Shown here: piece after piece, positions 1 to 64,000 of the stretch
Position numbering within the stretch: position 1 is the first letter of the stretch
How the letters are laid out: the number at the start of each line of letters is the position of its first letter
Source: Strobilurus pachycystidiatus
Lineage: Eukaryota; Basidiomycota; Agaricomycetes; Agaricales; Physalacriaceae
DNA length: 64,000 nucleotides
Reading direction: 5' to 3'
NCBI GenBank assembly: GCA_019915135.1
Contig: JAHLMK010000006.1
Span: forward strand, 310,001 to 374,000
Position numbers and translations under genes: made by a program
Notes under the pieces: model-generated
Told to the model about the DNA's origin: nothing
Seen by the model: the letters and a program-made list of their open reading frames with translations, nothing else
The model's database searches: none

Positions 1-664
1 GATCAGAGGAAGGCAGCACTCTCTGCAGCAGAGTAGAGAAGCACTGCTGATCGGGCATGGTAGAGCTGAGCCCGTCAGGGGGGCAATGGAGTGTTATCGA
101 CAACGGATGCGACTGAGAGCGGTGCATCACATCTCTGAAGAGAACGGGCCAATTGAAAGGACGTCGATAGGGCTTCTCTACAAGAATTCGGAGGGAAGAC
201 CAAAGTGAAGGTGTCCTGAGCGCAATTGTACGCCAGCGGCGGCATGTCTGACTGATGAGCCACGGACCCGCCGCCGTGTTGAGACTGTGGTTACGCTTAT
301 CGGTGCAGACCCAATGAAATATTTCCATGAGAATCTCGGGGGGAACGTGTCGAAGAGCGGACAAAAGGCCAGTAGAAATCGAGACCATCCCCTCAAGTCT
401 GCGCTTCTCTGCCTCTAGACGGTCCCTTTCTGCACAGAGCAGCGATATTGTGGCGTTCAAGCGCTGGAGCTCGCTTTCTACGGGAGGGATTCTGTTCAAC
501 GCATTGGGTAGTATGTTCTCCCTGATGACTTGAGCATCGGAGTCGGATATGGGCTCGTTCGACTTTGACAGGGCATCGAACAAATCGGAGGAGAAACCGG
601 GAATGGCCACAGTCTGGGAGAAGCGATAGACACCTCCACAGGAAGCACAGAGTAGTCCGGTCAT
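1..664 (-). CDS. F-box protein, N-terminal part (runs off the window)
   Basis: This is the first about 221 codons of an F-box-type gene; the rest lies beyond base 1. The start is the ATG at 664, which opens a CxxC motif (LLCASCGG), then a coiled coil (ELQRLNATISLLCAERDRL) and the F-box-like core (LRHVPPEILMEIFHWVC). The same order is seen in the neighbour at 996-2564, with close similarity along the shared length, so the two are tandem duplicates. An upstream exon is possible, as in that neighbour. F-box proteins usually dock substrates on SCF ubiquitin ligases. The substrate here is unknown, and agaricomycete F-box families are large and variable. Confidence 0.8.
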   Translation of the reverse strand, partial: MTGLLCASCGGVYRFSQTVAIPGFSSDLFDALSKSNEPISDSDAQVIRENILPNALNRIPPVESELQRLNATISLLCAERDRLEAEKRRLEGMVSISTGLLSALRHVPPEILMEIFHWVCTDKRNHSLNTAAGPWLISQTCRRWRTIALRTPSLWSSLRILVEKPYRRPFNWPVLFRDVMHRSQSHPLSITLHCPPDGLSSTMPDQQCFSTLLQRVLPSSD

Positions 665-995
665 TGGAAGCGGCCTAATGATAGATAGATAGATGACATT
701 GATCGCAAATATGTTCAAAGCTAGTAAGCTGACCTGAACGTACGAGACTTGTCTGGTAGCTTTGTCTTTGGAATTCAGACCTTATATCTTGGTTGAAGAG
801 GATCCGGTAGTGACAATGAACCACGGCGGCACAAGCGATCGAGGAGATGGTGGGTGAAGGGAACAAAGTCGTGTCACCGGGGTCCGCTTTCTGCAGCGCC
901 TGAAGCCACGCATCTTCCCAACGCCTCCGTGACATCGAGAACAGTACATAAAGCCGCATATGTATTGGACTTGGAATGTACAAGTACACCGAGAA

Positions 996-2564
996 CTACA
1001 CAATTCGATGCCCACTTTTGAATTCGACCACAAAAGAAGTAAGGTGTGGTAGACAACAAAGAACCCCATCGCGATCCAAGCCCTGCACGATGGCCTGGAG
1101 CTTCTCCTCTCCCACGCCATCGTTGTCGTCGTCTATCTTAACGTGAGCTTCACGCAAGCCCGGTGTAGTATTCAAAATTTCCAGGACCTGAGCTGCTGTC
1201 ACGTTGATCCCGCGCCGTACATGTAGCTGCAGGATCTCTAGAGGGCATCGCGATCGCTCAAGGAAATCGACAACAGGCTCGAAGTTGTCGAGATCCCGTA
1301 GATGGAGTTCTTGGAGGAATGGCGCGGCAAAGTGGAGCTGCGAGTGAACGTCTACCAGGGTGAGGGAAAGATGATGGATTGGGGACGGGACGGGGTGTGA
1401 CAGCGCGCCAGGGGGTAGGACGGAACGCAGCGGCCCTCCATGTCGAGGATCTACGGTGAAAGACCTCAGCTGCGTGCAGCGGGAGAGAAAGGTGTGACTG
1501 AGGTCCACGAAACGTTTGCCCAAAAAGGTGGGTGATAGTTGCACGCTCGTCAACTGACCATAGGGAAAATCAAGATCTAATGTGGCACCGAGACCATACC
1601 CGCCTATCCGGACAGACCGAAGTTGCGGTGCGTGAAGTAGGGCGTCTCTGCACATGTTTCCGCTTTGAGAACGAGAAAGAAAATTTGAGCGTGACAAGCC
1701 CGTTGTAATCAATGCAAAGGAGGAAAGCAAGGGAAGATGTTCCCGGATAGTATGCAGGCTGTATAGAGCAAGATGCCCATCCATCACAAATTCCACATCT
1801 TGCCACCGATCAGAGAAAGGCAGCACCTTTTGCAGCAGAGTAGAGAAGCAATGTTGATCGCCTGCAGAAGAGTTGGGCCCGTCAGGGGGACAATGGAGTG
1901 TTATCGACAATGGATGCGACTGGGCGCGGTGCATGACATCTCTGAAGAGAATAGGCCAGTTGGGAGGACGTCGATAGGGCTGCTCTACAAGAATTCGGAG
2001 AGAAGACCAAAGTGAGGGTGTCCTGAGCGTAATTGTACGCCAGCGGCGGCAGATTTGACTGATGAGCCACGGACCCGCCAGCGAGTTTAAACTGTGGGTG
2101 CTTTTATCCGCGCAGACCCAGAGGAATATCTCGATGAGGATTTCGGGGGGGAAGTGTCGAAGAGCGGACATGAGGCCAGTGGAGACTGAGACCATCCTCT
2201 CGAGTCTGCGCTTCTCTGCCTCTAGGCGGTCCCTTTCCGCACACAGCAGCGATATTGCAGCGTTCAAGCGCTGGAGCTCTGTTTCTACGGGAGGGATGCT
2301 GTTGAGCGCATGGGGCAATATGTTCTCCCTCACGACTTGGGCATCGGAGTCGGATATGGGCTCGTTCGAGGTAGACAGGGCATCGTACAACTCAAAAGAG
2401 AAGCCGGGAATGGCCACTGTCTGAGAAAAGCGACATGACTCCCCACAGGAGGTGCAGACTAGTCCACAGTGGCTAAAGAAACCATGGTTAATATCTTCAG
2501 ACCGTGGCCGACCATTGACTCACGAGAACGTGTGCAGTGTGCTTGCCGGAGTTGTACTCGCCAT
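996..2564 (-). CDS. F-box protein, two exons
   Basis: The model is complement(996..2472, 2524..2564), 505 aa. No ATG lies in frame at the position used by the paralogue at 1-664. An upstream ATG at 2564 joins in frame through a 51-nt intron (2473-2523) with GTGAGT donor, a TTAAC branch-like site and a TTTCTTTAG acceptor. The protein has a Cys motif (HCGLVCTSCGESC), a coiled coil (LQRLNAAISLLCAERDRLEA), an F-box-like core (LRHFPPEILIEIFLWVC) and a Leu-rich C-terminal half typical of fungal F-box/LRR-like proteins. A role as an SCF adaptor is inferred from family only. The first-exon choice is the least certain part. Confidence 0.75.
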
Positions 2565-3025
2565 GATGATGGTGCGGTGGAATGACGTCCACCCCTATAG
2601 GGGCTATGTTTTGATGTTAGCGGACTTAGCAGACATCGCAACGCCTTCCGTCGTTGTGTCTTCGCCGTCATGCCCGTGGAATCCAAAACATGACTGCGCC
2701 GCCTCTCCGCCTCTGCGAACAGCGCTGTCTACGCTTAGACTGCTGCGCGTCATGTTAGCGACCATGCGAGCCCAATATCAGTCATGCGGCCGGCTCGTGC
2801 CAAATTGCGCTCCAACATGACTCCTCACCAATTGTATCAAACACAATACGGAGATTGGGACGCCTCGGACTCGTTTGGTGCTCGGCAGCTAGTGGCAATT
2901 CGGCGGAGACCACTTGGGAGACGCGTCATCCCAGGGGACTGTATGGACCGTTGTGGACCCTATCAATAATTATACAGGTTTTATTCGTGAATGTACACTT
3001 GTCTCAAACCCCTCGTTCGAGGTGA
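2565..3025. other. Intergenic, nothing recognised
   Basis: This stretch lies between the start of one F-box gene and the stop of the next on the same strand. It holds the promoter region of the upstream gene. No RNA gene, repeat or conserved protein frame was seen. Confidence 0.5.
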
Positions 3026-4703
3026 TTAGAGGTCGACAGTCTGGTAGCGACGATGGCGCCTATGTACACGACGCTTGGCACGCCTTGCCTTCTTCATCTC
3101 TCGAGGACTCCAATCTACCATTTCGAAACCTTCCATGTTTAACTCCATGTCCCAGTCGCGTTCTGCCCAGATCCCATACTCTAGCGAGTCTTCTGTCCTA
3201 CCGTCCATCTCCTCGTTGCCATGCTGGTCGTACCAGTCACTCCAAACTGTGTATCTCTCGTCATCAGGTTCAGATGCGAACTCGGATGATACGACTATCC
3301 CTTCCTTAGTCAACTTGGCCGGCCCCATTTCTGAGTCTCCTATCGTCCACATGTCGTGTTTGCTCGAATAGCTTAATGCGAGTGTGCAAATCGTACCGAT
3401 GGTGTGGATGATGCCGAGGAAATCAGACCAGATGGCAAGTAGCTGCAGGTTGACCTTGTGCGCCCGTCCCTGCTGACGCGTGGAAAATTGAAGAAAGCCT
3501 TCATCGACAGAGCATGAATTGCTGAATCGCAGACCAAGAGAAGATAGTCTAGGCAGTCTATATGCCAGATGGAACTGCTCGAAGCTCCGGGAAAGCCACT
3601 GGATGAGACGGAATCCTGGGGCTTTGTCCGGCGTCGCCGGGCCCCAGTACCAACCCTCACCCTCTTCGGATATGGATTTCAAAGTGAGTGAGAGATTGCG
3701 GATCAGAGGTGCAGCAGCAAAGTCAATCAACGTGTCTTTCAAGACAGAGTCTAGGGTTACGTGAGCATGTGGCGTTGAGAACGCAATGGATACACCGGTA
3801 CGGACCTTTGTACCCTATCGAGAGGTTCAGAGTCACTAAAGTTGCCTTTACACGGGACAGAAGCTGGTGGAGGTGCTCGAGGTCTTCCACTCCCAGGACA
3901 GTATAGTATAGCGTGTCGAGCGCGGCCATTGAATGAGGAGCAATGCGAGCAGTCATGGGGCGCATGTAGTCCCATTCCGAGCGGTCCATGAATCGAGGGC
4001 GGACAGTCACCTTCAGAGTCTTTATTTCATCCCAGTCATGCTCATGGGCGGCGCAAATCTCGCTGTCGTCGCACACAAAGACGCTCATCAAAGACAGATA
4101 GCTGACGTTTGGCAGCGCGCGTACGATGAAGCATATATCGGAAACATGCGGGATGATGACGCCTTGCAGCGAGAGAGAAGTGAAGGTGTGTGTCATTGTC
4201 GGGCACATTAGCTCCCGTAGCAGACCATGGCCGTAGTCATGCCACGCCACATTCAGGATTGCGAGCTCGTCAATGGTGGGAAAATATATGAGGTCGTTGC
4301 CGTCCGGAAGGTAGCAGGGTGTGCGCAGTGCGAGTGGGGCGCACTCCCTCGGAAAGGCTCGTACTTCACATATGATATCTTGCGTCTCGTCCTCCAGGAA
4401 GAAATCTAAGTGAAGTCGACGAACGGCGGCGAGTGTACCCGAGGACAGTGTCCAGGAGATATATTGTGTCTCCCATTTGCGGTGAAGCCGTAATTCAGCA
4501 AAGAATATTTGACAGATGTATGAACGGAGTTGCTTGCAAGTGAGGGAAACACTCGCGAGGGTGCGGTACACGTCTCTGCACATTGGTCGGCGAGCAGCCG
4601 TCCATCTACGTGAACGTTCACAGCTCAAGCAGACCTGAGTCTGAACTTGAGCAAAGATGTCGTCCCATAGTTCTATCGGGAGGTCAAGTGCCGAAATAGT
4701 CAT
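3026..4703 (-). pseudogene. F-box protein gene broken by a frameshift
   Basis: This is a paralogue of the intact gene at 4978-6660. The N-terminal frame starts at the ATG at 4703 (F-box core DLPIELWDDIFAQV) and ends with a premature stop at 3723. The C-terminal frame continues in another register from about 3,780 to 3026 and ends in the same basic tail (RRHRRYQTVDL) as the intact copy. Comparison places a net 5-nt loss just after the segment LSIGYKG, near 3,800. No GT-AG intron repairs it, so it is probably a pseudogene or codes for a truncated protein. A sequencing error cannot be excluded. Confidence 0.75.
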
Positions 4704-4744
4704 GATGAGAGATGCGATGAAAGAGAGGGTGGCAATAGTGGCGC

Positions 4745-4752
4745 TACTTATA
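4745..4752 (-). promoter_or_regulatory. TATA-like box
   Basis: The minus strand reads TATAAGTA about 42-49 nt upstream of the ATG at 4703. The paralogue has a TATA box at the same distance. Its place supports the internal ATG over the in-frame start at 4775, which would lie upstream of the box. Confidence 0.5.
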
Positions 4753-4977
4753 CGCGGAACAAATGCGCTGATCATCAGGGTGAGCGTGATTCATGATGAT
4801 GGCCAACAATGATTATATGGGGCACAACGAGTCAACACTCAGGGCATACTCGGCCTTGTCACAGCCTCTCACAGGATTGACGCAAAGTTCAAGCCACGAG
4901 AGTATCATGGAACAGAAGGCTTTCATTGCATCTTGATGTACTCATTACAGGTATTTCGACGCATGTATGACTCGAGT

Positions 4978-6660
4978 CTATCTCAAGTCAACAGTCTGAT
5001 AGCGGCGATGGCGCTTCAGATTGTGCCCACGCCGCTTAGCCCTTTTCGCCTTCTTCCTCTCTCGAGGACTCCGAGTCCAATCCATCATGTCGACACCGCC
5101 AATGTTCAACTCCGTGTCCCAGTCCTCTCTCTCCCAAATTCTGTACTCCAGTTCGTCTTCGGACATGCTACCAACCGCCTCGTGCCCGTGTTGAGCATAC
5201 CAGTCATTCCAGAATGTGTACCGTTCATCGTTGGGCTCATCTCTGTACTCGGAGGAAACAACAATCCCTCTATCAGTTAGAACCTTTGCTAGGCCCGGGT
5301 CTCCCAGCGTCTCCATGTCGTGTCTGCTCGAGTAACTCATTGTCACTGTGAGGATTCTGCCCAGCCCGGAAATGGTGTTGAAAAAGTCAGCCCAGACAGG
5401 AAAAAGCAGGGGATTGACGGGAATTGACCAGTCCATGTGCTTCATAAAATCATAGGTTCTGTCAAAAAGACAGTCATTACAGAATCGCAGACTGAGGGAG
5501 GATAAGTGGGGGAGTTGCCCGCAGAACGTGAAGCTCCGGCCAAGCCATCGAACGAGGTGGTACGCAGGAGGCACGTCTGTCGGTAAATAATGTGGCCAAC
5601 CGCTCAGATTGTTTTCTTCGCGAAATGATGTCAAAATCAGTGAGAGACTACGAATCAGAGGTGCGGATACGATGTTGAGTACCCTGTTCCTGAGGACAGA
5701 CTCTACATTATGAGCATGAGCATTGTGACAAGCAATAGAGAGTGATAGGTCCCACAAACCTCTGTAGCCGATTGAAAGGTTTAGAGTCGTCAATGAGGCT
5801 TTCACAGTATCCAAAAGCAAGTGGAGATGATCCAAATCCTCCGTGGTAAGGACGGTGTATGATAATGTATGCAAGGCAGACATTGAATGAGGGGTGATGC
5901 GAGCGGTCAGAGGACGCATGCAACTCCATTCATTCGGCCTCATGAATCGAGGACGCACAGTTACCCTCAAAGTTTTGATCGTATCCCAATTATGCTCATG
6001 TGCGCCACAGACCTCGTCATCGTCACGCACGAAGACACTCATAAGAGAGAGGTGCTTCACGTTGGGCAGTGCGCGCACGATTGAGCATATGTCGGAAGCG
6101 TGTGGAATGATGACAGTGTGGAATGAAAGACTAGTGAATGAATGTTCCATTGTAGGGCTCATGAGCTCTCGCAGTAACCTGTGATTGTAGTCATGCCACG
6201 CCACATTCAAAACCATAAGGTCCTGAATGTTCGGAAAGTGCCTGAGGTCATCCCCGTCCGGAAGGTAATCGGGAGTGCGAAGAGTGAGCGGGGCACATTC
6301 CCTCGGAAAGGCGCGCGTTGCAATGATGACTTTCTGTGTTTGGTCTTCTAGAAAGAAGTCCAAGTAGAGTAGGGACACGGTGGCGAGCGCCTCCGAGGAT
6401 AGTGTCTGGAAGACGTACTGTGTCTCCCGCTTGCGCTGAAGCCACATCTCAGCCAGCACGATTCGACGTGTGTAGGGAAGGAAGTGTTTGCAAGTGAGGG
6501 AAAGGGTCGCCAGGGTGCGGCGGACATCCTTGCATATCGGCTCGCAAGCAGGCTTTGGTGGAAGGTATAGATATTTACAGCACGAGCAGACTTGAGCCAG
6601 AACTTGGGCAAAGATGTCGTCCCATATCTCGGTAGGAAGGTCAAGTACAGAAAGAGTCAT
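4978..6660 (-). CDS. F-box protein with basic C-terminal tail
   Basis: Single exon of 560 aa from the ATG at 6660. That ATG matches the F-box start of the paralogue and lies about 40 nt after a TATA box; the longer in-frame start at 6783 would lie before the box. The F-box-like core is at residues 5-16 (VLDLPTEIWDDIFAQV), followed by Cys pairs and a long Leu-rich region. The tail is very basic (KKAKRAKRRGHNLKRHRR), suggesting nuclear location or nucleic-acid contact. It is intact, unlike its frameshifted neighbour at 3026-4703. SCF adaptor function is a family inference. Confidence 0.8.
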   Translation of the reverse strand: MTLSVLDLPTEIWDDIFAQVLAQVCSCCKYLYLPPKPACEPICKDVRRTLATLSLTCKHFLPYTRRIVLAEMWLQRKRETQYVFQTLSSEALATVSLLYLDFFLEDQTQKVIIATRAFPRECAPLTLRTPDYLPDGDDLRHFPNIQDLMVLNVAWHDYNHRLLRELMSPTMEHSFTSLSFHTVIIPHASDICSIVRALPNVKHLSLMSVFVRDDDEVCGAHEHNWDTIKTLRVTVRPRFMRPNEWSCMRPLTARITPHSMSALHTLSYTVLTTEDLDHLHLLLDTVKASLTTLNLSIGYRGLWDLSLSIACHNAHAHNVESVLRNRVLNIVSAPLIRSLSLILTSFREENNLSGWPHYLPTDVPPAYHLVRWLGRSFTFCGQLPHLSSLSLRFCNDCLFDRTYDFMKHMDWSIPVNPLLFPVWADFFNTISGLGRILTVTMSYSSRHDMETLGDPGLAKVLTDRGIVVSSEYRDEPNDERYTFWNDWYAQHGHEAVGSMSEDELEYRIWEREDWDTELNIGGVDMMDWTRSPRERKKAKRAKRRGHNLKRHRRYQTVDLR

Positions 6661-6698
6661 GGTGGGAGATGCGATGAAAGTGGGTGGCGCTGGTGACG

Positions 6699-6706
6699 CT
6701 ATATAG
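6699..6706 (-). promoter_or_regulatory. TATA-like box
   Basis: Minus strand CTATATAG, about 39-46 nt upstream of the chosen ATG at 6660. It is conserved in position with the box of the paralogue at 4745-4752. Confidence 0.55.
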
Positions 6707-6789
6707 GCGGAACAGATGCGCTGATCATCACGTACGTGAGTCATGATGATGGTAATGATCAGGGCGAGGCGGCGGCGCGCCATGATGAG

Positions 6790-7760
6790 CAGACATGGGC
6801 GAGACGGAGCTGTGGCACCCTTGGATTGGGAGCGAGTATGAACGTTGGGATGGGCTGCTCAAGAGCAAAGATATATCGAAGGATTTTGAAGAGAACCTTC
6901 GCAACAGCAGAAGAGGAAGCGGATCCCATCACGCGCCTGAAAATAATTAGTATAGACACCACAGGATGATAGCAACGCACCAGGCGTGAGCGAGGAGCGG
7001 TTCTCAAGCGTGGAGTTTGTTGACGGAGCCGGCGCTCAGGTTTGGCGTACGGAATGGCAATTACTTACTTGAGCAATTGATTCACAAGGCTCTCTGTATG
7101 ACCAGATGCTGTGACACACAGAGAGAGATGCGAGCTTCGATCAATGCATATGATTTGCAGTTGATCGCGTTGTCGAGGTCAGAGCCCACTCAGAGCCAAA
7201 CTTGTTCGACGCGATCGATATTAGATTTCCGGCATGGTCCGTGCGTGCATCAGGCCAGGTTACATGGTCCGTGCACGACTGCCCACTATATAATTCACCT
7301 TTCTCTGAACTTGAACCCTATCTCTTGTGCACGGGTTAGCACTATCGCCAGTGAAGTCACGACTGAGGCATAGTCTTTTGCTGATTGCAAATTACACATC
7401 CGAACACGTCTACTGGCTTCGGCCTTTAGCAATTTTTGAGAACCTATCCTCGGGATAGCATTATTTAGAGAATCTACTACTGTGGCGTAATAAACTTATA
7501 TATCTCTTCCTCCATGTGCAAAGCTCAGAGCGAATTAATCCCCATCCTTCTGTGTCTTTTTCAGTGCCAGTGAGAAGGGGGGACTCTGTATCAGACAGTC
7601 CATCAGCGGGGCCGACGAAATCCTTTCATTTCGGCTTATAAGCTCCTGAGGCTTGAGACCTGTGTGACCTGCCCCGCTGGTATTCCGTCAAGATCTCGAA
7701 AATCATGATACTTAATGCGTGCGTAGTAGCGAAAAAGTCAAACTGATGACATTTGTAGAT
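6790..7760. other. Intergenic, nothing recognised
   Basis: No conserved frame, RNA gene or TIR element was identified. A short motif (catggtccgtgc) occurs twice near 7,230-7,275. Confidence 0.4.
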
Positions 7761-8687
7761 TTATGTGTCGTCTTCATCTCCGGGACCCGTAATAGACTCA
7801 ACATCATCCAAGAAGACCGGTGCGGGGATGATTTCCCTCGCTGTGATAGCTGAGGTGGGGACCAGTTGCGCGGTGTCTTGAGTGACGACTGGAGATGCCG
7901 AGACTGGTTCTTGGGAGATGATAAGCGACGACACTGGTTCTTGAGAGCCAATGGGCGAGGATACCGGCTCCAGAGAAACTATAGGTGACGAGACAGGATT
8001 TGCTGGTGAACTGGTTACGTCCTCTGATGCTGTAGGCGAGGGGACGGCGACGGATGAGGCTCGGCGACTGGTGATTTGCGGCTATACAGATACGTCAAGG
8101 CTGAGGCTATACAAAACATGTCGGACACTCACAGTAAACGCAGTCGCCTCGACTGTTACAGGAGCACCAGGAGTGGTCTCTGGCGCACCAGAAGCCAGAG
8201 AAGGCGACGCCTCAGACTGACGTTTCTACGTCAAGTCGAGGCTATGCAGAACATTTCTGACACTCACAGCAATTCCAGTGGGGCTCGCATCGATTGTTAC
8301 AGGACCACTGGGAGGGGTGTCTAGCGCACCAGCAGTCACAGAGGGCGACGCCCCGTCTTGGCGTCTCTATACAAAATGTTTGTCATCGGAAGTAGACCAA
8401 AAAGTGGATTCTTACCACATCGCCGTCTCTTTCGTGCCAAAGGAGCTTGAATCCAGTATTTTCGCGTGACTGCGTGTTCAAAATCAGCTTTGTATACGGA
8501 TACAGCAGCGATGAAGAGTCTACGTTGAACGGGAATGCAGATCGCTTGCCCGTGATCGGCGGATTTGCAAAGTTGGACGTTTGGGAGTAGCCGTTGTGGG
8601 TGTTTTGGCCTGAGCTTCTTCCACGGGAGCGCCTTGGCCCGCAATAGATGAAGCGAGGAGAACGAGACCGGCCTTGATGGGGCGCAT
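7761..8687 (-). CDS. Secreted Ser/Thr/Pro-rich protein, five exons
   Basis: The model is complement(7761..8081, 8133..8216, 8268..8366, 8416..8519, 8579..8687), 238 aa. Introns are 49-59 nt and the last three are phase 0. Residues 1-20 look like a signal peptide (MRPIKAGLVLLASSIAGQGA). A short middle part (YPYTKLIL, FKLLWHERDGDV) has no family I recognise. The C-terminal half is mucin-like with repeats of EPVSS and an acidic end (DDVESITGPGDEDDT). Such proteins are often cell-wall or secreted glycoproteins. The first intron has a weak donor (GTCCAA) but is required to keep frame. Exons 2 and 3 are duplicates. Confidence 0.65.
8082..8366 (-). repeat. Tandem duplication of an exon plus its intron
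   Basis: Unit one is exon 8268-8366 with intron 8217-8267. Unit two is exon 8133-8216 with intron 8082-8132. Both exons encode ASPS..(T/S)GA...TP..(G)PVT, and both 51-nt introns begin GTGAGTGTC and share GTTNTGNATAGCCTC. The unit boundaries follow the splice sites, so the copy number of the Pro/Ser/Thr segment changed by whole exons. Confidence 0.75.
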
Positions 8688-9214
8688 GATGTCTCGGGAT
8701 AATGATAGAGAAGGCGCGAGGGTGTGTAATTAGTATCTGACCAGCAGACACGAGAGCAGAAAGAAGATGGGGTCGGTATCCGAGTTTCCTGCTCTATATG
8801 TTCACGTCCTAAATTATGGCGGCGCATTCGCACTGGCAAGGGCACCATGGCAAAGAAAATGACGTCGTGGATCGGCGCCCGACAACGATTGTCCTGACCA
8901 TGGTCGTTGAGCATCTACAATAGCTCAGTCAGCTGATACCTATGCTGAGAGGACTGGTTTGCTGACCCAATCCATACCATGACCGCTAGCACCGCCTCAA
9001 TACATTGAGCGGCGTGTCCAGTTAAGGTACTGTCGCCATCGCCGCCGAAAGAGCACCCAGATTACCACTGGAAACGATGTGCATAGGCAAATTGCGGTGA
9101 TTGACGTCCCACTTTGCTCGATGTCTACTGCTACCTCACCAGCAACATCGAGACGAGCCCGAGTGCACATCTTCAAATACATTCAGGCCGTGATCTAAGA
9201 GAAACAGAAACAAC
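8688..9214. other. Intergenic, nothing recognised
   Basis: This holds the promoter side of the secreted-protein gene and the downstream side of the reductase relic. No feature could be supported. Confidence 0.4.
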
Positions 9215-10145
9215 TCACCCCAGATAGCGCAGGGCACGCAAACACCCCAATATAACACTCGACTTGACGATGTTCGGAATCCCATCCGAGCTGTTCCACG
9301 CGCCGTCGAGGGCGCCGTTAATATTTCCTGTGCGCAAAATGATTAAAGACAGGCCCGTCTCTTCCGACGCTCGGAGTGGCATCTTTTCGGCAGCCCACTT
9401 GCCCTCGACGTGAGCCATTCACACCGCCACCTGGCAACAAAATCAAGGTGTGTCCGCCAAAACGAGAGAGGATAAAGGCAACGTACCATCTAACCGATGA
9501 ACACCGATGGAGCTCACAAGCTCGGAGTGCACATGATGAGGTGCACATGATGAGGTGCACTTAGTGCTTGACGAGGGCCCGCAAAGAACATCCTCGAAAG
9601 ATGCCAGCGCGGACATCGAGGCCGACCTTCCAAGCAGCGGTATTGATCTGCTCGACAAGGCATCAGAAAGGTACACCTCTCGAAAGAGCCTTGCTATTAC
9701 TTACCTTTCCGTGCAGCGCCTTCCTTTCGAGGAACTCATCCCATATGAGCAAGACAACCTTCTCATGCGTAGCGATGTCCGATTCGTACCCTCGACTTCT
9801 GACGCCCGCCGTTACTAGCTCACCGAGCTCAAGCTTGCTCGACCGACAGCGTATATCCACCACTTTCGGCCAAGAACTCGCCAACATCGATGAGCCTGAG
9901 CGCCCGGTAGTGCCGGTGATCAGCATGACATCGCCATCAGATTCATATGTCTGCAATATCGACGCGCGGACGAAGGTACCCATTGCGTCGAGTCGGGCGA
10001 GCGTTGCCTGCTCTCAAAGTCTCTCGTCCTCGTCAACCGACTTCGCCAGAAACGCAGCAATAGTCGTGATGTTCGGATGCTTGTATGCAAAGTCTGTTGT
10101 CTCCAACCAACGACCGTGAACGGTAGCGTTCTGGATCCACATCGC
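9215..10145 (-). pseudogene. NRPS-like adenylate-forming reductase, relic of the C-terminal half
   Basis: Read on the minus strand, pieces in three frames line up in order with a carrier domain end and a thioester-reductase (R) domain. They are TDFAYKHPNITTIAAFLAKS (carrier helix), VMLITGTTGRSGSSMLAS (NAD(P)-binding TGxTGxxG), NTAAWKVGLDV (the HNAW-type segment), VEGKWAAEKM (the S/GK-W catalytic region) and a segment ending GAWNSSDGIPNIVKSSV. An in-frame TGA near 10,020 and several frameshifts interrupt it, and no adenylation domain is visible upstream. Intact relatives reduce a carrier-bound acid to an aldehyde. This copy should be dead. Confidence 0.75.
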
Positions 10146-11072
10146 CTGCAAGCTTGGACTGCATCAGACCAATTTCAATGCCATCACTGCCGGACATACC
10201 TGTCGCGTCCCCGCTAAGAAAGGGCATCCATATCCTGAAGTTGGGTGCCGAGACGTGCGGACCAGGGACCTCCCGAAGTCAAGTCAAGAGTCAAATGTCT
10301 GGATGTCGACGGTGTATCAGCCTCTCCCAGGACATATGATGAGACTAGGTGACTAACCTTCTTGAAGTGATGTTACCTGCTAGATATAGCAGATACACTG
10401 ATTGTCCGCGACGAAAAGACTGCCACCAGCGAGAACGATTCCGCTGATTGCGCAACGTATTCTCCTGCACGAGTGGCTGCAGGGACAATTTGCGACGGTC
10501 ATCTTCGCTCGATCGTTCGGGTGTACTAGAAAGACGAGATGGTCGCGATGGGAAAACGAACAGTGCCGCGAGGTTGAGCGAGCTGTTGAGCGGTGGAAGA
10601 GTCCATCCGGGCGCATGATGTAGCCATGGGAGGGAGGCAGGCAGGGCGGTTGAAGAACAGGGAATGGGTGCGGCGTGGCAATTCTATGCATCTTTTTCGA
10701 ATCCTGAACGCTTGCTCTAGTAGGCGGTGACTGAAGCTTAGCGAGCATTTGAGGTTGTATCAGGAAGGGCTCTTGGGTCATGGGCAGCATCGACGTGTCG
10801 TATCCTGATACTAGTACTTATGAGTCAACTTGCCACGCTAACGCCCTGAGCTGAGTAAGAACGCACCGATGCCAGCCCATCAGCTATGTTCTTTCAGAGA
10901 TGCCGTTAACAGCATATAATGATCCAAGCAGAGGTGGACGCAATCGACACGCAAGTCACTGGCGCGGCATCCATGTGGTAAAGGGTAAAGAGCATTCGGC
11001 AATTCCCGGTATTTGCGAGACGCGTTATTTAGCCTTATTTATCACCCCTTTCCTTTCTTCCGTTCACTCGCC
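10146..11072. other. Intergenic, nothing recognised
   Basis: Open frames here have no recognisable motif. Part may be older debris of the adenylation or carrier region of the neighbouring relic, but I cannot show it. Confidence 0.35.
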
Positions 11073-12326
11073 ATGCCGAAGAAGTCGTCGACCCAGCGGA
11101 AGTCGGTCAGGCAGACGAAGAATGGTACCTCATCCACCGATCATCGCAACAAACGAAAGCTCTCGCATGAAGCTCAAGTGGCAGAGGTCGAAGTCACAAC
11201 GAACACGAATTCCAAGGGCCTTCCCACTCTGCCGTACGAATTACACATGGAAATCCTATCATATTATTCTTCCGTGCCGGTACCCTGCTTAATTCGTCAC
11301 TATCCATGTCTCCCATCCTCATATCGTGAACGATTCGACGTGATTTCCGCGTTGTCGCAGACCTGCAATGCCCTGCGCCGCGTCTTCCATCAGTTACTGT
11401 GGCAAACCGTAGACGCCTGGACCCTGGTGCACCCTGCTTCAATTGATTTCAAGCAGGCTGCCAAGGCAATTGCCACTGAGCTGGTCCTCCAGGCAGAGGT
11501 CGTGACGATCCGAGCACCTCATCTTGCTGAACGTGTACAGTACGTTTCCTGATTTCTTCCTTGTGGCTGTCACCTCTCATGCTCAACAATTAGAGTCTTC
11601 AACGTCGAGCTCTCATCATATTCCGTAGTCACCGTTTACAAGGAATTCGTTCGCTGCCTCACATGTCTCCCCAATCTTCACACTCTCCAGATACTTAGTT
11701 TCCCATACCAGAACAGACGACAAAGTCGAAGCACTCCGATTGGTGCCTTCCAGGTTGCCTTCGCCAATGCCTGCTTCCCCAACATCACCACGCTGACTCT
11801 TCCTACAAATCTTGCTGGCGTTGTCGATATTTTCCGGGTATTCCCCAATGTGAAGCATGTGGGAATATGTGGCAATATCAGCTTTATGAGCGAATTATAC
11901 ATGCACAGACTCCCTCGCACAATACACTCGTTGCAGGCTGGCATGTGCAAACCGGAAAAGCCAGAACGTACGCTCCTTACATATCTCTCTGGTGGTGCTT
12001 GCCTAAGATTCCGCCTCATAGTGCTCATCCAACACTTTCCGGAGCTTCGAATCACGCCACGTCTTGGAGTTTTTCTTTGTAGTGAAATAGAGAGCTTTCT
12101 ACCGCTTCTCAGCGAGCTCAACCATCTACACACCATCCAGCTGGTTTGGATAGCAGACATGTACCCACTGGAGCACCTCGCATCCACCATAGCCATGGCG
12201 AGCTCCGTCGTCAGGCAAAGTCTCGAGGAGCATGCAGAACTAGTGCATGTGCGAAAGGGTCAAGTGCTGGTATGGGATGGTGCGAACACGTTGCTGAGGC
12301 GGATCGAGGTTGAAAGGAGGGATTGA
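11073..12326 (+). CDS. F-box protein, two exons
   Basis: The model is join(11073..11539, 11594..12326), 399 aa. The 54-nt intron has a GTACGT donor and ATTAG acceptor and keeps the frame (V-Q joined to V-F-N-V). The N-terminus is basic and low complexity (MPKKSSTQRKSVRQTK). The F-box-like core is at about residues 49-70 (LPTLPYELHMEILSYYSS), followed by LSQTCNALRRVFHQLLWQTV, a common continuation in fungal F-box proteins. The C-terminal half is Leu-rich with LRR-like spacing. The start was chosen as the first ATG after a pyrimidine-rich leader. Substrate unknown. Confidence 0.8.
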
Positions 12327-13455
12327 CGCGTCGAATTGATTCTGTTTCGCGTCTCGTACTCCGTCGAGAGGTCACCACTAGGTTTATGAAAGTACTCGCG
12401 CTGTGAAAAGACTTGTACATGTTGTTCTTGTGACCGTACTAGTCCCATATTCTTATGTCAGATCAATTAGAGTTGTACGCATTTGCAGGGAATTGGCAAA
12501 TGATTCCTCAAAACTTCAAGAAATGCACTGCAGCGAGATGTTACTTCCTTTCAATACGCTGTCCACAACAGACCAATACCGTCGACCCGACAGACTCTGT
12601 ATGTTCACCAGAAACGAACGTTGGTAGTGCCTAATCTGGAGCCTCAATCCTCCGATACAGTCAACTAACCTCAAGCTTTCTCAATATCACGACCCCATTC
12701 CCTGACAGCATTGCGTCCCGAGTTTTCAACGTGCACTCAAATGCGTGGCGTCAGCGGAGCTCCAAAAGTTTTACAGCTGGGGGTTCAGTGGCGAGCAAAG
12801 CATGAGAAAGACACTAACGACTTGGCGCACCTGCGGAGAGCTGGTACGGTACGCAAATGCTGATCATACTGCTGATGATACACTGCAGTCTCAAGTTGAA
12901 CGCGAGCACGTGTAGGGGACGACCCGTTACCCCGCTCCGAATACGGCTTGCTCTCGAACTGTCATTGTGTTTGCCGACTCGGATGGATGGCGCACACTTG
13001 GGTCGCTGTCCGTCCTGGAGCAGCATCCTCAGAAATTCACGCACTGGATATCTTTCGCGGTAAGAAATGACTTGATCACGACTTTCAGCGCTCTCATGAA
13101 GAGGTCGGTCGGCCAGGCGGGGTCCATCCCCGGCTAGCTCCCGTGCTCCCTCAATCTGATGACTGAATGATACTGATTGAAGTTCTCTTCCTATTCAATC
13201 ATCACCGAGCTCGCCAGATGTCCAAGTTTGATCTTGACGATAGAAGCACAGTTGACGACATGGCATGAGCGCTGAACTGCCACCTCTTTGAAAAGTTGTG
13301 TATTTCCCGATCTATCGGCACTGGTTAGTCAGGTTACTCATCCAGTACACATAATCTAGCATTCCGTGGGTAAATACGAGGCTTGGGGGCCATCCTCATT
13401 CGTATATAAAGCTGCATCTTTTGTAGCTGTCAATGGACTCTGATCGAATACCGTG
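12327..13455. other. Intergenic, nothing recognised
   Basis: This lies between the F-box gene and the dehydrogenase gene, which are on the same strand. No conserved frame or repeat was supported. Confidence 0.4.
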
Positions 13456-14563
13456 ATGACGAGCCTGAACATGGGAACTGCGATGTCTCTGGACGGCCAG
13501 GTAGCTCTTGTTACCGGTGGAGGCACAGGCGTGTAAGTGCTTCAGCTCATTTCGTCTCGATAGCCTTTGACATTATACAGCGGCCTGACTATTGCCAAAG
13601 GCTTCGCCTCCAATGGCGCCAAGGTCTACATCGGAGGAAGACGCGAACCAACACTGCAAGCAGCTGCTGATTCGTTCACTGAGGGACGATTGATTCCGTG
13701 AGTACTCCGCGTATCGCATGGCGGGAAGCTCACATCATCGAATACAGCTTACCGCTAGACGTTACGAGCGAATCCAGCATCAAGGCGGCGGTGCAGCATA
13801 TCCAAGATGCGGACGGAAAACTTGACATTCTAGTCAACAAGTCAGTACCCGATGTCATCTTGCTTGAGTATATCCTCACCTCACTAGTGCTGGCGTCGGC
13901 CATCCGTCTGATCCAGAGTTTGGCCAGAAGAAGTTGAAGAATTACGTTGAGAAAGGCGACCCTCTAGAGCACGAGACGCCCGAAATTTGGGGAGAAATCT
14001 TCAATATCAACATCTCTGCCGTCTTCTTCGCGACGCGGGCATTCCTAGACCTCCTTGTGAAGGGCGCTGAGTCGCGCAATGCAACTTCTTCTGTCATCAA
14101 TACATCGTCTGTTGCTTCCCCCATCAGATCGTGGTTAACGGTTGCCAGTGTGCGTCTAGATCTGTCCACACAGTTACAGGAGGTAGCCACTGACTCACAT
14201 TGACCGTTCAGCTCTCATACGGCATCTCCAAGGCCGCAGTGGACAAGCTCACCGTCAGTCTCGCTACTGACTTTGCGCACAGGAAGATCCCAATTCGGGT
14301 GAACGCTATACAACCTGGCACCTTTCGTAACGAGAAGATGCAGTTTGACGGACCGTTGGTGACACCCCTCCCGGGCCTCATTGCCAGTACGCCGGCTGAG
14401 AGAGCAGGAACGTGAGTGCAATGAATGGTTATTTCTGAGCGCTAATCATGACTGACGTAGTGACGCGGAATTGGCGATGACGGCTGTGTACCTGGCTGCC
14501 TCGAATTATACGAACGGAGCAATCGTTCCAGTGGATGGTGGATTGGCCCTTGTCAATCCGTGA
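13456..14563 (+). CDS. Short-chain dehydrogenase/reductase (SDR), six exons
   Basis: The model is join(13456..13532, 13581..13697, 13748..13840, 13888..14149, 14212..14411, 14461..14563), 283 aa. Introns of 47-62 nt all have GT-AG ends and keep the frame. It is a classical SDR: cofactor motif TGGGTGVG near residue 20, GRR after strand 2, D-V-T, NAG at strand 4, INTSSVAS carrying the catalytic Ser, YxxxK in SYGISKAAV, and a typical end (TNGAIVPVDGGLAL). The fold uses NAD(P)(H) to oxidise or reduce an alcohol/carbonyl. GRR after strand 2 hints at NADP(H) preference. The substrate is unknown. There is no signal peptide, so it is probably cytosolic. Confidence 0.92.
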
Positions 14564-15045
14564 AAGTGGCAAAGGTCATTGATGTATGAAGATTGTATCA
14601 TGCTCCTTCCACGTAGCAGCGCCCACCGTAGGACAAATCGCAAACTATCACTGGCAACGATATTTTTACGCATGAAACATTGTAAAGGACACGCATGACT
14701 AGAACCGCCAGCCTTAGACTAAGTACTGGCTGCAAGGCGCCGTTCCACTCGAAGAGAGGCCGGCTGTTGCTAGGTCCACTCCCGTTTTGGAATGGCAAAC
14801 ACTGGCAGGGTACTCAATTCAAAGGGAATCTTTCCAAATCGCCGCAATCCGTAAATGCAAAGCAACGTTCAAGTATTTCAGCTTGGGCCGTATAAAGTAA
14901 TGGCTACCATCAACTAATCCTACAGAGCCTCGAGAGTCTGCGCGTTCTTTTGAACTTGATTTGAATCTACTACATCGAAGTACTACGGTGGGCCATCAGG
15001 ACTGTGCGACGTCGAAAGGAACTCTATTCCGAGTCTAACTACACG
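14564..15045. other. Intergenic, nothing recognised
   Basis: This is the tail-to-tail spacer between the dehydrogenase gene and the displaced 3' end of the minus-strand F-box gene. No feature could be supported. Confidence 0.4.
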
Positions 15046-15096
15046 TCAAGTAAGACGCCTCGCCGAAGATGGATCATCCTGTTTTATGACTACTTT
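15046..15096 (-). pseudogene. Detached 3' end of the F-box gene at 57-58 kb
   Basis: Minus-strand codons here (IKQDDPSSARRLT then TGA at 15046-15048) match the end of the paralogue at 59235-60728 (IEPDDPSPEVLVT, stop). The nucleotide match runs through GATGGATC.TCC.GTT.TAT.ACTACTTT. The last eight bases, 15089-15096 (ACTACTTT), recur at 57025-57032 as the target duplication of the element that split the gene. Joined to 58436-57025, the frame gives 484 codons plus stop, close to the 497 aa of the paralogue. Confidence 0.85.
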
Positions 15097-15109
15097 TAGG
15101 GTTTAAAAG

Positions 15110-15275
15110 TCCGGTCCGGTCCGGTCTTTTGACCTCTGAGGTCATGGACTGGGGACTGGACCGGTCCAGAAAATTTCCAAATCTGGCTGGACCTAGGACT
15201 GGACTGGTTAGGACCGCAAAAACCGGTCCTAATCAGTCTGGTCTGCGGTCCTAAACCGGTCCAGGACCGGTCCAA
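15110..15275. repeat. GGTCCGGT-type subterminal array (left)
   Basis: Repeats built on CCGGTCC and GGACCGGTCC. The same motif recurs at about 50,870-50,960 and 56,925-57,010, i.e. at the other end of the same hAT-like element. Confidence 0.7.
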
Positions 15276-15358
15276 AGGATCACGAGCCTAAATTCATATT
15301 CACTGCGTTTCTTGCTTTCTGAAAGACTTCGGATAGGTGGGTACTAGGTGACCATACA

Positions 15359-15541
15359 TGTAACGGATGTGGCGCTGTGCGCCACGTTTGTATGTTGTCA
15401 TTGTTTGGCGGGGCCTTCGGCCCCTTGTATTTATGTGACTATTCGTGACCGTAGACAGTAGTTGTCTTATATTGTGTATTGCTCGTAACTACCAATCGAC
15501 TTGGTCTAGTTACGACGCGTGAATACCGTGAGACCGTTACA
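15359..15541 (+). repeat. 5' LTR of the Ty3/Gypsy element
   Basis: 183 bp, TGTAACGG...CCGTTACA, with perfect 8-bp inverted ends. By eye it is identical to 49100-49282. Confidence 0.92.
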
Positions 15542-15603
15542 CTTTTTTAACTACCCGAGCAACTTGTTAGTTGCTCCAGCAATACCAGCAGCAAAATTGC
15601 ACA

Positions 15604-18600
15604 ATGGCCAAAAATGGCAAACGAAAAAATAATCGCTCGAAAGCGAGCGGACCAAACGACGCGGAAGGTGACGAACCTCCCGCGCAAGACGTAGACGAGC
15701 GTCGGGACCATTCCAACGACCCTCAACATCAACCAGGGGACATCGGAGACGAACAGCACCTCGTATCACCAACAGGAGCGGACATAGCCCTGGAGGATAT
15801 ACCTGATGCCGACTCGTTGGAAGCGCTCAGCCACCGACAGTTCGTTGGCATGGAGGTGGACAGGATTAACGATGGGAAGGAACCCATCGTACCTAAAGTC
15901 GAGGAAGGGGAAGAGAGATGGGGCAGGGATGACGCCGACCCTTCCCGGGATACTAGCAAAGTAGTCCCTACTGATCATCTGTTACGACCTGACCCCGCCG
16001 TGACAAGGACCCGCTCATGAGAGACTACCCCTGTAGTCAACCCATAGCTTTCCTGCGAGCGTACCACGTACATCCTCGTATTGTGCTCGACTGGTCGTAC
16101 TGTACCAGTCATAGGGGCCCTCGATGGTCGCACGTCCATCTCGCCAGAGACTGTGATACCGTAGGAACCTAATCCCAAGGTACGAGGCTCGCCGCCGGAC
16201 CTAGTCCCAGGTGTGGCGTCGGGGAGCCTTCTCTCGTCGGAGTCAACGACGTTGGCGGAGGTATCGAAGGGAGACATGTGGGTGAGTCCTACCACGGAGA
16301 GCTCAGAGTGCCCAACGGGGTTGTATGGGGAAAACTGGTTAAGGACGAAGTCTGAGTAGCTAGTACAGCATTGTCTCTGTATTTATACTAATCCCATGCT
16401 TGCTCATCGTTCCTCTTCTCGAAGCTTCTACCACATACTCCCGATGCGTCGGGAGTGGTCCGACGCTGCGGATGACGGAGATCCCGACATCCCGATGACC
16501 GCCCGACAGATCGATGACCGCCCATTGGTCGGGAAGGCGGGTTTGGTCGGGTACCGACTCCCGCCTGACTCACGCGGCCTAAGTATATTCCCGGGGTGTC
16601 CTACACCATGTGTGCTCGCTCCAAAGTGTATCCGGGAGGGCGGGAAGCCCGACAAAGGCGGGACTTCAGGATCCCGGTTCTGTCGCCATAAGGGATTGAA
16701 CTCTCAACCCCGTGATATATCTCTCGGCATCTTCCGGTGTGGCGCTGGTTCGTGTAGCCGTAGTATCAGGACGCCAAAGTGTGACCAAAGTGGAGGGCCT
16801 TGATCTACGGTGAGGCCACATCATGACAATATCCCCTTTTTAAGTTTCTCGTCCCGAGAAACGAAAGGGTGATCCCCTTTTTATGGGCTCCTACGGTCGC
16901 GTCGATGCTTTTTACAAGACTCCCCGAGCCTTGTTAAAGCCAAAGTGTAGTCGCGAGAGAAGGCGTGATGGTTCGGAACCTGCTACGGGAGGGCCGAGAC
17001 GCGTTTTCCTCGATGAAGACGCGTTTGGAGAGAATTCTGAATAGACAGAAGTGTTTGTATCGTAAAGACGATGTTTTGTTTGTCCGGGTCACGTGATCGA
17101 TTTTGTGTGGCGTATATTTTCGATACTCGTCCTGAGATGTCCTCGAGAATGCGCCTCTGATCGCACAGGAATCGGTTTTTTCATTGCCGCCGGCATCGGT
17201 CATGATTCCATCGTTCGAGCTCCCCGAGCTCAGAACAGTACCCGCGCCACGCGCTCGGTACCGTGGTTGTATCTTCTCCGGGCAGTCAGGACTCCCTGCG
17301 AGTCCAAACCCCCATCTGAGTGCTCAAGACCCCATATCTGCACCCTCAGATATCCATCTGAGGTACAGATCCCAGGGTCTCGCGGAATGATCTGCAGAAT
17401 CATTCAAGTGAGTCTATTCTCTGGACCCAGGTGCGCTTCTTGAAAGCCTATTGCTGATATCCCAGAAGTCCCAGAGATTGGGTGCGGGAACGAGCGCTTG
17501 CGCGCGCGGTTATAATGGCGCCACCCTGGAGAAGGCCCCCAGAACCACTCTCCTACGCCCCGCAACGATGCCCACCTCCCTGCTTGCTCTGATCACGCGT
17601 CGTTTGACAGCCGCGCCGTCTGACGCCGTCCTGGTTGTCAATCATCGCGGCTTTCGTATCAACGCGCGCCCTGCGCGGATCCCGGGCCTCGTTCTGGAGG
17701 AGTGGATACGGTGCATTGTCGCCGTCGACGACGGATTGACGGATAACAATTCGTTCGGACTGGAACCTTTGTCGTCGTCGGAGTGGCTGGCTTTGGTAAG
17801 TTTGTTGAATCCTTCCGCGCCGGGGCTGTTTGACTGGACGTCTGGGGTCGTGGGTACGTTTCCTTTTAGTTTACTCTGCTGCGCGCCGCACTCGTTCTCG
17901 TGAAGGACGTCGAGTTCCTTCCTCCGCCGGCGTGGAGACGCCTTTCGCTCGTGCCGCCTCAGGGCAGTGATACTTCCTGCGCGCTGGCCGTATGTGCGTG
18001 GGCACTTTTGCTACCTCCTGGTGAGTTTTTTCTTTACTCTCTCTCGCATTCGTTTGACTCGATGGGACCAGTGGCGGAGGAACTCCCTCCTCATGTCATT
18101 ATCCGCGGGATCGTTGACTTTCATCTCCCGCTCCGTTACTTCTGGCGTTCCTTGTCCTGCCGCGACATAGTGACCGCTTTCTGGGCCTCGACGGAGGGGG
18201 AGGAGAGGAAGCGATGGGAGGAGAAGGCGAAGACGGAGGGGTTATCCGAGATGGGGATGGCGAGCGAGTGGGAGGAGGTAACCGAGGAGTGGTGGCTTGG
18301 GGCGATGGATTTTGTTCGGTAGGATGTCGATGAGAGCTGTCTTGGATTTTATTCTCCGTAGTTTGAGTACGGATGTATACCCCTTCTCGTTGTTTGATAC
18401 CCAACTCCAGAGAGTTTTTTTTTTTTTTTGGTCGCGTTTGTTCGCTATGCTCGACGCGTCGCGTGTGTTTTTAACAAACACGTACTAGTGGTGACGGATG
18501 ATGTTCCTGATTTGCGTGATGGTCGATCGTTCCGGAGATATTCTGTCGTCTGACTTATCCTTTAGGATCAGGCGTCCGGATGATGCGAGTGCTCGTTTCG

Positions 18601-21600
18601 GCGGTGTTCCTGCGAGTATGCTGATGGGTGATAGACGCTCGCCCTTGTGGTGCAGCGTTTCACGGTGTGGGGATTGCTTTTTGGCGAAGGTGGTCGTTCG
18701 TTCAACCGGTGGATCTGGATTTTCATCACGACAGTCCTCGACTGTGTTTCTCTTTCGAAGAGAATGAGCTACGCTGTTTGGCTCGAAACTTTATTTTCTC
18801 GGTCTTTCCACTGCTAGTTTCCATTTCACGTCAGGATTCTCCTCCACGAGGAGATCCATGGTATCGTCTGGGTAGTTTTTATTCCTGGTTCGTGCGGAAA
18901 GACTTTCCGTTGTCGGAATAGAGTACGGGGTGTTGAAAGAGAGTGAGTTCTCGGTCCAAGGGTTGGACGGGGTTCGTGAATTTCTCGAATTCCACCCCGT
19001 ATAGGAGACGCAGGTGGTGCGGGGTGTTGCAAGTTTGTTTTGCGCTGTATAGGTGCACAGCCCAGGGGTCTAGGGTGAGGGAAGGGGGGTGGTAGAACAC
19101 CGTGAGATCTAGGCGTGGCTTGGTATAGAATGTCGGGGTTCGTATACGTCGTAGTGGCCCCCGTAGATATCTTGCCTGGAGAAGGCATAATCCTTCTTTC
19201 GTGTGTCGAGATAGATGTTGGGGGGTTCTCCACAGAACTTCCATACATCGTGCCATGATGGGGATATGTCCGTTCACCAGAGACCGAAGAAGAACCCAGT
19301 CTTCTTCTAGTCCCAGCAACCTATAGACCACGTCTATGACCCATGCAGCTCTGCCCAGAAGGCTCCGGTATTGAGTAGGACCTGATCGTACTGTTGGTTT
19401 GGGTTCCGCGATGTGGATGGCCAACTCCCTAAGGAGGGAGAGTACTCGATGTTCGGTTCTGCGAGCTCGTACAAGGGGGGGGATAGTGTCGGAGGTTGTG
19501 GTGATTGGAGGCGTTACCCCAACGCCGGAGGAGGGGGGAGGTTCCGATGTAGTGGTACGTGGGCAGTATGGAGACTTCGTCCTATTGTTACGACCTGACC
19601 CCGCCGTGACAAGGACCCGCTCATGAGAGACTACCCCTGTAGTCAACCCATAGCTTTCCTGCGAGCGTACCACGTACATCCTCGTATTGTGCTCGACTGG
19701 TCGTACTGTACCAGTCATAGGGGCCCTCGATGGTCGCACGTCCATCTCGCCAGAGACTGTGATACCGTAGGAACCTAATCCCAAGGTACGAGGCTCGCCA
19801 CCGGACCTAGTCCCAGGTGTGGCGTCGGGGAGCCTTCTCTCGTCGGAGTCAACGACGTTGGCGGAGGTATCGAAGGGAGACATGTGGGTGAGTCCTACCA
19901 CGGAGAGCTCAGAGTGCCCAACGGGGTTGTATGGGGAAAACTGGTTAAGGACGAAGTCTGAGTAGCTAGTACAGCGTTGTCTCTGTATTTATACTAATCC
20001 CATGCTTGCTCATCGTTCCTCTTCTCGAAGCTTCTACCACATACTCCCGATGCGTCGGGAGTGGTCCGACGCTGCGGATGACGGAGATCCCGACATCCCG
20101 ATGACCGCCCGACAGATCGATGACCGCCCATTGGTCGGGAAGGCGGGTTTGGTCGGGTACCGACTCCCGCCTGACTCACGCGGCCTAAGTATATTCCCGG
20201 GGTGTCCTACACCATGTGTGCTCGCTCCAAAGTGTATCCGGGAGGGCGGGAAGCCCGACAAAGGCGGGACTTCAGGATCCCGGTTCTGTCGCCATAAGGG
20301 ATTGAACTCTCAACCCCGTGATATATCTCTCGGCATCTTCCGGTGTGGCGCTGGTTCGTGTAGCCGTAGTATCAGGACGCCAAAGTGTGACCAAAGTGGA
20401 GGGCCTTGATCTACGGTGAGGCCACATCATGACATCATCCTGCATTCCAGTCCATCAGCGTTGGCCGAACCCGACAAGCGGAAAATTTCCTGCAACAGCG
20501 GGCATTGGACGCTGAGCTGCGACTGGCGGAGAACGCTCCGCTCGCAGCCCCGGAACCACAGTACCCGGCCAATCATACCGAAGAAGTTGAAAACTTCTTC
20601 GATCAACACAGCCTCGCGGATGATTACAGCGATCATCCGTCTATTGCCAGCAGTATCAATCTCGGAGATGATGTGATCCGAGATCTGCGAGAACAGCTGC
20701 CCTTATCTCCTGAGAGAGATGATGTATTAAATAACGCGGAGCAGATAATCTCCTCCGCGCAATTGAAGCTCATTCGGAAGATGGCGACGGACATGGCCAG
20801 AGCCCACTGCGTCGCGTTTGAGTTACCGCTTCTCGAAGACTCGCCTCAATTCGTCAAAGTAGTCCGACAGAACGAACTACTACAATTGGCCGCATTTATG
20901 GTAAATGCGGACGAGGAATCGCCATCCGGAAGGATGCGTAAGCATGCAAAGGCGGCAGGTGCAAGGATGATTAGTGCATCTAACTCCAGGGCGGCTAGTC
21001 GGGCCAGCTCCCGATCGTCGAATCGCCCCGCACCCAATGCAACTGCAACCAAACCACCAGCACTAGTAAATATTGCTGATATAGGGGACCGAGAGTACGA
21101 TCCCGATCTTGTAATCAAGGTCAATGATAATATCACTTGTTCGTGGAAAGAGGCTGAGCGCCTCGTGGAAAGTAGTGAGTACCGGAGGATGCTCCGATTG
21201 AAACCACTACCACCGCTAAGCTTGAAGGACTTCGAACCTTCAGACGAAACGCCGGCCGATGTCGTACTACGTCGTGTACCTGTCGTAGATAGAAGACAGA
21301 TTCCTCCTAGGAATCTAGGTCATACATTCAAGGATGATCGTGCAAGGCAGGCACGACTAGAAGAGATACAAGCTCAACGACGAGCACAGGCAGCGGCTCA
21401 ACACGAACAATGGAGTCGTAAGAAAGCTGAAGATATGAAAGATCTTCAACGACGAGACGCTGAGAACGAAGTAATCTATAAGAAGATTACCGCAATGGCA
21501 AAGGAAGGCGCGGGACCGAAGCGATCTAATATGATCGCACCAAACAGAAACCTAACGTCCCGGGCTGAACAATCCAACCCTGGGCTCAAGGAGCGCGCAG

Positions 21601-24116
21601 CGTTCCAACGCATTCACGACGAACAGGTGAGAAGGGATGAAAAAGTTACGGTACCGGATCAAGGCATATGGTTCGACGAGCATGATAATGCTCGAGTACG
21701 AAAGAATCCCATCATCACAGCTACTGCACCAGTGGAATCTGGGGCAAAGGCCGATAAACGCGCACCGAGAGCTCCCGAATTGAATAATAGTATCACCAAC
21801 ACTTCAGTTCCAACTCGCGATGTCCGGCAATCAACGATCAATGGGGCTAATAATCCCCATAACCAGACTGGGAGCAAGACAGCTCCCCCTCCGACCAATG
21901 AGGATATTGGCAGAGATCGACGAATAGATTCGCCTCCACCATTGGCAGGAGAACAGTCAGTTGGCGTTGACGGAGGAGGGGCCCCCCCTCCGCACAACGA
22001 CCCGCCAGGCAACGGTGCGGAAGATAATGATCCTCCCCCACCGCCGCCTCGCCATAGATACCAGAGCCTAGTGGGAACGGACAATCGTTCCCGCAGTGGG
22101 TCTGCTCCTGCAGGAGCATATAACGATAGAGGGGCGAGCGAAGTTCACCCCCTACTGAACGCTAATCGCGACTACCGCAAACTGATGGTTCAGCGTATCA
22201 TGGCCATTATAAATGACCATACACGCATTAGGCTGGATATTCCACAAGGACTACCACGGCCTAAGATATCGGACGGAGAAGTAGATAAATTCTCCGGGGG
22301 TCATAAGTATGACCCATTCCAGAAATGGCTCCAGACGACCTGTCTCATATATGAGAGTAATCAGATCGCAGGACCAGACCGGGAGCGGGAGAAAGTAAAT
22401 ATACTTGCTCGCTTCTTAGCTGGGGACGCATTGAAGTGGTACTTGGACCACGTTCGCGGACCGACTAGACGAACTGTAAACTGGACGTTTGCAGAAGCTG
22501 TAGTGGGGCTGTACGACCGATTCGTGCATGAAACCACCTTCCAAAATAATCGCCAAGATTATGTGGAAGCCAAGTATAAGCCTAGCGGAGGTATTGCGGG
22601 ATGGTACGACGAGCTTATATCTCTTGCAAGCTCGTTGATAAACCCCCCACCTGATTATGAATTACGATTCAAATTCATGGCTGGCATCCCAGAACCGATC
22701 AAGGATAAGGTGTTCAATATGGGACTTGCGTGCGAGTCCCACACTATAGAGCAGCTCTATGACGAAGCTCGTAGATGGGAGCTCACCGGTCGAAAGAAGA
22801 AAGAGTTCGACGAGGTACAGAAGACAGTTGGAGCCCTAACGCATCAGGCTCCAAAGCCCAGTACCCCGGTGAACAAGTCGACGGAGAATAAGCCCCGTCA
22901 GGTTTTAGCCAAGGTGGGGGTCGCGATCCGTAACCGACCCAGAGGTGATGGTGCTAAACCGTCACCCCCACTAGTGGTACATAGGACCGATGACGCTCCG
23001 CGACCAAGGCGAGACACTTCAAAGATGGAGTGTTACCGATGCCATAAGATGGGTCACATTGCTCGTGATTGTCCCGAGGATGAAGTTCAATTCAAGGCTA
23101 TACGAACGGAGGTAGGTTCGCATATAGGCGACACCGTAACCGGTGATGCGGACGAGGCGGCGAGCATGGAAGAATATGAGGAGTCAGTGTATGAGTACGT
23201 CGATTTCGAGGAATATGTCCTCAAATCCGACGACGAAGACGGTAATATTAAAGAAAACGAACGAGTTTTCTCCATGGCTATAGTCGAAATGAGTGAAGAG
23301 GAGGATGATCCACCTCCAGACTTGAGCCCCGTGTCTGACTCAGACGATTCCGACACAGAGTCAACGGACTCTGAGTCCGATCTATCGGACGAAGAAGGAG
23401 GAATTGCTTGCATAAATGAATGCGAGGAGGAATTGTCTGATTACTCGCCGGCAGACGACTCGTCTACCGACAATACAGATGATGGAACGGACGAAGGTGG
23501 CAATGATCCAGAGTATGAATACTCTGAACCGTTCCCACCGCTCGCCGATGACACGGAAATGTACGAAATGATCAAAGAATCGGAGATCATGTTCTCGGTC
23601 CTGGATAACGAAGAACTTAAGGTTCGGAACAAGCAAGTCCGCCTCAAGCTCCTCAAAAGCAAGAAGGATCGACCTTCTTACCCTCCGGAAGTGAAGCGTT
23701 GCATCGCAACGCGGGTAACGATCAATGGGTTGGTCGCTTATACCCTGTGGGACACTGGCAGTACATCGACGGCCATTAGTCCCGCGTTCGCGTCCGTGTC
23801 GGACTGCCCTTGCTTCCGACTGGAGAAACCAGTCAGATTGCAGTTAGGTACCATCGGGAGCCGGTCAACGATCAACTTTGGCACTTATGCGCCGGTGGAC
23901 CTCCCGGGGTGCCAGTCGGAATACTTCGATGTCGTTAACCTTGACAAGTATGAAGCGGTGATCGGTACCCCGTTCATGCACCGCCATAAGGTTATCATCG
24001 ATTTTGGGCGTTCCAGTGTGTTTGTGAACGGTGAAGAGATCCCAGGAGTGATCATCGTGGGGGAGGAAGCTGACGAAGTGGTTCGGCGGTATCGAGTAAC
24101 AAAACCATCGGATTGA
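15604..24116 (+). CDS. gag-pro: Ty3 Gag-protease (split by a nested LTR element)
   Basis: Coding segments are 15604..15979 and 20440..24116 (1,350 aa once the insert and one TCATC copy are removed; the codon CCT spans the junction). Order: basic N-terminus (MAKNGKRKNNRS), long charged and coiled region, capsid-like block (LARFLAGDALKWYLDHV), CCHC zinc knuckle (CYRCHKMGHIARDC, near residue 990), acidic Ser/Asp/Glu region, and an aspartic protease with DTGS (LWDTGSTSTAIS, near residue 1230). The frame ends at a UGA (24114-24116) and stays open beyond it into Pol. As it stands the insertion stops translation shortly after 15,980. Confidence 0.88.
15980..16828 (-). repeat. LTR (left copy) of the nested non-autonomous element
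   Basis: 849 bp, TGTTACGACC...CATCATGACA on the plus strand, preceded by TCATC. Nearly identical to 19586-20434. Confidence 0.9.
17568..18322 (+). CDS. Intron-containing gene of unknown function carried by the LTR element
   Basis: The model is join(17568..17795, 17870..18020, 18072..18322), 209 aa. Splice sites are strong: GTAAGT...CCTTTTAG (74 nt) and GTGAGT...GGACCAG (51 nt), and both keep the frame. The protein starts MPTSLLALITRRL, has LVLEEWIRCIVAVDDG and FWRSLSCRDIVTAFWAS, and ends with an acidic/basic helix (EEERKRWEEKAKTEGL) and EEWWLGAMDFVR. I do not recognise the family. It lies antisense to the inferred genomic RNA of the element, which would explain how introns survive reverse transcription. 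It may be a captured host gene. Confidence 0.6.
18879..19883 (-). CDS. ORF starting inside the LTR of the non-autonomous element
   Basis: 334 aa from the ATG at 19883 (MSPFDTSANVVDSDERRLPD). About 100 codons lie in the LTR, then the frame crosses into the internal region at 19,586 without a stop. The N-terminal part is disordered (Ser/Thr/Pro/Arg); the C-terminal part has hydrophobic helices (LLGRAAWVIDVVYRLLGL). No Gag, protease or RT motif is seen. The same start is present in the left LTR but runs out of the element there. It could be an accessory or Gag-replacing protein, or a chance frame. Confidence 0.45.
   Translation of the reverse strand: MSPFDTSANVVDSDERRLPDATPGTRSGGEPRTLGLGSYGITVSGEMDVRPSRAPMTGTVRPVEHNTRMYVVRSQESYGLTTGVVSHERVLVTAGSGRNNRTKSPYCPRTTTSEPPPSSGVGVTPPITTTSDTIPPLVRARRTEHRVLSLLRELAIHIAEPKPTVRSGPTQYRSLLGRAAWVIDVVYRLLGLEEDWVLLRSLVNGHIPIMARCMEVLWRTPQHLSRHTKEGLCLLQARYLRGPLRRIRTPTFYTKPRLDLTVFYHPPSLTLDPWAVHLYSAKQTCNTPHHLRLLYGVEFEKFTNPVQPLDRELTLFQHPVLYSDNGKSFRTNQE
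19586..20434 (-). repeat. LTR (right copy) of the nested non-autonomous element
   Basis: 849 bp, followed by TCATC, which duplicates the bases before the left LTR. On the inferred sense (minus) strand this is the 5' LTR, and it contains the start of the ORF at 18879-19883. Confidence 0.9.
24114..24116 (+). promoter_or_regulatory. In-frame UGA between Gag-Pro and Pol (possible readthrough site)
   Basis: GAT-TGA-CAT. The reading frame is the same before and after, with no other stop until the end of Pol at 28274. UGA followed by C is known as a leaky stop context. Expression of Pol by readthrough is inferred, by analogy with retroviruses that use a suppressible stop. Confidence 0.55.
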
Positions 24117-27100
24117 CATGGATCGCGGGCACCAGCCGTGGAGGAGGTAGAAGACGAGGAGTTACATAAAGTGAACTCTGAATCTCTACCTGCAAACGCT
24201 CCGAGCATTCTAATGTCAAAGCTAGACTTTGACGAATGGTCGAAGACTGGGATCGACCCGCACCCAACTCAGAAAAGAAGGGCAAGGGAGCCGGCGAAAG
24301 TACATGAAACGTCGCCGACAAAGCCCATGGAGCCGGCGAGGGTGTTAGAACCATCGCTGGGGAATAACAAGTCAACAACGGAAGGACACTCTTCCGCTGC
24401 AAACCAGCCATATTGCCAACCCACCTCGTCCAAAGTACGAGTGGAGGATTTAGTGACCGACGACGACGACGACAATTGTCGACATACACGTCAAGGCATA
24501 AATCAACCACCCATCCAGGAAAGGAGGCAAAGAAGATTTTGGGATCGTCCTATCCCAAAACCAACTTTAGCGTGGCCATATGATCCACGGATGCCTACCG
24601 AATGGAATTCGGTCATGGGAGCAATGTGGGACCAGTCCACGGCATACGCTGAATCCGAAACGACTGAGGTATCCGGCACTAGTGGTGCGGCTAGTACACG
24701 GGTGTATAATCACGTCCGTAATGAGATGGAGGAATGTGTACAGACGGGACCGATCACTATTCAATCCCTCTGTAACCACGCAGGTTACTCGCCGTCCATT
24801 GACCGGTTCATGGCGATAAAGCCAGAGGTGGGGAAGGACGAAGCCTTGAGATCCATCGAGAGAATGGTGGCCATGAACGAAGATCGTCAGACGTACAAAA
24901 TGAAACAGGGAAGAATATCGTCCCCGTCACCTGCCAGAACCGAACCAGAACGGCGAGATAAAGGGAAAATGAAAGCACCACTTTCGGACAATGATATACC
25001 GTCCTTGAGACAGCGGTGGATGGATGAATATGCGAATATAATGGATGGGGTTCCCGAAGAGATGCCACCTTTTCGGGAGATCAACCATGAAATTCCACTG
25101 GTAGACAGCGAGAAAACATATCGGTATCATTTACCGAGATGTCCTCACTCACTGCGCACGGAACTGTCAGACAAGATCGAGAGATACACACGAGCGGGAT
25201 GGTGGGAAGAGAAGACTTCCCCCCAGGCCGCGCCGATGCTGTGCATACCGAAGAAGGATGGCCATCTTCGCACCGTAGTGGACTGTAGACAGCGTAACGA
25301 CAACACTGTCAAGGACGTCACCCCCATGCCTGATCAGGAGAATATCCGCGAGGATCTAGCTCGCGCGAAATATAGATCTAAGATCGATCTGTCCGACGCG
25401 TACGAACAAGTCAGGGTAATCTTGAAGGACATATATAAAACGGCCTTCGCAACAACCTTCGGGACTTTTGTCAGCCATGTAATGCAACAAGGGGATTGTA
25501 ACGCCCCTGCCACATTCCAACGGCTCATGACCGCCATATTCCGCAAGTATATCGGTCGGTTCATGCATGTGTACCTAGACGACATATTCGTCTACTCAGA
25601 CACTATCGAGGAGCACGAAGAACATATCAGTATCGTGCTCGCAACGCTGAAGGAACATCACTTGTATCTCAAAAGATCAAAGTGCGAGCTATATTCAGCT
25701 CGAGTGGATTGTCTCGGTCATATAATAGATGACCGAGGAATACACGCCGATGCCGACAAATTAACAAAGATTCGGGAGTGGCGCACACCGCGCAATTACC
25801 ATGATATCCAACGATTCGTCGGAATGGTAAACTATCTGGCGATGTTTCTACCAGACATAACATCGTACACCGGGCCACTTATGAACATGATTCATAACGG
25901 GAATGTGTTCAATTGGCGCCCCCTACATCAACGTTGCTTCGACATGGTGAAGCATATCTGTTGTAAGACGCCAATACTGCAGCCTATTCACTACAAATTG
26001 GATGAACCAATTTGGATAATATGCGACGCATCACACACGGGTGTGGGAGCAATGTACGGACAAGGACCGACATGGCAAACATGTCGGCCGGCGGGATTTA
26101 TGTCCAAGAAATTCTCTAACGCCCAACAAAATTATCGAGTGTATGAGCAGGAAACGCTCGCTATTTTGGAAGCATTGATGAAGTGGGAGGACAAATTGAT
26201 TGGTTATCCCATCCATATCATTACCGACCATAGGGCGCTGGAATTTTTCCAGACTCAAGTGAACTTGACACCCAGACAAACACGGTGGATAGACTACCTA
26301 TCCAAATTCAGTATGGATATAACATACGTCAAAGGTGAAGACAATAAGGTCGCGGATTGCCTATCTCGTTATTACGAGAACGACACCCTCGACGACGTTC
26401 ATCCAGCCCACGAGTATGTGGCGGCGGATACTCGCCTGGACCCAGGAGGAGACGATCTTCCAAAAGATCGCCGGGCGGAAGTAGATAACAACGAAGTCGA
26501 GATTCGAGCCATACACGACGCAGTATTGCGTCGTAGCAGGCGTATTCAGGAACAGAAGGAGATCCGGGAGATAGAGGCCGAGGAGATGGCCGCCGCTATG
26601 CCCGAACCGTCCGTTCATTCAGCTCGGGTTTCGCATAAAACCGTGCATGAGGGGGTAGTTGAACCTACCCTTGGGGACGCAATCAATTCGTCTCCCTCCA
26701 CGGAAAAGATTCGCATGAATGATGATGCATTCATGAAGAACGTCCAGGATGCGTATGTGTCCGACCCACTATTTAGTAAAATAATGGCTCAACCGGGGGA
26801 CTTTTCGGGGTTCACTGTCGAGGACGGATATATATGGAAGAAGAACCTTGCTGGAGATGAGGTTCTGTGTATACCTAAGGGCGAGATTGATGATCAATCC
26901 CTACATGGGAGAATCATCGAGCAAGCTCATAACGTCCTTGGCCACTTCGGCGCTCAGCGCACGTCCGAGTACGTGCGTCGGATGTACTGGTGGCCGCGAC
27001 TGACAAGCCAGTGCCAGGACTTTTGCAAGTCCTGCAAAAATTGTCAGCGCTCAAAGGGGACTAATCAGCCCCCACCTGGGAAGTTGCACACACTTCCCAT

Positions 27101-28274
27101 CCCCACTAAGCCCTGGGACTCTATAGGAATGGACTTCGTGGGACCATTCCCTGAGAGTAAAGGCTTTAACTATCTATGGGTGATAGTTTGTCGCATGACC
27201 AGTATGGTTCATCTCATACCGGTGCACACAAAAATGAAAGCATCTGAACTTTCATGGATTTACCGTCGAGAAATAGTACGGTTACACGGACTGCCTTCGT
27301 CCATTGTGTCCGACAGGGATTCCAAGTTCACATCAAAATGGTGGCGTGAACTTCACCGTATTATGGGCGCAAAGTTGTTGATGTCAACTTCGTTCCATCC
27401 GCAAACGGACGGATTAACGGAACGTATGAATCGCTCCGTTGGACAGATATTTAGGGCAGAAGTACGCCCTGACCAGAAAGACTGGGTTGATAGAATCGAT
27501 ATGACCGAATTTGCGATCAACGCCAGTATCAGTGAGACGACGAAATACGCGCCATTCGAGTTGAATGGAGGACATATGCCCTCCATGATTCGAGAAATCA
27601 AGCATAAAGGTGCTTGTGCTCCAGCGATCCGCACATTCGCGGAGAAGGCATTGCTGAATCTGGCGATCGCCCACGATAACATTATCGAAAAACGTGTATT
27701 CCAAACGTTTTACGCGAATAAGCATCGTAGTAATGAGGCGGTGATATCGACAGGTGACTTGGTGTATTTATCCACCAAGAACTTGAACTTGCCGAAAGGC
27801 AGAGCTAAGAAGCTCTGCCCGCGATTCGTCGGTCCATATAGAGTGAAAGACTGTTGGCCGGAGACGTCCAACTACACCCTTGAATTGCCGACAGCGTTGG
27901 CGGAACGTAGAATAAACCCTACATTCCACGTCAGCCTACTGCGACCGTTCTATTCGAACAACGATGCCCTGTTTCCGAATAGGGCTACGCCTGATCCATA
28001 CGACTTCGGCGCCCCAGATGACGCCGAGTGGTTTGTCGATGAACTGATCGGCCATCGTTGGGGAAATAACGGTCTGGAGTTTGAGGTACGGTGGAGTCTT
28101 GGTGACACCACCTGGGAAGTCCTGGCTGAAGTTAATAAACTTCAGGCCATGGACCGGTATTTGGAGCTACAGGGTGTGAATACACCCTCCAAGCTCGCGA
28201 AGAAAGAACGCGCGGGTGGTAATGACCACCCGATTCCAGTGCGGGGTAAGGGCAGAAGGCGGAAGAAAAGTTGA
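24117..28274 (+). CDS. pol: Ty3 Pol: reverse transcriptase, RNase H, integrase, chromodomain
   Basis: About 1,385 codons open from just after the UGA; the first internal ATG is at 24213. RT has LCIPKKDGHLR, SKIDLSDAYEQV and the catalytic YLDDIFVYS (near residue 486). RNase H has ICDASHTGVGAM and TDHRAL. Integrase has the HHCC zinc region (HNVLGHFG...CKSCKNCQ, about 935-978), the D of GMDFVGPF, the D of SDRDSKF and the E of GLTERMN. The C-terminus (about 1302-1352) is chromodomain-like (EWFVDELIGHRW...WEVLAEVNKL), which in chromoviruses guides integration to chromatin. No break was seen. Confidence 0.93.
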   Translation, partial: HGSRAPAVEEVEDEELHKVNSESLPANAPSILMSKLDFDEWSKTGIDPHPTQKRRAREPAKVHETSPTKPMEPARVLEPSLGNNKSTTEGHSSAANQPYCQPTSSKVRVEDLVTDDDDDNCRHTRQGINQPPIQERRQRRFWDRPIPKPTLAWPYDPRMPTEWNSVMGAMWDQSTAYAESETTEVSGTSGAASTRVYNHVRNEMEECVQTGPITIQSLCNHAGYSPSIDRFMAIKPEVGKDEALRSIERMVAMNEDRQTYKMKQGRISSPSPARTEPERRDKGKMKAPLSDNDIPSLRQRWMDEYANIMDGVPEEMPPFREINHEIPLVDSEKTYRYHLPRCPHSLRTELSDKIERYTRAGWWEEKTSPQAAPMLCIPKKDGHLRTVVDCRQRNDNTVKDVTPMPDQENIREDLARAKYRSKIDLSDAYEQVRVILKDIYKTAFATTFGTFVSHVMQQGDCNAPATFQRLMTAIFRKYIGRFMHVYLDDIFVYSDTIEEHEEHISIVLATLKEHHLYLKRSKCELYSARVDCLGHIIDDRGIHADADKLTKIREWRTPRNYHDIQRFVGMVNYLAMFLPDITSYTGPLMNMIHNGNVFNWRPLHQRCFDMVKHICCKTPILQPIHYKLDEPIWIICDASHTGVGAMYGQGPTWQTCRPAGFMSKKFSNAQQNYRVYEQETLAILEALMKWEDKLIGYPIHIITDHRALEFFQTQVNLTPRQTRWIDYLSKFSMDITYVKGEDNKVADCLSRYYENDTLDDVHPAHEYVAADTRLDPGGDDLPKDRRAEVDNNEVEIRAIHDAVLRRSRRIQEQKEIREIEAEEMAAAMPEPSVHSARVSHKTVHEGVVEPTLGDAINSSPSTEKIRMNDDAFMKNVQDAYVSDPLFSKIMAQPGDFSGFTVEDGYIWKKNLAGDEVLCIPKGEIDDQSLHGRIIEQAHNVLGHFGAQRTSEYVRRMYWWPRLTSQCQDFCKSCKNCQRSKGTNQPPPGKLHTLPIPTKPWDSIGMDFVGPFPESKGFNYLWVIVCRMTSMVHLIPVHTKMKASELSWIYRREIVRLHGLPSSIVSDRDSKFTSKWWRELHRIMGAKLLMSTSFHPQTDGLTERMNRSVGQIFRAEVRPDQKDWVDRIDMTEFAINASISETTKYAPFELNGGHMPSMIREIKHKGACAPAIRTFAEKALLNLAIAHDNIIEKRVFQTFYANKHRSNEAVISTGDLVYLSTKNLNLPKGRAKKLCPRFVGPYRVKDCWPETSNYTLELPTALAERRINPTFHVSLLRPFYSNNDALFPNRATPDPYDFGAPDDAEWFVDELIGHRWGNNGLEFEVRWSLGDTTWEVLAEVNKLQAMDRYLELQGVNTPSKLAKKERAGGNDHPIPVRGKGRRRKKS

Positions 28275-31200
28275 AGTCCCACTATTGGGCCCGAACCGAG
28301 GTCAAATCAGCCGGCTCGGCATTGCTGACTCACTGGGCCTTGGCCCTCACGTTATCTTTTCATCTCTTCCCTTTTTTCCACCATCACCACACCGTTCCCA
28401 CCGACATCTCCGACGTCGCGTTCTCAATAACGCGACATCATGTTCAAGCCCCGGAGCCATAGCTGTAATAAATAAGATATTACACAGGACAAGTAACGGA
28501 TAATGGTTGTTGTTATTGTAGGACAACTGACGGACCGCTGGGACCCAGGTAAATACTTATGTAATGCCCTCGTGGGTCCACGGGCACGTTGCAGGCGGCG
28601 CCCTGCGCTACAATACCCTGGGTTGCTTCTTAATTGGGACGAAACATTGGGGCCCATGGTTATTCCGCCTCATTGGGGATACAGCACTGCCGAATACATG
28701 CCGTAGCCATGCATCTGCATTCGGCCGGGATGCCGCCTCCGTTTTTGTCAGTCCGGATTTGGTACCATACGCGCGCGTCATCCTACATGTGGCGCAGGAT
28801 AATCAAACCGTCAGCGCACACGGTCTTTAGGATATTACGACACGATGAGTGTTTGCCATGCATGCAGCACGCCTTCATCCCGCATTCCATCGGCTGTTGT
28901 AGGGCCAGATCTCAGATCAGCAGCACGAGCGTATCACGTGCGAGTTGGACTTGGGCAAATCCTTAAACTGCCCAAGTCCGATCCATCAACGCCATCGCTC
29001 GTGATTGCTAATTCAGTGCGCCACCCACAACACACGCCCTTTTTATCCGCGCGCGCACGATGGAGACAGATCCAAGTCGCCGACTCGGAGGAGCAATTCT
29101 ATTCGGTTTACGGTACGTGGTCTTCCTAACTTTTACGTGACATCTTACATCCATCAATCAGCAGGGCTCCTACGACGTAAAGAGTCCAAGAGCCCTTTCA
29201 TTACCCACTGCACGTCAACCCTCGCCGCTTCCCATGCGTCCGAATTCAACGCATGCCGTTCGTTGTACGATCTCCACCAGGAAAGTACCGCCACCACACT
29301 GAGCAGACCATTCTTGCCGGGTACGTTCAGCCTCTCCCACCCATCACCGTACACCTCCCTCTTCCATTCGCCCGAATCGTCTCGCTCTCTCCAACGGCTT
29401 TGCAAATAGGCCCACCATTCCAACCACGACGAAACAAATGTGTCCGCATCTCTATCCGCCAACTCCAGGCGGATACCATTACGCGTTCTTCCTTGTTGAA
29501 TCCAAGTCGATACTAGTGTTGGGCGCAGGCAAACTCCCTGTAAACCTTTCGCCTCTCCTGCCTTCCAGCCATGCTCCTTTTCGATTTCCAGCAATAATCG
29601 CAGCGCCACCAAAAGGTTGTCCCCGCCAGGCGCTGCCATAAATTCTGTTACGGCCTCAACAATCCAAGGCGGCGCGACGCTCAGCAACTCGTGAATGCGG
29701 GCCTTCTCCACCTCCGATTCCACGTCTCCATTCGCGGCCCTGCCGTCAGCGTCTTTGCAGATTATGGGCGACGCGACGTCAGTCTGCGCCTGCTCCTCAT
29801 CCACCTCCATGGCATCCGTTCTCTCTACTCCGCTTGAAATCTCAGGTTGCGGCCCAATGTCCTTCTCCACATCGCCCCCTGTCCCAGCATCATTTTCCAA
29901 GTCTTTCAGCTCTTCCGCGCATGTTGGAGCAGGATCGGCGCCAGGATCGGCGCCAGGATCGGCGCCAGGATCGGCGCTTCTAGTCGCCATCCTGGTCGAC
30001 GCTGCCTGCTTTTTCGCCTTCGGGCGCACGCGTTTTGGCGACGCTGGTCGAGCCGGGTTGCGTATCGTTCCATCTCGGATCCCCTGCACGGCATGTTCGA
30101 AGAAGTCGTCTCCTTTCTTCCCCGTCGTCGGATACCCCATGTCCTGCATGTGGGAGAGCCCCGCCAATATCAGACTATTCCTCCATTTGTTTTCTTCCAT
30201 ACTTCTCTCGTACGCGCTCAGGCCCGGAGGGTGAACGGGTGGTTTCGGCGTCAAGTCGGCTGGCTCTGCGGGTGGAGTGATAGCGCGTCGCGCCTTCTTG
30301 ACTGTGCGACTTGTAGAATCATCGTCGGGCCCATCCTCCTCCTCGTCGTCGTCGTCGTCGGTCTTCTTCCGCCGCCTCTTGTTCTGCTTCGGATATTCGC
30401 CATCCAGTCTTTCGTCGCTCGGCTCCTCCTCCTCCCAGTCCTCGAAACTCTTCAGCTTCTCTAGGAGCGACTCATCGATGAATCTGTCCCTCTTCGCCAC
30501 CTCTCTCTCCAATACACCCTCAACCTTTTCCTCCCCGTCGCCGGCTTGTCCAGAGGTACCAGAGCCGGCGTCGACCACCGTCGACTTCTTCTCGTCGTCG
30601 GTATAACAAGTCGCCAACCATGCCTTGTAATCCACGATCAGGGCGTCCATTTTCGATTTGCCCAGCCACTCAGGAAAGGTTAGCGGAACGTCCGCTTTGT
30701 TCTTGCTTGTAGTAACGCTAACATCGCTCGTCAGGTCGCGATAATTGATCGTTACAGGAAAGATCACTCACTTAATCGTGCCGTATTCGCCGCCATACAC
30801 ATTCATTGGACCGCCCATCATAGTAAATACGCGACAGAAAGTTCGCTCTTCGATGCCGCGATTGATCTCTCCCACAAAGGCGTGTGTACGGGCGACGGCA
30901 CTAAATCCAGTATCAGCAAAAACAGTCATCTGCATATTCAACCGTACCTCGCTCTATCCTCAGCGCTCTTCGAGGGCGGCTCTGCCAATATTGCCTTGTA
31001 TGCCGCCTTCTCCTTATCTCCCCGCTCCTGGGCCTCCGCTGCCCATCGCTTCCTCTCATCCTCCGGCAGAATCTTGAATAGCTCACGGACAAAGTCTGTG
31101 CCCATGTTCACGGGAGTCTTTTTCGTACTCCCCCTCTTTGCAACCCACATTGCGTCCACCCTCTCGACCATTTTCGGCATCAGGAACGAGTAGCGCTCCC

Positions 31201-34200
31201 TCACCTCGCGGTCAACCGCCTCCAGTGTCGATGTCACAATATCTGTCCCGAAGTCCGGTGGCTTCTCATTCGCTGTCGACGCTTTGATCATCGTCCAGGC
31301 CTTATCGACCATCGTCGCGAGCATCAGTCCTTGGTCCCAATTTGCGCGTTGGAACATATGCGCCGCATGAGGTTGCCTGGGCGGTTTCTCAATGCCACAT
31401 ATCCGTGCCATCAAGATTGCGTATGTATCCGAGGGGTCGCGACGCGTCAATTCCGTGACACGAGAGCGAAGCTTCGCGGCCTGACGGACCAACCAACGAT
31501 GGAGACGCTGATTCGTCTCGTGAGTGCCGGCGCCTATTTTCACGCGACAAACATCACTCACCTCGTTCATTTCTAAGACGTGTGCTCCCTTCGCCGCCGC
31601 TTCTTCGTCGGTAAGGTCCTTGTCTTGGCTCAGAGGTGCTAGCGGGTCGTATTCCGGGAGCGTGTCAGGCTCGTCGTGGTCTTGCATTGGCCAGGGGAAG
31701 AGCGCATGATACATCGTCTGCAACTCCTTCAGCCTGATATCCGCCTGCTGCCATCCACGGTCCACCGCCTCGACGAAGCTCGGAATTGTCGGAAGAAAGA
31801 CCGACTCCCTCATGCCCTCCATCCATCCAATATTATTCCTTCTATCCTTCTTATCAATCTTCTTGTAAGTGCTTCTCCTGCCCTTCTTCTTCCCCGAGTG
31901 AGACTGAGGTTTCGTCATAGGCAATTTGTGAGCGAGCGAGTGTCGACTTTCGAGGATATGTCGCAAAGAGGGACCGCTTCGTCAAGGGACGGAAGAGAGA
32001 CTTTTGCGCCGCGGACCCGATTCGTCCGCTGTCCGGGACGCTGGGCCTACCATTTCCCGGCAGAGTCGATGAATTTCAATTCAGCAACCACGAGGTCAGA
32101 CTCTATATCTACTGCAACACGTCAGTAATTTGTCCTTCCCATCCATCTTTGCCTCCCGCATCCACCTTCATCTAGAATACTCCCTCGCTCCACTATGTCT
32201 GCTCAAGAAGGCTGCTTTGCTGGCGGCGCCGTCGCTTCGCCAGCAGAGTTGTCCGTCACCGAGCGCCACTCGGATCTCGGCAAGAATGTCGCGCACGTCG
32301 AGGCGGGTGAGAGTGAGCACGTCGTTTATATTAGCTTCCCTCATTGACTTCATCTTCTCAGCCGCCTCTCCCCCGCCTTATCCCGCCTCTTTCTGTCCCC
32401 CCGGTTTCCCGGTTCAGTGTGTATACGATCCGCTCATCGCGCTCGAGGACTACGTCGACGAGTCGGTCGCCAATCGTGCTGGAGTTTTGTTCCAGAAGGT
32501 GCCATCCGGACCCCTCAAGCCTGCTCTCATTCCAGCCCATGCCGACGGGTCCAAAACTTTCTTTTATGTGATCACCGTTGGCCTCAAAGTCGGCATTGTG
32601 ACGGACGCGTAGGTTTTCAATCTGATCTTATCATTGCCCTCACTGATAAGACTTCTTTGTTAGTGCCATCGCCGCGGCTCACGTCAACGGTGTGTCTGGG
32701 GCATTTTCGAAGAAGCGTCACAGCCAGTCCGCTGCGCTCCAGTATTTCAATGAAGACTTGGCTGCCGGCAAAGTCAAGATTGGGTCCCTGCGCCGTTCCA
32801 GCCGTCCCCAGTAAGTACCGTTCCCTGTCGTTGACGCCGTTCACTCATTCGTCCAGAGTTCTGTGTGGCGGGTTCTGCATTGTCGCTTAGACTGGGCACT
32901 TCTTACCGCGCTACTAAGCCACAGTCCCCACGGTATATCTTACGATGTCGTTTGTCAGTATCATTACAACGTCTCGGGCTCTGATTCCGTCTGCCTTACT
33001 TAGTCTTGTAGTATAAATATCAAATAGCACATCGTTTCGCGGCACGCACCACCTAGATGGTTTCTACCACCACCACCACCATGCGAGACATCGTTATCGT
33101 GCTGTCATCAGATGAGGAGGACAATTCCTCGCCTGTACATGCTCCTCGGTCTGTCACGCGAGACGCCTCTAGGCTTCCTACTCGTCGTGTCCCAGTATCT
33201 ACACCCGTCCAGCGACAACCCGAGGACGGCGTCGACGATGACCTCGAGGCACTCATTGGCGGCCTTGATAATCTCTCTGTTGTTCCTCGTGCTGGTCGCA
33301 ATCTTTACTCCATAGGTCAGGGCACTAATTCCAGAATCACGACGCATTGGTAATTAGAGTTCTCTGCACATTCTCTAGCTTATGCTTTGCAGGTCTGAAG
33401 CTGGAATGTCCCAGAACATGTCTGGGGAGTAGGGTTTTAAAGTTGAGTTGAGTTGGGTTTTTTGACTTCTTTTGTGAACAACCTCAACCCAACTGGTTGT
33501 CAAAACTCATAATTTTCCAATAACCTCAACCTCAACCTGGTTGTTTTCAACTCTTCACAACCTCAAAAAACCCTCAAAAACCGGTTACAACCTCAACTTT
33601 ACTTGTTTATGTCTCTTTTTTACTCAAAACATATAAATTTTCCATTGAGAATGTTACTTCTCAATGATTTACAATTGTACCTAGAGCTTAACAGTCTCAT
33701 ATCACCTTAAATACACATTATATAAGTATTAAAATGACACAAGTTGTTGAAGGTTGTTGAAAGTTACACCTTCAGTAAAAACCTACAACCCAACCCAAGT
33801 TGAGGTTGTTGAATTTAGTTAAATTTTCAACAACCTCAACCTGAGTTGGGTTGGGTTGTTTAAACAACCCGGTTGTTGCAACTCAACTTTAAAACCCTAC
33901 TGGGGAGCACATCCAGCGACTCTCTCCTCGCAAGTCGCGGACCAAGCGTCGTGCTGCAGCCTACGTCGCCTTTGTGGCCCTCACACCAGGGGTTTACGGC
34001 ACATGGTGATCTTTCTATCAGTTTCACCTGTCTCTGCCGTTGATCCATCCAACCCTCCAGGGCTGCCTGCCAAGGCGTGGTCAGCGGACAAAGTGGCGCC
34101 ATCTACCAAGCCTACACCACCATCTCCGCCGCGTCGCGTGCCTTCGCTTATGCTCGCGAGAAGGGATTAGTCCGGAGTACCTCCCTCACACAGGACATCC

Positions 34201-37200
34201 AGCAGTACAGACAGGAACGCGAGCGTTCTGATGCCGAGGCTGTTCTGTGGGACGTCAACACGCCGTTGAGCACAGACCTTGCGCGGCAAAGCTGGTACGT
34301 TGTTTACGTGGGTACGAAGCCCGGTATCTATCGAACGTTGTAAGTGCCTCATTCATTTGTTGGTTCAGAATGATTACTAACCAACACCTTTGACAGCATT
34401 GAAAGCGCTTTTTACCATGTTGGGATGCCCGGGGACTTACACGACAGTTACCCGACTTATGCTACTGCTGCAGAGGAATATACCCTGGCTTGTAGGGAAC
34501 GCCGTGTCATAAAACTAGTACCGATTTAAATTACTCCCCAGTCTTGCATTACCTGTAGAATAAATGTACGTGCGTGATCACGATTGCCTGTATATCGCCT
34601 CGCGTCGCGCCTGCGCAAATCGTGTTGTATTCGAATCAGGTACCTACTCGATTCACCAATCTACGTCCTTTGCCGCGCGCTTACATCTCAGTCTCCCGTG
34701 AATGTTCTCGACACTCACGACTCCCTCCTCGTACTTCTCACGTAGCTCCGCAATGGCCGCGAAGAGACATTCGCACCGACGAGTGACGGTGTCTCGCAGG
34801 ATTGTCACCACCTCGCCCTCTCCCAGAATCTCCACGATCTGCCGCTGCAGGCAAGTAGCCTTCCCGGAGACCATGTCTAGTGTAGCGCGCGCCTCCTGCA
34901 AGTGGCCGAGCGCTGCCTCCCTGTCATGGAGGTGATCCAAGACAAATCTAAGCCGATCGTTGACCCACAGAAACAGACTCCCGTTTGTCTTCTCTTGAAG
35001 CTTCGTCTCGAGGCGTGCAATCCTTCGCCGAAAATTCCGCACGGCTACCTTTTCCGGGATCCTGAGGATGTCGTATAATATGAATCAGCCTTGACGATAG
35101 AAGTCGAGAGCATCCGTACTCACGAGGCGTCGTATTCCTCCTGATTTTCATATCTAGCCAGGCGTGCGGCCTTCGTACGTCCATCCAACCGAGTAGGGTC
35201 TTGTTTGGCTCGGTAGTGCATTCTTTGCTGGGCGTTCAGTCGTTTTTTGTTGCTAGAATAGCTCTACTTAGCTCATGCAATACCGGCTTTGCATGGTACG
35301 TACCGGTCCCGATATCTAGCCTTGCTCTCTCTGCGAGCCTCCAAACGATCATCCTCGGTGACATACTTCGGTCGGCCAGCCATGTGGAAAAATTGTGAGA
35401 CGCAGCCGAAATGATAGTGGTGGAAAGATGTAAAGATGACTGTGATCGCAACGCGTCGTTGCGATCACAAATGTCATTGCGATCTTCGCCTCAAGTCAAC
35501 AGTTTCCGTAGACCGTCATGCAGCGCACGGCCGTCGGGCATGAGTTTGGCCCCCAATATTCGACTCTACGCCATAGCACATAGAATACCGTATTTCTATT
35601 TGGCAATCATGTACTGGATGTCGAGAAGAAATCAATATCAATGTTGTCACCAGGCAGCAGTTTCCGGAGACCGAGATGCACTATACTTCCGTTCTGTCTT
35701 CTTGCCGCTCCAGCAAAAAGGCGGAATGCCAAGAGACCATAAATCGGATTGAGAACATATAAAAATCAGGCTGTGAATTGCGAGATAAATCACGAATGGT
35801 CCCGTATATTATCAGGCGACCAAGATGGCAAGCTAGGCGACGAGCGAGAAGGGCCGTCTGTTCTCACCAAGTTGCGTGCTCACGCTGTTATTTCGACCGC
35901 GGTGGTGTAGTGGTCGAGCATGCGGTGGAGATCCCATCGAGGCCCGGGTTCGAATCCCGGCCTGTGGTCATACCATCTCACTAGTGAATTTTTGAATCTC
36001 ATTCTTTTCTCTCGGCGCTCGCTTGACGCTCGTCGCTCACTGCCCTCAGCTCTTGGATCCAAGTTTAATTATTTTCATTTTGACAACGTTAGACATGATC
36101 ACGAGTGTCTATTCGGATGTATCCGACATCCGAACCACGAATATGTGCACCTCAAACCCAGATATTTGTATTCGGATGGATATCCGACATTGCATCCGGG
36201 ATAATTGTCCAATATCCGAATATTTGTGAATATTCATCCGAATATATCCGAATATATCTGAATATCCATGAGTATTGGCATAATATTGCATCAAGAGCAG
36301 CCTGAAACCATACCTACTATGAAGTTATGGTATTACACTGTGTGTAAAATGTCAATTAGAGTCACATAGCTAACACAGAACACTCATATACTACAGCCCA
36401 CACTATCATGTCTCGGATGTCTGCTCAGAAAGTGGACATCCGACATCCGAGAGGCATCCGACATCCGAGAGGTATCCGACATCCGACATCCGAATATCTT
36501 CGGATGTCGAATACAAATATAATTGGAATATCCGAAAATATCCGACATTCGTGCTCATGTCTAGACAACGTGACGCTCGCGCCAGATTTGCTTTGCTCTG
36601 CGCTGAGTCAGACTGGCGTCTATAGAATAGTCGAGTTTCCTTTTTGGGCTCCTTGCATTTGAACCAACTTCCACCATGCCGACATACGATGTGTTGCAGC
36701 CTGGCCTTTACGCGCCAATCCCCAGCCTTGATCCTTCAGAGTACGATACTATATCTCTCACTGTACACCATTCTCACACCATTCTCAGAAATATCTGGCC
36801 CTTGCCTGTCTTTCGCCTCGCTCCGCGCGGTTTTCGCCTCGCCCCCTCTGAGACTAGTCCGTACGTGTTTCTTTGATAGGACAGCCCTTTTATGTGAAGT
36901 AACTCTGCTGGCACAGTACCCGTCTTGAGGCTTTCGTCCGGCGCCGGGAAGTTTTTTGCTGGAATTACTACGCCGAATTTGACGCAGGACGTGGCGGGCT
37001 GTGTCCCCAGGAATACACTAAGGTCCTCGTGGAATATTGCATGACTCATCCAAAAGACGCCTGCGCTCTTATCACCCAGGTTCACATCAAAGTGTCCATG
37101 CTCATCATCGACGCTGCGAAAGATTTGATCCACCTCCAGGATTTCTGCACGCGCTACCCCGCCTATACTTCGCGATTTGACGCGTTGAATCAAGGCATCG

Positions 37201-40200
37201 GACCACTGGTGCACACAGAAGGTTTCCTCAGGGATGTTTGGGATAAGACAACGGGGCGGTGTGGCCCGGAGGGTGTATGGGCGGAGAATTTGGCCGAATT
37301 AGTGCGGCGACAAGACTTCCAGTATCTCCAAGAGGACCCCGAATAGTAATACCCCCCCCTGACTGCCCAATCACAATATTAACGCGTAATCGTAGTTGCG
37401 CAGGACCGACGTGGCAGTTCCACACGACCAAGATACCAGCTGATGGCAGTTTCACACGATCAACATGGCGACGCGGGCGTACGCAGGTATAATATCAAAT
37501 CCAATGCTGTCAGGTCTTAACCCTCTCGCGGCCGCTCTTCCTTCCGCCCCACGTCCTGGTCATGGTTCGAGCTAAGTCTGGCGCGCCATCGGAGGCGACC
37601 CCATCCTCTCCTAAGAAGAAGCCAGCGCCAGCTGCGCCACGTCGCCCTACTGCTAAGGTTCTCAAGCCAGGACCCCAGAAGAAAGTCCAACAGGAAATTA
37701 CCTTTCCGTTGTCTGCCTCAACCTGTCGTCGGTGAGCAATGTATTATGTTTCGCCTCCTCATTCTCATTGTAAAATGACTCAGACATGTGGAGAACTTGA
37801 TACGCACGCATCGTCAAATTCATGCGGGTTATCTTCTTGGCACCGGAGCACAAAACGCCTGTAAGTCGCTCAACTTTCATGATTCGTATGAGCAGCTCGC
37901 ACTGACGCGATTCACAGTCAGGCGCCCTGGCGATTTCGTCGTCATTCCCGAGCCCGAATTTGTCCCGCCTCCCGATGTTCGCCTCGTGCATGACGACGTC
38001 GGTCGCTTTTTGAAAGCTTACGGGTTCTCGCGCATGGAACCTCGCTTTTTGGAGATGGGCATTTATACTCACGCAGACATGGTCGCCCTCTGCATCAATA
38101 TCCGCCTCAACCAAAAGTTTCGCCAGAAATTCAAGACTGGATTGGAAATACAGGCTGAACCGTGGCGCGAGATGAAGCACGCTTTGTACAACTATGCCCG
38201 ACCCAAATAGAAAATCCATTAGAACGTTCGTTTCACCTTGGTACGTGGGCCTGATCTGTGAAATACTTATAATCGCCTGAATTCGGTAACTATTTCTTCC
38301 TTCCCCCGTTTTCTGCCCTCGTGCCACGACGACTTGTATGCCTCCATACATCTCGCCTCCTTACCCGCGCACGGTGCGACGATTTGACGCTACCCTCGAC
38401 GTGGGTCAAGACAGCGGACGCACCTTCACTCGAGCGCGACGGTACGCACGTCTTAGGCGGTTTTGCAACAGACAGGCTAATGACATTCCCCATAGCATAA
38501 TCCAGCGTCAGATGGCGCTGTTACATCCCAACCGCTGTGACGATGAAGAGCGCGTGTTAGCTCCTGAGGTCGTTGAGCACCTCGACACTGTGGGCGGCAA
38601 TTTTATGGCGGCGCGCTTCCTTGCTTGCGACATCACGACAATCGGGGACCTTCGTGCAATCTTGGAATGGTCCATCCAGTTTACCTACGCTGGCATCCTC
38701 CGCACAGCGCTGGGCATCAGGGTGGGCAGTGGCAATTGGACCATGATGAAGCGATTCCTTGCGCGTTACAAAGACGAATGGCAGGAGCTATTCGAACTTG
38801 ACGACAACGGTGAGTGACTCCATGGGGCACATAATATGTATATCTGATCCTTACATACAGTCCATCAAAGACGCCGCGACCGCATTCAGAGATTCAAGAG
38901 TGAGGCCAACGATTTCATTGTCTCGTGCTATGATATTGTATTCGAGGGATACGACATTAGAGATGATAGAGTACGCCGTGTTTATCACGATGTGGCGCAT
39001 CGGAGTTCGTGTACCGTTGATTGGAGGAACGAGAATCGCTGGAGGAACCAGAATGGTCGGCAAGTAGAGGATGAGCCGTCCGAGAGGGTCGAGAATGTTT
39101 GGCCGCCTCCCGGTTACGTCGATCTAGATAGTTGAGATAGTACAACGTAATAGTTGGAGTCGTACAACGTGTCTTCACAGTGACCGTGCTTGAAAAATGT
39201 CCAAGTCTCTTCAATCTTATCGTGTGGCTGTGAAGGCCCGGTCCAGATTGTGTCATCAATTTTCCTTTTGCGCTATCACGCTGACTGTTAGCTGACTGTC
39301 AGTCACACCTAGTCGCTCTCCTCTGCCATCCTCACTCATGTCTCTTCCGGTCCCGTCGCGCAAAGGAGGTCGTCAAGCGCAAAACCTCTTTGTGGGCACG
39401 TCGGGACCGGACCAGCCAATTGCACACGACCATCTCGTACATGTTGACGCCTCGGGACGCATATCCAAAGACGCGGTAATTCCGAGTACAGCACCGCTCC
39501 CGCAGGATCTCGACGCGGATTTCGCGGACTTCGCGTTCGGAGCGGACCTGGATGACTTCCAGCTACCTGGCATGGGGTTTCTCGATGGCACCGCCATCCC
39601 GCCCACTCCAGATGACCAGAACGATATCGATAGCGAGGGCGAGGGAGACATGAATGAGGAGACGGAGGGGAACACGCGGAAGAGAAAGTATTATCAGAGC
39701 TCGGTGAGTACATTGGAAGTTGTGTGAAGATCTTGCGAATGAAGATATCATAGGATGAACAGATGGGAGAGTGGAAGCCTTGGATGTCGATGTTCCACGA
39801 GGAGGGCCTACGCTGGCATGGTCTCGGAGCGGTAGCCCTCGATGCGGCCTGTTGCTCGTGTGGCGTGGCTCTGCATCGGGATCGTATCTGGATACCCTCC
39901 TCGGCCGTCGCACATGTCACCCCGATTGCCGAGGGCCAGGATACCGTCGAGGAACTCTTCCGCTGCAGGACATGCGGAGATTTCCTGGAATGTGAGGGCT
40001 GTTGCCTCAAACGCCATGAGCGCTCGCCTATACATGCCATCCGGGTGCGTCTTTCTTTTCGTCTTCCCAAACCCTATGACTGACATTCTCTTCTCAGGTA
40101 TGGCGCGCGGGAAGCTGGGAGCGCACCAGCCTACGCAGTCTCGGCTTGGTATTTCAGCTCGGCCACCACGGCGCGGATTGTCGCTCTCCAGACCCTACCA

Positions 40201-43200
40201 TACGGTCGATGACAATTATACACGACAATGGCATTCACAGCGTGCGCTTTCGATACTGTGCATGTTTCGCAGCCAGCGGGCAGCACAACTGGCAGCAGCT
40301 CTTGCGATGTGGCTGGTATCCGGGAACAACCCACACACCCCAGACCTGTGCGACCGTCGACGTGCTGAACCTTTACCGACGTCTCAAGGTCATGGCCACT
40401 GTGAACGTTCGGGATTTTGTTAGTGTCCTGGAAGCTATGTCAGATCCCTATGGCGTGGAGCGCGTACCCGACCGCTACAAGGCCTTTTTACGGATGTCTC
40501 GTCAATGGGCGTTTCTCAAACGCGTGCGGCGGTCTGGAGTGTTATACGAGGAGGGAGGACTCGAGGACGCGCCTGATGGGGCAATCGCTGTGAAATGCTG
40601 GGCCTGTCCGCGCCTGGGAGTCAATTTACCAGACGGCTGGGAGAGGGTGGGCGCGGAGCACAGGTATGTGCCGATCTCTTGTTCCCTTTTTCAAGGTGCG
40701 CAGTTGACATTGAATTAGATACATGTATCGGCAGACTCTTTCGGCGGACGCAAACTTCAAGATGACTTGCAAGATGCGCGCCTCCCCTTACGTGGATCTT
40801 CCTCTCTATTCTGGGCTTGGAGTTCAGATGCCGCTGGAGCAGTACCACGCGTGGCTGAGAAGCTACGTTACTGAGGAGGAGGTAAGTTTATCATTTGTTT
40901 GCTGATTCATTTCAGTGTTGACTGATACTTGGACTATTTCCACAGGTCTCCAGCTGTATCGCTTTCGCAGCCCTGATGCAAAAGGATACACGCTTCTCCG
41001 TGGGGTTGCGCTGGGCGGGTGTGTTGAGAGTCATCTGCGCACGGCACGAAATTTTAATGGGCCTAGGGGATCTCGAAAAGGGTGAACGGTAAGCAGCGCT
41101 CTTTCAAAAGCAAGCGTCTTCGTAATTGACAGGGTTTCAGGTATAAGAACACCGATTTCGTGCTCTACTGGCTACTGAGCCGCATGGGCCTCAAAGAGGT
41201 CACGATAACTTACGACATTGCGTGCCAGTACCGAAAACATTTTCATGAACGCATCGAAGCACTCCCCGAATGCCTCAAACAACTGGATTTACCGGACATC
41301 ACATGGGGTTTGCCGGTCTGGCACGGTAATGTGCACAATATCGAGTGCGAGACGGCCGAGTCTCTCAAGTACCAGCCTGGTGTCGGCAAGACCGACGGAG
41401 AGGGGATCGAGCGGGTGTGGTCCGTGCTCAACCCCATGTCATACATGACCAAGGAAGAACAGCCCGGTGCACGACACGATGACATCGAGGATAAGGCGGA
41501 CCAGCATAACTTCACCAAGAATATCAACTTAGGTACGTCATCGAGACGTGGCGCTACCATCAGCTGATAGTTTCACAGGACAAACATTGTTGCGTCGACT
41601 TCGCATTGCCCTCGCCGAGCGCGTCGTTCAGTCTGAGAGCTTTGCGCAGGTGAATGCGTCTTTGGAGGATGATTTGCGCAATGATTGGGAGCGCATGGTC
41701 GACGATTGGTTGGAGGATCGAACAAAGCCAAACCCCTACGCGCCCTCCGGTAACGGTATTACTATTCTCATTTTCTATATTGATATTGTTTTTAACTGTC
41801 TCATACAGTGTCAATCACTGAGGAACAAGTTCGCTTACGGCTGCGCCAAGAGGAGGCGGAGGAGGAGAAGAGAGAGCGGGATGAGGCGGAGAAAGCAAGT
41901 CAAGCCAACTTGTCGGAGGACGAGAGTTCAGAGAGCGAGGAGGAACGGACTACCCGATCGAAGGGTGCAGCACGCCAGAAAAAAGCAGCAGCAAATCGGA
42001 AACCGTTGCCGGCGGAACCTGCGAAAGTCAGCATGGCCGGATTTGTTATTTTGGGTCTACAAGTCGAGTACGATCAGTAAGTGGCTCTGCATTAGTGATA
42101 TCTGTCCTCTGACATTGCCATAGGCGACGAATACAACACGACAAGATCAAGAGTCCGAAAATGACGACGGACGCTCAAAGCAAGCTTATTCAACGCCGCC
42201 GAACGCTCTCCCACAAATTGAAGCAGTTTCGCAAATGCCGGGTTATTGACGTTATCGAACGAGACGAGTCGTCCCGCCGCAGCAAGGAATCCCCGTCGGT
42301 GCAGCCGGAGGACGAAAAGCTCTATTTGCCCTCCGCTTGTGCAGCATCTGCTTTGCTGCAAGCCGAAGTCCACTGTCGACGGAAACTGATGGGATACGAG
42401 TCGGATCTTCGACGGGCGCAATGCACCGACGCTTTGGGCAAAATTCGCGGCAGGCTGATTGCCAAGCGGTATCTGGTCAATTATCGGAACGCCCACGTAA
42501 CCGGACAGCGCGACACAACCCGTGCTGCCACATTGATACACTCGATCAGCGCAAAGGTAGAGCAGGCCGCCGACAAATATCGTGCTGCTCGAGCGCGACT
42601 GGTAGAGCTTGATGGTGAGGAAGGGTGTGGCAGCTTAAAGGAGCTGCTGCCGGGTGACGTGAAGGTCTATGTCACGGCCGAATCAGATGCGGAAGCCGTC
42701 AAGAAGTTGGGACGACTGGAAGGGCGAGACAGTAGGATCACGGCAACGGGGCGGAAGAAGGTGGATCTTCGCAGGCGGGACGTTGCGGGAGAGGGCAAGG
42801 CCACCATGTCCTGGATCTGGACAGCAGATGGCGGTCCAGAGGCGGACAAAGACGAGTATGTCCATGAATGTGAGTTTTTCGTACAGATTCATCCCATGTA
42901 AACTGAGTAATTGGTTCTTGGTCAGGTGTTCGGATCGAGTGGGCGCGCGCTCTGGCTCGTAAAACGCGTTGGACGGAAGAAGTGGAGATTCTCAAGGAGG
43001 AAATGCGGCGCGTCTTGCGCTCTTTGACTTGGGAGGAGAAGGAGTGGAGGAACCGAAGTGAGCGTGGAGGGTCTTGGCTGCGGGTCGAGGAGCTGATAGG
43101 TCGCCGTGCTTACGCCGTGCAGCAGGCAAAGAATCGGGTGGAGGTGCGAGAGTCCTTTGAGGCTCTGTGGCGCAGGGCGGAGCCTACGCGTGGGCAGAGA

Positions 43201-46200
43201 GCCGGTCCGATGGATAGATTGGCTCATCGGACCGCATCACAGATTGTTGATGGGATGACGGATACTTGAAGGTCTGCCGAACGAGCCGTGGGGTTTCTCG
43301 AGTGCCGGACGGGTTATTACTACTATTCCATTGCCAATATAATATAAATTTCACATATTGCTACTTTCGGACAGTGTCGGGACGTTGAGCGCGAGTCGGG
43401 GGAGCACCTAGCACGTGTTCTGCAATGACTCAGCCGTCCCGCATACCTAGGACAGTAGCTGGACAGTATCCGTCAGTTGACGGGTACCGTCAACTGACAG
43501 CGGAATATCCTAAAGCAAACTACGTCAACTGACGGATGAGACCTTATTTCCTACAGCTACAGGTGAGCCCCGGGCCCCGGATCAGAATCCGTCGAGGAAT
43601 TCTGGAGGGGGGGACAGGCGCAACGAGCGCAACAACAACGACGACAGGCGGCGCAACGACGACCGACGAGACGACGAGTCCCACTCGTTCAGAGGCGGCC
43701 GCGGCGGACCACACCGTAGAGGAGGTTCTGCACCTCCTCACCGGGGTCAAGGTCCGCCCCAATACAACCGAACTGGCTACATGGCTGCCCCACTGGGATC
43801 CTCATCCCGCAGCCAATCGAAAAATGTCGCGGGCACAACCCGATTCGACAACAACCCCGCACCGCGTCCCTCAAGTTCACGCGGAGCGATCCAAAACGTG
43901 GCAGGACCATCCCGCCATGCCCAAGTCAATTAGTGACCTTCACGAGTCTCGAGGGTCCCTCGAGTACTCGAGACTCGACTCGCCTCGGGAACCCCCGAGA
44001 CTCAGACACGCGGGACTCGTGAATCTTGCTGACTCGAGTCCATAACGAGTCACGGGCAGCGCATTGGTGATGTGAGTACTCATTGCGAGTACTCACTGGG
44101 ACTCGCAAAGGCGTCAATGCTCAACGGCGCCCTCAGAGTGTGTCTAAACACTCCGCACGCATTGTTAATGAACTAAACAGATCACAATCCCTCGGGATCA
44201 ATACTCTGATCCGAGTGATCGTGATCGACCTTGTACCTCTCTTCCTCCCACCACCACCGGGCTTGACGATCCGTCAACCCTGCCAGTCTGACAAGTTGTC
44301 AGCTGGCTTGGACAACATCTAGATGCCCTACAAGAGGGCCAGGACGACATTCGACCACCGTTGCTAGGGCGTCGCGGCCTTAGCAACGGGATAACGACAA
44401 CGCGTAGGCCCCCCGCAAAAGGGCAGCATGCAACGGACAACAGTGACGACAGCCCTCAATAGGCCATAAACCGACGGGCGGCACTCTGCCCTGCCAATGT
44501 GCTGGTCTCCAGAGCGGATGCGGCGGGATGAGGGCGCGCGGCGCGTCTGCAGACGACGCCGCACATTAAGGTGCCAGATCCAATCATCTTGATGGCGTCT
44601 CTGCTCACTGACTTGGATCTAGATATAACTATGCACTGTTTGCTGCTTGCGCCCTCCCCGCTCAGCAAAACCATCTCCCGCCAATTGTCATCTTGACACG
44701 ACCCTCCCGTTGCTCACCACCACCCTCTGCCTCACCACTACACTCTGGCGCCTTCCACTACCCTTCACCTCACCTCACTTCCCTCCTCGCACCCTCCCCA
44801 CACCCCCTTGTACACCCTCATGCTCGGCTGAGGCCCCCTGTGCACTTGCTTGGGGGGATTCGTCGGGCATGAACCTAACTGTGCGAGTATTCACTAGAGT
44901 ACTTGCGAGTACTCACCGGGACTCGAGTTACAAACGAGTACTCATCCGACTCGTGAGTACTCGACTCGTTGGACTCGAGTCTTTGTAGCATGAGTCTTTC
45001 CACGAGTCGCGGGCACGGCTTTGGGCCGTGAGTACTCATGTTCACGAGTCCGAGTCTACTCGAGTCAAGACTCGTGAAGGTCTCTAAAGTCAATAGGTTC
45101 GCTCCTATTGACACTGACGTCGACATGGATGCTCGCGAAACATCCACCTCGACACGATCAACAGCGGACAAGGGGAAAGGGAAAATGTTCGCCGCCGACG
45201 AGGAGAAAATGCAGCGCGCCGGAGAAGAGGAACGCATCGAGGCCAAACGACAGGCCATCGAAGCCGAACCATTCCCCGAAGAGGTGCTGCGCGACCCGGA
45301 CTTCCGTTCGTTCGCCATGGGCGCGTACGAGGAATACAAGCGGCAGAAGGAGAAGAGTCTTGCAGAGGAAGAGGTATGGTCCTTAGAAAGGTCCGTACGC
45401 GAGACGGAACTAAAGTTGGAGGAGCAATGGCGACTGCTGTCGCATGCTCAGGATAAGCTGCAGAAGCGAATCCATTCTCCCGACGCGTCAGAACCGTCTA
45501 AGCGCCAGAAGTCTGACGCTAGATCGGACGTCTCCTCGGTATCCCGAAACATCCCACAACGAGACACCACCGACTCGTCGTACGCTGGTCGGGTTAGGAG
45601 CATGCCCCAACCCTCCAGCAGTAGCACGCGTAGCGTGACTGGGCCACAAACCCAGTTCATACAACCTCGACAATCATCGATGATGTCTTCATCATCCCCG
45701 ATGTCCAACGTCTCGTCCACGGAAGCGGCTCAAGTTCCGCTTCGCCCACACCGAGCAGGGCTGGTGTTTGACATGCCATCAGTGGACTACCGAAAGCCGC
45801 CGCCGGATGCAGTACCTCTGCCCAAAGGTTGTCCAAGCATGGTCAAACGGTTTGAGGATGAAGATATCCCCGACCATTCGCGATACGCGGATGAATTCAT
45901 CCGCCGTGGCAAAATCAGCCACGATCGCCTTCACGCTCTGACTCTCCCCAGCAAGCCGTGCCCTACCGAGGCGGATGTTCGGCGGGCTCTGGCTAATGGA
46001 GATCGAGTTATGGGGGGAGTAATTCTTCCCTGCGCTAACTCGGATGACGAGGACGGCTGGAATGACGACGAGGAAGAGCTGCCAGGTGAGAGGCATGGAT
46101 GGCATTACGCCGAGATCGAGGCTGATGATAGCCCCGAAGTTCGGCGTAAGAAGAAGTTGCAGAATGAGTCCCTCGACCAGATGGCTCGAGACTTCTACAC

Positions 46201-49045
46201 TCGAGCGATCAACGATTGGAGAGATCAACCGGGACGCATACCGGAAGGGCTGGGTGTGTGGACACACAAGATCACCCAGCACTCTGCACGGGATAATAAC
46301 TTCGGGGGAATGCTACCTCCCGGGGCTTATTACGACCCCGATTTCAACACGGTGTACATCGGTGACCTGGCTCAGGAATGCATCGACACTCATATGCGTG
46401 GGTTGCAGTTCATCCCCAATAAGAGGAAGAAGTGGCCATGGGGAAGTGGATTCCCCATGACGCCCTACGAGTTAGAGAAGGGCGAGGCGATCATTGCCAG
46501 GAAGAAAGAACGGTGGCAGGAGGTATTCATACTCCTGCACATGTTTTGCCGTGTCGCCAGCGGCATACATCGTGCCCTTTGGGATTGGACGATGTGGGAG
46601 GCGGATGCGATGATGGCTCGCCATCCCGAGTGGGATGATCATTATTCGCTCATTCCACCCCACTTGGATCTACCGAGTTATATGATCGAGGGTGGTAGCG
46701 TGGTGAACCTCCCTCATCCAAGTGACTCCGCATCCCTCGATGAATTCTGCGCATTTGCTGGATTCTATTGGGCACCGGGTTGTCGTCAAACCGTTGTCGG
46801 TTTGATCATGAACCGATGCCATCATGTGTACGTGGCGAGCATGTTTGCTCACCTCGTAGCGCGTTTTACCGCGCCACTCGCGAAGAAGGTTGGCGATAAT
46901 CAGCGGAATATCTATGTCCGTACGCTCCAAGCGATCGCCTTCATACCCGGGCGGTTCACCTCATTGGTGAAACGTTGGAATAGGGAACACGGGGCGGACA
47001 TGCAGCTCGAGCCAGCCCCATGGTCGCCAAGGTTGGGTCGCTTCCCAACCATGGTAAACGCGAATTTGGATGAGATGGACGTCGTCAAACATCTCATGCA
47101 TTGTGGCCTACGGGCGGAGCATGTGGATAGTATGTATCCTTGGGCGGTCCAGTGGGCGTCTCATCACCGAGGCAGTAATGTCTTCATCGACGCCCGCCTG
47201 AAGGAGCTGGATCGTGAACGCCTCACTGTGTTGAACGAGCGTGGCCCTCCCGCCATCATGCCTGAATATGATGGGTGGTATGTACCCACCGAGGCGGCTG
47301 AGCGACGTATTCGTTGCCTCATAGATAGAGACCTTCACGAGTCTTGACTCGAGTAGACTCGGACTCGTGAACATGAGTACTCACGGCCCAAAGCCGTGCC
47401 CGCGACTCGTGGAAAGACTCATGCTACAAAGACTCGAGTCCAACGAGTCGAGTACTCACGAGTCGGATGAGTACTCGTTTGTAACTCGAGTCCCGGTGAG
47501 TACTCGCAAGTACTCTAGTGAATACTCGCACAGTTAGGTTCATGCCCGACGAATCCCCCCAAGCAAGTGCACAGGGGGCCTCAGCCGAGCATGAGGGTGT
47601 ACAAGGGGGTGTGGGGAGGGTGCGAGGAGGGAAGTGAGGTGAGGTGAAGGGTAGTGGAAGGCGCCAGAGTGTAGTGGTGAGGCAGAGGGTGGTGGTGAGC
47701 AACGGGAGGGTCGTGTCAAGATGACAATTGGCGGGAGATGGTTTTGCTGAGCGGGGAGGGCGCAAGCAGCAAACAGTGCATAGTTATATCTAGATCCAAG
47801 TCAGTGAGCAGAGACGCCATCAAGATGATTGGATCTGGCACCTTAATGTGCGGCGTCGTCTGCAGACGCGCCGCGCGCCCTCATCCCGCCGCATCCGCTC
47901 TGGAGACCAGCACATTGGCAGGGCAGAGTGCCGCCCGTCGGTTTATGGCCTATTGAGGGCTGTCGTCACTGTTGTCCGTTGCATGCTGCCCTTTTGCGGG
48001 GGGCCTACGCGTTGTCGTTATCCCGTTGCTAAGGCCGCGACGCCCTAGCAACGGTGGTCGAATGTCGTCCTGGCCCTCTTGTAGGGCATCCAGATGTTGT
48101 CCAAGCCAGCTGACAACTTGTCAGACTGGCAGGGTTGACGGATCGTCAAGCCCGGTGGTGGTGGGAGGAAGAGAGGTACAAGGTCGATCACGATCACTCG
48201 GATCAGAGTATTGATCCCGAGGGATTGTGATCTGTTTAGTTCATTAACAATGCGTGCGGAGTGTTTAGACACACTCTGAGGGCGCCGTTGAGCATTGACG
48301 CCTTTGCGAGTCCCAGTGAGTACTCGCAATGAGTACTCACATCACCAATGCGCTGCCCGTGACTCGTTATGGACTCGAGTCAGCAAGATTCACGAGTCCC
48401 GCGTGTCTGAGTCTCGGGGGTTCCCGAGGCGAGTCGAGTCTCGAGTACTCGAGGGACCCTCGAGACTCGTGAAGGTCACTACTCATAGAGAAGGAGCTCG
48501 ATGAGCCGGAACCTGTCAATAGGTTCAGCAGCGAGAACTGGTTCTTGGTAGGGGATTCGCCTATCCGAGATCGGATATCCCCTCCTCAGACGCGTGGTGA
48601 ACAACCGAATGCTAATTCGGAAGTACCAGTGGTTTTGGCCCAGGTCGGGTCATCGGCTGTCGATACGGTGATGTCTCAACCACAGACAGATCCGCCAATC
48701 GTCGACGCTGATATGGAGGACGGTCAGATATTGTCAGAGGGTGCCCAAAACACCCTCACCGACGATGGAAGGACTGCTACCGTGATTGAGGGTACCCAAA
48801 ATACCCTGGATCCCGGTGTGGTCGCGCCCGTGCCCATGGTCGTCGAATCCGACACCACCACCCCAGTACCGCCGCCCGTCGAGGTCGCCGTTCCTATGGA
48901 GACCCTTGTTATCGTCGATCCGAGCCAGCCCTCTATTCCTTCACCAGTGGCGTCATCCGAGGAACCAGTAGCCCCGGTCGAAGCGGTTGATGTACCGCTT
49001 CCACCGTCACCGTCCACCTCTCCCACCGAAACCCCCGCTTCTTGA
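28222..49045 (+). CDS. Third ORF of the Ty3 element, unknown protein (split by three insertions)
   Basis: Segments 28222..28464, 43559..43930, 45095..47325 and 48490..49045 give one continuous frame of 1,133 aa once the KDZ element and two MITEs are removed with one TSD copy each. It overlaps the end of Pol in another frame; the exact start is uncertain. Order: an RG/RGG-rich stretch (SFRGGRGGPHRRGG), a charged coiled coil (about 225-330), a Ser-rich linker, a folded-looking region of about 400 aa with Trp and Cys (MFCRVASGIHRALWDWTMWE), and a Pro/Val/Thr-rich acidic tail. No signal peptide, membrane segment or known domain was recognised. The position resembles that of env in retroviruses, but nothing else supports that. 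Confidence 0.7.
28465..29153. other. Left end of the KDZ element, no gene supported
   Basis: Terminal region with CAACTGACGG at about 28,525. A very short plus-strand frame from the ATG at 29060 has a plausible donor (GTACGT), but its extension soon hits a stop, so it is not called. Confidence 0.45.
29154..31918 (-). CDS. KDZ cargo gene A, 887-aa conserved-looking protein
   Basis: The model is complement(29154..30717, 30772..30900, 30948..31918). Introns of 54 and 47 nt keep the frame; an optional 45-nt intron near 31,521-31,565 would also keep it. The start (MTKPQSHSGKKKGRR) is basic. Domain 1 has ALFPWPMQDHDEPDTLPEYD, a segment I associate from memory with agaricomycete proteins found beside KDZ elements. 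A middle part (MNVYGGEYGTINVTTSKNK) precedes an acidic/basic low-complexity region with a (GADP) repeat. The C-terminus has WLEWWAYLQSRWRERDD and VNVPGKNGLLSV-like segments (RLNVPGKNGLLSVVAVLSWW). Function is unknown; a DNA- or chromatin-related role in transposition is only a guess. Confidence 0.75.
32195..32890 (+). CDS. KDZ cargo gene B: RNase H1 N-terminal (viroplasmin-like) domain protein
   Basis: The model is join(32195..32312, 32362..32608, 32664..32810, 32857..32890), 181 aa, with introns of 46-55 nt. Around residues 105-160 it has FFYVITVGLKVGIVTDA and AHVNGVSGAFSKKRHSQSAA. These match the pattern of the small domain that binds RNA:DNA hybrids or dsRNA in RNase H1 and in caulimovirus viroplasmin. 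There is no RNase H catalytic domain. Nucleic-acid binding is therefore likely; the role in the transposon is unknown. Confidence 0.75.
33057..34529 (+). pseudogene. KDZ cargo gene C: two viroplasmin-like domains, broken by a MITE
   Basis: Exons are 33057..33349, 33393..33429 with 33908..34005, 34061..34339 and 34397..34529. Without the MITE (33430-33907 including one TSD copy) the frame gives 279 aa. The N-terminus carries a probable SUMO-interacting motif (DIVIVLSSDEED, hydrophobic core then acidic). Two RNase H1 N-terminal-type domains follow: AYVAFVALTPGVYGTW...VVSGQSGAIYQAY and SWYVVYVGTKPGIYRTF. The inserted MITE begins with TAG directly in frame after SGE, so the present gene stops before both domains unless the MITE is spliced out. 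Confidence 0.72.
33430..33899. mobile_element. hAT-like MITE inside cargo gene C
   Basis: 470 bp, AT-rich, with inverted ends TAGGGTTTTAAAGTTGAGTT and its exact reverse complement. The 8-bp TSD is CTGGGGAG (33422-33429, 33900-33907). The inside is rich in GTTGAGGTTG/CAACCTCAACC repeats. No coding capacity. Confidence 0.9.
34653..35383 (-). CDS. KDZ cargo gene D: small basic coiled-coil protein
   Basis: The model is complement(34653..35061, 35124..35252, 35304..35383), 205 aa, with introns of 62 and 51 nt that keep the frame. The N-terminal 70 residues are highly basic and helical (EDDRLEARRESKARYRDRNK, then QQRMHYRAKQD), followed by a coiled coil (RRRIARLETKLQEK) and helices rich in Leu. It resembles a basic region-coil layout of DNA-binding proteins, but no bZIP or HMG signature is certain. 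It is divergent in orientation from genes B and C. Confidence 0.65.
35384..35894. other. Intergenic within the KDZ element
   Basis: A segment CAGTTTCCG(T/G)AGACCG occurs twice (about 35,500 and 35,650). No gene was supported. Confidence 0.4.
35895..35970 (+). tRNA. tRNA-like sequence, possibly a pseudogene or SINE head
   Basis: It has a good A box (TGGTGTAGTGG) and B box (GGTTCGAATCC). An acceptor stem ACCGCGG/CTGTGGT, a D stem and an anticodon stem (CGGTG/CATCG) can be drawn. The anticodon loop would read GAGATCC, which lacks the usual T at position 33, and there is one extra base between T and acceptor stems. A functional tRNA is therefore doubtful. Confidence 0.4.
36090..36563. mobile_element. 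hAT-like MITE with CATCCGA repeats
   Basis: 474 bp with inverted ends TAGACATGATCACGAGTGTC and TAGACATGAGCACGAATGTC. The 8-bp TSD is GACAACGT (36082-36089, 36564-36571). The inside is filled with ATCCGACATCCGA and ATATCCGAATA repeats. No coding capacity. Confidence 0.88.
36676..37346 (+). CDS. KDZ cargo gene E, unknown 204-aa protein
   Basis: The model is join(36676..36860, 36917..37346), with a 56-nt intron (GTACGT...GGCACAG). It starts MPTYDVLQPGLYAPIPSLDP. The second exon is a mainly helical region (REVFCWNYYAEFDAGRGGLC, then VHIKVSMLIIDAAKDLIHLQ). No known domain was recognised. It may be a distant relative of the next two genes, which share size, intron style and a helical C-terminal half, but similarity is weak. 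Confidence 0.6.
37562..38210 (+). CDS. KDZ cargo gene F, unknown 179-aa protein
   Basis: The model is join(37562..37731, 37784..37860, 37918..38210). The second intron is 57 nt (GTAAGT...TTCACAG) and would stay in frame if retained. The N-terminal 60 residues are basic and Pro/Ala/Lys-rich (SSPKKKPAPAAPRRPTAK), like a disordered nuclear tail. The C-terminal helical domain has RFLEMGIYTHADMVALCI and FKTGLEIQAEPWREMKHALY. The same layout (helix, G-I-x-T, helix, L-x-I, W..MK..L) is found in gene G, so the two are likely paralogues. Confidence 0.65.
38338..39135 (+). CDS. KDZ cargo gene G, unknown 230-aa protein
   Basis: The model is join(38338..38441, 38496..38809, 38861..39135), with introns of 54 and 51 nt. 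The core has ARFLACDITTIGDLRAIL and LGIRVGSGNWTMMKRFLARY, parallel to the end of gene F. The third exon is basic then acidic (HQRRRDRIQRFKSEAND, ending PPPGYVDLDS). No known domain was recognised. It ends 202 bp before the transposase start and may share its regulation. Confidence 0.65.
39338..43269 (+). CDS. KDZ transposase with CxC-type cysteine cluster
   Basis: Ten exons: join(39338..39703, 39754..40044, 40098..40663, 40719..40881, 40946..41088, 41141..41532, 41579..41749, 41809..42076, 42124..42869, 42926..43269), 1,149 aa with every junction in frame. The Cys cluster (CCSCGVALH; CRTCGDFLECEGCCLKRHER) is at about residues 154-210. The DDE core shows D in SADANFKMT (about 417), D in ITYDIACQY (about 533) and E in KTDGEGIERVW (about 595), followed by HDDIEDKADQHNF. 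The C-terminal half is coiled and charged and ends with the usual EWARALARKTRWTEEVEILK. It should cut and rejoin element ends. It appears intact. Confidence 0.9.
43270..43554. repeat. Right end of the KDZ element with subterminal repeats
   Basis: Several direct and inverted copies of GTCAACTGACGG lie between 43,470 and 43,540; one copy (CAACTGACGG) lies near the left end at about 28,525. Such motifs are candidate transposase-binding sites. The terminus is CTTATTTCCTAC before AGCT. Confidence 0.6.
43931..45086. mobile_element. hAT-like MITE, 1,156 bp (copy 1)
   Basis: Ends TAGTGACCTTCACGAG and, inverted, TAGAGACCTTCACGAG. The 8-bp TSD is AAGTCAAT (43923-43930, 45087-45094). Both ends carry arrays of GAGTACTC/GACTCGAG motifs. 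Frames on either strand inside are mirrored in copy 2 and carry no known domain. It interrupts the third ORF of the Ty3 element. Confidence 0.9.
47326..48481. mobile_element. hAT-like MITE, 1,156 bp (copy 2, inverted)
   Basis: Same element as 43931-45086 in opposite orientation, with its own 8-bp TSD CTCATAGA (47318-47325, 48482-48489). Separate TSDs show two independent insertions rather than one foldback element. Confidence 0.9.
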
Positions 49046-49099
49046 ATTTGCTGTACACTTAGCATGTTTTGATACCTTGGACGCTATCATGAGGGGGTG

Positions 49100-49282
49100 T
49101 GTAACGGATGTGGCGCTGTGCGCCACGTTTGTATGTTGTCATTGTTTGGCGGGGCCTTCGGCCCCTTGTATTTATGTGACTATTCGTGACCGTAGACAGT
49201 AGTTGTCTTATATTGTGTATTGCTCGTAACTACCAATCGACTTGGTCTAGTTACGACGCGTGAATACCGTGAGACCGTTACA
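49100..49282 (+). repeat. 3' LTR of the Ty3/Gypsy element
   Basis: 183 bp, the same sequence as 15359-15541, followed by ATACA, which matches the five bases before the 5' LTR. It is preceded by the purine run ATGAGGGGGTG. Confidence 0.92.
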
Positions 49283-49287
49283 ATACA

Positions 49288-50956
49288 GGCAGAGTAATCA
49301 TACGGTGGAACAGCTTCAGCTATCCACGGTCTGACCATATAACGCGTAAGAGTACATGAAAATTACAACCGAAGGTAACATGCTGACAATACACAAACTA
49401 TCATTACTTGACAGTTACAACAATCAAACCCTGTCTCGTGAGTCGTGAGCTATATAGGATGTTATAGTCAATCTGTCATTTTGTTATAAGTAGCTCATAG
49501 CCTCACTCAACACGGAAAATAAAAGAATATAAATAATGAAACTTGTATTCTTTGATGAGATGGATGGAGTACACAAGACGGTACCATACAATAGCTAATA
49601 GTAGTTACACAACACATATTTTGAATAATATAGCACCACCGCTGAGATACTAAGCCATGATTGTCGTGCTGTCCTATACGCGCTAGTCGTCATCCACCAC
49701 TGGGTCCTCATCCTTGTTAGGATTGGTCCTTGCCTGTGTTCAATTGGTGCTTGTCCGCGCCCAGTTGGTCCTCGTCCGCGCCCAGTTGTCCATGCCCAGT
49801 TGGTCCTCGTCCGCCTTCAGTTGATCCTCGTCCTCGTAGTTGGTTGAGCGTTCTATGCACTAGAGTCAAAATAAGGAAAAGGGAGAAGACGGGAGAGAAG
49901 GAAGTGAATAAACCCCGAGTTTGATTAAATTAAAAACCAACCAGCACGTGAGACGCACATGTGCCAACGGCATGCGGACTCTGAGCAAAAGTATGATATT
50001 AGGAACGGCACTCCGTGCCGCTCAGATGGTAGCCGCTCAGATGGTAGCCGCTCAGATGGTAGCCAGCACCTGCCGCTGCACATCCCAACTCAGCTGTAGT
50101 GTTTCCATTGCTGTATTTTGCCTGCTTATAAATCTGACACTTCTGTACACCCCTGGCAGTACTAGTCTCAATGAGCGAGCACCAAGTGGAGTTTGGGTTA
50201 GGGTTCAAGTGTAAGGGTTCACCGCGGGGGAGAACACCTAAATCGGAACCCTAACCTTACAAATTTTGCTCTGCTGCGCTTGAATGACTTATGCTAGACA
50301 TGTCTGTTGTTACAATGATAGCTAGGATATGCAGGTGACAAGGTCATACAGCTAGCAGTTGTCAAGGTGTGCTATACATATACCTGTCTGAAGATTGATC
50401 ACTAATGATTTGCGCACTGACAGCTTGATCTATATTGGCTGTGTTAGATGCACCCATCACTGATTATACAGTAGGACTATCTAGACATAATGTCTTTGTT
50501 ACTTGCGTCTACATCAAGTATCCAACATCTGACAAGTTGGAGAAAACGCAGTGATTTCTGCACATTTTCGAGTAAGTTTACCATCATATAAGTTTACCAG
50601 ATAGATTATATACTCAATGACAGTGAAATGAATGACTAGTGAAGCTTGTATAATATATTTTAGCCACAACAAGATGACATTTCCAAATTTAAGAGAGTAT
50701 GTGCAGTTAAATGTACTATATGAGTATATATGTCATGAAAAGTTTACTATAGGAACGCCTCAGTGAGGGTAAGTTTACCATTGACCGGTCAAGTCAAGGT
50801 AAGTTTACCATAAAATCATATATAATGACCCTTTAGAAGGACATTTGACTGGTTTTAACTGAACCCTGAATAGACCGGTCCAAACCGGTCCTAGACCAGT
50901 CTTTACCAGTCCTAATGAATCTGGGTTGAGCTCTGGACCTAGGACCGGGACTGGTA
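49288..50956. other. Interior of the outer hAT-like element
   Basis: AT-rich sequence between the Ty3 and Copia inserts. It holds a triple 15-bp repeat (GCTCAGATGGTAGCC, 50020-50064), about five copies of AAGTTTACCA between 50,571 and 50,812, and CCGGTCC repeats toward 50,960. No conserved coding frame was seen, so the element looks non-autonomous. Confidence 0.55.
50020..50064 (+). repeat. Three tandem copies of a 15-bp unit
   Basis: Perfect GCTCAGATGGTAGCC x3. Confidence 0.9.
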
Positions 50957-50961
50957 GGACT

Positions 50962-51285
50962 TGTTGGCATGATAGGTTATCTCCCACTCTATTAGATCTC
51001 GGTTAGCTAGCGCCTGGACGTGATTCGATCACGTGTACGTATATGCGGCCGCATATGGCCATGTCCTCCTCAGCTGTCTACCATCATCCAGACTGTCTGA
51101 GGAGGTACGTTCGCTCTCTATTTCATCTTACTACATAGTACTCACTAGATACCGTAGCTTACCCGACTCGTCGTGTCCCTGCAGGTATATATGAGCTGTC
51201 TACCATCATCATGATCCAGACTGTCTGAGGAGCTTACCCGACTCGTCGTGTCCCTGCAGGTTACGCCCAGACCACCTGGTCTATA
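50962..51285 (+). repeat. 5' LTR of the Copia element
   Basis: 324 bp, TGTTGGCATG...GGTCTATA. It contains an internal near-duplicate (AGCTGTCTACCATCATC...GTCTGAGGAG). Confidence 0.92.
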
Positions 51286-51295
51286 GGTTATGGGA
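51286..51295 (+). promoter_or_regulatory. Primer-binding site resembling the half-tRNA-iMet type
   Basis: GGTTATGGGA directly follows the 5' LTR. Its first nine bases are complementary to the anticodon loop of initiator tRNA-Met (CCCATAACC). Drosophila copia and yeast Ty5 prime from such an internal tRNA fragment. The match is short, so this is suggestive. Confidence 0.55.
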
Positions 51296-51535
51296 ATCTT
51301 CGGCTTTTAGCCTTGCAGAACACCTCGAAAATCGCCCTCGCCCTTCGGTCTCGCGGCTCCAGCTCGCCGCCTTTTTCTCGCCCTTGCCTGATTTTCGGCA
51401 TATTCGCCATAGTCGACTTCCCGCTCGTTCTACTCGCGTTTCAGGTACGGCGGACGCTTTTCCTGCCCCATCGGCCATCTCACGGACGCCCATTCCCGTA
51501 CAGCCCCCGATTACGACGCATATATTCGCTTTCCG

Positions 51536-54500
51536 ATGACCTCACGCACTCCGTCCCGCCAGCGGACTCGCACTGCCACCTCTCCTGCCGGCCCACGTCG
51601 CGATCCTTCAGCTGACGCCCGGCCTCCAACGTGTGCGCCGTCTACCGACGCTGCCAGTCGGCCCCCGCCCGTCGTTCCGCTTTCTGGTCCGCCTCCCCAA
51701 GCTCCGAGTGTTGCCCCTGGTAATTTTCCGTTCCATGGTTTCTTTTATTCCCCACATCCTTCCCAATCATTCCCCGCCTCCCAGGGTGCGTCGCTTCCGG
51801 ACTCCGCGTCTGGGCGTCCCCTCCCTTTTGTCCCTGGACAGGGAGGCCCTGTGCCTCATGGCAATAATTCGCACCTTTCCTTTTACCAACTCCCACCTGA
51901 TTTTCAATTCCCTCCTGCCCAATTCAATGTCTCTGCACCCAACATTTCCATTCCCGCTCCCAATATTTCCGTTGCGCCTCCGCAAATCAACGTCGCTCCT
52001 CCCCAGATTACAGTTCCCCAGCCTTACATTAATGTTCCCCAACCAAATTTCGCTTTCCCTCCCTTTCCTCCTTGGCCTCAATGGCCACAGATCCCCGCTC
52101 CTGTTGTTCAAATTGATCCTTCTTATATTCGTCCTGAACCTGTTATTTCTTTTTCTTCTAATTCTGCGGGGCACATTCCGAAGCTTTTGGGTCGCGTGAA
52201 CTGGTCTGCATGGTATCGACCGACGTCGGCTTTACTCTGGCAGTATAACGTTTACGCGCATGTATGTGGAACGCCGGACCAAGCTTTACTCGCATCGGGC
52301 CAACTGGACCCTCAGCGCATTCCTGCTCTGCGCCCTCGCCTTGGGCAGAACCTGACTCCAGCCGAGGTCAGCGCATACACGTCTTGGGCGCGTAAGGATT
52401 CCGTCGCTTGCCAGATCCTTACCGCTGCCCTTTCGCCTGAGATTCATCTCTCGATCCCATCCATCGACGATACGCCTCATCTCACGGCGCGTGTGCTGTT
52501 CGAGTACCTCTCTACCAACTACGGTATCTCGGATGCTTCCTCTGGGTACCAGCTCCGCGAGTCTATGCGAACCTACATGTGCCACTATGGCCGCGACCAG
52601 ACGATTCGCTACGTCGAGAAATGGAAGGCCTGCGTCTCTGCTCTCATCGCGTCTGGGTACCAGTTCACCTGGATTGACATTCTGTTGAACTTCACCAAGA
52701 ATCTCAACGCCAATCACGTCTTCGACATCGTTCGCGACGATGTTGAGAACATCTGCAACTTCACTCCTGTCGAAGCGACCCAGCAGTACTTCATGTCTGT
52801 CTGTCAACGCACTGTTACTACCGCAAACCGCATTCCTGCCGCCCAGTCCCTCAGCTCTAACTCGAACACTCGCTCACAGAACCGTCCTCCTCGCACCGCC
52901 GATTCCGCTGCCAACGGAACTCAGCCCGCTGCTCCGCCCGCGCCCTCGCCAGCGCCTGCCGAGCATCGGCCTTGTGATCGCGACCGCGACCGCGACCGCC
53001 CTCGTCATGGGGGTGCTCGTGCTTTTGTTGCTGAAGAGCTTGATGAGGGGTTGGAGAGCATTGATGAAGAACCGGACGATTATCCCGATTTAGATGAACC
53101 CATCGCGTCCTTGGCCCATAATGATGACTTGATTTTTGCCTATGAGTCGTTTGCCTCAATTGTCCGCCCCATCGAGGAACCCGGTACTGCATTCATCGAC
53201 ATGAAGGACGATCCGGACGTCAAGGCTGTCGCCTCGCGCTGCGCTTGCCTCTCTGATTCGGGATGCACTATTCACATCTTCAACGACCGCAACGCTTTCT
53301 GGACGTATGAAGACGACGATTCGGTCAAGATCCGCACTGCCAACTGCGGGACCCTCAATACTCTAGGTCGGAGCGAAGTTCGCTTGCGCATTCGCACTAC
53401 TACCGGCCAACACGTCGTCCTCATTCTTCACGACTGCGTTTACGCTCCTGACGCGCCAATCAATCTTCTCTCTGTCGGCGCTCTCACGGAACGCGGGATG
53501 TTCGTACTCTTTGGCCACAAGTTTACGCGTTTCTTCTTTCCGCGTACCCATGCAACGTTGAGTGGTGTCGCTTTCGCAGCACGCGTTGTGCGACGTCTTA
53601 CCTTCCTTCATGCCGCCGTCGTTTCACCAGCCGAGTCCGACGGTGCCTTCGCGGCCATGCCCTTGCCATTCCCTAAACTCAAAAACGACTGGTACACTTG
53701 GCATTGTCGCCTCTTACATCCTGGGCGCGATATTACAACTCTTACGCTCAAGGGAGGATACGCCACTGGCGTCAAATGGGATGGAAAGGTCTTGGACAGT
53801 ATCTGTTCCTCGTGCCTTATCGGCAAGTTCGCTGCGTTCCCATACGATAACCACGGTCATCGCGCAGAGAATCCATGCGACCTCATTCACATGGACACTT
53901 GTGGTCCCTTTCCGGTGCTGTCTCCTCGCAAAGAGCAGTACTTCTTGGCTATCCTTGATGACGCCATGAACTGGGCCGAGGCTCCCTGTCTAAAGCTCAA
54001 AAGCGACGCTTTCCAAGCCTACCTTGACTTTGAAGCTAGGATTGAACTCGAGATGTCGCGACGAATCAAGGCAGTTCGGACGGATTGTGCACCCGAGCTC
54101 ATCAAGGGCGACCTTGGAAACCACCTTCGTTCTCGTGGTATCATCCATCAGACCTCAGTCCCCTACGCTCATCAACAGAACGGCAAAGTCGAACGTTTTA
54201 TCCGCACTATCCAAGATCGCGCAATGACTATGATGGCGCACGCCGGTCTACCCGCTAGTTTCTGGGCCGATGCGGTTACTGCTGCCGTATACATGTTTGT
54301 TCGCCTCCCTTCATCCACTCTTCCCAAAGACAAGACCGCCTACAAACTTCGCAAAGGCAAGAAACCCGACTTATCGAACGTTCGAGTATGGGGGTGTCGC
54401 GTCTATGTTCACCTCAAATCCGAATATCGGCGCAAAGGCGGTCCCAAGGGTTTCGAAGGAATTTTTGTCGGCTACCCGCCTGACTCTATTGGTTGGATTG

Positions 54501-56614
54501 TTCGCGACCTGAAAGGCGCTTACTGGACTGTGAACCACGTTATTTTTGACGAGTCGACGCCTGGCAAGCTAAGCTCAAAGTCATCATTTCTAGACGTTCC
54601 CTTCCAAACCCAGACCGACGACGACCTTCCCATCGCATTACGCAAACCCAAGCGGAACCTCGCGAACGACTTGACACCTGCTGGTCTAATTGCGTTAGAG
54701 GCTGGCTACCTCGCGACGCTTGACCTGATACAGGAAACACGTATGAAGCAGAATGCTCTACCCGTTCCGTCTCCCGAGGTTCTCGCGGACTACACGTCCC
54801 TGTTCTGCATGGACGAGATCCTTCTGCTCGATTCTGATGCAACGCTGCTCAGTTCCTACGAAGACGAATACTTGACTCCCTATCCATCCGCTTTCATCGC
54901 CCACCACGATCCTCGACGCTCTCGAACCTGGGATCTTAGCAAACCACCTTGCTCCTATCACGAGGCTATGGCACGCCCTGATAGCGCTAGCTGGCACGCT
55001 GCGATGAAAGAAGAAATCGAATCGATGTTCAAAAACGACGTCTTCGAACGGACTTCGCTCCCTGCAGACCGCAAAGCGATCGGGATGAAGTGGGTATTCA
55101 CCTTCAAGTTCGACCCTATAACGAACGCAGTCATTCGACATAAAGCTCGCCTCGTCGCTTTCGGGCACCATCAACGCGACGAAGATTGGAAGGACTCGTA
55201 CGCACCGGTCGCGAAAATCGTTAGTTCGCGTACGCTACTCGCATACGCGGCACAAGAGGATCTGGAGATTTACACGTTTGACGTTAAGACTGCATTCTTG
55301 AACGCTTCATTGAAGGACATCATATTCATGAAGCAAATCCCAGGTTTCCCCGAGGACGACTCGTCTACCGTCTTGCGCGCTAAGAAGGCGATATACGGAC
55401 TCAAGCAAGCTGGCCACGAATGGTTTCACGAATTTGCGTCTACTCTTCGCGATATCGGTCTTCATCCCTCACCTGTCGATAACGCCTTATTTCACGGCTC
55501 TTGGGTCGTTCCGCCTGCCTCTTCGATATCTATACCTTTGGGGCACGAACGTGTCTTCTTAACGATTCCGATTCACGTCGACGATGGTCTTGTCATCACA
55601 AACTCGCCCGCTCTTTACGCTTGGTTTCTGGACTGCATTAGATTAAAGTACGACATCAAGGACCTTGGACCCATTAAAAAGTATCTCGGAATTTCTATTA
55701 CTCGTAATCGTAGTGAACGTAAACTATACCTCTCCCAAGAACACTTTATTTTAGACTTACTTACTTCTTACGATATGCTCGCTTGTACAACGTCTCCCAC
55801 ACCTCTTCGCCAACGCCTCCATCTCCTTCCTCCTCCTCCGCCCAACGCTTTACCCGATTGCGCCGACACCGACATCACTGCCCGCTACCAGGCCCTCGTC
55901 GGATCCTTACTGTGGCTCGCCCTTACTACCCGTCCCGACCTCGCATACTCTGCCATGGCCCTTGGCCAGTTCAACTCCAAACCGACTCGCGCTCATCTGC
56001 TCGCTGCAAAACACGTTCTTCGTTACCTCGCTGGCACCAAAGATTACGTTCTTGAATACGGCGGTCCTTTCATAAAGGAACGTGTCGGTCCTGACGCTAT
56101 CCCGCGTGGTAACGCTGCATTCACGGATGCGGACTGGGCGACAGATGAATCGGATCGAAAGAGTATCTCGGGCTATGCGATCTTCCTGTATAACGGGTTG
56201 GTCTCCTGGTCTGCGGTTAAGCAGAAGACCACGGCGCTATCCTCCACGGAATCGGAGTACATGGGCATGACCCATGTGATGAAGGAGATGATCTGGGTCA
56301 AGCTCTTCACCACGGTGTATGAACTTCCCCTTCCGAAGCCATTCCCTTTACTCGGCGATAATCAAGGCTCCCTCGACGTATCCTCGAAACCCTCGAACTC
56401 CGCCCGCATGAAACACATAGATATTCGCTACCACTTCATTCGCGAACATCTAGCAACCGGCGCCTTTCGCACTTCCTGGGTCTCGACCGAGGACATGACG
56501 GCCGACATCTTCACGAAGCTCATTGAATCCGCGCCGCTTCATAGGAAGCACTGCATTTATTTGGGTTTAGTCTCGAGATCTTCCTCCGCGGAAGATGGGG
56601 GTGTGTTGGCATGA
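51536..56614 (+). CDS. Copia Gag-Pol polyprotein
   Basis: 1,692 aa in one frame. Gag (about 1-480) is Pro-rich then helical (LLWQYNVYAHVCGTPDQALL). No CCHC knuckle is seen; an RD repeat (DRDRDRDRPRHGG) sits where it would be expected. Protease has CLSDSGCTIHIF (about 570). The integrase zinc region has WHCRLLHPG...CSSCLIGK; its core D lies in IHMDTCGPF, followed by RTDCAPEL and NGKVERFIRT. RT has MKWVFTFKFD, FDVKTAFLNA and a VDD catalytic box (IHVDDGLVIT, about 1346). RNase H has FTDADWATD and STESEY. The stop TGA (56612-56614) lies within the 3' LTR. It appears intact and potentially active. Confidence 0.95.
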   Translation: MTSRTPSRQRTRTATSPAGPRRDPSADARPPTCAPSTDAASRPPPVVPLSGPPPQAPSVAPGNFPFHGFFYSPHPSQSFPASQGASLPDSASGRPLPFVPGQGGPVPHGNNSHLSFYQLPPDFQFPPAQFNVSAPNISIPAPNISVAPPQINVAPPQITVPQPYINVPQPNFAFPPFPPWPQWPQIPAPVVQIDPSYIRPEPVISFSSNSAGHIPKLLGRVNWSAWYRPTSALLWQYNVYAHVCGTPDQALLASGQLDPQRIPALRPRLGQNLTPAEVSAYTSWARKDSVACQILTAALSPEIHLSIPSIDDTPHLTARVLFEYLSTNYGISDASSGYQLRESMRTYMCHYGRDQTIRYVEKWKACVSALIASGYQFTWIDILLNFTKNLNANHVFDIVRDDVENICNFTPVEATQQYFMSVCQRTVTTANRIPAAQSLSSNSNTRSQNRPPRTADSAANGTQPAAPPAPSPAPAEHRPCDRDRDRDRPRHGGARAFVAEELDEGLESIDEEPDDYPDLDEPIASLAHNDDLIFAYESFASIVRPIEEPGTAFIDMKDDPDVKAVASRCACLSDSGCTIHIFNDRNAFWTYEDDDSVKIRTANCGTLNTLGRSEVRLRIRTTTGQHVVLILHDCVYAPDAPINLLSVGALTERGMFVLFGHKFTRFFFPRTHATLSGVAFAARVVRRLTFLHAAVVSPAESDGAFAAMPLPFPKLKNDWYTWHCRLLHPGRDITTLTLKGGYATGVKWDGKVLDSICSSCLIGKFAAFPYDNHGHRAENPCDLIHMDTCGPFPVLSPRKEQYFLAILDDAMNWAEAPCLKLKSDAFQAYLDFEARIELEMSRRIKAVRTDCAPELIKGDLGNHLRSRGIIHQTSVPYAHQQNGKVERFIRTIQDRAMTMMAHAGLPASFWADAVTAAVYMFVRLPSSTLPKDKTAYKLRKGKKPDLSNVRVWGCRVYVHLKSEYRRKGGPKGFEGIFVGYPPDSIGWIVRDLKGAYWTVNHVIFDESTPGKLSSKSSFLDVPFQTQTDDDLPIALRKPKRNLANDLTPAGLIALEAGYLATLDLIQETRMKQNALPVPSPEVLADYTSLFCMDEILLLDSDATLLSSYEDEYLTPYPSAFIAHHDPRRSRTWDLSKPPCSYHEAMARPDSASWHAAMKEEIESMFKNDVFERTSLPADRKAIGMKWVFTFKFDPITNAVIRHKARLVAFGHHQRDEDWKDSYAPVAKIVSSRTLLAYAAQEDLEIYTFDVKTAFLNASLKDIIFMKQIPGFPEDDSSTVLRAKKAIYGLKQAGHEWFHEFASTLRDIGLHPSPVDNALFHGSWVVPPASSISIPLGHERVFLTIPIHVDDGLVITNSPALYAWFLDCIRLKYDIKDLGPIKKYLGISITRNRSERKLYLSQEHFILDLLTSYDMLACTTSPTPLRQRLHLLPPPPPNALPDCADTDITARYQALVGSLLWLALTTRPDLAYSAMALGQFNSKPTRAHLLAAKHVLRYLAGTKDYVLEYGGPFIKERVGPDAIPRGNAAFTDADWATDESDRKSISGYAIFLYNGLVSWSAVKQKTTALSSTESEYMGMTHVMKEMIWVKLFTTVYELPLPKPFPLLGDNQGSLDVSSKPSNSARMKHIDIRYHFIREHLATGAFRTSWVSTEDMTADIFTKLIESAPLHRKHCIYLGLVSRSSSAEDGGVLA

Positions 56615-56921
56615 TAGGTTATCTCCCACTCTATTAGATCTCGGTTAGCTAGCGCCTGGACGTGATTCGATCACGTGTACGTATATGCGGCCGCATATGG
56701 CCATGTCCTCCTCAGCTGTCTACCATCATCCAGACTGTCTGAGGAGGTACGTTCGCTCTCTATTTCATCTTACTACATAGTACTCACTAGATACCGTAGC
56801 TTACCCGACTCGTCGTGTCCCTGCAGGTATATATGAGCTGTCTACCATCATCCAGACTGTCTGAGGAGCTTACCCGACTCGTCGTGTCCCTGCAGGTTAC
56901 GCCCAGACCACCTGGTCTATA
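56604..56921 (+). repeat. 3' LTR of the Copia element
   Basis: 318 bp, matching the 5' LTR apart from a 6-bp indel. It starts inside the polyprotein frame, whose stop codon it supplies. Confidence 0.92.
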
Positions 56922-58436
56922 GGACTGGTAGGACCGGTCCATGTTGGACTGGTCATGTGACCGGTCCAGTCCGGTCCAGTCCACCGGTCTTACCGGTCTA
57001 CATGGACTGGACTTTGAAACCCTAACTACTTTATACCACCACTCGAGGTCAATCCTAATCAACACAAGATTTTTTGACCGCGCCCGAAGCACTGATTCGC
57101 TTATCCCATCTACCAGCTCGTTGAATGAATTCGCCTCTGCATTCCCCCATTTGAAAACTTGGATGGACAACTCCTCCAGTGAAGGCACCAATTCTAGCAG
57201 CACAAGGTACTCTTCCACGGTGGCGAGGGGCGGAGTGAGGCACAAATTCAACCGCTTCAACCGGGGAGATCGGGAATTGCGCAAAAAATCATATAAGGGT
57301 CCCATATCTCTGTCGCCGATTCCAAGGTTCAGTTCCTCCAGGAGGGGGTGACGGGTGTGTCTCCAGAGCGCCCATTTAACATGATAGACAGTGAGATACC
57401 GTAGAAACGATGTGAGGAGCTCGGAGGGTATCTCGACACGGACAACGTGGTTGTGCAGCTCGTCCATGCTGGGTATGGTTGTGGTAGTGAAGGAATGAAG
57501 GGAAGGACAATTGGAGATACATAGGATGGTGTCTCGCATAGAGGTTTCTTCCCGCTCCCTTGTGATGCTGACCTCGGTCAGTTGAGTGAGAGGGAGGCGG
57601 TAGTGAGCTAGGTCGACGTCTCTCAACTCAACTGTGCGCAAGGAAGGGGCGCTTAGGAATGCGGTGATGGGAGCCGCGGGTGCGGGTTCATCGGGGGAAC
57701 TTGCGACGCTGAGGTGTTGAAGAAGAGGGAGTTTGCCTGACATGGCTGATATAATCTCGGAAAAGTTGTATGCGTGAAAGAGGGTAACATGTTTCCAACG
57801 TTCTGAGTGCAGCATCAGAAGGCTTAAGAGTTCTGTTTTCATTTCATCCATATCTCCCAAAAAGACAATGATAGAAAGGGGGTGACCCTTAGTCAAGGCA
57901 ATTCGAGCAGTGATGGTGTCCTTCCAGTGAGATGGGTACCGCCACTCGTGGAAGTTGATGGTGGACCACAAAGGCGGGTGAGCGAATGCGATGTTACGCC
58001 AAAGGCGACAGACATGGGTCAGGAGCCATGGCCCATTCGAAGTGTCGAGTACACCGAGTCTGGCATCGAAGGTGCAGTACCATTCGAAGATCTCCGTCAT
58101 GCACTCGGCAGGGAACCGGCGGAACGAGGAGAGCACGGAGCGTGAGCGCGAAACCATCGTCTCCAACCGCCGCTGTTCTGTTTCGAGTTCATCGCGGGCT
58201 GCAAGAAGTTCTGCGATAGCAGCGTTGAGTTGGGCCAGCTGCTTTCCAACCGCAGAGAGGTCGGCCAGTGCATTTGGAATGATCTCTTCGTGAACACGTT
58301 CCGCATCCACATCCGAGACCGGGTCATTTGAGGCTGCGAGGGTCGTGTAGAGGTCGGAGGTACGGCGTGAGGGTGGATGGAGCAAGCGATTCGGAGCACC
58401 GCACAAGTGGCATGAGAGAGAGGCGGATGTCGCCAT
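56787..58436 (-). CDS. F-box protein gene whose 3' end is replaced by transposon sequence
   Basis: The ATG at 58436 begins a CxxC motif (SCHLCGAPN), then a coiled coil (KQLAQLNAAIAELLAARDEL), the F-box-like core (FRRFPAECMTEIFEWYC), LTHVCRLWRNIAFAHPPLWS and a Leu-rich region. Host sequence ends at 57025; the ancestral last codons are at 15046-15096. The present frame runs on through the hAT terminus and the Copia LTR, adding about 80 unrelated residues with repeats of CRDTTSRVS, to a stop at 56787. Most of the protein survives, so a product with an altered tail is possible. Its tandem paralogue at 59235-60728 is intact. Confidence 0.82.
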   Translation of the reverse strand: MATSASLSCHLCGAPNRLLHPPSRRTSDLYTTLAASNDPVSDVDAERVHEEIIPNALADLSAVGKQLAQLNAAIAELLAARDELETEQRRLETMVSRSRSVLSSFRRFPAECMTEIFEWYCTFDARLGVLDTSNGPWLLTHVCRLWRNIAFAHPPLWSTINFHEWRYPSHWKDTITARIALTKGHPLSIIVFLGDMDEMKTELLSLLMLHSERWKHVTLFHAYNFSEIISAMSGKLPLLQHLSVASSPDEPAPAAPITAFLSAPSLRTVELRDVDLAHYRLPLTQLTEVSITREREETSMRDTILCISNCPSLHSFTTTTIPSMDELHNHVVRVEIPSELLTSFLRYLTVYHVKWALWRHTRHPLLEELNLGIGDRDMGPLYDFLRNSRSPRLKRLNLCLTPPLATVEEYLVLLELVPSLEELSIQVFKWGNAEANSFNELVDGISESVLRARSKNLVLIRIDLEWWYKVVRVSKSSPCRPVRPVDWTGLDRSHDQSNMDRSYQSYRPGGLGVTCRDTTSRVSSSDSLDDGRQLIYTCRDTTSRVSYGI

Positions 58437-58877
58437 CTACTATGTACCGGCTTAGTCTACTTAGAGATACGTATTTTGGCGCTCACCTCAGGGGGATAGA
58501 GAGATATAAATCTAAGAGATCAGAGAAGCTTTCAAGACAACGATTGCGGGCCTTCAATCAGCTTGAATAACGTCTTGACATATGAACGTGGAATACTAGT
58601 ACCAGAGACGCACCCTTGGATGACAGCTTCGCTTCGCTGTAAGAAAGGAGAGGATTCACAAGATTGAAGTGCGCTTCAAGGCTGCGACTTGGGTCAAGTC
58701 GACACAGATGCGCTGGCGAGTAGAAGCTTGTAAGACTCCGTCTGTGGTCGTGGTCACTGGAAAGTTGGTAATTGGGCCTTCGATCAAGATGTCCCCAAAA
58801 AGGCAATGCGCATCTCGACCTGGGCGCCATCCGCCGGCGGGCGCGATGTTTACTCCTTTATGTAGTCCGTTTTGATA
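58437..58877. other. Spacer between two tandem F-box genes
   Basis: Promoter side of the left gene. No feature was recognised apart from the small TIR element that follows. Confidence 0.4.
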
Positions 58878-59015
58878 GGGCCAGGAGAATTTTGGGCAAC
58901 CACTCGCGCACTGGTTGCGCTAGCGCCGAGTGACTATAGTTGCGCTTGTTGCGCGAGTGCTGATGAGACGGGTGCGCGAGTGGGTGCGCAAGGGGTGCGC
59001 GAAATTTTGAGTGCC
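58878..59015. mobile_element. Short 138-bp TIR element with 10-bp duplication
   Basis: It starts GGGCCAGGAGAATTTT; the end read inverted is GGGCACTCAAAATTT. It is flanked by CGTTTTGATA (58868-58877, 59016-59025). It is full of TGCGCGAGTG/CACTCGCGCA repeats. A 9-11 bp duplication suggests a Mutator-like MITE. Confidence 0.65.
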
Positions 59016-59234
59016 CGTTTTGATATGACATACTTGACTAGAGACGAATCTTTCCAAAGTTGACGCAATTTCCTGGATGTAAAGCAGCGGGTAGCTCAGA
59101 CTACTGTATGGCGTATGCATTAATGGCTGCCAAACTCGATAGTCCGAGCACGGGTTAAATTTACCGAATCAAACTACGATGCCAAGCACACGGGAAAAGG
59201 ACTGTCCGTCGTAAGAGCTTTTTTGTACTGTACC

Positions 59235-60728
59235 TTAGGTAACGAGCACTTCCGGAGATGGATCGTCCGGTTCTATAACTACTTTATGCCGCCACTGTGA
59301 ACGGTCGCTGTCACCGAAGACAATGCTAACCAGCCGAAGATTCTTCGACCTCGCGCGAAGCACTGATTCGCTCATCCCACCCACCAGCTTGATGAAATCT
59401 GTCTCCTCTGCGTCTTCCAGTGGCCGGTCAAAAAATTCGTGGATGGACAACTCCTCAAGCGAAGGCACCAAGTCCAGCAGGACGAGATACTCTTCCACAG
59501 TAGCGATGGGCGTATCAGAATACATCCTCAGGTGCATCTGCTTCAACCCAGACGATTGAGAATTGCACAGAAAATCATAGAGCGGTCTCATATCTGTGTC
59601 GACCATTCCAGCGTGCAGTTCCTCCAAGAGGGGGTGGCGGATGTGTCTCCACAATGCCCATTTCACGCAATAGACATCGAGATAGCGTAGAGACGATGTG
59701 AGGACCCCGGACGGTATCTTGTCAATGACGTCGTCTTGGTGCGTGAAACTTGCTCCGGCAGTGAAGGAATGAAGGGAAGGACAAGCAGAGATGAATCGGA
59801 TGGTGTCTCGCATCGAGAGTTCTTCCGTCGATGAAAAGACTCCAACCTCGGTCAATTGGGCGAGAGGAAGGCAGACGTTGATTTGGGCGCATTTTTCCAA
59901 TCTGACTACGCGTAGGGAAGGTGCGTTTTGGAATGCGGTGATGGGAGCAGGTTCGGCATTTAATTCATAGTAGAGCTTCATGTTGACGCTGAGGTATTGG
60001 AGGAGGGGGAGTTTTCCTGACACGGGTGATAGAATCTCGAATAAGTTGTGCTCGAGCAGGAGAGTAACGTGCTTCCAACGTTCTGAGTGCGGCATGAGAA
60101 GGCGAAGGCAGCCTTCTATAACCTGCGGGTGGTGGTCCAAAGTCGCATGATCAGGGCAGAAGTCCACGGAGAGGGGGCGACTCTTAGTTAGGGCAATTTG
60201 GGTAGTGAGGGGGTCCTTCCAGTTGTATGGGTACTGCCACCCGTGAAAGTAGATGGTGGACCACAGAGGCGGGTGAGCGAGTGCAATGTTACGCCAAAGG
60301 CGACAAACGTGGGCCAAGAGCCATGGCCCTTCTGCAGTATCGAATATACTTGTGACATCGAAGGCGCAGTACCATTCGAAGATTACGATCATGCACTCGA
60401 CGGGAAGCCGGCGGAACAGGGATAGCACAGAGCGCGAGCGTGAAACCATCGTCTCCAAATGGCGTTGTTCTGATTCGAGCTTCCAACGGGCTATGTGCAT
60501 TTCTCCGATGACAGAGTTGAGCTGGTCAAGCTGCTTTCCAACCGCAGAGAGGTCGGCCAGTGTGTTTGGGATGATCTCTTCGCGAACACGTTCCGCATCC
60601 ACATCTGAAGCCGGGTCATTCGAGGCTGTGAGGGTCGTGTAGAGGTCGGGAGTACGGCGTGAGTGTGGATGGGGCAGGCGATACGGAGCACCACACGAGT
60701 GGCAGGAGAGAGAGGCGGATGTTGTCAT
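59235..60728 (-). CDS. F-box protein, intact tandem paralogue
   Basis: Single exon, 497 aa, from the ATG at 60728 (MTTSASLSCHSCGAPYRLPH). It has a CxxC motif, a coiled coil, an F-box-like core (FRRLPVECMIVIFEWYCAFD), HVCRLWRNIALAHPPLWST and a Leu-rich C-terminal half ending VIEPDDPSPEVLVT. It matches the gene at 57-58 kb throughout, including the 3' end that transposons have displaced there, and so is the reference for the pre-insertion structure. SCF adaptor role inferred from family. Confidence 0.85.
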   Translation of the reverse strand: MTTSASLSCHSCGAPYRLPHPHSRRTPDLYTTLTASNDPASDVDAERVREEIIPNTLADLSAVGKQLDQLNSVIGEMHIARWKLESEQRHLETMVSRSRSVLSLFRRLPVECMIVIFEWYCAFDVTSIFDTAEGPWLLAHVCRLWRNIALAHPPLWSTIYFHGWQYPYNWKDPLTTQIALTKSRPLSVDFCPDHATLDHHPQVIEGCLRLLMPHSERWKHVTLLLEHNLFEILSPVSGKLPLLQYLSVNMKLYYELNAEPAPITAFQNAPSLRVVRLEKCAQINVCLPLAQLTEVGVFSSTEELSMRDTIRFISACPSLHSFTAGASFTHQDDVIDKIPSGVLTSSLRYLDVYCVKWALWRHIRHPLLEELHAGMVDTDMRPLYDFLCNSQSSGLKQMHLRMYSDTPIATVEEYLVLLDLVPSLEELSIHEFFDRPLEDAEETDFIKLVGGMSESVLRARSKNLRLVSIVFGDSDRSQWRHKVVIEPDDPSPEVLVT

Positions 60729-61222
60729 CTATCAACCGGGTTATTAACTTGAGCCTATGGAGAGAGAGAGCTATTTTGGTGCTCACTTTGTAGAACGAAG
60801 AGGCAGAGGTAGGTAGGTAGGTCGGTCGGTACATGACGGCACAAGGGTCTGGAAGCCGTTCAATCGGGCAAGGCTCAAGGCTCCCACCTCAAAGAGTAGC
60901 CTTCTAGAGAGACAGTGCGAGCCTTCAATTAGCCTAAATGGTGTCTCAACATATGAGCCTGGATTTTTGCAGCCTTAGCTAGTACTTACTACAGACGCAC
61001 CTTTGGAGTTGATGAAAGCTTCACTCAGTCTCTTGAGAGTGGAGCGCGGTTTTGAGTGCTACAGCTCGAGCAAAGTCAAGCTTGATCGATTTGTTGCGTG
61101 AATACTGGAGAAGTCCCCCCTCGAATTCCTTGGTCGTGGTCACTGGGAGGAGCAAGGACGGGTGACCCTTGTTTCAAATTTCAACCAGGTCCAGAACCGG
61201 GCAACGACTCTGACCAGCGCCA

Positions 61223-62351
61223 TAAGGCTCTGTGAAGAATGAGGTTTTTCCTCACATGTGAATATTCACACTGTTATTAACACGTTAATAACATGTTATT
61301 AGCATGAGGCCTAAAATGGCCATGTTAGAATATGTGAAGAATACTTTCAAGTGTGCATGAGGCAGAGTCAGATCTGTGACCTGTTCAAGACAGGAATCAA
61401 TGTACTCCGACCCACCTCTGACCCAAAACTTGGTGATGAGGTGATGACTGGTTTCTAGCACGATAACTTTGCTTCACATCTGTGCCAAATCCACGGCATC
61501 TCGCGGCATTTTCCGACCAATGAACGAGACCACCGAACGAAGTCGGCACTGTCAAGCTACAGGTCAATCTCAGCCAGCTGTGATAGTAAGGCTTACCTAG
61601 GCTCGTGACCATCCGGCTTTGTCAGCGAGCAAGTAACTTCCAAAGCCGGCTGGGACCCCATGGCAGCGATTTGGCTGAGCCTGCCAAATATGAGGCATCG
61701 ACTTAGAAAAATTTTGGTCAACTTCAGAAAAAAAGTGCAAAATCACCTACATGAAAATGAATCCCCGAGTCCTGAATCGTCGAGATCTGGTATCAGTTTT
61801 GAGGGTATTTTTTGACTTGTAAGTAATTGTTACCTGGCCTTGACCGAGTCAAGCTTCCGAATCGAGCACCCATGTCAAGCACGGAGGACTTCGACAAATT
61901 TATAGCTCAAAATTTTGACCCTCGAACTAATTACAGATCTCGACGTTTCAGAGCACTGGGATTCGTTTTCTTATAGGTAATTTTGCACTTTTTTTTGAGG
62001 CCAACAAAAATTTTGTCGAAGTCCCTGCCTCAAATTTGGCAGGCTCCGCCAAATCGCTGCCATGCGGGCCCAGTCGGCTCAGGATGTTACCACCGCCCCC
62101 AACCAAACAAACCAAACAATCGGTATTCGGTCCGGTCGGTAACATACTGAGCCGACTGGTATTACGAGTCTAAGGCTTACCCATAACCACTTGTGGTCTC
62201 ACTGACGTTCTCAAAGGAATGCGGCCTCAGAAAAACAAAATTTTAAGAGTGATTACATAATGTGAAAAATGTGTTATTAACTACGTGAATAAGTGGGTTT
62301 CGAGGCGGTATATATTCACACCATGTTATTAACAAGTCAATTAATTCCTCA
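61223..62351. mobile_element. Non-autonomous TIR element with internal inverted repeat
   Basis: The 8-bp duplication CAGCGCCA is at 61215-61222 and 62352-62359. Termini are TAAGG and, inverted, TGAGG, a weak hAT-like match. GTTATTAAC motifs lie near both ends. A long inverted repeat inside (about 61,590-61,790 and 61,930-62,180) shares GGCAGCGATTTGGC, AAATTTTNGTC and AAAAAAGTGCAAAAT and could be a second, nested foldback element. No coding capacity. Confidence 0.65.
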
Positions 62352-62359
62352 CAGCGCCA

Positions 62360-63160
62360 AGATGATACCCACGACACCCGACGATCGACGTCCCAGTAGA
62401 TTGCATGAGCGCTACTATAAAATATGATGAGCATCCATTTGTTGGAATAGCGAATCAATCAAAAAGCTATCCTATAAACGAACGTCCCGCGCCCGAACGT
62501 TGGACGTTGAACTCAGTTCAGTGATCGAACACGCACAAAGCCAAATTTGGACGACCGCCCTTGTTCCCGCTCTTCCACATCGATGCAACACAAATTCATC
62601 CTACCGACGGCGGCTTTGGTAGCAGTCGCGCCTCCCGCACAACGCGTCCCCAGGCAGACATAATGTCTGTTCTTCCGGTTCTCGTTTTCGTACACCCTGC
62701 ACGGAGAGCAAAAGGATGATCACTGTGAGGCAGGCGCCCACATCTTGCTCGATGCGAGTCAGTGCGTCGGCATCCACCTCTACTTTATCACGGCTAACGA
62801 ACAGGACAACAGCTGAACACGACAAGTCTATTGCGGGGGCGCTCAGGAAGGCCTCAAGTCTACAGTCGCCTCACGGAGGCAGAAACATCGTACTTTACTG
62901 GCTTTCTGAAGGACGAGGAGGAGTTCTCCCACCAAGCGTATGGCACCCGAAACATGTCTTGCGATGCCACCCGCGTACCCGCGAAACAATGGAGGGAAGC
63001 CACTGTTCGTAAGGGACTGAGAGGGACTGGGAGCGTCAGGAGTCCGGGGAGTCAAACCTTTCTTGCTCCTGCTCTTGTCTGCTGCTGGTATGTACGTCGA
63101 AGAGAATCTTGCTCTGCGGTTTCTCGGCTTGACTGACAAGTCTTCTGTAGTTGCTCTTCC
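62360..63160. other. Unassigned region upstream of the glycosyltransferase relic
   Basis: A plus-strand frame (about 62,855-63,010) reads EAETSYFTGFLKDEEEFSHQ and then AYGTRNMSCDATRVPAKQW. It looks like real protein sequence but has no start, partner exon or family I can name. It may be part of the following gene or of another relic. Confidence 0.35.
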
Positions 63161-64000
63161 TTGGCGCTATCCCTCGCATCGAATTTCCCCAATATCGACG
63201 GGATGTCGCATTTTTGCGTCGTCGGGCAATTCTTTTTCTTACGTCCAGTCCCCTTCTCCCCTCGAAAAGCCCAGAGTCATGTCTCATCATCCGATCTCAT
63301 CACCTCGATGGCTCCCATGCCGACACGCTCACTATACACCCCCTACTCGGCTGGCGCAGAGGATCCCCGGACCAACATGCAATATGTAACACATTCAACA
63401 ATGGACCAGCCTTCCTCGATTGCTCTGCCACAGACTTCGGTTCTCCACCACGCGCCAGGCTGGAGACTGGAGTATGCTCAAGAATGTGTACATGGCTAAC
63501 GGGACGTTATTCGTTGTCACTGGCCATTCAACGAATTGGTTTCCAGAGCTGATGATGATGACTGACCAGTACGCCTTTGCTTCGACACAACAGGGGGAGG
63601 CGGGGAGTGGTCGTGTTCATCCAGTCGATGAAAATAATGTATGTCATCCTGTCATCTTTATTTTTCTCTTATTGACATTCACCAGGTACTCGTCAACGAG
63701 CCCGCCCAGCTCCTGGACCCCTACTACCAGTTCGCTGCCGAACAATTCTTTGACCTTCAAGGATTTCAACACGGCGCCTTTTTTCACGCGCTCCGCGTCA
63801 ACTCATCCAATCACCCCACTCCTCCGCCTCTCACGCGTGTCATCTTCGCTCGCGTTCCCGTACAATGGTACATGGTTGACGTGATCCTGCCACGGTTTTG
63901 CCGCCTACTTTCTGCATGCTGTGTTTCCCGGAATCGCCATAGAGAGTGCCGACGACTGGCATGACCGGGACGTGGGTCGCTGGACCATGTGTGGCACTTC
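63161..64000 (+). pseudogene. GT61-type glycosyltransferase, decayed and cut by the window edge
   Basis: Segments in order: TSVLHHAPGWRL (about 63,430), then one frame over LKNVYMANGTLFVVTGHS, an intron at 63639-63685 (GTATGT...TTCACCAG), LLDPYYQFAAEQFFDLQGFQ, HPTPPPLTRVIFARVP, and in another frame YFLHAVFPGIAIESADDWHD. These match by memory the basidiomycete GT61 (DUF563-type) proteins, which transfer xylose or GlcNAc-like sugars in the secretory pathway. Two frame changes and a TGA near 63,880 point to a pseudogene, unless small introns were missed. Confidence 0.6.

What the first reader, a model, noticed from the sequence alone, without database searches (positions are those of the whole stretch)
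28222..49045. Ty3 element with a large unknown third ORF after pol
Four separated segments rejoin into a single 1,133-codon frame when three independent insertions are removed with one TSD copy each. That continuity is unlikely by chance. The product has an RGG-rich part, a coiled coil and a conserved-looking Trp/Cys-rich region, with no signal or membrane segment. Extra ORFs downstream of pol in fungal chromoviruses are uncommon, and this one matches nothing I know.
Basis: partly seen in the sequence, partly recalled or inferred. Interest (0 to 1): 0.85.

Follow-up and report, generated by a model that had tools for sequence, protein, structure and literature searches.

The report
Conserved unknown third gene in retrotransposon
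A family of fungal jumping genes related to yeast Ty3 carries, after its two standard genes, a third conserved gene that matched no known protein family and may help the element handle its own RNA.

Summary
Window 15359-49282 is one Ty3/gypsy element with identical 183-bp LTRs and a 5-bp target duplication. Between pol and the 3' LTR lies an ORF3 broken by a 15.1-kb TIR insert and two copies of a 1,156-bp hAT-like MITE.

The decisive evidence is in other copies in the same genome. ORF3, open or decayed, follows pol in 15 of 15 examined loci of this pol group (16 listed) and is one open frame of 707-1,111 aa in 8 of them. It is absent from 8 of 8 examined more distant elements. Its core is under purifying selection (dN/dS 0.06-0.08 in the best pair).

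ORF3 has no clear membrane segment, no detectable Gag homology, and no credible match in Pfam, NCBIfam, PHROGs, PADLOC, the PDB or a 5.8-billion-protein search in which pol found 3,504 relatives. TATAAA boxes before ORF3 in some families hint at its own promoter.

Best guess: a nuclear RNA-binding accessory protein, working like CERV of Cer1; this is inferred. A 2010 survey already marks an unexplained additional ORF in its figure of full-length elements, so this is a new variant of a known kind.

The parts
15359..15541 (+). 5' LTR, 183 bp
   Evidence: Identical to the 3' LTR; outer flank ATACA
15604..15979 (+). 5' part of ORF1 (gag), cut by an LTR-type insert
   Evidence: ATG 15604 read; insert starts at 15980
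15980..20434 (.). Nested LTR-type insert in gag, direct repeats of about 0.85 kb, flanked by TCATC
20435..24116 (+). Rest of ORF1: Gag with CCHC knuckle and protease-like region, ends in UGA
   Evidence: Pfam zf-CCHC E 3e-5; aspartyl protease E 0.009, below its cut-off
24117..28274 (+). ORF2 (pol): RT, RNase H, integrase, chromo-like C-terminus, in the frame of ORF1 after one UGA
   Evidence: Pfam; Chromo E 0.0048, below its cut-off
28440..28461 (+). Likely 5' end of ORF3, ATG 28440
   Evidence: Frame reading with a TA duplication; inferred
28462..43559 (.). 15.1-kb insert with terminal inverted repeats, TA (or CA) at both sides
   Evidence: ends single copy
43560..43930 (+). ORF3 segment 2: R/G/N-rich N-terminal part
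43931..45086 (+). hAT-like MITE, copy 1, duplication AAGTCAAT
45087..47325 (+). ORF3 segment 3: charged, probably coiled-coil stretch and conserved core
   Evidence: Homologues
47326..48481 (-). hAT-like MITE, copy 2, opposite orientation, duplication CTCATAGA
48482..49045 (+). ORF3 segment 4: acidic, Pro/Ser/Thr-rich tail and stop
49091..49099 (+). Polypurine tract before the 3' LTR
   Evidence: G-rich run before the LTR in window, C21, C9a and C20
49100..49282 (+). 3' LTR, 183 bp
   Evidence: Identical to the 5' LTR; outer flank ATACA

Best explanation
ORF3 is a genuine accessory gene of a group of fungal Ty3/gypsy elements, kept by selection. Shown: its place between pol and the 3' LTR, homology among families, purifying selection, and absence from the more distant elements examined. 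Inferred: it is made from its own short mRNA that starts at an internal promoter just after pol, and gives a soluble protein. The disordered, Arg-rich or RG-rich front binds the element's RNA, the charged helical stretch lets it multimerise, and the conserved core binds a host or element partner. Its likely job is to protect or export the genomic RNA or to lead it to Gag, as CERV does for Cer1 of C. elegans.
For: ORF3 in 15 of 15 examined loci, 8 with one unbroken frame. Core dN/dS 0.06-0.08 against 0.036 in pol of the same pair. Lowest identity at third codon positions, window against C21: 0.46/0.54/0.30. TATAAA between pol stop and ORF3 ATG in 3 of 6 families (Markov P 0.0006) against one in 27.6 kb of gag-pol of four elements. 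RG motifs above all 500 shuffles in C9a and C4 (2.70 Mb), weaker in window and C21; a bipartite-NLS-like motif at matching places in window and C21. No membrane-like stretch in 11 of 11 sequences.
Against: No RNA or protein data. The TATA test was made after seeing the sequences, C8 and C1 are related, and window, C21, C9b and C13b lack TATAAA. Five sequences (C13b, C8, C1, C3, C9a) have no bipartite-NLS-like motif, and RG enrichment also occurs in one of three Gags (C9a, 2 of 500 shuffles), so it is not special to ORF3. Subgroup B lacks RG enrichment. No known RNA-binding domain was found. The single-sequence model is unusable.
Confidence: 0.4

Rival explanations
1. ORF3 is a counter-defence protein: it binds or blocks the host's silencing machinery (RNA interference or DNA methylation) so that the element stays expressed.
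For: Fast-evolving N-terminus and conserved core (dN/dS 0.25-0.32 against 0.06-0.08); orphan status; accessory genes of mobile elements often act against host defence (general knowledge).
Against: Nothing in the sequence points to a silencing factor; no PADLOC match (a library of anti-phage systems, so weak evidence). The strongly conserved core is unlike many arms-race proteins.
Confidence: 0.25
2. ORF3 is a second structural protein of the particle, a partner of Gag or a nucleocapsid-like protein.
For: Large, R/G-rich, with a charged helical stretch; encoded only in these elements so far as searched.
Against: No Gag homology by profile comparison (probability 0.1 both times); Gag here already has a CCHC knuckle.
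Confidence: 0.2
3. ORF3 is an envelope-like or membrane protein that lets the element leave the cell.
For: Its position is that of env in retroviruses and of the env-like ORFs of plant elements (PMC7264820, section 4).
Against: No candidate membrane segment in 11 of 11 sequences (highest Kyte-Doolittle mean 1.59).
Confidence: 0.05
4. ORF3 is a host gene captured lately by one element, or a chance open frame.
For: Captured genes in LTR elements are known (bdelloid rotifers, PMC5408684, abstract).
Against: Present at 15 loci in three sequence subgroups, under selection. Own-genome searches with four ORF3s returned places in elements of this group, plus one weak 178-residue match on C10 (E 7e-4, five stops inside) that I did not look into.
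Confidence: 0.05

Closest known systems
Additional ORF with unknown function in full-length fungal Gypsy elements (PMC2864245, Figure 3 legend; section 5 and passages seen, figure not held)
   Same: An additional ORF of unknown function in LTR elements of that survey (25 fungal species; Figure 3 also shows one spikemoss element); elements up to more than 13 kb.
   Different: The text I saw gives neither the clade, place, sequence nor conservation of that ORF. Whether it is this ORF3 family is open.
Sense additional ORFs between pol and 3' LTR of plant elements, often called env-like (PMC7264820, abstract and sections 4 and 8)
   Same: Place and orientation; present in most copies of a family.
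   Different: No candidate membrane segment here; no sequence comparison with them was made.
CERV of Cer1, a C. elegans LTR retrotransposon (PMC10309623, passages)
   Same: Works-like model: an orphan accessory protein with a possible leucine zipper, nuclear, needed for export of genomic RNA.
   Different: CERV is 517 aa, from a spliced 5-exon mRNA whose first exons share the gag frame; ORF3 here is a separate frame after pol. No homology is claimed, and no comparison was made.
ORF3s of bdelloid rotifer LTR elements (PMC5408684, abstract) and sORF2 of Drosophila MDG1-group elements (PMC11952523, abstract)
   Same: Accessory ORFs beyond gag and pol.
   Different: Those are enzymes, fusion proteins or a short transmembrane protein; ORF3 here matches no Pfam enzyme family and has no candidate membrane segment.
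Antisense additional ORFs of Retand elements with a TRP28 domain (PMC11963269, passages)
   Same: Extra coding region between pol and 3' LTR, proposed regulatory role.
   Different: Opposite strand; elements that are not chromoviruses; no Pfam match here.

Membership tests
Ty3/gypsy LTR retrotransposon | Paired LTRs with a short target duplication | tested here: met
   183-bp identical LTRs, 5-bp ATACA
Ty3/gypsy LTR retrotransposon | RT and RNase H before integrase | tested here: met
   Pfam order RVT_1, RT_RNaseH, H2C2, rve
Chromovirus | Chromodomain at the end of pol | tested here: inconclusive
   Chromo E 0.0048, 17.2 bits against a cut-off of 25.1 in the window; none in C9b; two 65-66% identical pol proteins pass narrowly at 25.3 and 25.4 bits
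Sense additional ORF between pol and 3' LTR | Same strand as pol, in that place, in most or all copies | tested here: met
   15 of 15 examined loci; the 3' LTR was located for window, C21, C13 (102 kb), C9a and C20 only
Env-like protein | Membrane segment | tested here: not met
   No 19-residue mean of 1.6 or more in 11 of 11 sequences
Gag duplicate | Homology to Gag | tested here: not met
   hhalign probability 0.1 for both subgroups
CERV/Rev-like RNA export factor | Nuclear, binds element RNA, needed for its export | not testable with these tools
   Only NLS-like and RG motifs in some families
Separately transcribed accessory gene | Internal promoter or spliced mRNA | tested here: inconclusive
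   TATAAA in 3 of 6 families, P 0.0006, after the fact; absent from window, C21, C9b. Intron-like signals in C9a and C20 no denser than in pol

The most novel reading that the evidence does not exclude
A whole group of fungal Ty3/gypsy elements has an orphan gene with its own internal promoter, whose nuclear RNA-binding product controls export or fate of the element's genomic RNA: a fungal counterpart, by convergence, of Rev, CERV or the internally promoted genes of foamy viruses (Rev and foamy viruses recalled).
Probability: 0.25. Interest if true: 0.78.

Novelty: new variant of a known kind. Interest (0 to 1): 0.55.

Why it matters
gag and pol are usually held to be enough for an intracellular retrotransposon. 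Here a lineage keeps a gene of 700-1,100 codons, roughly a fifth to a quarter of the element, under strong selection and without a relative found outside these elements. Identical LTRs in several copies suggest recent activity. If the gene handles genomic RNA, fungi would offer a new case of a problem known from retroviruses and Cer1; if it blocks silencing, it opens a view on fungal genome defence.

Tried and rejected
Protein searches with ORF3 segment 3 and with an 8-row ORF3 alignment gave no hit at E<=0.01 among 7,992 and 7,993 scored candidates. The word filter limits their reach, but the same database gave 3,504 hits at E<=1e-50 for pol (best 120 listed). Pfam, NCBIfam, PHROGs, PADLOC: nothing credible; the weak ones were NUFIP2 in segment 4 (E 0.016, 14.5 bits against a cut-off of 27), DUF2252 (0.36), NADH-G_4Fe-4S_3 (0.23) and two PHROGs (0.15, 0.39). 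PDB by sequence or profile: best E 0.18. IMG/VR scans with pol and with an ORF3 profile: 5 and 28 pattern matches, none confirmed. AlphaFold of 403 residues alone: pLDDT 34.5, so no fold search was made. I did not submit own-genome relatives for folding, because the tool's stated list does not name loci of the genome search. Gag origin rejected. RS dipeptides in C9b and C13b: not above shuffles. Intron signals in ORF3 of C9a and C20: suggestive only. Literature: nine searches of open PMC texts; seven papers opened. Of these only PMC2864245 was seen to mark an additional ORF in a figure of mainly fungal Gypsy elements. I do not claim that this ORF3 family is unpublished; subscription papers and Repbase were not searched.

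Full report
What is in the window. A basidiomycete host of the Agaricomycetes is inferred from the pol relatives that carry a name (Mycena, Phanerochaete, Phlebia, Trametes). The element runs from LTR 15359-15541 to LTR 49100-49282. The LTRs are identical and flanked by ATACA. ORF1 and ORF2 share one frame, parted by a single UGA. Four inserts lie inside: an LTR-type insert in gag (15980-20434), a 15.1-kb TIR insert, and two copies of a 1,156-bp MITE.

Check of the ORF. Each MITE with its 8-bp duplication is 1,164 nt (0 mod 3), so segments 43560-43930, 45087-47325 and 48482-49045 share one frame. The MITE ends are firm: five end-to-end copies at 99-100% identity. The ends of the 15.1-kb insert are single copy. 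Its duplication reads as CA (15,102 nt) or TA (15,098 nt, counted by hand). TA leads to ATG 28440, 165 nt after the pol stop codon; CA leads to a frame without ATG; neither leads to the frame of 28222 (three frames printed). Segment 3 aligns to residues 199-977 of an unbroken relative at E 7e-65. Segments 2 and 4 fall before and after that, but weakly (scores 57 and 66).

Relatives in the genome. Segment 3 found an unbroken 1,111-aa frame at three places (30-31% identity, E 5e-60 twice and 1e-58) and two weaker relatives. Their surroundings show elements with LTRs: C21 (LTR 162 bp, 100%; gag frame 1,284 aa; pol 1,427; ORF3 1,111), C13 near 102 kb (LTR 160 bp, 99.4%; gag 1,396; pol in two overlapping frames; ORF3 1,111), C9 near 1.08 Mb, here C9a (LTR 298 bp, 100%; 1,111, 1,368 and 716 aa), and C20 (LTR 192 bp, 100%; 1,120, 1,397, ORF3 in two overlapping frames of 270 and 348). 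In C21 the gag and pol frames are parted by about 0.4 kb, unlike in the other copies, and a 129-column inverted match lies there, so its gag seems damaged.

How general it is. A pol search listed 68 matches, a lower bound (43 of 400 candidates scored). Merging split copies by hand, 16 loci have pol at 54% identity or more. I read the stretch after pol in 15 of 16, and ORF3 is there in 15 of 15: one open frame in 8 (C21, C13 102 kb, C4 405 kb, C9a, C9 1.89 Mb = C9b, C13 1.25 Mb = C13b, C8, C13 1.23 Mb = C13c), cut by inserts in 1 (window), damaged in 6 (C20, C1, C3, C32, C19, C4 2.70 Mb). The copy at C20 566 kb, which matches only the first half of the query, was not read. The loci are not independent: C21, C13 102 kb and C4 405 kb share one ORF3, and C8 and C13c are 99.6% identical.

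Homology among the ORF3s. Subgroup A (window, C21, C9a, C20, C19) and subgroup B (C9b, C13b, C8, C13c, C1, C3, C32) meet at hhalign probability 85, E 6e-6 over 124 columns. The ORF of C4 2.70 Mb joins A at probability 89, E 2e-6 and is found by both profiles (E 3e-5 and 9e-4).

More distant elements. Eight elements were read after pol: C18, C17, C12, C9 1.75 Mb and C8 838 kb, C29, C4 3.01 Mb, C3 1.66 Mb; integrase identity 31-43% (for seven, for the eighth). Profiles of subgroups A and B found nothing in them at E<=10, and found all 12 group loci given, in a search of 786 ORFs of 50 aa or more from these 20 loci. Six of the 12 had supplied rows to the profiles, so only the other six are a test. 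In the four nearer elements pol runs on about 300-330 residues past the chromo-like part. One distant element has an open frame of 376 aa about 1.8 kb beyond pol, without a profile match. In a tree of 37 integrase rows the seven distant rows separate from the rest (support 93/95; 94% of 200 bootstrap trees); one of them has a very long branch. The ORF3 elements are not an exclusive clade (3 changes): database pol proteins of unknown surroundings lie among them; I used 20 of the 120 listed.

Selection. C9b against C13b, ORF3: 836 codons, Ka 0.146, Ks 0.754, ratio 0.19; by residues 0-200 0.32, 200-400 0.25, 400-600 0.06, 600-760 0.08, last 81 codons 0.72. pol of this pair 0.036; gag pieces 0.08 and 0.26. 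C1-C3: 0.058 (456 codons) and 0.135 (134). C8-C32: 0.286 (120), 0.083 (435), 0.133 (133) and 0.744 (30 codons). C19-C20: Ks not defined, two pieces. Ks is near 2 in two of these, hence saturated, and several copies are decayed. For window and C21, identity at codon positions is 0.46/0.54/0.30 in ORF3 and 0.75/0.86/0.39 in pol.

Expression. Between pol stop and ORF3 ATG, TATAAA occurs in C9a (67 nt before ATG), C8 (103) and C1 (86) out of six families tested (expected 0.19, P 0.0006, 20,000 Markov sequences each). C3 has it too and C4 2.70 Mb has TATAAG, both outside the test; C13b, a near relative of C9b, was left out of the test. Window, C21, C9b and C13b lack it. gag-pol stretches of four elements hold one TATAAA in 27.6 kb. 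I saw the motif before I tested it, C8 and C1 are related, and the C9a start depends on an assumed short intron. Intron-like signals are no denser in ORF3 of C9a and C20 than in pol. An internal promoter is thus suggested, not shown.

What kind of protein. RG motifs exceed all 500 shuffles in C9a and C4 2.70 Mb and are weakly raised in window segment 2 and C21 (27 and 31 of 500); one Gag of three (C9a) is raised too (2 of 500). Bipartite-NLS-like motifs: one each in window and C21 at matching places (32 and 50 of 500), two in C9b (2 of 500), none in the other ORF3 rows or in the four Gag and pol controls. No membrane-like stretch, no Gag homology, no credible family match, no PDB relative, no database relative although pol has thousands, no usable model.

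Verdict. That ORF3 is a real, selected gene of this group I hold near certain. That it is a separately expressed nuclear RNA-binding accessory protein is my best guess (0.4). Counter-defence (0.25) and a particle protein (0.2) stay open. Compared works: CERV (PMC10309623, passages), plant additional ORFs (PMC7264820, abstract and sections 4 and 8), Retand (PMC11963269, passages), rotifer ORF3s (PMC5408684, abstract), sORF2 (PMC11952523, abstract), fungal Gypsy surveys (PMC2864245, section 5 and passages; PMC3248453, passages).

Noticed in passing
24114-24116, and the same junction in C9a, C20, C13 (102 kb), C13b, C9b: gag and pol are parted by one in-frame UGA followed by C in 6 of 6 elements read (UGA CUA in three), the context known (recalled) for stop-codon readthrough. 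The C21 junction is rearranged and was not counted.
   Followed up: partly
15980-20434: Nested LTR-type insert with direct repeats of about 0.85 kb and no RT-bearing frame seen; it holds open frames at 17412-18322 that may be a carried gene.
   Followed up: no
28462-43559: 15.1-kb single-copy TIR insert with minus-strand frames of 537 and 347 aa that have no Pfam match and a tRNA-Ile-like hit at 35897-35969.
   Followed up: no
43931-45086 and 47326-48481: A 1,156-bp hAT-like MITE with five end-to-end copies at 99-100% identity in the genome and many 69-81% relatives of its ends.
   Followed up: partly
50962-56852: Ty1/copia element with 249-bp identical repeats and a single 1,733-aa frame.
   Followed up: no
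L034/L021 against L035/L022: Synonymous distance between C9b and C13b varies along the element (gag 0.09 and 0.31, pol 0.43, ORF3 0.75, ORF3 tail 0.15), which suggests recombination.
   Followed up: no
15539-15560 and the same place in C21, C9a, C20: A T-rich run follows the 5' LTR where a tRNA primer site would be expected; no primer site was obvious by eye.
   Followed up: no
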